Source: a virus
Direction: 5' to 3' (one strand)
Length of the DNA stretch: 23,099 nt
Virus record (IMG/VR): IMGVR_UViG_3300037558_002226
Location: 1-23,099 of that record
Shown one piece after another: positions 1 to 23,099 of this stretch. The position numbers and the translations under genes were made by a program. The stretch's first letter is position 1. Every line of letters starts with the position of its first letter. The notes beneath the pieces are model-generated. The model was not told where the DNA came from. It was given only the letters and a program-made list of their open reading frames with translations, and did no database searches.

Positions 1-11
1 GTATTATATCA

Positions 12-19
12 TATAAATA
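12..19 (+). promoter_or_regulatory. T4-type late promoter box (TATAAATA)
   Basis: This is an exact match to the T4 late promoter -10 element, which is recognised by the gp55 sigma factor encoded in this window. It ends 5 bases before the ATG at 25. By T4 spacing (box at about -13 to -6) transcription would start at or next to the A of that ATG, which would give a leaderless mRNA. Confidence 0.75.
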
Positions 20-24
20 AAAAT

Positions 25-441
25 ATGGCTATTTCACGTTCATCTTCATTCACAGTCCCAGCGATTTCTCAAAAAACTTTTGATTCCGTCTGGGTTCGTA
101 ATATTAATATCCACTGCCCACAGCTGGACGCTGAAGGCAATAATGGTGGTCAAATACATATTGAGTTGGTTCCTTATGATGACACAGAAGGGGCAGAGGC
201 TATTCATTTAAGTTTGGATAATGAAGGGGTTGAGTATTTAAATGTTGATGGTATGCACAACCAAGAGAAAACCTTTTGGAAGTGTGTTAACGATGTTCCT
301 GAAGTAGCTAAAGCTATGGAGGCTATTGTTTCTGCTGTTTCTCCATTAAAGACTTGGATTGAAACTGTCCCTGAAGTTGAGGCGAGAGAGGTTGAAGGAG
401 CTGCCGCTGAAGAGACTTCTGAAGAAGAATCTGAGGAATAA
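25..441 (+). CDS. Hypothetical late protein with acidic C-terminal tail
   Basis: A 138-residue protein that I do not recognise. The N-terminal 80 residues look beta-rich and soluble, and I see no signal peptide or membrane segment. Residues of about 85-115 look helical. The last 25 residues are dominated by Glu and Ser and end EETSEEESEE. The start is the ATG at 25: there is no other Met until about residue 77, and a late promoter box ends 5 bases upstream. The late promoter and the position just before neck gene 13 suggest a virion or assembly protein, but that is inference from context only. An acidic tail also occurs on the products at 509-694 and 20864-21142 and on the portal protein. Confidence 0.8.
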   Translation: MAISRSSSFTVPAISQKTFDSVWVRNINIHCPQLDAEGNNGGQIHIELVPYDDTEGAEAIHLSLDNEGVEYLNVDGMHNQEKTFWKCVNDVPEVAKAMEAIVSAVSPLKTWIETVPEVEAREVEGAAAEETSEEESEE

Positions 442-447
442 GAATTA

Positions 448-455
448 TATAAATA
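448..455 (+). promoter_or_regulatory. T4-type late promoter box (TATAAATA)
   Basis: An exact TATAAATA a few bases past the stop codon at 439-441. The predicted start of transcription is near 461, giving a leader of about 48 bases before the ATG at 509. Unlike most late boxes in this window it is not fused to a start codon. Confidence 0.65.
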
Positions 456-460
456 AATTC

Positions 461-489
461 TGAACAGCACATGACGTGTGTTATATAAT
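461..489 (+). promoter_or_regulatory. Possible weak sigma70-type promoter
   Basis: TATAAT at 484-489 is preceded, after 17 bases, by TGAACA at 461-466. This matches 4 of 6 bases of the TTTACA -35 element used elsewhere in the window. The start would fall near 496, about 13 bases before the ATG at 509. It would be a second promoter for the small gene that follows, but an AT-rich region can produce this by chance. Confidence 0.3.
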
Positions 490-508
490 TAAAACACTAT
501 TAAAAATT

Positions 509-694
509 ATGAATGAAATTAAACTATCATTACAGGAAAACGAGGTGCAGGCGCTTTTTCATCTTATCGACTTAGCAGTTAAATCACAAGGCCTTAAGGT
601 TGCTGAAGCCGCTACTGTTATTGTCAATAAGCTTCAAGAGCAAGCTAAAGACCAATTGACTCCTGTTGAAGAGGAAGAAGAGACTAAGAAATAA
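509..694 (+). CDS. Small helical protein with acidic C-terminus
   Basis: A 61-residue protein, probably two helices (about residues 5-20 and 26-45, with GLKVAEAATVIVNKLQ in the second), followed by a charged tail VEEEEETKK. I chose the ATG at 509. An in-frame GTG at 476 would add 11 residues with no support. The helical core has the same pattern as the 92-residue product at 20864-21142: a beginning like LSLQ/ISFN, then IDL, a short turn with a Gly, and an amphipathic second helix. Both end in Glu-rich tails, so the two may be distant paralogues. Function unknown. It may have both late and host-type promoters. Confidence 0.7.
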   Translation: MNEIKLSLQENEVQALFHLIDLAVKSQGLKVAEAATVIVNKLQEQAKDQLTPVEEEEETKK

Positions 695-704
695 CCTATT
701 ATAG

Positions 705-739
705 TTAAGGGGTGTTTCAGAATAAACACTTAATGTTTT
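705..739 (+). terminator. Possible weak terminator hairpin before gene 13
   Basis: TTAA at 705-708 and GTGTTT at 712-717 pair with AAACAC at 724-729 and TTAA at 730-733, leaving a GGG bulge and a 6-base loop. The following T-rich stretch (TGTTTT) is short. It lies between the stop at 694 and the gene 13 late promoter, the same arrangement as the two strong terminators in the window, but it is weaker. Confidence 0.35.
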
Positions 740-762
740 GTCAATCGCTATTCTTAAAATAG

Positions 763-770
763 TATAAATA
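763..770 (+). promoter_or_regulatory. T4-type late promoter box for gene 13
   Basis: An exact TATAAATA, ending 6 bases before the gene 13 ATG at 777. By T4 geometry the predicted start is at about 776, so the leader would be about 1 base. It probably drives the 13-14-15-16-17 run. Confidence 0.75.
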
Positions 771-776
771 GACTAT

Positions 777-1535
777 ATGGCTATACCAAATACAAGACAA
801 AAACTTATCGATTATTGCTTGAGGGCATTAGGCCATCCTGTTATCGAAATCAACGTTGATGATGATCAAATTGAAGATCGCGTTGATGAAGCAATTCAAT
901 TTTATCAGGAATTTCATAGCGATGCAGTAGTGCGTAATCTTCTTAAGCATCAAGTGACTCAAACTGATATCGATAATGGGTATATTTCTCTGGCAGCTGG
1001 AGCAAATATCTTGTCGATTAATAATGTATTTAATATAAGCAATAGTAATTCTGGAACATCCCTTTTTTCTGTTGACTACCAGTTGCATATGAATGACATA
1101 TTAGATATGAATGGTTCATTTGGTGGTATTGTTAACTATGAGTTAACTAAACAGTATCTTTCGTTAATCGATCGAAACGTTAATGGTGTTTACGAAATGA
1201 TCCAATATAGTCGGCATAAAAGCAGAGTAAACTTTCATACAGATACGCTAAAAGATCTTGGAGTAGGAAATTATGTTGTGTTTGATGGATATAGTTCAGT
1301 CGATCCAGAAACATTTGTTGGAGTATACAACGACATGTTTCTTAAAAAGTATGCGACTGCTCTTGTTAAACGGCAATGGGGATTAAACCTTATTAAATTT
1401 GAAGGTATGGTTTTGCCAGGTGGTGTTACGATGAATGGCCGTGCTATTTACGATGATGCTATTACTGATCTCGAAAAGCTTGAAGAAAAGATTCGTCTTG
1501 AACACGAATTACCACCACTAGATTTTATAGGATAA
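777..1535 (+). CDS. 13: Neck protein gp13
   Basis: A 252-residue homologue of T4 gp13 (about 309 residues in T4), a head completion protein that with gp14 forms the neck joining the DNA-filled head to the tail. The recognisable N-terminus is MAIPNTRQKLIDYCLRALG, followed by an acidic stretch (INVDDDQIEDRVDEAI) and FYQEFHSDA, a pattern typical of this family. The C-terminal half contains the conserved Lys/Trp-rich segment around YATALVKRQWGLNLIKF and a helical end. It is followed after one base by gene 14 and heads the 13-14-15-16-17 run. The start is fixed by the adjacent late promoter and by homology. Confidence 0.92.
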   Translation: MAIPNTRQKLIDYCLRALGHPVIEINVDDDQIEDRVDEAIQFYQEFHSDAVVRNLLKHQVTQTDIDNGYISLAAGANILSINNVFNISNSNSGTSLFSVDYQLHMNDILDMNGSFGGIVNYELTKQYLSLIDRNVNGVYEMIQYSRHKSRVNFHTDTLKDLGVGNYVVFDGYSSVDPETFVGVYNDMFLKKYATALVKRQWGLNLIKFEGMVLPGGVTMNGRAIYDDAITDLEKLEEKIRLEHELPPLDFIG

Positions 1536-1536
1536 G

Positions 1537-2439
1537 ATGCCAAGGAATGTATATTTTAGTCAAGGAGCAACTTCTGAACAGAGGCTCTATGAAGACATTA
1601 CTATAGAGGCTCTTAAGATTTATGGTCATGACGTTTTCTATATTCCTAGGAGTATTGTAAACACAGATTCTATATTTAACGAAGATGCGTTGTCTAAATT
1701 TGGTGAAGCGTTTCAGATTGAAATGTACGTTGAAAACACTGATGGCTTTGGTGGAGAAGGTGATCTTCTTTCAAAGTTTGGTGTAGAAATAAGGGATAGT
1801 GTAAATCTTATTGTATCAGATAGGAGATGGCAACAGTTAGTTTCGCGTTTCCAAGATCCTGTAGAGGTTCGGCCTCAAGAAGGAGATTTGATATTCTTTC
1901 CTCTTGTTAATGGTTTATTCGAGATTAATTATGTTGAAGATGAGACTCCTTTTTATCAGCTACAAAACATTCCTACGTTTAAACTTTCTTGTCAGCAGTT
2001 TGAGTACAACAACCAAGAGATTGATACTGGAGTTGCAGAGGTAGATAAATTTGAGTTGAATTTCGCAACACGCACACGCTTGAACTTAGGAAGTGGTAGT
2101 GGTACATTTGCTGTTGGTGAAGATGCTAAACAAACTGACAGCACAACTACGATTACTGGAGAAGTTGCTGCTGTTGGAACTAACTATATTGATGTTGTTA
2201 ATCAAAGGGCTAGTGACAATAGCAATAAGGGATTTGTTAAGACTGCAGGAAGCTGGGGAAACGTGACAGGATCAGAAAACTCGCCTAATCCTTCTTATGC
2301 AATTACATCAATTGATTCTTTTAGCACAATTGATGACAATGATCCTTACGCGGACAATACAGATTTTGAAACAGAAGGCAATTCATTTATTGATTTTACT
2401 AAGAGCAATCCATTTGGAATGCCAAATATAATAACCTAA
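1537..2439 (+). CDS. 14: Neck protein gp14
   Basis: A 300-residue homologue of T4 gp14, which assembles with gp13 into the head-tail connector neck. The N-terminus is family-typical: MPRNVYFSQGATSEQRLYED followed by a hydrophobic YGHDVFYIPR segment. T4 gp14 is about 256 residues. The extra length seems to lie in a low-complexity Gly/Ser/Thr/Asn-rich region at about residues 185-265, before a conserved-looking C-terminus that ends in an NPFGMPNIIT-like tail. The gene starts 1 base after the gene 13 stop with a modest AGGA Shine-Dalgarno, consistent with translational coupling, and gene 15 follows 3 bases after its stop. Confidence 0.9.
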   Translation: MPRNVYFSQGATSEQRLYEDITIEALKIYGHDVFYIPRSIVNTDSIFNEDALSKFGEAFQIEMYVENTDGFGGEGDLLSKFGVEIRDSVNLIVSDRRWQQLVSRFQDPVEVRPQEGDLIFFPLVNGLFEINYVEDETPFYQLQNIPTFKLSCQQFEYNNQEIDTGVAEVDKFELNFATRTRLNLGSGSGTFAVGEDAKQTDSTTTITGEVAAVGTNYIDVVNQRASDNSNKGFVKTAGSWGNVTGSENSPNPSYAITSIDSFSTIDDNDPYADNTDFETEGNSFIDFTKSNPFGMPNIIT

Positions 2440-2442
2440 GAT

Positions 2443-3225
2443 ATGTTAAGCGGAACACACTTTTACAATAAAACAGTACGCAAGTCCGTGGCTGTCTTTG
2501 GCACTCTGTTTAATAACATTAAAATTTTAAGGCCAGGAGCTACAGAAGAAAAAGTTCCTGTCGCATACGGACCAAGGAAAAAGTTTTTGGCTCGCATTCA
2601 ATCTGATACATCAGGTTCAACCGCAGAAACAATAGCGATTAAACTCCCGCGAATAAGTTTTGAAATAACTTCGATGGAGTATGATAACGAAAGTAAGTTA
2701 AGCCGCTTTAATAAAAAGTTTATTCCTATTGAAGGAGATAAGAATAATGTTAATACACTATATCAAAGTGTTCCTTATATTATAGGAATGCAACTAAATG
2801 TATATGCCCTTAATCAAGATGAAGCATTACAAATAGTAGAACAAATTTTACCTACTTTTTCTCCCGAATATACTGTAAGCATAAAAGACCTTGAAGGAGC
2901 TAACACAACGACTGATGTTCCTATTATATTGAACTCTCTTTCTCTTAACGATGATTACGAAGGTGATTTTGAAACTAGGAGAACTATCTTATACACTCTT
3001 GATTTTAGCATGAAAGTAAAGTTTGCTGGCGGAGTTAATAAACAGGGACTAATAAGAACTGTCGATACATTCTTATTTGATGATGTCAACACTGCTTTAA
3101 AAACAACTAATCCGTATGGTGTTAATAATGAAAATATTCGGGTTGCAGTAGCAAACAGTGACAGTGCTCCTTTGGACGACACTGATACTATAACAACCAC
3201 ATTTGGTTTTGATCATGGATCGTGA
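2443..3225 (+). CDS. 15: Tail sheath stabiliser / tail terminator gp15
   Basis: A 260-residue homologue of T4 gp15 (about 272 residues). In T4, gp15 forms a hexameric ring at the top of the tail that caps the sheath and docks to the neck. The family signature is at the N-terminus (MLSGTHFYNKTVRKSVAVFG, then LFNNIKILRP), with conserved features such as VPVAYGPRKKFLARI at about residues 38-52 and ITSMEYDNESKLSR near 82. The C-terminal 40 residues are polar and look flexible. The 3' end overlaps the start of gene 16 by 11 bases, consistent with coupled translation. Confidence 0.93.
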   Translation: MLSGTHFYNKTVRKSVAVFGTLFNNIKILRPGATEEKVPVAYGPRKKFLARIQSDTSGSTAETIAIKLPRISFEITSMEYDNESKLSRFNKKFIPIEGDKNNVNTLYQSVPYIIGMQLNVYALNQDEALQIVEQILPTFSPEYTVSIKDLEGANTTTDVPIILNSLSLNDDYEGDFETRRTILYTLDFSMKVKFAGGVNKQGLIRTVDTFLFDDVNTALKTTNPYGVNNENIRVAVANSDSAPLDDTDTITTTFGFDHGS

Positions 3226-3634
3226 AGATGAAAATAGTGAAGACGCTGAAGAAAAGCTCGAAATAACGGAAATACCACAAATAGAAGTTTCTAGTTCTCA
3301 AATAGTAAACGACACAGAGACTGATATCGAGTATTCTCGAGACAAGATGAAGTCTTTAATCGATCAATCTTGTGAAGCTATAAATCACATGATGGCACTT
3401 GCTTCAGATTCAGAGCATCCTAGAGCTTTTGAAGTTTTGTCTACAATGATAAAACATACGAGTGAGATGTCACAAGATCTTGTTAAATTGCAAAAGACAC
3501 GGAAAGATATTACACAGGAAAAAAGTGGTCCTTCAAGTACAACGACAAACAATTCTATCTTCGTTGGATCAACTACAGAGTTACAAAAATATCTTAAAAA
3601 GAATAAAGACAGCGATGAATCTATAGATGTCTGA
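3215..3634 (+). CDS. 16: Small terminase subunit gp16
   Basis: A 139-residue small terminase candidate (T4 gp16 is about 164). In T4 this protein forms rings that regulate the packaging ATPase gp17. The sequence has an acidic N-terminus (residues 1-35, many Glu and Asp), a helical central region (about 45-105, including SLIDQSCEAINHMMALASDSEHPRAFEVL) that fits the helical core of the family, and a Ser/Thr/Asn-rich, then Lys-rich, C-terminus. I chose the ATG at 3215; an in-frame TTG at 3203 lacks support. It overlaps gp15 by 11 bases and gp17 by 8. The identification leans on the helical pattern and the invariant position next to gene 17. Confidence 0.85.
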   Translation: MDREDENSEDAEEKLEITEIPQIEVSSSQIVNDTETDIEYSRDKMKSLIDQSCEAINHMMALASDSEHPRAFEVLSTMIKHTSEMSQDLVKLQKTRKDITQEKSGPSSTTTNNSIFVGSTTELQKYLKKNKDSDESIDV

Positions 3635-5222
3635 TAGTTTAATAAATGGTAATGGCGGTTACATGGGTAATCCGCTTGTGAGAAAGGATGGTTTACAAAC
3701 AGCATTTTCAGCTGACGAAGTTGAAGAGTATGTTAAATGTACGAATGATCCTATATATTTTGCTGAAGAATACGTAAAGGTTATATCACTTGATGACGGA
3801 TTAGTGGCATTTAAACCTTATGAGTATCAGAAGAAGATGTTCAAACAGTTTAATGACAATCGCTTTAATATAGTTCTTGCATGTCGACAATCAGGAAAAT
3901 CTATTTCATCAGTGATCTATATTCTATGGTATGTTCTTTTTAATTCCGAAAAGACTGTTACTATACTTGCGAACAAAGGGTCTACCGCGAGGGAAATGCT
4001 AAGCCGCATTACTCTTGCACTTGAGAATCTTCCATTTTTCTTACAACCAGGGTGCAAAGCTCTTAATAAAGGATCCATTGAGTTTTCGAACAATTCAAAG
4101 ATTATCGCTGCAGCTACATCAGCTAGTTCTATTCGAGGCCTTTCGGTAAACCTTCTTTTCCTTGATGAGTTTGCTTTTGTTGAGAATGCTAGTGAATTTT
4201 ATACTTCAACTTACCCCGTGGTTTCTGCAGGTAAAGAAACAAAGGTTATTATTACATCTACTGCTAACGGTATTGGAAACATATTTTGTGGATTATGGGA
4301 AGGTGCACAGAAAAAGAAGAACGAATTTACACCATTTAGAGTAGATTGGTGGGATGTTCCTGGGCGAGATGAGGTATGGAAAGCAATGACTATTGCTAAT
4401 ACATCAGAACTTCAGTTTGATCAAGAGTTTGGTAACAGCTTTATTGGAACGTCAAATACTCTTATTTCATCTAATACTCTTTTAGGTTTACAAATGCATT
4501 CTCCTGAAAGAAATCATAGAGGCGTAAAATATTACGAAGATCCTCAGGAAGATCATCAATATGTAATGACAGTTGATGTTTCAAAAGGTCGAGGACAAGA
4601 TTATTCGACTATTACTGTTATAGATTCGACATTTGGAAAATTTAGACAAGTTGCTACATATAGAGATAACATGATATCTCCTATGATTTTTGGAGATATT
4701 ATTGTAAGAGTAGCAAGAGAATATAACGAAGCTTTAGTTATTATTGAAAATAACGATGCGGGAATGGTTGTATGTAACGATGTTTATTATGAGCATGAAT
4801 ATGAAAATATGTTTGTGGAGTCGAGTGTCCGTAAGAATGGCATTGGTGTGATGATGACAAAACGTATTAAGCGGATTGGCTGCTCAAACCTGAAAGATTT
4901 AATAGAATTAGGTAAGCTTAATATTATTGACGAACACACAATATTGGAGCTTTCAACGTTTGAGGTAAAGGGAAGTTCTTATGAAGCTAGTTCTGGTAAC
5001 CATGACGACTTAGTAATGAATTTAGTTATGTTCGCTTGGTTTGTATCATCGGAAGCATTTGGTGATATATCAACAGTTGATTTAAAAGAAATGTTATTCA
5101 AAGAAAAGATGGAGCAGATTGAAAATGATGTTCCGCCATTTGGTGTTATAAGCAATTCTGCAGATACTGGGAATAAACACGAAGAATTAGTTAACGAAGT
5201 TAAAGCGTGGCACGATTTGTAA
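3627..5222 (+). CDS. 17: Large terminase subunit gp17 (packaging ATPase and nuclease)
   Basis: The 531-residue motor that cuts concatemeric DNA and pumps it through the portal (T4 gp17 is about 610). The N-terminal ATPase domain has Walker A CRQSGKS (residues 86-92), Walker B LLFLDE with catalytic Glu (176-181) and a coupling motif TSTANG (210-215). The C-terminal RNase H-fold nuclease has the three acidic positions expected: Asp317 in VDVSKG, Glu374 in IIENND and Asp461 in NHDD, matching T4 D401, E458 and D542. All key residues are intact, so it should be active. The start codon at 3627 overlaps the end of gene 16, again suggesting coupling. After its stop comes the late promoter and leader of gene 18. 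Confidence 0.97.
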   Translation: MSDSLINGNGGYMGNPLVRKDGLQTAFSADEVEEYVKCTNDPIYFAEEYVKVISLDDGLVAFKPYEYQKKMFKQFNDNRFNIVLACRQSGKSISSVIYILWYVLFNSEKTVTILANKGSTAREMLSRITLALENLPFFLQPGCKALNKGSIEFSNNSKIIAAATSASSIRGLSVNLLFLDEFAFVENASEFYTSTYPVVSAGKETKVIITSTANGIGNIFCGLWEGAQKKKNEFTPFRVDWWDVPGRDEVWKAMTIANTSELQFDQEFGNSFIGTSNTLISSNTLLGLQMHSPERNHRGVKYYEDPQEDHQYVMTVDVSKGRGQDYSTITVIDSTFGKFRQVATYRDNMISPMIFGDIIVRVAREYNEALVIIENNDAGMVVCNDVYYEHEYENMFVESSVRKNGIGVMMTKRIKRIGCSNLKDLIELGKLNIIDEHTILELSTFEVKGSSYEASSGNHDDLVMNLVMFAWFVSSEAFGDISTVDLKEMLFKEKMEQIENDVPPFGVISNSADTGNKHEELVNEVKAWHDL

Positions 5223-5233
5223 ACTCATTGTTG

Positions 5234-5241
5234 TATAAATA
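5234..5241 (+). promoter_or_regulatory. T4-type late promoter box for gene 18
   Basis: An exact TATAAATA just after the gene 17 stop. The predicted start is near 5247, giving a leader of about 58 bases before the sheath gene ATG at 5305. This is the longest late leader in the window apart from none comparable, and it contains a 22-codon upstream reading frame and the conserved 18-base start-site element. Confidence 0.75.
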
Positions 5242-5263
5242 GAATTATTGAAACTATCTTGTA

Positions 5264-5332
5264 ATGAACAAACTTATTAATAACACATTGAAAGAAAAAC
5301 TATTATGGCATTTCAGGTATCACCCGGAGTAG
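5264..5332 (+). other. Short upstream reading frame in the gene 18 leader
   Basis: ATG at 5264 opens a 22-codon frame (MNKLINNTLKEKLLWHFRYH..., stop TAG at 5330-5332) that overlaps the first 28 bases of gene 18 in another frame. It has no evident Shine-Dalgarno. It could be a regulatory leader peptide or chance. Nothing in the peptide is recognisable. Confidence 0.25.
5290..5307 (+). promoter_or_regulatory. Shared 18-base start-site element, copy 1 (gene 18)
   Basis: GAAAGAAAAACTATTATG, ending in the gene 18 ATG. The same 18 bases occur at the starts of gene 19 (7088-7105) and gene 23 (12020-12037) and I saw them nowhere else. GAAAG could serve as a weak Shine-Dalgarno, and the A-rich run could bind ribosomal protein S1. 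It marks the three most abundantly needed virion proteins. Confidence 0.7.
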
Positions 5333-7074
5333 AGGTCAAGGAAATAGACTTGACAAATGTGATCCCCGCAGTATCGACATCGATCGGTGCATTCGCAGGT
5401 CACTTCAGCTGGGGTCCTGTAGGAGAAGTAAAATTGGTATCTTCTGAGAAGGAACTAATTAATGAATACGGAGCTCCGGTGGATACAACCACTGGTGGTC
5501 AGTACGATAACTATACTTCATTTCTACAGGCCGCAAGCTTTTTAAAATATAGCAATACACTTCGTATTTCACGAGCGTGTCCAGACACCGCAAGAAACGC
5601 GGCTGGATCTCGACATGGTGCGGACACAACAGTAAAACTAATCAACAATGACGAGGCCTTTGCTGGAATAACTTTTGACGGGACTAAACCCGGTGTTGTT
5701 CAAGCTCGTTGTCCAGGAACTGCAGGCAATAGCCTACAGACTAAATTTGCGATTAATATTGTTAACACAGGCAGTTTCGGCGACACTACTCTAGATAACA
5801 GTGTTAGTTCTGCAGCTTCAACAACTGCTTGGGCTGCTGCTAATGTAGCTTCTGATGCTCTAGACGAAATTCATATCGCCATTATTGACGAAGATGGAGT
5901 CTTTAGTGGTGTTAAAGGCACAATCCTAGAAATCTATGAAGGCCTTTCGTTGTACTCGGATGCTGTTAAAGATGGTGGTTCAAACTATTATAAAACAGTT
6001 ATAAACCGCGATTCTAAATATGTGTTTATTAATGAAGCTGCATTTGCTGCAGAGTTTACTGGTACTACACATGCATCTCCTGGAAATGCTGGTTCAAGCG
6101 GTAAAAAGTTTAATGCCAGTAACATTGCATCTACCTCCGCGGGAAACACCGCGTTTCATTTCTCTTTGGTTAAGGGCGTTGACGGAACAAATGCGGCGGC
6201 CGCTTCAAATGCGGCAAACGTTACAGCAGCTTTAACTCAGTTTGAAAACCCAGAAGCAATTGATATTAATCTTTTGTTTGCTGAAGTAGACGCGGACGGT
6301 TTGACTGTTATTGGTGACAAGATTGTTGATATATGCGGTACAAAACGTAAAGATTGTGTTGGATTTATTTCACCACACACATCAGCAAATAGTGCAGCAA
6401 CTGTTAAAGCTGATTTTGATTATAACGATTCTTATGTTGTTCTCGATTCCTCTGCAGTTTATGTGTATAATAAGTATAATGATACTTTCCGTTATATTCC
6501 TGCAAACGGCCACATCGCTGGACTTTGCGCGAGGACTGATGATACTAACGATCCATGGTTCTCACCAGCTGGTTACAACCGCGGAAATCTTCTTGGAGTA
6601 ACTAAGCTTAAGTGGAACCCAACTAAATCAGATAGAGACACGCTTTATAAAGCAGGTATTAACCCAATTATTTCAGAGCCTGGTCAAGGAATTCTGTTAT
6701 TTGGCGATAAGACTGCACAGAGTAAACCATCCGCCTTTGATCGTATTAACGTTCGTAGGTTGTTCGTGGTTCTTGAAAAAGCAATCTCTACAGCATCTAA
6801 ATTCCAACTCTTTGAGCTCAACGATGAGTTTACGAGAGCAATGTTCAGGAACATGACCGAACCATTCCTCAGGGATGTTAAAGGAAGACGCGGTATTACT
6901 GATTTTCTAGTTGTTTGTGACGAAACAAATAACACAGGAACAGTGATTGACGCTAATCGGTTTGTTGCAGATATTTACATTAAGCCTGCTCGTTCAATCA
7001 ACTTCATTACTTTGAATTTTGTTGCAACAAGAACAGGTGTTGAATTCTCTGAGATCGTTGGAACTGGTAACTAA
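5305..7074 (+). CDS. 18: Contractile tail sheath protein gp18
   Basis: A 589-residue tail sheath protein (T4 gp18 is about 659) that polymerises around the tube and contracts to drive it through the host envelope. The N-terminus has the typical sheath signature SPGVEVKEIDLTN, followed by TSIGAFAGHFSWGPVGEV. The C-terminus carries the conserved core: a DKTAQSKPSAFDRINVRRLF segment near residue 470, FEPN-like LFELNDEFTRAMFRNM near 500, and a final IYIKPARSINFITLNFVATR strand (about 555-575). The middle (about 100-330) is Ala/Ser/Gly/Asn-rich and probably forms the surface domains that vary between phages. The gene is preceded by the shared 18-base start-site element and followed directly by gene 19. 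Confidence 0.96.
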   Translation: MAFQVSPGVEVKEIDLTNVIPAVSTSIGAFAGHFSWGPVGEVKLVSSEKELINEYGAPVDTTTGGQYDNYTSFLQAASFLKYSNTLRISRACPDTARNAAGSRHGADTTVKLINNDEAFAGITFDGTKPGVVQARCPGTAGNSLQTKFAINIVNTGSFGDTTLDNSVSSAASTTAWAAANVASDALDEIHIAIIDEDGVFSGVKGTILEIYEGLSLYSDAVKDGGSNYYKTVINRDSKYVFINEAAFAAEFTGTTHASPGNAGSSGKKFNASNIASTSAGNTAFHFSLVKGVDGTNAAAASNAANVTAALTQFENPEAIDINLLFAEVDADGLTVIGDKIVDICGTKRKDCVGFISPHTSANSAATVKADFDYNDSYVVLDSSAVYVYNKYNDTFRYIPANGHIAGLCARTDDTNDPWFSPAGYNRGNLLGVTKLKWNPTKSDRDTLYKAGINPIISEPGQGILLFGDKTAQSKPSAFDRINVRRLFVVLEKAISTASKFQLFELNDEFTRAMFRNMTEPFLRDVKGRRGITDFLVVCDETNNTGTVIDANRFVADIYIKPARSINFITLNFVATRTGVEFSEIVGTGN

Positions 7075-7080
7075 TAAATA
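7073..7080 (+). promoter_or_regulatory. Near-consensus late promoter box for gene 19 (AATAAATA)
   Basis: It differs from TATAAATA at one base and overlaps the gene 18 stop codon. The predicted start is near 7086, giving a leader of about 17 bases that begins right at the conserved start-site element. It could allow gene 19 to be made in excess of gene 18. Confidence 0.5.
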
Positions 7081-7087
7081 ACAAAAA

Positions 7088-7105
7088 GAAAGAAAAACTA
7101 TTATG
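7088..7105 (+). promoter_or_regulatory. Shared 18-base start-site element, copy 2 (gene 19)
   Basis: The same GAAAGAAAAACTATTATG as at genes 18 and 23, ending in the gene 19 ATG. Here almost the whole predicted leader consists of this element. Confidence 0.7.
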
Positions 7106-7624
7106 GCAACAGTAGACGATTTTAAAGCAAAACTTATCGGTGGTGGAGCAAGGGCAAACCTTTTTAAGGCGACCATTGCTTTCCCAGCGTACGCTGCAGG
7201 AGATAGCGAACTTGCACAATTTATGTGTAAATCCGCACAACTTCCAGCCAGCGTTGTTGGTCAGATTGATGTTCCCTATCGTGGACGTCAAATGAAAATA
7301 GCCGGTGATCGTACATACGAAAACTGGTCAGTAACAATTATTAATGATACAGGGTTTGAAATTCGCGACGCAATGGAGCGTTGGCAGAATGGAATAAACT
7401 CTCACGTATCAAATGGTGGTTTAACAAACCCATCTGATTACGAGGCTGATCTCGCAGTTGATCAGCTTGATAAAGCAGGGAACGTTATCAAAACTTATAC
7501 ATTTAGATCGGCATGGCCAGTAAATGTTTCAAGTATTGAAGTAAGTAACGACTCTGCTGATACTATTGAGGAATTCACTGTTGAATTTGCTTATCAGTAT
7601 TGGGAGTCAAACACCACAAGTTAA
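7103..7624 (+). CDS. 19: Tail tube protein gp19
   Basis: A 173-residue tail tube subunit (T4 gp19 is about 163). It forms stacked hexameric rings inside the sheath, through which DNA passes. Family features are ARANLFKATIAFP near residue 17, FMCKSAQLPASVVGQIDVPY and RGRQMKIAGDRTYENWSVTI in the middle, and the C-terminal strands TYTFRSAWPVNVSSIEVS and EEFTVEFAYQYWES. It is preceded by the shared start-site element and followed by a strong terminator, so genes 18 and 19 form one unit. A paralogue with the same fold signature lies at 13357-13824. Confidence 0.95.
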   Translation: MATVDDFKAKLIGGGARANLFKATIAFPAYAAGDSELAQFMCKSAQLPASVVGQIDVPYRGRQMKIAGDRTYENWSVTIINDTGFEIRDAMERWQNGINSHVSNGGLTNPSDYEADLAVDQLDKAGNVIKTYTFRSAWPVNVSSIEVSNDSADTIEEFTVEFAYQYWESNTTS

Positions 7625-7632
7625 AACAATAG

Positions 7633-7664
7633 AACTAGGGAGGTCCAAACCCTCCCTAGTTTTT
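7633..7664 (+). terminator. Rho-independent terminator after gene 19
   Basis: AACTAGGGAGG (7633-7643) pairs perfectly with CCTCCCTAGTT (7651-7661) around a 7-base loop, and the T-run extends to 7664. It is a textbook terminator. The gene 20 late promoter begins 2 bases after the T-run. Confidence 0.9.
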
Positions 7665-7666
7665 AT

Positions 7667-7674
7667 TATAAATA
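7667..7674 (+). promoter_or_regulatory. T4-type late promoter box for gene 20
   Basis: An exact TATAAATA placed directly behind the terminator and ending 7 bases before the portal gene ATG at 7682. The predicted start is near 7680, giving a leader of about 2 bases. Confidence 0.75.
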
Positions 7675-7681
7675 ATATATT

Positions 7682-9193
7682 ATGGCGATAAATTTATTTG
7701 GATTTGAAATTAGTAAAAAAGTTTCACCACAGAATAGTGTTGAAGCGATCTCACCTATACCTAAGCCGACCGATGAGTCTTCATCAACGGTGGCAGTTGG
7801 AGGCGGCTACTACGGCCAATACGTAGATCTTTCAAATACCGACACGGTTTCTGACCACGAATTAATTCGTAAATACCGTGAAACCGCAATGCAGCCTGAG
7901 TGTGATGCGGCTGTCTCTGACATTGTTGATAGCGCGATTGCATCATCAGATCAATCTTCTCCGGTTGATTTATCTATGAGTGATTTAGACTTACCTAACA
8001 ATGTAAAGAAACAAATAATTAAAGAGTTTAACCGTGTGCTAAAACTCTACAAGTTTAATAGAAATGCCTCAGAGTATTTTCGTAATTGGTATGTCGATGG
8101 TAAATCGTATTTTAATGTAATTATTGATCCCAATAATCCTCAGAAAGGTATTATAGAACTTCGGCCAGTTGAATCGACACACATCAATAAAGTCAGGGAA
8201 GTAAAACAAGAAACTGACTCAAAGACAGGATTGGAATATGAAAAGGTTGTAGACGAATATTACGTGTATTCTCCTGATCTTGGAAATAATGCTGTTGATA
8301 AATTAAATGGGATTAAGTTTGCTAATGATGCTATTATCCAAGTTAATTCTGGAATAATGGATCCTGATAAGATCCGAACAGTTGGCCACCTTCATAAAGC
8401 AATGAAGCTAGCTAATCAGCTTCGCTATATGGAAGATTCTTTGGTTGTATATCGTGTTTCACGCGCACCAGAAAGAAGAATCTTTTATATTGATGTTGGT
8501 AACCTTCCAAAAGGTAAGGCCGAAGAATACGTTCAGCAAGTTGTTTCTCGTTATAGAAATAAGCTTGTGTATGATGCAAATACTGGAAATATTAGCGATG
8601 ATCGTAGACATATGTCAATGCTTGAGGATTTTTATCTCCCTAGACGAGAGGGAGGAAGAGGAACCGAGATTACTACACTTGGTGGTGGAGAAAACTTGGG
8701 TCAGATTGAAGACGTACAGTTTTTCCAACGTAAGCTGTACCGAGCACTTAACGTTCCTGTTGCAAGGTTAGAACAGGATAACGCTTTTAGTGTCGGCCGT
8801 GCAAGTGAAGTTTCAAGAGAAGAAGTTAAATTCCAAAAGTTTATCGATCGTTTAAGGAAGAAGTTTTCTTTCATGTTAATGGATGCTTTGAGAATACAGC
8901 TCATCCTTAAAGGTGTTATTACCGAAAAAGATTGGGGCGACATCGAAGAATCTATTAACATTAGCTTCCTTGAAGATAACTATTTTGCTGAATTAAAGGA
9001 ATTTGAAATCCTTAGAGAACGTTTAGAAATGTCACAGATGCTCGAAGATATTGTTGGTAAATATATCTCTGACAAGTACGTGCGTACAGTTATACTTAAA
9101 CAATCAGATGAAGATATTATGCGTTTAGACGCAGAAATTGAAGAAGAAGGTTCAGGAGATGAAGGTGATGAATTTGAAGATGAAGATATTTAA
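7682..9193 (+). CDS. 20: Portal vertex protein gp20
   Basis: A 503-residue portal protein (T4 gp20 is about 524). It forms the dodecameric ring at one capsid vertex that nucleates head assembly, channels DNA and binds the terminase and neck. Recognisable blocks are YVDLSNTDTVSDHELIRKYRE (about residues 46-66), AVSDIVDSAI, YFRNWYVDGKSYFNVIID, ELRPVESTHI, VYRVSRAPERRIFYIDVGNLPKGKAEEYV (about 257-285), and GRGTEITTLGGGENLGQIEDVQFF near 325. These are all hallmarks of the T4 portal family. The last 20 residues are very acidic (many Glu, Gly and Asp), perhaps a flexible tail. MAINLFGFEI is a plausible native N-terminus, and there is no room for a ribosome-binding site after the predicted transcription start. 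Confidence 0.97.
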   Translation: MAINLFGFEISKKVSPQNSVEAISPIPKPTDESSSTVAVGGGYYGQYVDLSNTDTVSDHELIRKYRETAMQPECDAAVSDIVDSAIASSDQSSPVDLSMSDLDLPNNVKKQIIKEFNRVLKLYKFNRNASEYFRNWYVDGKSYFNVIIDPNNPQKGIIELRPVESTHINKVREVKQETDSKTGLEYEKVVDEYYVYSPDLGNNAVDKLNGIKFANDAIIQVNSGIMDPDKIRTVGHLHKAMKLANQLRYMEDSLVVYRVSRAPERRIFYIDVGNLPKGKAEEYVQQVVSRYRNKLVYDANTGNISDDRRHMSMLEDFYLPRREGGRGTEITTLGGGENLGQIEDVQFFQRKLYRALNVPVARLEQDNAFSVGRASEVSREEVKFQKFIDRLRKKFSFMLMDALRIQLILKGVITEKDWGDIEESINISFLEDNYFAELKEFEILRERLEMSQMLEDIVGKYISDKYVRTVILKQSDEDIMRLDAEIEEEGSGDEGDEFEDEDI

Positions 9194-9212
9194 ATCTCTA
9201 AAACAAAAAAAT

Positions 9213-9220
9213 TATAAATA
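9213..9220 (+). promoter_or_regulatory. T4-type late promoter box
   Basis: An exact TATAAATA ending 8 bases before the ATG at 9229. The predicted start is near 9226, giving a leader of about 3 bases. It probably drives the head assembly run from 9229 to gene 22. Confidence 0.75.
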
Positions 9221-9228
9221 GTATTAAT

Positions 9229-9636
9229 ATGAGTGATATTGCTAAAGAATTATTTAAAAGTATTGTTACTAATACAGCTTCGCAGGAAGATTTTAGTAGC
9301 GCAATAAAACAAAAGATGGATCAAGCTGTGGATGTTCGTAAAGCCGGTATTACCGCAGGAATTTATAACCAGCAATCTACAAGCTCTGAAACTTTCGAAG
9401 AATCAGTTGAAGAAGAAATTAACGAAGCTTCTAGCGGAGACATTGCTAAGCTTTTGAAATTTATAGCTAAAAACGGTGCAAAAGTTAAAGGCAGTGTTGC
9501 AGATTTTGGCGGCTCTAAAATTGAGTTTAGTTTTGACAAAGGTAAAATTAAGTTTGATGGAGGTAAAGATTCTGTAGAATACTTTGACAATCTTCGTGAT
9601 GCTATCTCTGCGCTATCAATAGGGATGGAAGACTAA
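9229..9636 (+). CDS. Candidate prohead core / internal head protein
   Basis: A 135-residue protein between portal and protease genes, the place where T4 carries core genes 67 and 68. Residues 1-48 form a helical, charged segment (IAKELFKSIV, then MDQAVDVRKAGITAGIYNQQ) of the kind I associate with prohead core proteins of T4-like phages. Residues 55-66 are Glu-rich and contain INE before Ala-Ser, which fits the gp21 protease consensus (Leu/Ile-x-Glu, then a small residue). The rest is a small Gly/Lys-rich, probably beta-rich domain (KGSVADFGGSKIEFSFDKGK) with a helical end. I infer that gp21 removes the N-terminal part during head maturation and that the C-terminal domain could stay inside the head. 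The resemblance to gp67/gp68 is positional and pattern-based, not demonstrated. Confidence 0.5.
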   Translation: MSDIAKELFKSIVTNTASQEDFSSAIKQKMDQAVDVRKAGITAGIYNQQSTSSETFEESVEEEINEASSGDIAKLLKFIAKNGAKVKGSVADFGGSKIEFSFDKGKIKFDGGKDSVEYFDNLRDAISALSIGMED

Positions 9637-9652
9637 ACACAATAATAAAAAA

Positions 9653-9940
9653 ATGAAAATTGAACCATTAACAGTAGCAGCAGCTGCATCGCTTACTGCT
9701 GGAGCATCAAATGTAAGTGAAGCTCAACAAGTACTAGTACAAAATATTGGTACTGCTGCAGCATACGTACATATAGAAACAGGAACAACCGGAACGCGCT
9801 ATGCTTCATTTTATGTTCCAACTAAAAGTAACATCATAGTTCGTAAAGCCATCGCGGACCAAATTTTCGCATCCACTGCAGCCGCAGGAACTGGTGCAAA
9901 TACTAACGTCCTATTTACTAAGCTAGGTTTTTACGGATAA
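9653..9940 (+). CDS. Small beta-rich head-region protein, possible decoration protein
   Basis: A 95-residue protein that I cannot assign to a named family. The N-terminus is Ala/Thr-rich (VAAAASLTAGASNVSEAQQ), then come alternating strands: VLVQNIGTAAAYVHIETG, RYASFYVPTKSNIIVRKA, QIFASTAAAGT and a final VLFTKLGFYG. This looks like a compact beta sandwich of the sort seen in accessory capsid or fibre proteins. It lies between the candidate core gene and the protease gene within the late head module, 16 bases after one stop and 5 before gene 21. A role on or in the virion head is inference from context. No Shine-Dalgarno is evident before the ATG. Confidence 0.75.
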   Translation: MKIEPLTVAAAASLTAGASNVSEAQQVLVQNIGTAAAYVHIETGTTGTRYASFYVPTKSNIIVRKAIADQIFASTAAAGTGANTNVLFTKLGFYG

Positions 9941-9945
9941 AAGCT

Positions 9946-10590
9946 ATGAAATTAATTACGGAACATTTAGATAAGCTTGAGTATATTACTGAAGCGAAAG
10001 ATAACGGTGAAAAGAACGTTTTCATTGAAGGAATTTTTATGCAAGCGGAGCAACAAAACCGCAATAAACGTATTTACCCCAAAGCTGTGTTAGAATCAGC
10101 GTGCGGAAAATATGTAAAAGAACAAGTTAAAACTGGTCGGGCAGTTGGTGAGTTGAATCACCCCGAAGGACCAGCAATTAACTTAGATAAAGTTTCACAC
10201 AGAATTACCGAACTTAATTGGGATGGTAATAATGTTGTTGGAAAGGCACTTATACTTGATACACCAATGGGCAAAATCGTGAAAGGTCTCGTTGAAGGTG
10301 GATGTAAGTTAGGTGTCTCTAGCCGTGGTATGGGTACTGTTGAGCAAAAGGAAGGCAAAACATATGTTAAGGACGATTTCGTTCTTTCTACTGTGGATAT
10401 TGTCCAAGATCCTTCTGCTCCTTCCGCCTTCGTTGAAGGTATTATGGAAGGTGTTGAATGGATTTGGGAGAATGGTCTTCTCAAACCTCAGCAAATTGAA
10501 GAATATGAGACTGAAATTAATAAAGTTCCACTTGGGCGCGTAAGCGAAGCTCAGGAACGGATCTTCAATGATTTCCTCTCCAAACTCTAA
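9946..10590 (+). CDS. 21: Prohead core maturation protease gp21
   Basis: A 214-residue serine protease (T4 gp21 is about 212) that cleaves scaffold, capsid and core proteins after Leu/Ile-x-Glu during head maturation and also digests itself. Key residues are visible: the likely catalytic His72 in GELNHPEGP, the catalytic Ser in KLGVSSRGMG (about residues 121-130; Ser126 fits best), and the following DIVQDPSAPSAFVEG block (151-165), all diagnostic of this family. MKLITEHLDKLEYITEA at the start looks native and contains an LEYITE/A site for self-processing. The gene lies 5 bases after the upstream stop, and gene 22 starts 16 bases downstream. Confidence 0.95.
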   Translation: MKLITEHLDKLEYITEAKDNGEKNVFIEGIFMQAEQQNRNKRIYPKAVLESACGKYVKEQVKTGRAVGELNHPEGPAINLDKVSHRITELNWDGNNVVGKALILDTPMGKIVKGLVEGGCKLGVSSRGMGTVEQKEGKTYVKDDFVLSTVDIVQDPSAPSAFVEGIMEGVEWIWENGLLKPQQIEEYETEINKVPLGRVSEAQERIFNDFLSKL

Positions 10591-10606
10591 ATTAAAACAA
10601 GAAAAT

Positions 10607-12001
10607 ATGTCAGAAGAAAACCAAATTATAGAAGACGTAGAGGAAAAGGACCTTGTTGAGAATCAGGAGCTTGTGCAGGATAATCCTGAAGAAGTTGCTG
10701 AGGATACAAGTCAAACTTTAACTCAAGCCGTCGTAGACGCACTTCTAGGCGAAGCCAAGAAGAATGAATCCGAAGAAGAGTCAGATGACGATTCTAAAGA
10801 TGATGAAGAAGAAATGGAAGAAGCTAAAGCCAAGACAGAAGAAGAGTCAGAAGACGATTCAGAAGAAGTGGAAGAAGCTAAAGCCAAGACAGAAGAAGAA
10901 GATCCCGAGGAAGAGGAAGAAGAATCTGCTGAAGAAGATGAAGAGGTAGAAGAATCTGCCGACGACTCTGATGAAGTAGAAGAAGTTAGCCTTCCAGGTG
11001 TTAAAACTAAAGCAGGTTATCTTGCTGCAAGTTTTGATGCTCTTAAGGGCATGAAGAAATCACAACTCGTTAGTGCTTATAAAGGTATTAATGTGAGTGA
11101 AGATGAAGGTGAAGTAGAAGTGCCAAAGACAAAGGCAGATATTATCAACGCAATGTATGGTCAACTTAAGGCTATGAAAAAGGATCAATTGACTGCCTCT
11201 TATAAGGCTATTCAAGATTCTTGCGGTGGTATGCATGAGGAACTTGAGACTGAAAGCTATGCTGAAGATCTTAAAGTTCTTGCCGACTCTGAACAGGAAT
11301 TGACCGAAGGCTTTAAAGCTAAGGTTGCTACTCTGTTTGAAGGTGCTATTGCAAACCGTGTTGTCGAGATCAAAGAATCTCTTGAAGCTCAATATGAGAA
11401 CGATCTTCAAGAAGAAGTAGGCTACATTCGTGAGTCTCTCGTCACTAAGATTGATGATTATCTTTCTTATGTGGTAGAAACTTGGATCGAAGAAAACCAG
11501 GAGTTTGTTGATAACAAGCTTCGCACTGACATCACAGAAAACTTCATGAAAGCTCTTCAAGGTGTTTTCACAGAACACTACATCGAAGTACCTGATTCTA
11601 AGGTTGATCTTGTTGATCAACTTTCAGAGGAAGTTGCTTCTGTTAAAGAATCCCTCGTAGATGTTGAGGAAAAGAATGTTACTCTTGCTGAAGAACTTGA
11701 AAGTCTTCATCGGGAAAAGATTCTTTCTGAGGCTACTACTGATTTGGCTTCCACGCAAGTCGCTAAACTCTCTTCTCTTATTGAAGAAGTTGACTTTGTA
11801 GATGCAGATACATTTGCATCTAAGGTAGCTGTAATTAAAGAAGGATTCTTCTCAGATTCTGATTCGAAAGAAGAAGAAGTCATTACTGAATCAACTGATT
11901 CAACTAACGTAAAAACAATCGTCGAGGGAGAAATTGATCCTAATAGCAAGTTGTCTGGTGACATGCAACGCTATATTTCAACTCTTTCTCGCTTCAAATA
12001 A
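10607..12001 (+). CDS. 22: Prohead core scaffold protein gp22 with enlarged repeat-bearing N-terminus
   Basis: A 464-residue internal scaffold, far longer than T4 gp22 (about 269). The ATG at 10607 is chosen; an upstream in-frame ATG at 10568 lies inside gene 21. Residues 1-130 are extremely acidic and include an 18-residue tandem repeat (EEAKAKTEEE at about 71-80 and 89-98). Residues 133-161 and 174-202 are two copies of a 29-residue module beginning KTKA and containing LKxMKKxQL, with 15 of 29 identical. From about 215 the sequence is a long Glu/Lys-rich helical region like T4 gp22 (LEAQYENDLQEEVGYIRESL, VESVKESLV-type heptads). It ends MQRYISTLSRFK, a typical end for this family. Several sites fit gp21 cleavage (for example IVE before Gly441). 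It lies immediately upstream of gene 23. Confidence 0.9.
   Translation: MSEENQIIEDVEEKDLVENQELVQDNPEEVAEDTSQTLTQAVVDALLGEAKKNESEEESDDDSKDDEEEMEEAKAKTEEESEDDSEEVEEAKAKTEEEDPEEEEEESAEEDEEVEESADDSDEVEEVSLPGVKTKAGYLAASFDALKGMKKSQLVSAYKGINVSEDEGEVEVPKTKADIINAMYGQLKAMKKDQLTASYKAIQDSCGGMHEELETESYAEDLKVLADSEQELTEGFKAKVATLFEGAIANRVVEIKESLEAQYENDLQEEVGYIRESLVTKIDDYLSYVVETWIEENQEFVDNKLRTDITENFMKALQGVFTEHYIEVPDSKVDLVDQLSEEVASVKESLVDVEEKNVTLAEELESLHREKILSEATTDLASTQVAKLSSLIEEVDFVDADTFASKVAVIKEGFFSDSDSKEEEVITESTDSTNVKTIVEGEIDPNSKLSGDMQRYISTLSRFK
10815..10899 (+). repeat. Tandem 54-base repeat within gene 22
   Basis: A perfect 31-base match occurs at 10815-10845 and 10869-10899, a period of 54 bases or 18 codons, coding for EEAKAKTEE within the acidic tract. 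Identity at the DNA level in a coding region suggests a recent duplication. It is in frame and leaves the gene intact. Confidence 0.9.
11993..12000 (+). promoter_or_regulatory. Possible degenerate late promoter box for gene 23 (TTCAAATA)
   Basis: It matches TATAAATA at 6 of 8 positions and overlaps the gene 22 stop codon. It would give a leader of about 29 bases that contains the shared start-site element. In T4, gene 23 has its own strong late promoter, so one is expected here, but this match is weak. Confidence 0.25.
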
Positions 12002-12019
12002 CCCAACCAAACAACAAAA

Positions 12020-12037
12020 GAAAGAAAAACTATTATG
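12020..12037 (+). promoter_or_regulatory. Shared 18-base start-site element, copy 3 (gene 23)
   Basis: GAAAGAAAAACTATTATG ending in the major capsid gene ATG, identical to the copies at genes 18 and 19. The bases further upstream are also A-rich (ACAACAAAA), as before gene 19. Confidence 0.7.
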
Positions 12038-13285
12038 CTAAACGCAGAAAAAGAACTACAAAAATGGGCTCCCGTGCTTGAGCACGCTGACGCTCCCGCT
12101 ATCACTGATAGCTATAAGAAGGCTGTTACAGCCAAACTACTCGAGAACACTGAAGTTGCACTCCGTGAGGAGTCTGCCGCATCTTCATTCGGTGTTTTAA
12201 GCGAGGGACAGACCCAAACGTCTGCTGCTGTTAACCCTGATCCAGTGCTTATCTCATTGGTTCGCCGTGCAATGCCTAACCTCATCGCTTATGATGTCGC
12301 TGGTGTCCAGCCTATGTCTGGTCCTACTGGTCTCATCTTCGCAATGAAGGCTCGTGTTGGTCACGCTTCAAATGCAATCGCGACGTCTGATGCTGAAGCA
12401 CTCTTCAATGAGGCTGACACAGACTTCTCTGGTGCTGGTACACAGAGCGCTAAGGGACTCTTTGATTCCCCTGCTACTATCACTACAGGAACTGGTATCA
12501 CTACAGCTACTGGTGAAGCTTCCTCTTCGCTTGCGAATATGGGTTTCACTATCGAAAAGTCGACTGTTACTGCTAAGACTCGTCAGCTCAAAGCTGAGTA
12601 CACCATGGAGCTTGCTCAAGACCTCAAAGCTGTTCACGGCCTTGATGCTGAGTCTGAGCTTGCTAACATCCTTTCCGGTGAGATCCTTGCGGAAATCAAC
12701 CGTGAGGTTATCCGTAACATCGTTGTTACTGGTAAGGAAGCTGGTATTGGTGTTAAACACGAGTTTGACCTTAAGACACAAGCCGACGGCCGTTGGGCTG
12801 TTGAGAAATTCCAGTCATTGATCTTCCAGATCGAGAAGGAAGCCAACCAAATTGCATTAGAAACACGTCGTGGTAAGGGTAACTTCGTTATCTGCTCAAG
12901 CAACGTTGCTTCTGCACTTGCTGCTGGTGGTCAACTTAAGTTTGGCGGAGAAGGTGAAATTGCTGTTGATGCTGCTGGTAATACATTTGCTGGTACACTC
13001 AATGGAAGCCTGAAAGTGTATGTTGACCCATATGCTACATCTGACTACGCCACTGTTGGTTATAAGGGAACTTCCCCATATGACGCTGGTGTGTTCTACT
13101 GCCCGTACGTTCCTCTTACTATGGTTCGTGCTGTTGGAGAGAACAACTTCCAGCCGAAGATTGCATTTAAGACACGTTACGGTCTTGTTGCTAACCCAAT
13201 GGTTACACTTAATGGTCTTGGTGCTGCTAATAGTAACCCATACTTCCGTACATTCCGCGTTAAGAACATTAACACACTTGTTTAA
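12035..13285 (+). CDS. 23: Major capsid protein gp23
   Basis: A 416-residue major capsid protein with an HK97-type fold (T4 gp23 is about 521, so this one lacks much of the T4 insertion). Family blocks are VNPDPVLISLVRRAMPNLIAYDVAGVQPMSGPTGLIFAMK (about residues 66-106), TVTAKTRQLKAEYTMELAQDLKAVHGLDAESELANILSGEI (about 178-218), GNFVICSSNVASAL and YKGTSPYDAGVFYCPYVPLTM. An N-terminal propeptide is likely: LSE at 55-57 before Gly58 fits the gp21 consensus, and in T4 the first 65 residues are removed. Codons ending in C (ATC, AAC, TTC) are much more common here than in neighbouring genes, which fits very high expression. A strong terminator follows. Confidence 0.97.
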   Translation: MLNAEKELQKWAPVLEHADAPAITDSYKKAVTAKLLENTEVALREESAASSFGVLSEGQTQTSAAVNPDPVLISLVRRAMPNLIAYDVAGVQPMSGPTGLIFAMKARVGHASNAIATSDAEALFNEADTDFSGAGTQSAKGLFDSPATITTGTGITTATGEASSSLANMGFTIEKSTVTAKTRQLKAEYTMELAQDLKAVHGLDAESELANILSGEILAEINREVIRNIVVTGKEAGIGVKHEFDLKTQADGRWAVEKFQSLIFQIEKEANQIALETRRGKGNFVICSSNVASALAAGGQLKFGGEGEIAVDAAGNTFAGTLNGSLKVYVDPYATSDYATVGYKGTSPYDAGVFYCPYVPLTMVRAVGENNFQPKIAFKTRYGLVANPMVTLNGLGAANSNPYFRTFRVKNINTLV

Positions 13286-13310
13286 TACGGCGGTTTAAAA
13301 ACCTAAATTT

Positions 13311-13342
13311 AAGAGGGTCCTTGAAAGAGGGCCCTCTTTTTT
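13311..13342 (+). terminator. Rho-independent terminator after gene 23
   Basis: AAGAGGGTCC (13311-13320) pairs with GGGCCCTCTT (13329-13338), one G-U pair, around an 8-base loop, and a T-run follows to 13342. The next late promoter box starts 2 bases later, as after gene 19. Confidence 0.9.
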
Positions 13343-13343
13343 G

Positions 13344-13351
13344 TATAAATA
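13344..13351 (+). promoter_or_regulatory. T4-type late promoter box
   Basis: An exact TATAAATA directly behind the gene 23 terminator. It ends 5 bases before the ATG at 13357, so by T4 spacing the first transcribed base would be the A of the ATG. Confidence 0.75.
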
Positions 13352-13356
13352 CATGT

Positions 13357-13824
13357 ATGGCTCAGAATAATTTAACATCTAACACGAATCTTCTTTCTCC
13401 TGTTGGTTTTAAACTTACAATTAATCGGCAGAAGTATGCTAATACCGAGTACTTTATAACGAACTTTGGTATACCTGAGATTAGTGCTGGTGAAGTTCAA
13501 ATGAATTTTAGAGGAGGGATTTCATATCAAACAAGCGAGACTCGTCAATTTGGAGGATTGAGTTTAAGGTTCGCTATTGACGAAGATATGAAGAACTATA
13601 CAGAAATATATAATTGGATGAAGGATAATACTGAAAAGTATGAAGTTGCTGATATGATTCTTTCAGTTATGTCTAGTCATAATACTGTGAATAAACAATT
13701 TCAATTTAAGAATGCCTTTCCTACTTCTTTAAGCGGTGTAGATTTTAACGTACAGTCAAACGATGTAGAATATGCACAGGCTGATGTTGCCTTTAGATAC
13801 GACGAATTCCTAATCATAAAATAG
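13357..13824 (+). CDS. Tail tube-like protein (gp19 paralogue)
   Basis: A 155-residue protein with the gp19 tube pattern: PVGFKLTINR near residue 16 aligns with the ANLFKATIAF segment of gp19. FITNFGIPEISAGEVQMNFRGG aligns with its FMCKSAQLPASVVGQIDVPYRGR. The end, QFQFKNAFPTSLSGVDFNVQS then YAQADVAFRYDEF, aligns with TYTFRSAWPVNVSSIEVS and EFTVEFAYQYWE. It is therefore likely another ring of the tail, such as a tube initiator at the baseplate (a gp54-like role) or a tube end protein. Gene 3 (tail completion) is an alternative suggested by position after gene 23, but the sequence argues for the gp19 family. I chose the ATG at 13357; an ATG at 13353 is out of frame. It has its own late promoter. 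Confidence 0.75.
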   Translation: MAQNNLTSNTNLLSPVGFKLTINRQKYANTEYFITNFGIPEISAGEVQMNFRGGISYQTSETRQFGGLSLRFAIDEDMKNYTEIYNWMKDNTEKYEVADMILSVMSSHNTVNKQFQFKNAFPTSLSGVDFNVQSNDVEYAQADVAFRYDEFLIIK

Positions 13825-13825
13825 T

Positions 13826-13833
13826 AATAAATA
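13826..13833 (+). promoter_or_regulatory. Near-consensus late promoter box for uvsY (AATAAATA)
   Basis: One mismatch to TATAAATA, located just after the stop at 13822-13824 and 7 bases before the uvsY ATG at 13841. The predicted leader is about 2 bases. UvsY is usually needed before late times, so this box may add late expression. Confidence 0.5.
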
Positions 13834-13840
13834 ATACTAT

Positions 13841-14290
13841 ATGATGAATTTGAATGATATTTTAATGATGTGGAAAAAGGATGCTGTTATTGATGACGTA
13901 TGCCTTGATGACGAGACGCTTAAATCTTCCAAATTGCACGCAAAATACCTAGAGCTTTTTTCTATGTCAAAACTAATGCTTAAGAAAAAAGAAATGGAGT
14001 ATGTATCTATGAAAAAAGATAAGTGGCTTTACTACAATGGAAAGATGACTAAAGATGATATGGATAAGAACAAATGGAAATATGATCCATTTGATGGCAT
14101 GTCTAAGCCTATGAAGTCTGATATGGATATGTACTATTCAACTGACAAAGATCTTGTAAAAATAAAAGCACAAATTGATTACCAGAAAACAATTGTTGAA
14201 ACTCTGGAAGAAATCATGGGCAATATTAGATGGCGGCACACCCATGTAAAAAATATATTGGAATTTAAGAAGTTTACTTCTGGCATGTAA
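13841..14290 (+). CDS. uvsY: Recombination mediator UvsY
   Basis: A 149-residue homologue of T4 UvsY (about 137), which loads the UvsX recombinase onto gp32-coated single-stranded DNA during recombination-dependent replication. The family pattern is clear: a start like NLNDILMMWKKDAVIDD, a helix rich in Lys (YLELFSMSKLMLKKKEMEY), KDKWLYYNGKM, KWKYDPFDG, and the C-terminal oligomerisation helix ending KTIVETLEEIMGNIRWRHTHVKNILEFKKFTSG. Two adjacent ATGs (13841 and 13844) are both possible. Its stop overlaps the uvsW start (TAATG), as expected for the conserved uvsY-uvsW pair. Confidence 0.93.
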   Translation: MMNLNDILMMWKKDAVIDDVCLDDETLKSSKLHAKYLELFSMSKLMLKKKEMEYVSMKKDKWLYYNGKMTKDDMDKNKWKYDPFDGMSKPMKSDMDMYYSTDKDLVKIKAQIDYQKTIVETLEEIMGNIRWRHTHVKNILEFKKFTSGM

Positions 14291-15786
14291 TGATAACTGC
14301 GTATAAGAAAAATGAGGCAAAAGTTATCCTTAGATCAGATGATTCTGGTATTCTAATGGAGCTTAGCGAATATTTTACATTTTTTGCAGAAGGCTATAAG
14401 TTTATGCCAGCTTATAGAAATAAACTTTGGGATGGTAAAATACGGCTTTTCGATTCTCGGTCACAAACTATTCCATATGGTTTAATGAAGCGTGTAGCTG
14501 AATTTTGCCAAGAGCGTGGATACAAACTTGTACATGATGAGTCAATGAAGAACGCTGAATTCTTTGAAAAGGATCAATTAGAAGAATTTATTAAAGGCTC
14601 AAAAATAAGTATAAAGGACAAATTTATTAATCCGCGAGATTATCAGTTCGACGCTTTTGTTCACGGAATTCAAAATAAAAGAGCAATACTAATTTCTCCA
14701 ACTGGGTCAGGAAAATCTCTTATTATCTACATGATGATGCGGCATTATTTAAACCATGAAATGGATAAAAAGGTTTTAATCGTCGTGCCTACTACATCTT
14801 TAGTAGAACAAATGTACAAAGACTTTGAGTCATATTCCTGGCAGGATAAATCCTTTGATGTTACTGAAGATGTTCATCGGATATACTCTGGTAAAGACAA
14901 AAGTGGTTTTGATTCGTCTGTAGTTGTTACTACATGGCAAAGCGCGATTAATTTACCACAATCCTGGTTTGCTGTTTACGGGATGATCATCGGTGATGAA
15001 GCACACACATTCAAAGCTAAGTCGCTAACTACAATTATGAACAGGTTAGTAAATGCTGGTTTTAGAATAGGAACCACAGGAACTATTGACGATACAATAG
15101 CAAACCAAATGACTCTTGAAGGTAATTTTGGTCCAGTGTATAAAGTTACTACAACAAAAGAGCTTATCGATTCTGACACACTGGCGCAACTAACTATTCA
15201 ATGTTTAGTTCTTAAGTATTCAGACGAAGAAAGAAAATTGTGTAGAGGACTAAAGTACCAAGATGAAATCGATCATATAGTTTCCCACGAAAAAAGAAAT
15301 AGATTTATTGTCAATCTTACATGTGATCAAAAAGGTAATTCACTTGTTCTGTATAATCTTGTGCAAAAACATGGTAAACCTTTGTATGACGCATTTGCAG
15401 AAAGGTTGAAGGGTACTGACCGCAAAGTATTTTTTGTGTCGGGAGCAGTAAATGCAGAAGAAAGAGAAAAAATTCGTGAGATTACAGAGAAAGAAAAAAA
15501 CGCCGTTATTGTAGCGAGTGTAGGCACCTTTTCTACAGGTATAAATATAGTTAACTTGCACAACATAATGTTTGCATCTCCGACAAAATCGCAGATAAGA
15601 GTATTACAATCAATTGGGCGAGGTTTAAGAAAGACAGAGGATGGGCAAGGTACTACAATCTATGACTTAGCCGATGATCTTTCTTGGAAAAAGAAGAAAA
15701 ACTATACACTAAATCACGCTATTGAGCGTGTAAAAATATACTCTAAAGAAAAGTTTATCTACAATATTCACGAAGTACCTATATGA
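14290..15786 (+). CDS. uvsW: RNA-DNA and DNA helicase UvsW
   Basis: A 498-residue superfamily 2 helicase (T4 UvsW is about 587). In T4 it unwinds R-loops and branched DNA, shutting off origin replication and promoting recombination-dependent replication. An N-terminal substrate-binding domain (about residues 1-110, with FMPAYRNKLWDGKIRLFD) precedes the helicase core: RDYQFDAF Q-like motif near 116, Walker A SPTGSGKS (136-143), DEAH box (236-239), TGT motif III (263-265), and motif VI QSIGRGLRK near 440. All motifs are intact. It overlaps uvsY by 1 base and the next gene by 4 bases (ATGA), so translation is probably coupled. Confidence 0.95.
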   Translation: MITAYKKNEAKVILRSDDSGILMELSEYFTFFAEGYKFMPAYRNKLWDGKIRLFDSRSQTIPYGLMKRVAEFCQERGYKLVHDESMKNAEFFEKDQLEEFIKGSKISIKDKFINPRDYQFDAFVHGIQNKRAILISPTGSGKSLIIYMMMRHYLNHEMDKKVLIVVPTTSLVEQMYKDFESYSWQDKSFDVTEDVHRIYSGKDKSGFDSSVVVTTWQSAINLPQSWFAVYGMIIGDEAHTFKAKSLTTIMNRLVNAGFRIGTTGTIDDTIANQMTLEGNFGPVYKVTTTKELIDSDTLAQLTIQCLVLKYSDEERKLCRGLKYQDEIDHIVSHEKRNRFIVNLTCDQKGNSLVLYNLVQKHGKPLYDAFAERLKGTDRKVFFVSGAVNAEEREKIREITEKEKNAVIVASVGTFSTGINIVNLHNIMFASPTKSQIRVLQSIGRGLRKTEDGQGTTIYDLADDLSWKKKKNYTLNHAIERVKIYSKEKFIYNIHEVPI

Positions 15787-16250
15787 AAAAAGAGTTGAAA
15801 GACTATTTAAACAATTACGCATTGATAAATTATCGGTTGCGCGATGGAAGTAGTGTGATAGCCAATGAGAAACACTATGATAAAGAAACACAATCTTTCT
15901 ACATTTCAGGGGCGGTAGAGATAATAATAACACCCGAAGGAAGTTCTTTCCTCATCCCATGGGTTTTAACTGATGACGAGGATATAATTCAAATACAGAA
16001 AAGCAATATAATTGCATCTGCTGCAGTAAGTGAAGACATTCAAATACAATATCACAAATATCTTATCAAGCTTAATCTCCAAGATAATTTGACTGAAAAG
16101 GAGATTGGTATTATATTAGACAAAGTATTTACCGATGATATTGATAATCTAGATACTAGCGAAGTTGATGGAGGCTACGAGGCATTATATGATTATGATG
16201 AGCCTAAAGATTTGGAATGGAGGAACAAATGGAAACCATACAACAATTAG
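15783..16250 (+). CDS. Conserved T4-like phage protein, possibly Sm-like fold
   Basis: A 155-residue protein of unknown function. Residues 15-75 look like a small beta barrel: YRLRDGSSVIANEKHYDKETQSFYISG, then VEIIITPEGSSFLIPWVLTDDED and IIQIQKSNIIASAAVSE. Then comes a helix (IQIQYHKYLIKL). This pattern reminds me of Sm-like proteins found next to uvsW in marine T4-like phages, but the fold is an inference. The last 45 residues are acidic, with a WRNKW motif at the end. The gene overlaps uvsW by 4 bases (ATGA) and its 3' end carries a GGAGG that could serve a small downstream gene at 16229. An RNA-binding role would suit the fold but is unproven. Confidence 0.7.
   Translation: MKKELKDYLNNYALINYRLRDGSSVIANEKHYDKETQSFYISGAVEIIITPEGSSFLIPWVLTDDEDIIQIQKSNIIASAAVSEDIQIQYHKYLIKLNLQDNLTEKEIGIILDKVFTDDIDNLDTSEVDGGYEALYDYDEPKDLEWRNKWKPYNN
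16219..16223 (+). promoter_or_regulatory. Strong Shine-Dalgarno GGAGG
   Basis: GGAGG, 5 bases before the ATG at 16229. Strong Shine-Dalgarno sequences are rare in this window; the only other clear one precedes the gene at 23061. It lies within codons of the upstream gene, so chance is possible. Confidence 0.45.
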
Positions 16251-16366
16251 AGCTTTTTTGTTATTCTAAGAATATTATACCCTATACAGCAAACATTGTA
16301 AATAAAAAAATGCACAACCATGTAAAAAAGTATTTACATCCGTGTGATTTAGTGTATAATATATAA
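16229..16366 (+). CDS. Candidate small protein, 45 residues
   Basis: A 45-codon frame starting METIQQLELFCYSKNIIPYT and ending HPCDLVYNI. The start is preceded by GGAGG at ideal spacing and overlaps the end of the upstream gene by 22 bases, a common layout for coupled phage genes. It fills what would otherwise be a 120-base gap. The gp55 promoter lies inside its 3' part. No domain is recognisable, and the peptide is not obviously membrane-bound. Its reality rests on the ribosome-binding site and gap-filling only. Confidence 0.4.
   Translation: METIQQLELFCYSKNIIPYTANIVNKKMHNHVKKYLHPCDLVYNI
16333..16360 (+). promoter_or_regulatory. Sigma70-type promoter for gene 55
   Basis: TTTACA (16333-16338), 16 bases, TATAAT (16355-16360). 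The start would be near 16367, about 7 bases before the gene 55 ATG at 16374. The same -35/-10 pair recurs at 19730 and 20139, so it is probably the phage's host-polymerase promoter class. Confidence 0.75.
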
Positions 16367-16373
16367 AATAATT

Positions 16374-16955
16374 ATGAAGAAGAAGAAACCTAGTGAGAAA
16401 CCACACTATGTAAACAATAAACAGTTTTCTGGATCAGTTGTTGACTATGTGAATTCAGCAAATGAAGCTCGTAGCAAAGATGAGGAGGAACCTATTATTA
16501 CTGAATATATCGGTACATGCTTCTTAAAAATCGCTGAGGGCCTATCGCATAAGCCAAACTTTTCGGGATACACATACAGAGAGGAAATGGTTATGGATGC
16601 TGTTGAAAACTGTATTAAGGCTATTATGAATTACGACGTAAAGAAAGCAACTCGCACTGGCTTACCCAATGCCTTTGCGTATTTTACACAAATTACATAT
16701 TACGCGTTTTTAAGACGAATTGCTAAAGAGAAAAAGCACCAAGATATCAAAGAGCTGTATATGGAGCACGCAAGTGCTTCAGGGTTTATGGATACTGGTG
16801 GGTTCTCAGACGCTTCAGGCATTGTTGAGCGTGTTAGGTTTAAATCTCAACGGATCCGTGATAGAGATTCTGCTATTAAGAATTTTGGTAAGACTCTTAA
16901 AAAGAAGAAGAGATCAAAAAAGAGAATTAATGGCTTACTAGACGAGTTTTTATAA
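16374..16955 (+). CDS. 55: Late-transcription sigma factor gp55
   Basis: A 193-residue homologue of T4 gp55 (about 185), a minimal sigma factor that directs host RNA polymerase to TATAAATA late promoters together with the coactivator gp33 and the sliding clamp gp45. The central part resembles sigma region 2: FSGYTYREEMVMDAVENCIKAIMNYD (about residues 63-88), then NAFAYFTQITYYAFLRRIAKEKKHQ (about 98-122), the -10 recognition helix. The C-terminus is very basic (KKKKRSKKR). Its host-type promoter, and the exact late boxes elsewhere in the window, fit the T4 cascade. gp47 follows after one base. Confidence 0.94.
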   Translation: MKKKKPSEKPHYVNNKQFSGSVVDYVNSANEARSKDEEEPIITEYIGTCFLKIAEGLSHKPNFSGYTYREEMVMDAVENCIKAIMNYDVKKATRTGLPNAFAYFTQITYYAFLRRIAKEKKHQDIKELYMEHASASGFMDTGGFSDASGIVERVRFKSQRIRDRDSAIKNFGKTLKKKKRSKKRINGLLDEFL

Positions 16956-16956
16956 T

Positions 16957-18015
16957 ATGCGACTTGCTATAATTAATGACACCCATTCTGGAGTAAAAAA
17001 TGGGTCTGATATTTTCTTAGATTACTCTGCCAAATTTTTTGATGATGTTTTCTTTCCATACTTACTAAAAAATGACATACGAGACATTGTACATCTTGGT
17101 GACTATTTTGATCATCGCAGGTTTGTTAACTTTAAAGTTTTAAAACACAATTTTGAAGTCTTTATTAAAAAGCTTTATGATTACGACATGCACATGGATA
17201 TTATTCCAGGCAACCATGACGTTTATTACAAAAACACAAATGAATTAAATTCTTTAGAGCAAATTTTAGAGAAATATAACGACAGGATTCATATCCATCT
17301 GAGCCCTACTGTTAAAAAATTTGAAGGACTAAACGTAGGTTTGCTCCCTTGGATTTGTGAAGAGAATAGAGCGGAATCAATGGACTTTATTAAAAACTCT
17401 GAAGCTTCAGTATTGATGGGCCACCTTGAGCTAGGAGGTTTTAAATACATGGGCAACGCGAGTATCAAATCTCACGGCATGGATAAATCTTTATTTGATA
17501 GATACGATGCTGTTTACTCTGGTCATTATCATACTAAAAGCAGCGAAGGAAATGTCACGTATCTTGGGACTCAATACCAATTAACATGGTCAGACGCTAA
17601 TGATCCTAAATATTTCCATATACTTAACACGGAAACTAGAGATCTTGAAGCTGTTATAAATCCTAACGTTTTATTTCAAAAAATTTACTACGATGAAGAT
17701 AACATTCCTGCTATAACACCTAGTTTAGTAAAGAATACTTATGTAAAAGTCATCGTTACTAATAAAAAAGATTTATTTGTTTTTGATAAATTCATGGAGC
17801 AAATATATGACTTCAACCCTTATGAAGTTAGGATAATAGAAAACTTTGACGAATATGGTGGAGATAAGATTAATGACGAAGACGTAAAAGTTGACGACAC
17901 ACCAACACTGTTGAATAGTTATATCGACGCGACAGAAACAAATTTAGACTCTAATGTTCTTAAAAAAATGATGCAAGAACTTTTGATTGAAGCGCAAGCC
18001 TTAGACAATATATAA
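16957..18015 (+). CDS. 47: Recombination nuclease subunit gp47 (Mre11-like)
   Basis: The 352-residue nuclease subunit of the gp46/gp47 complex (T4 gp47 is about 339), which resects DNA ends to start recombination and degrade host DNA. It has all the calcineurin-like phosphoesterase metal motifs: Asp8 and His10 in NDTHSG, Asp49 in HLGDYFDHRR, GNHD (residues 85-88), His156 in MGHLE, and His190/His192 in SGHYHTK. The C-terminal part, after about residue 230, probably contacts DNA and gp46. The gene lies 1 base after gene 55 and overlaps gene 46 by 1 base (TAATG), so the two subunits are likely translated together. Confidence 0.95.
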   Translation: MRLAIINDTHSGVKNGSDIFLDYSAKFFDDVFFPYLLKNDIRDIVHLGDYFDHRRFVNFKVLKHNFEVFIKKLYDYDMHMDIIPGNHDVYYKNTNELNSLEQILEKYNDRIHIHLSPTVKKFEGLNVGLLPWICEENRAESMDFIKNSEASVLMGHLELGGFKYMGNASIKSHGMDKSLFDRYDAVYSGHYHTKSSEGNVTYLGTQYQLTWSDANDPKYFHILNTETRDLEAVINPNVLFQKIYYDEDNIPAITPSLVKNTYVKVIVTNKKDLFVFDKFMEQIYDFNPYEVRIIENFDEYGGDKINDEDVKVDDTPTLLNSYIDATETNLDSNVLKKMMQELLIEAQALDNI

Positions 18016-19727
18016 TGATTACATTTAAAAAACTCACTTGGAAAAACTTTTTATCTACCGGAAATAACGAAACTACAGTATATCTTAACAAAGATTCTGC
18101 CACTCTCGTCGTCGGTTCAAATGGTGCCGGGAAATCTACAATGCTTGACGCATTGTCTTTCGCGCTTTTTGGTAAGCCTCACCGTAGTATTAATAAGCCG
18201 CAATTAGTAAACTCAATCAACAATACAAATTGTTTAACGACAGTTGAATTTAGTGTAGGTCGTATTGAATACAGAATTGTCCGAGGAATTAAACCTAACA
18301 TATTCGAGGTTTACCGAAATGGGAAGTTACTTAATCAGGAATCGCACAGTCGCGACTATCAAAAAATTATTGAACAAAATATTTTAAAACTTAACCACAA
18401 ATCTTTTCACCAAGTAGTTGTATTAGGGTCTTCAAATTTTATTCCATTCATGCAATTACCTTCACACCAACGTAGGAATGTGATTGAAGATCTACTCGAT
18501 ATTGGCATTTTCACTAAAATGAATGGTGTTCTTAAAGAGAAAATTATGGCTCTCCGTCATAAAATGAACGATACTGATAATGAACTTAAGATTCTTAAAG
18601 AAACAATTAAACTTCAAACTTCACATATTAGAGAATTAAAGAAGATTGATTCTACACAAGAAGAAAAAAGAACAAAGGAGATAAGTTCCATTAACGAAGA
18701 AATTTCTGTATTAGAAGGCAGCAACTTAGACCTCCAACGCGAGTATGATCTAAATTATAAAACTACTGTTGAAGGTCACGAAAAAGCTGCTAGCAACAAA
18801 ACATCATACACAGTAGAAATTTCTAACCTTAAGCGTAATATGGATGACGTTGTTAAGGAGTCTAAGTTTTACGAAAAAAATGACCACTGCCCCACGTGTT
18901 CTCAAGATATTTCGGTGGAGCTTAAAACTTCTAAAAATGAAGAATGTCAAAACAAAGCCAAGACTCTTAATTTAGAGTATGTCAATACAAAGGAGCAACT
19001 AAAAGTATCTGAATCTGAAGTAAATAAGCTGTATGCTCAAATTGTGCATCTTAATGAAGTCAATAATAGTATTCGACAAAATGAGACACGAATTAATATT
19101 CTTAAAACTAGAGTTGAAGCTTTGTCACAGAAGGCCGATGTTCAAGACACTACTGAGGCAGAAACAAAACTTTCAGAGGATAAGGAAAAAAGTTTAAAAC
19201 TTCTTGAACTTAGATTTGAGCAGACTACATTAACTTCTTACTTTGATGCTATTGGTGAATTGCTAAGAGATACTGGTATAAAAACAAAAGTTATCAGACA
19301 GTATCTTCCTATTATGAATAAGCTCATTAACCAGTATTTGCAGGTCCTTGATTTTTTTGTTCTTTTCAACCTCGATGATTCATTCAATGAAACAATTAAA
19401 TCTCGGCATAGAGATGAATTTACGTATTCTTCTTTTTCAGAAGGAGAAAAACAAAGGATAGATTTGAGTTTACTTTTTTCGTGGAGACAGATTGCTCGTA
19501 TGAAGAACAGCGCAAATACAAATTTACTAATTTTGGACGAGACATTCGATTCAAGTATGGATGCTGATGGTGTTGACAATCTTCTTAAGATTCTAAATAC
19601 CCTTGGAAAAGAAACCAACGTCTTTATTATTTCTCATAAACAGGATCTTTTAGAAGGAAAGTTTCCTATGAAGATAGAGTTTGAGAAGATTAAAAACTTC
19701 AGTCAGATGAAAAAAGGTGAAAAATAG
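18015..19727 (+). CDS. 46: Recombination ATPase subunit gp46 (Rad50-like)
   Basis: The 570-residue SMC/Rad50-type partner of gp47 (T4 gp46 is about 560). The N-terminal Walker A is GSNGAGKST (residues 34-42). Long coiled coils (about 170-290 and 296-400) flank a zinc hook CPTC (292-295) used for dimerisation. The C-terminal ATPase half has the ABC signature FSEGEKQRIDLSL (about 473-485) and Walker B LLILDETFD (about 503-511), followed by an ISHKQ H-loop near 540. Every catalytic motif is present. The 3' end is followed by a sigma70-type promoter that starts a new unit. Confidence 0.96.
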   Translation: MITFKKLTWKNFLSTGNNETTVYLNKDSATLVVGSNGAGKSTMLDALSFALFGKPHRSINKPQLVNSINNTNCLTTVEFSVGRIEYRIVRGIKPNIFEVYRNGKLLNQESHSRDYQKIIEQNILKLNHKSFHQVVVLGSSNFIPFMQLPSHQRRNVIEDLLDIGIFTKMNGVLKEKIMALRHKMNDTDNELKILKETIKLQTSHIRELKKIDSTQEEKRTKEISSINEEISVLEGSNLDLQREYDLNYKTTVEGHEKAASNKTSYTVEISNLKRNMDDVVKESKFYEKNDHCPTCSQDISVELKTSKNEECQNKAKTLNLEYVNTKEQLKVSESEVNKLYAQIVHLNEVNNSIRQNETRINILKTRVEALSQKADVQDTTEAETKLSEDKEKSLKLLELRFEQTTLTSYFDAIGELLRDTGIKTKVIRQYLPIMNKLINQYLQVLDFFVLFNLDDSFNETIKSRHRDEFTYSSFSEGEKQRIDLSLLFSWRQIARMKNSANTNLLILDETFDSSMDADGVDNLLKILNTLGKETNVFIISHKQDLLEGKFPMKIEFEKIKNFSQMKKGEK

Positions 19728-19729
19728 TA

Positions 19730-19758
19730 TTTACAGATTGCTCAAAACGTGATATAAT
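19730..19758 (+). promoter_or_regulatory. Sigma70-type promoter after gene 46
   Basis: TTTACA (19730-19735), 17 bases, TATAAT (19753-19758). The predicted start is near 19765. Unlike the other promoters it is followed by a long (about 100 base) structured leader before the ATG at 19867. Confidence 0.75.
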
Positions 19759-19764
19759 ATCTAC

Positions 19765-19866
19765 ATACCAATAAAAAACTTCAGTGGTTAATAGCCACAT
19801 TTCATAGCATAACCTAACCTGATTAAGTCCTCGCCTCCTAGCGGAGGCGAGGCAACCTTTAAAAAA
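19765..19866 (+). ncRNA. Structured 5' leader with GC-rich hairpin, candidate cis-regulatory RNA
   Basis: The predicted transcript has a small hairpin GTGGT/GCCAC (19784-19788 with 19794-19798). It also has a strong one: CCTCGCCTCC (19829-19838) pairs perfectly with GGAGGCGAGG (19843-19852) around a 4-base loop. The 3' arm contains GGAGG, a perfect anti-16S sequence, and the hairpin ends 14 bases before the ATG at 19867. It is not followed by a T-run, so it is not a terminator. The stem is strikingly GC-rich for this genome. It might block or position ribosomes, bind a protein, or protect the mRNA. Confidence 0.5.
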
Positions 19867-20154
19867 ATGACTGGAATCAAATACGATTCACAAAAACCAG
19901 ACTATAGTTTAATCCCGCCTAACGCGTTGGATGATGTAGTTAAAGTGTTAACTTACGGAGCTCAAAAATATGACAGAAACAATTGGCAACATCTTGAGAA
20001 TCTTGATAGTCGTTATTTTGCTGCAGCGCAACGTCATCTATGGGCGTTGCAACGAGGCGAAACATTGGATGAGGAGACCGGCATTCATCATGCCGCACAC
20101 GCAATTTGTTGCATGATGTTTATGCTTGAATTTTATTATTTACAAACTGACTAA
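19867..20154 (+). CDS. dATP/dGTP diphosphohydrolase-like protein (MazG-like fold)
   Basis: A 95-residue protein with the pattern of the phage dATP/dGTP diphosphohydrolase N-terminal family (formerly DUF5664). The blocks are KYDSQKPDYSLIPPNALDDVVKVLTYGAQKY (residues 5-35), then NNWQHL, RYFAAAQRHLWALQRGE (about 49-65), and DEETGIHHAAHAICCMMFMLEF (about 68-89). The last block resembles the metal-binding helices of all-alpha NTP pyrophosphatases. The likely role is hydrolysis of a deoxynucleoside triphosphate to its monophosphate, adjusting the nucleotide pool near the replisome genes. Related enzymes act in 2-aminoadenine phages, but nothing else here points to modified DNA: no PurZ or DatZ is visible. 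It has its own promoter and a structured leader. Confidence 0.75.
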   Translation: MTGIKYDSQKPDYSLIPPNALDDVVKVLTYGAQKYDRNNWQHLENLDSRYFAAAQRHLWALQRGETLDEETGIHHAAHAICCMMFMLEFYYLQTD

Positions 20155-20167
20155 AACATTATATAAT
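20139..20167 (+). promoter_or_regulatory. Sigma70-type promoter for gene 45
   Basis: TTTACA (20139-20144) lies inside the end of the upstream gene. After 17 bases comes TATAAT (20162-20167). The start would be near 20174, only about 3 bases before the gene 45 ATG at 20177. Confidence 0.75.
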
Positions 20168-20176
20168 ATACTCGTT

Positions 20177-20848
20177 ATGAAAATAAGTAAAGAAACTATT
20201 GAAGTCCTGAAAAACTTCTCAGGTATTAACCCAAACCTTGTCATTAAACAAGGAAACAAACTATCAACAATTGCCGATGCAAAAAACATTATGGCTAATG
20301 TTACTGTAAGCGAAGTGTTTGACACTGAAGTAGGAATCTATGATTTAAATGAATTTCTATCAGCTCTTAATTTGATTGAAGATCCAGAACTAGATTTTGG
20401 AGACAATTCAGTGACTATTGCGAATAATCGCGCATCAGTAAATTACCGATACTCAGATCCTCTTATTCTTACTTCTCCGCAAAAAGAAGTGAATATGCCA
20501 GATCCTGATTTCACAGTTGAACTTTCATCTAATACAATTAACGAAATTCGAAAAGCCGGCGGAGCTTTAGGTCACGCTGTTGTTTCTATTTCTTCTTCTG
20601 AAGATAGCGAAAAAGTTTATTTAGAAGTAAAAGATCCTGATAATTCTTCGGCCAATATGTATCGCCTAAATATTGGAGATGGCGAATCTCGTACATATGA
20701 TTTTCAATTTCTTATTTCAAACTTAAAACTTTTGCCAGATGACTACGAAATTTCCGTAAGTTCTAAGCTAATTTCGCAGTGGAAAGGTTTAAATAGTAAA
20801 ACACAATATTGGATCGCACTCGAAAAAAATTCATCATTTAACTCATAA
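20177..20848 (+). CDS. 45: DNA sliding clamp gp45
   Basis: A 223-residue homologue of T4 gp45 (about 228), a trimeric ring that gives the DNA polymerase its processivity and, in T4, also activates late transcription by contacting gp55 and gp33. The N-terminus MKISKETIEVLKNFSGINPNLVIKQGN and the following block TIADAKNIMANVTVSEVF are typical of the family, as is the YDLNEFLSALNLIEDPELDF segment (about residues 55-74). The start at 20177 is set by homology and by the promoter -10 box ending 10 bases upstream; an extended frame from 20126 would overlap the previous gene and the promoter. Next come two small unknown genes and two tRNAs before the clamp loader genes. Confidence 0.93.
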   Translation: MKISKETIEVLKNFSGINPNLVIKQGNKLSTIADAKNIMANVTVSEVFDTEVGIYDLNEFLSALNLIEDPELDFGDNSVTIANNRASVNYRYSDPLILTSPQKEVNMPDPDFTVELSSNTINEIRKAGGALGHAVVSISSSEDSEKVYLEVKDPDNSSANMYRLNIGDGESRTYDFQFLISNLKLLPDDYEISVSSKLISQWKGLNSKTQYWIALEKNSSFNS

Positions 20849-20863
20849 CAATAATAATACATT

Positions 20864-21142
20864 ATGTCAGAAAAAACAGTAAAACCTACTCAAGAAGTAG
20901 AAACCGCACAGAATGAAGAGGAACAAACTGAACCTCAGATTTCATTTAATCAAATCGCTGCAGTCACAGAGATCATTGATCTCTGTTCTACCCGCGGTGC
21001 ATTTAAAGGACCAGAGCTTGAAGCTATTGGTCAAATTCGAAACTCTTTTGCTGGATTTGTCAATTTCCATGCGCCAAAAGAAGAAGAAGAAAAACCGACG
21101 TCTGCTCCTAGCGCTGAGGGGACTGAGGAAACCTCTGAGTAG
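20864..21142 (+). CDS. Small acidic protein, possible paralogue of the 509-694 product
   Basis: A 92-residue protein. The N-terminal 25 residues are Glu/Thr-rich, the core (about 26-70, ISFNQIAAVTEIIDLCSTRGAFKGPELEAIGQIRNSFAGFVNF) looks like two amphipathic helices separated by a RGAF turn, and the end is an acidic EEEEKP...EGTEETSE tail. Similar short helix-turn-helix cores with acidic tails recur in marine T4-like phages as proteins without known function. The pattern resembles the 61-residue product at 509-694. It lies 15 bases after gene 45 and has no recognisable promoter, so it probably shares the gene 45 transcript. Confidence 0.75.
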   Translation: MSEKTVKPTQEVETAQNEEEQTEPQISFNQIAAVTEIIDLCSTRGAFKGPELEAIGQIRNSFAGFVNFHAPKEEEEKPTSAPSAEGTEETSE

Positions 21143-21193
21143 TTAACCGGCAACCTAGGCTAAGTTGTTAAACTGGCCTTAATATTAAATATT

Positions 21194-21484
21194 ATGACTG
21201 GAAAAGAACCACATAGAGCTTATATTAAGCTTATTAAAAATAAGAAATCACGCACGAGTGCTTCGGAAAATTATTTTCATGTATTCGCTGAGAATGGTGA
21301 AGCGTATCTCTTTACTCACAATGATATGGAGAAAGCTTTAAACCGTGCGAAAAGAAATCCAGAGGATACGTATCCTGTTCAATTTGCTGAACCTGAAGCG
21401 AAGGTAATTGAAAAAGAAGTCGTGAAATATATCGAAGTTAAAAGTCCTGGCATTTTCTCTAGATTAGCCAATATTTTTAAGTAA
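21194..21484 (+). CDS. Hypothetical protein, 96 residues
   Basis: Not recognised with confidence. The N-terminal half is basic with a YFHVFAENGEAYLFTHNDMEKALNRAKRNPED block (about residues 27-58) that looks like two strands plus a helix, and the C-terminal part (about 66-96, KVIEKEVVKYIEVKSPGIFSRLANIFK) is probably helical and amphipathic. No catalytic motif or signal peptide is seen. It begins 51 bases after the upstream stop, in a gap that has loose inverted repeats (GTTAAC at 21142-21147 and GTTAAACT at 21167-21174) but no clear promoter, and ends just before the tRNA pair. A short bundled gene of the replication cluster. Confidence 0.75.
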   Translation: MTGKEPHRAYIKLIKNKKSRTSASENYFHVFAENGEAYLFTHNDMEKALNRAKRNPEDTYPVQFAEPEAKVIEKEVVKYIEVKSPGIFSRLANIFK

Positions 21485-21491
21485 GATAATA

Positions 21492-21567
21492 GCTCCGATA
21501 GCTCAGTTGGTAGAGCAGTTGATTTGTAATCACCAGGCCGTCGGTTCAAGTCCGACTCGGAGCTCCA
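21492..21567 (+). tRNA. tRNA-Thr (anticodon TGT)
   Basis: A complete cloverleaf: acceptor GCTCCGA (21492-21498) pairs with TCGGAGC (21557-21563), and the D arm (GCTCAGTTGGTAGAGC) and T arm (GTCGGTTCAAGTCCGAC) are standard. The anticodon loop TTTGTAA (21523-21529) has TGT at 21525-21527, reading ACA. The 3' CCA is encoded (21565-21567). The anticodon stem has one T-C mismatch at its second pair (21519 with 21533). It is followed 5 bases later by tRNA-Asn. Confidence 0.95.
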
Positions 21568-21572
21568 TTTAT

Positions 21573-21647
21573 TCCGAAGTAGCTCAGTGGTAGAGCGGGT
21601 GGCTGTTAACCACTAGGTCGTAGGTTCGAACCCTACCTTCGGAGCCA
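21573..21647 (+). tRNA. tRNA-Asn (anticodon GTT)
   Basis: Acceptor TCCGAAG (21573-21579) pairs with CTTCGGA (21637-21643). The anticodon loop CTGTTAA (21603-21609) has GTT at 21605-21607, reading AAC and AAT. The T arm has GTTCGAACC, and the 3' CCA (21645-21647) is encoded. The anticodon stem is intact with one G-T pair. AAT and AAC codons are plentiful in this AT-rich genome, so the gene would supply extra decoding capacity. Confidence 0.96.
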
Positions 21648-21655
21648 TTTTAGTA

Positions 21656-21684
21656 TGTACAATCTATAAAAATTAGTATAAAAT
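21656..21684 (+). promoter_or_regulatory. Sigma70-type promoter for gene 44
   Basis: TGTACA (21656-21661), 17 bases, TAAAAT (21679-21684). The predicted start is near 21691, about 4 bases before the gene 44 ATG at 21695. It is a weaker match than the TTTACA/TATAAT promoters, but its position repeats the same short-leader layout. Confidence 0.5.
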
Positions 21685-21694
21685 ATATTTGTTT

Positions 21695-22636
21695 ATGAGT
21701 AAAAGTGAATTCCTATGGGTTGAAAAATATCGCCCACAAACCATCAAAGATTGTATTCTTCCAGAAAGTCTAAAGAAGACTTTTCAACAAATTGTTGATA
21801 CTGGAGAAATGCATAATATGTTATTGACTGGTTCTGCCGGTCTTGGTAAGACTACAGTTGCACGAGCATTGTGTAACCAGTTAAATCTTGATTATATCAT
21901 TATCAATGCTTCAGAAGAAAATGGCATTGATGTTCTAAGATCTAAGATCAAGCAGTTTGCTTCATCTGTTTCTTTAAGTGGAGGAACGAAGGTTGTTATA
22001 CTTGATGAAGCTGATTATCTAAATGCACAATCAACACAACCAGCATTACGCGGTTTTATTGAAGAGTTTAGTACTAATTGTAGATTTATCTTAACGTGTA
22101 ATTTCAAGAATAGAATTATTGAGCCTCTTCATTCAAGGTGTTCAGTTATTGAATTCAACACTACAAAAAAACAACTTGCCGCACTCGCCGCAGGGTTTAT
22201 GAAAAGGATGCAGGATATCCTTACTTCTGAAGGTGTTGACTTTAATAATAAAATTCTTGCAGAGTTGATTATGCGCTATGCACCAGACTGGCGCAGAGTT
22301 ATTAATGAATGTCAACGCTACTCATCATCTGGCGAAATTACTTCAGATATTTTGATTGGCCTGTCAGATCAAAATATCGCTGCGTTAGTAGGATTCTTAA
22401 AGAGTAAGGATTTTAAGAGTATGAGATCTTGGGTTACAAATAACACAGATGTAGATTCCTCTGTTATTTTTAGAAGAATCTATGATACGTTATATGATTT
22501 TGCTCAACCACAATCAATTCCAGCAATCATTCTAATCCTTGCTGATTACCAATACAAAGCAGGTTTTGTTGCAGACAAAGAACTAAATACTGTTGCGTGT
22601 CTCACAGAAATAATGGCTTCATCTGAGTGGAAATGA
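21695..22636 (+). CDS. 44: Clamp loader large subunit gp44
   Basis: A 313-residue AAA+ ATPase (T4 gp44 is about 319), four copies of which, with one gp62, open and load the gp45 clamp. The motifs are WVEKYRPQT at the N-terminus (typical of clamp loaders), Walker A GSAGLGKT (residues 46-53), Walker B VVILDEAD (100-107), sensor 1 around Asn136 in LTCNFKN, and the arginine finger in the SRC motif (147-149). All are intact. I chose the ATG at 21695 because the alternative upstream TTG at 21689 lies only two codons earlier and has no support. Its stop overlaps the gp62 start (ATGA), as usual for this pair. Confidence 0.96.
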   Translation: MSKSEFLWVEKYRPQTIKDCILPESLKKTFQQIVDTGEMHNMLLTGSAGLGKTTVARALCNQLNLDYIIINASEENGIDVLRSKIKQFASSVSLSGGTKVVILDEADYLNAQSTQPALRGFIEEFSTNCRFILTCNFKNRIIEPLHSRCSVIEFNTTKKQLAALAAGFMKRMQDILTSEGVDFNNKILAELIMRYAPDWRRVINECQRYSSSGEITSDILIGLSDQNIAALVGFLKSKDFKSMRSWVTNNTDVDSSVIFRRIYDTLYDFAQPQSIPAIILILADYQYKAGFVADKELNTVACLTEIMASSEWK

Positions 22637-23064
22637 GTAAAATAACACCGTTTACATTTATAAGCTCCATCAACGATGGACGTAAGGGAAAGCATTTGCT
22701 GAAAGATTGTAAAGCAGATCAATCTCTAGAAATATCAAATCCCGATTCCATAGAAAAGGCGTATGTTCCTTTTGTAGTAAACCGATCATTATCTTATTTT
22801 AAAGATACTGTAATATTTGCTAATGAAATGAACATCCATCATACACTACCTAATCGTATGCAGTATGACTTTTATAGAAACATGGTAACTGCAAAACGTA
22901 GATTTTCTAAATGGTCTAAAAAGGCTGACGCAACAGCTGACATAAAAATTATACAAAAAGAGTACGGTTATTCACGCGAAAAAGCAGAAGCCGTTTACAC
23001 GCTATTTAGTAATGATGAGATAAATAAGCTTTATAAGAAACATGACAAGGGAGGGAAAAAATGA
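22633..23064 (+). CDS. 62: Clamp loader small subunit gp62
   Basis: A 143-residue homologue of T4 gp62 (about 187, so this one is shorter). In T4 it forms the collar subunit of the pentameric clamp loader and lacks ATPase motifs. Recognisable segments are the N-terminus MSKITPFTFISSINDGRK, then YVPFVVNRSLSYFKDTVIFANEMN (about residues 42-65), HTLPNRMQYDFYRNMV, and KRFSKWSKK, a block common to the family. The identification is supported by its position between gene 44 and the next gene, with 4-base overlaps at both ends. The ATG at 22633 is chosen; a GTG two codons upstream is less likely. Confidence 0.9.
   Translation: MSKITPFTFISSINDGRKGKHLLKDCKADQSLEISNPDSIEKAYVPFVVNRSLSYFKDTVIFANEMNIHHTLPNRMQYDFYRNMVTAKRRFSKWSKKADATADIKIIQKEYGYSREKAEAVYTLFSNDEINKLYKKHDKGGKK
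23049..23055 (+). promoter_or_regulatory. Strong Shine-Dalgarno GGGAGGG
   Basis: GGGAGGG followed by 5 A's before the ATG at 23061. It lies within the end of gene 62 and clearly supports initiation at 23061, one of only two strong ribosome-binding sites seen in the window. Confidence 0.7.
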
Positions 23065-23099
23065 AATTTAAAAAAACAATCGCCTCTGGTATATTAGCG
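23061..23099 (+). CDS. 5' end of a gene cut by the window edge
   Basis: Only 13 residues are visible, MKFKKTIASGILA. The start overlaps the gp62 stop (ATGA) and has a strong Shine-Dalgarno. In T4-like phages the next gene is regA, the translational repressor, but these residues do not resemble the T4 RegA start as I recall it. The basic N-terminus followed by small and hydrophobic residues could even begin a signal sequence. The identity cannot be settled from this window. Confidence 0.7.
   Translation, partial: MKFKKTIASGILA

Follow-up and report, generated by a model that had tools for sequence, protein, structure and literature searches.

The late genes of a T4-like phage very probably include several whose promoter lies so near the gene that the mRNA starts at the AUG, or 1-3 bases before it, and is translated without Shine-Dalgarno (SD) pairing. 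Read from the DNA, such leaderless late expression is a well-supported variant of T4-type late expression. The window (the whole 23,099-nucleotide stretch of viral DNA analysed) is T4-like by its proteins, and its nearest named relatives infect ocean bacteria. Both a gp55-type sigma factor and a gp45-type clamp, which mark T4-type late transcription, are encoded in it (Table 1). No scanned window protein matched a family named for the gp33 co-activator; the 92-aa open reading frame (ORF) at 20864 matches phrog_13789, a family of unknown function. The coding strand is enriched in the exact box TATAAATA, as expected of T4-type late promoters: there are eight, all on the + strand, against 2.72 expected, and 0 of 100 shuffles reach eight. 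Five of the eight adjoin an ATG and the other three do not. The first-pass annotation had placed six late boxes 5-8 bases before an ATG, and all six spacings (5, 6, 7, 8, 5 and 7) are exact.

Table 1. Late boxes, hairpins and genes of the window.
Position	Strand	Feature	Predicted leader (bases)	Spacing or basis
12..19	+	late box TATAAATA		5 bases before ATG at 25
25..441	+	unknown protein, 138 aa	0	ORF list; no PHROG match
448-455	+	late box TATAAATA		53 bases before first in-frame ATG (509), or 20 before GTG (476); PHROG scan of this ORF began at 500, not at ATG 509
763..770	+	late box TATAAATA		6 bases before gp13
777..1535	+	gp13, head-tail adaptor Ad2	0-1	phrog_211 E 8.9e-39
5234..5241	+	late box TATAAATA		63 bases to gp18, which keeps a leader (contrast)
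7073..7080	+	AATAAATA		22 bases to gp19, which keeps a leader (contrast)
7633..7661	+	terminator-like hairpin		11 pairs; T-rich stretch continues into gp20 box
7667..7674	+	late box TATAAATA		7 bases before gp20
7682..9193	+	gp20, portal protein	0-2	phrog_213 E 4.2e-181
9213..9220	+	late box TATAAATA		8 bases before gene at 9229
9229..9636	+	small protein after gp20, place of T4 gp67/68	0-3	no PHROG match; T4 gene order
13311..13338	+	intrinsic terminator-like hairpin		12 pairs, followed by TTTTG and box of tail-tube-like gene
13344..13351	+	late box TATAAATA		5 bases before tail-tube-like gene
13357..13824	+	tail-tube-like protein	0	phrog_45 E 6.3e-27
13826..13833	+	AATAAATA		7 bases to uvsY, 10 to its second ATG; weak case
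13841..14290	+	uvsY, recombination mediator		phrog_231 E 2.3e-34
15540	+	exact TATAAATA inside uvsW		
16374..16955	+	gp55-type late sigma factor, which is expected to read box		phrog_234 E 4.6e-51
20177..20848	+	gp45-type sliding clamp; T4 counterpart activates late transcription		phrog_223 E 2.2e-68

The spacing between box and ATG was counted in the window and 249 related IMG/VR loci, with deduplication and with expectations from permuted motifs; the loci are kin, and deduplication and trees only reduce this relatedness. The distribution is bimodal, with a spike at exactly 5 (51 cases against 2.7 expected), fewer cases at 6-8 and a hump at 18-38 (119 against 40.3). Spacings of 0-4 are depleted (4 against 15.3, with a single case at 4 in these T4-like loci), and those of 9-17 are near background (23 against 19.2). 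A sharp peak at 5-8 in related phages had been set beforehand as a test, and it was found: 82 cases against 10.0 expected, spread over 26 protein families. A fixed distance of this kind, which would set +1 at the start codon, is expected of leaderless genes. The first-pass annotation had taken promoter-proximal late genes for a systematic class, which the spike in relatives bears out only in part, since gp18 and gp19 keep leaders.

Genome compaction alone, in which 5 is the least possible distance and leaderless translation is not selected, is a very improbable source of this pattern. Phages are compact, and no spacing below 5 would leave the AUG complete, but a smooth fall from the minimum would be expected instead of background at 9-17 followed by a second hump. 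T4 and KVP40 have compact genomes too, yet no close boxes, and compaction would produce leaderless mRNA anyway.

The spike is also specific to the box. Among 2,329 deduplicated gene-start-like ATGs, with only the first ATG per frame counted, it survives: TATAAATA stands at spacing 5 in 63 cases, is the commonest 8-mer there (the next has 14) and exceeds the top 8-mer of every other spacing from 0 to 29. The 55 other permutations of the box average 0.6 at this spacing (largest 6). Over 40 spacings no permutation passes 18, and that cell, ATATAAAT at 6, overlaps the box itself. A whole-collection scan of unsorted viruses gave a box 5 bases before TATGGC that opens an ORF in 86 of 122 of the matches listed, and a box 4 bases before it that does so in 78 of 120 of the matches listed; at least in this unsorted sample, spacing 4 is thus not rare in viruses at large. 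Genes under sigma70 in these phages offer no parallel, since TATAAT has no peak at gene-start-like ATGs. An apparent TATAAT peak at 6 (32, with 29 at 0 and 17 at 1) arose when every ORF-internal ATG was counted, and was gone when only the first ATG per frame was counted (4 at 6; 19 permutations average 1.8, largest 7).

In the proposed mechanism, the gp55-type sigma factor would read the late box and the A of the ATG would be the transcription start. Three elements would set the register: the box, a spacer of 5 bases and, at -1, a pyrimidine that would make the A of the ATG the first good purine. The mRNA would then begin with AUG, or with 1-3 extra bases before it, and ribosomes would initiate on this terminal AUG without SD pairing. 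In T4 numbering, a spacing of 5 puts the A of the ATG at +1, and spacings of 6-8 leave 1-3 leader bases if +1 is rigid. A start site six bases after the box would also fit the leadered relatives: in an independent set of leadered genes the sixth base, numbered +1 in T4, is an A in 68% of cases and a G in 16%. At -1, a purine is found in 0 of 51 genes at spacing 5, versus 45 of 119 leadered genes (Fisher p 6e-9).

A strong SD core precedes only 1 of the 82 genes at spacing 5-8, versus 70 of 119 at 18-38, and 78 of the 82 close cases have no SD core at all, as expected of leaderless genes. The claim that these genes cannot have an SD in their own transcripts fits these counts, but the lack is not special to them, since an SD signal is missing from the whole clade of the window (7 of 81 genes against 8 of 81 in the control). 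SD-less initiation on leadered mRNA therefore probably exists in this clade, and it lends some credit to a different reading in which translation proceeds mainly from longer read-through mRNAs, independently of SD at an AU-rich site, the box acting either as no more than a secondary promoter or as an AU-rich stretch that binds ribosomes. We consider this unlikely. An AU-rich element would have no need of a single 8-mer at a fixed distance, and in G001 and HTVC008M, two phages in which about 46% of genes use SD, close-box genes mostly have no strong core (strong SD-like core upstream in 0 of 5 and 2 of 12, respectively). Across 126 sources, SD use and the share of close boxes are negatively correlated (Spearman -0.58), with a p value that is untrustworthy because overlapping contigs and kin are included.

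The hairpins before two of the boxes bear on the same question. A hairpin precedes the box in 27 of 32 close-box homologues of the tail-tube-like gene (0.72 in shuffles) and in 22 of 27 of gp20 (0.6 in shuffles), 15 of those 22 with a T-rich tail. The gp20 stem is symmetric; the terminator scan lists it on the - strand only, and it was read on the + strand in the later hairpin count. At these two genes the hairpin would end most upstream transcripts, so that the late promoter would be the main source of mRNA, which argues against read-through. On the side of read-through, no hairpin precedes the box at gp13 (0 of 21) or the gene at 9229 (0 of 9) among close-box homologues. Over the window as a whole, the terminator scan finds about what chance predicts (9 hits, 8.9 expected).

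The start codons after the close boxes are correct. The gp13 homologues with leaders of 18-37 bases share the start residue of the close-box ones and carry an SD-like core, weak or strong, in 42 of 42 cases. This comparison covered 74 of 80 loci; five of those left out matched only from residue 3-5, and the sixth, L064, was omitted inadvertently. That the true starts lie elsewhere and the short spacing is an annotation artefact is accordingly scarcely credible, although a second ATG follows at once in uvsY and the tail-tube-like frame stays open upstream as far as a TTG at 13321. The deposited starts of HTVC008M also agree in all nine examined of its 12 close-box genes, though they come from gene callers.

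Conservation of the close box was tallied gene by gene, with homologues lacking an ATG near the expected start dropped; distant rows of the tail-tube tally may be gp19 paralogues. Spacings of 5-8 occur in 32 of 47 homologues of the tail-tube-like gene (31 at exactly 5, though the spacer letters vary), in 9 of 11 of the gene at 9229 (the other two at 11), in 27 of 100 of gp20 and in 22 of 100 deduplicated homologues of gp13. The spacing is poorly conserved at the gene at 25, where the box is found in 1 of 7 deduplicated homologues, that one 100% identical, and is not conserved at uvsY (5 of 48 at 5-8, 11 at 9-17). uvsY is the weakest of the six, since it opens with ATGATG and its box lies 9-12 bases off in most boxed relatives; a short SD-less leader is more likely there than none. 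A quick gp13 tree requires at least 8 changes of close-box state, 6 of them forced by well-supported branches, which suggests that the arrangement has been gained or lost several times.

The close-box arrangement is common among the fetched IMG/VR relatives and in the cultured Pelagibacter phage HTVC008M, where 12 of 18 NATAAATA boxes near ORFs lie at 5-8, none at 9-17 and the other 6 at 18 or above. The close-box genes of HTVC008M include those starting at 6280, 7562, 19456, 31132, 49760 and 59714 on the + strand and at 18916 on the - strand. Close boxes are few in Mosig and Melnitz (7 of 30 and 3 of 24). There are none at 5-8 in the genomes of T4, KVP40, Syn9 and P-HM2, and DLP6, phiM12 and S-PM2 have none at spacing 5, the one spacing examined in them. 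The first-pass annotation was right that T4 late mRNAs differ by keeping leaders with a ribosome-binding site: 0 of 32 T4 TATAAATA boxes lie 5-8 bases from an ATG of an ORF, and the closest, at 13, has an SD in its leader. A T4 spacing-5 match at 131165-131180 on the - strand has no ORF of 50 codons. In two SAR11 genomes (400 kb of each), a possible host type, no clear -10 or TATAAT peak was found at the leaderless distance, and SD use is weak (9.9% and 9.7%, where a shifted control gives 3.3% and 6.0%; p 0.0005 and 0.08).

T4 is among the closest known systems. In the passages available of a review of its late promoters and gp55/gp33/gp45 (PMC2988020), the source of the T4 start-site numbering, it has the same 8-base box, a gp55-type sigma factor and a gp45-type clamp, and the sixth-base preference fits the same start distance; the close class of the window and its relatives sets them apart. 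The Thermus phage phiYS40 makes most middle and late mRNAs without a leader, and IF2 rises and IF3 falls during its infection (both as summarised in part of PMC3594737), but it is another kind of phage on another host, whose phylum is itself rich in leaderless genes according to a passage of PMC3160421. In excerpts on cellular genes, a Deinococcus-Thermus -10 element next to the ORF (PMC12340547) and a Pribnow box (PMC3160421) about 6-7 bases before the start give leaderless mRNA, and the spacing requirement was tested by experiment; these genes use a housekeeping sigma factor, unlike the phage late sigma factor of the window. Mapped leaders of the Gram-positive Lactococcus cremoris, in the section seen of PMC10986495, are similarly bimodal (either shorter than 5 bases or near 40, with lengths of 4 to 14 unrepresented), although those were measured and the phage distribution is deduced from DNA. 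For cyanophages and pelagimyophages, NATAAATA or TATAAAT boxes have been sought before late genes (PMC3037559, PMC7029224), in pelagimyophages without success (PMC7029224); no passage on box-to-start distance was found in the accessible portions of either source. The leaderless T4-type arrangement was not found in the parts consulted of the literature searched, including PMC2984593, PMC9004378, PMC5312081, PMC9031893, PMC12753301 and PMC7403470, and a search for mapped 5' ends at such start codons in these phages returned no study.

A broader idea is tentative and on balance doubtful: that a T4-like lineage has abandoned SD-guided initiation, its promoter-proximal virion genes being leaderless and perhaps matched to altered ribosomes late in infection. 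A bS21 gene is present in HTVC008M, Mosig and Melnitz (3 of 33 records), all with close boxes; the link is only an association. Its absence from the window and three close-box contigs of 45-68 kb, all of which are fragments, speaks against the idea. In the passages available, bS21 is called core to pelagimyophages (PMC7029224) and that of HTVC008M reportedly enters 70S ribosomes of E. coli (PMC9723584). If the idea is true, the bS21 of the phage and its leaderless late mRNA would belong together as components of a single takeover of translation initiation.

Late transcription in T4 is a textbook case, and the ocean is rich in T4-like phages. If leaderless late expression is confirmed, leaderless mRNA would be the source of portal, neck, baseplate and tail-tube proteins in many of them, a possibility of which T4 gave no hint. 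HTVC008M on Pelagibacter would be a clean, testable case in which the position of a promoter determines the mode of translation. The finding would aid the calling of starts and promoters in pelagimyophages, where late-promoter prediction has reportedly failed, and may serve as a model of how SD-poor bacteria initiate on leaderless mRNA.

The 23,099-base IMG/VR record is a fragment of a T4-like phage whose genes follow the order of the T4 late region: gp13, gp14, terminase, gp18, gp19, gp20, prohead genes, gp23, a tail-tube-like gene, uvsY, uvsW, gp55, gp47/46, gp45 and the clamp loader. The genes that we take to be gp15-17, gp19, gp21-22 and gp46/47 were named from gene order. Melnitz, at 50% in gp20, and Pelagibacter phage HTVC008M, at 61% in gp23, are among its nearest named relatives. 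T4 late promoters require a gp55-type sigma and a gp45-type clamp, and both are encoded in the window (phrog_234, E 4.6e-51, and phrog_223, respectively). Sigma70-like matches occur in the window at chance level (50 found vs 51.8 expected); one of the two best precedes the gp55 gene.

Features of the window, with the spacing between the end of the late promoter box and the ATG
Feature	Position	Strand	Spacing (bases)	Remark
Gene at 25	25	+	5	exact box
gp13	777	+	6	exact box
gp20	7682	+	7	exact box
Gene at 9229	9229	+	8	exact box
Tail-tube-like gene	13357	+	5	exact box
uvsY	13841		7	box AATAAATA
Hairpin, late box and start codon, gp20	7633-7674			packed in ~45-50 bases
Hairpin, late box and start codon, tail-tube-like gene	13311-13351			packed in ~45-50 bases
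Leader GAAAGAAAAACTATT, gp18	5290-5304
Leader GAAAGAAAAACTATT, gp19	7088-7102
Leader GAAAGAAAAACTATT, gp23	12020-12034
Sigma70-like match before gp55	16333-16374			TTTACA-16-TATAAT
Other best sigma70-like match	16302-16274	-

The 8-base T4-type late promoter box, TATAAATA, occurs eight times in exact form in the window, always on the + strand, compared with 2.72 expected. Five of the eight adjoin an ATG and uvsY provides a sixth case, confirming all six spacings claimed in the first-pass annotation. Spacings have also been counted across loci that carry homologues of gp13, gp20, uvsY or the gene at 25 (the first two scans taking the best 80 each), using ATGs that open at least 80 codons after TATAAATA and collapsing contexts at least 85% alike. 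The expectation was obtained from 55 permuted motifs, scaled by occurrence. The 269 deduplicated cases within 60 bases comprise 4 at spacings of 0-4 (15.3 expected), 51 at 5 (2.7), 17 at 6 (2.7), 9 at 7 (2.5), 5 at 8 (2.1), 23 at 9-17 (19.2), 119 at 18-38 (40.3) and 41 beyond. The sharp peak at 5-8 bases proposed as a test in related phages is therefore present. In a stricter count of 2,329 deduplicated gene-start-like ATGs, TATAAATA is the top 8-mer at spacing 5 (63 ATGs), followed by AAGGAAAA, which resembles a Shine-Dalgarno (SD) sequence (14), and box variants beginning with A, C or G likewise peak at 5 (7, 7 and 4). Among the matches listed for viruses at large (L636-L715 and further loci), TATAAATA 4 bases before TATGGC opens an ORF in 78 of 120; many of these loci are without T4-like hits, and they may represent another promoter type beside start codons.

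A strong SD core is found in 1/82 cases at spacing 5-8 vs 70/119 at 18-38 (the leadered class), and no SD core whatever in 78/82 vs 14/119. A T4 late promoter review (PMC2988020) numbers the first box base -13, so that spacing 5 would put +1 on the A of ATG. This predicted start site is supported by the leadered class, in which no start codon constrains the sixth base after the box: 68% of these genes have A there and 16% have G. When the spacing is 5, the ATG is preceded by T (92%) or C (8%) and never by a purine, vs a purine at the equivalent base of 45/119 leadered genes (Fisher p 6e-9), a pattern consistent with initiation being forced onto the A of the start codon. Mapped leaders of Lactococcus cremoris are also <5 or ~40 bases, with none of 4 to 14 (PMC10986495). 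In the most probable mechanism, gp55-RNA polymerase would open the box and initiate at this A, and the 5'-AUG mRNA would be engaged by ribosomes without SD pairing, as in the leaderless initiation described in PMC9031893 and PMC12340547. We infer both the RNA 5' end at AUG and the ribosome step on the terminal AUG.

A leader supplied by read-through is unlikely for gp20 and the tail-tube-like gene because of conserved hairpins before their boxes. The 12-pair hairpin of the tail-tube-like gene ends 5 bases upstream of the box, with TTTTG between; the 11-pair stem of gp20, read on the + strand, reaches 3 bases before the box, and the terminator scan, which for the window as a whole was at chance level (9 found vs 8.9 expected), gave it on the - strand only. 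Among close-box homologues (spacing 5-8) the hairpin is kept in 27/32 for the tail-tube-like gene (0.72 in shuffled upstream sequence) and 22/27 for gp20 (0.6), with a T-rich tail in 27 and 15, respectively. The hairpin letters of both genes have changed in relatives with the hairpin retained. No hairpin precedes the close box in homologues of gp13 (0/21) or the gene at 9229 (0/9), so the read-through argument does not extend to these two.

Among deduplicated homologues, the tail-tube-like gene has a close box in 32 of 47 (in 31 of them the spacing is exactly 5, and the letters of the spacer differ); nine others are leadered, each carrying an SD-like core, weak or strong, and six have no box. 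The 100 gp20 homologues divide into 27 at 5-8, six leadered, two at 9-17, one at 4 and 64 without a box, 45 of these 64 with a strong SD. For gp13, 22 of 100 are at 5-8, 42 leadered (42/42 with a weak or strong SD core), one at 9-17 and 35 without a box, and the start residue is identical in close-box and leadered homologues. A close box is found in 9/11 homologues of the gene at 9229, 1/7 of the gene at 25 and 5/48 of uvsY, which otherwise shows 11 at 9-17, two leadered, one at 4 and 29 without a box. Quick trees require at least eight state changes for gp13 (six forced by well-supported branches) and at least five for gp20 (three forced). The close class spans 26 protein families.

Exact TATAAATA at 5-8 bases before ORFs of at least 50 codons was absent from T4 (0/32), KVP40 (0/13), Syn9 (0/9), P-HM2 (0/10) and Pseudoalteromonas phage XG4 (0/45), and was present in C48C1 (1/25), Melnitz (2/25), Mosig (3/30) and HTVC008M (6/21), as well as in environmental contigs picked for having close boxes (G001, 5/14; G008, 7/15; G009, 5/12). 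When NATAAATA is used instead, counting ORFs of 60 codons no more than 45 bases away, HTVC008M shows 12 cases at 5-8, none at 9-17 and six at 18 or more. All nine of the 12 close-box starts that lie in the annotated stretches examined are deposited start codons; their products include neck protein, DNA end protector, baseplate wedge subunit, putative tape measure and CsgF. Genes for bS21 are present in cultured HTVC008M, Mosig and Melnitz (L756, L757, L758), with none in the 30 other records searched or in the window.

The SD had been described as missing from promoter-proximal late genes. It is lacking there, but this is not special to them: with clades grouped by uvsY identity, SD-like cores precede 7/81 genes in the window's clade (89% or closer) vs 8/81 in a shifted control, and the lack of excess makes SD absence clade-wide. 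The corresponding counts are 28/110 vs 12 in the set at 83-88%, 26/110 vs 7 at 78-84%, 5/38 vs 6/38 at 67-79% and 117/238 vs 16 in the far gp13 set. Judged from sequence, the window's T4-like lineage seems to have abandoned the SD. By eye, the leader GAAAGAAAAACTATT shared by gp18, gp19 and gp23 matches GAAAGGAAAAACTATT of gp23 in relative L216, minus one G and hence minus the SD core, and looks like the relative's SD leader with its core lost. The predicted leaderless mode does not extend to gp18 and gp19, which are still leadered.

Most middle and late mRNAs of phiYS40 are leaderless according to PMC3594737, and the AR9 paper describes phage transcripts as often leaderless. A full-text literature search, covering few subscription papers, found no report of leaderless late genes in T4-like phages. 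Leaderless phage mRNAs are thus already known; their predicted use for T4-like late genes would be a variant that appears to be new.
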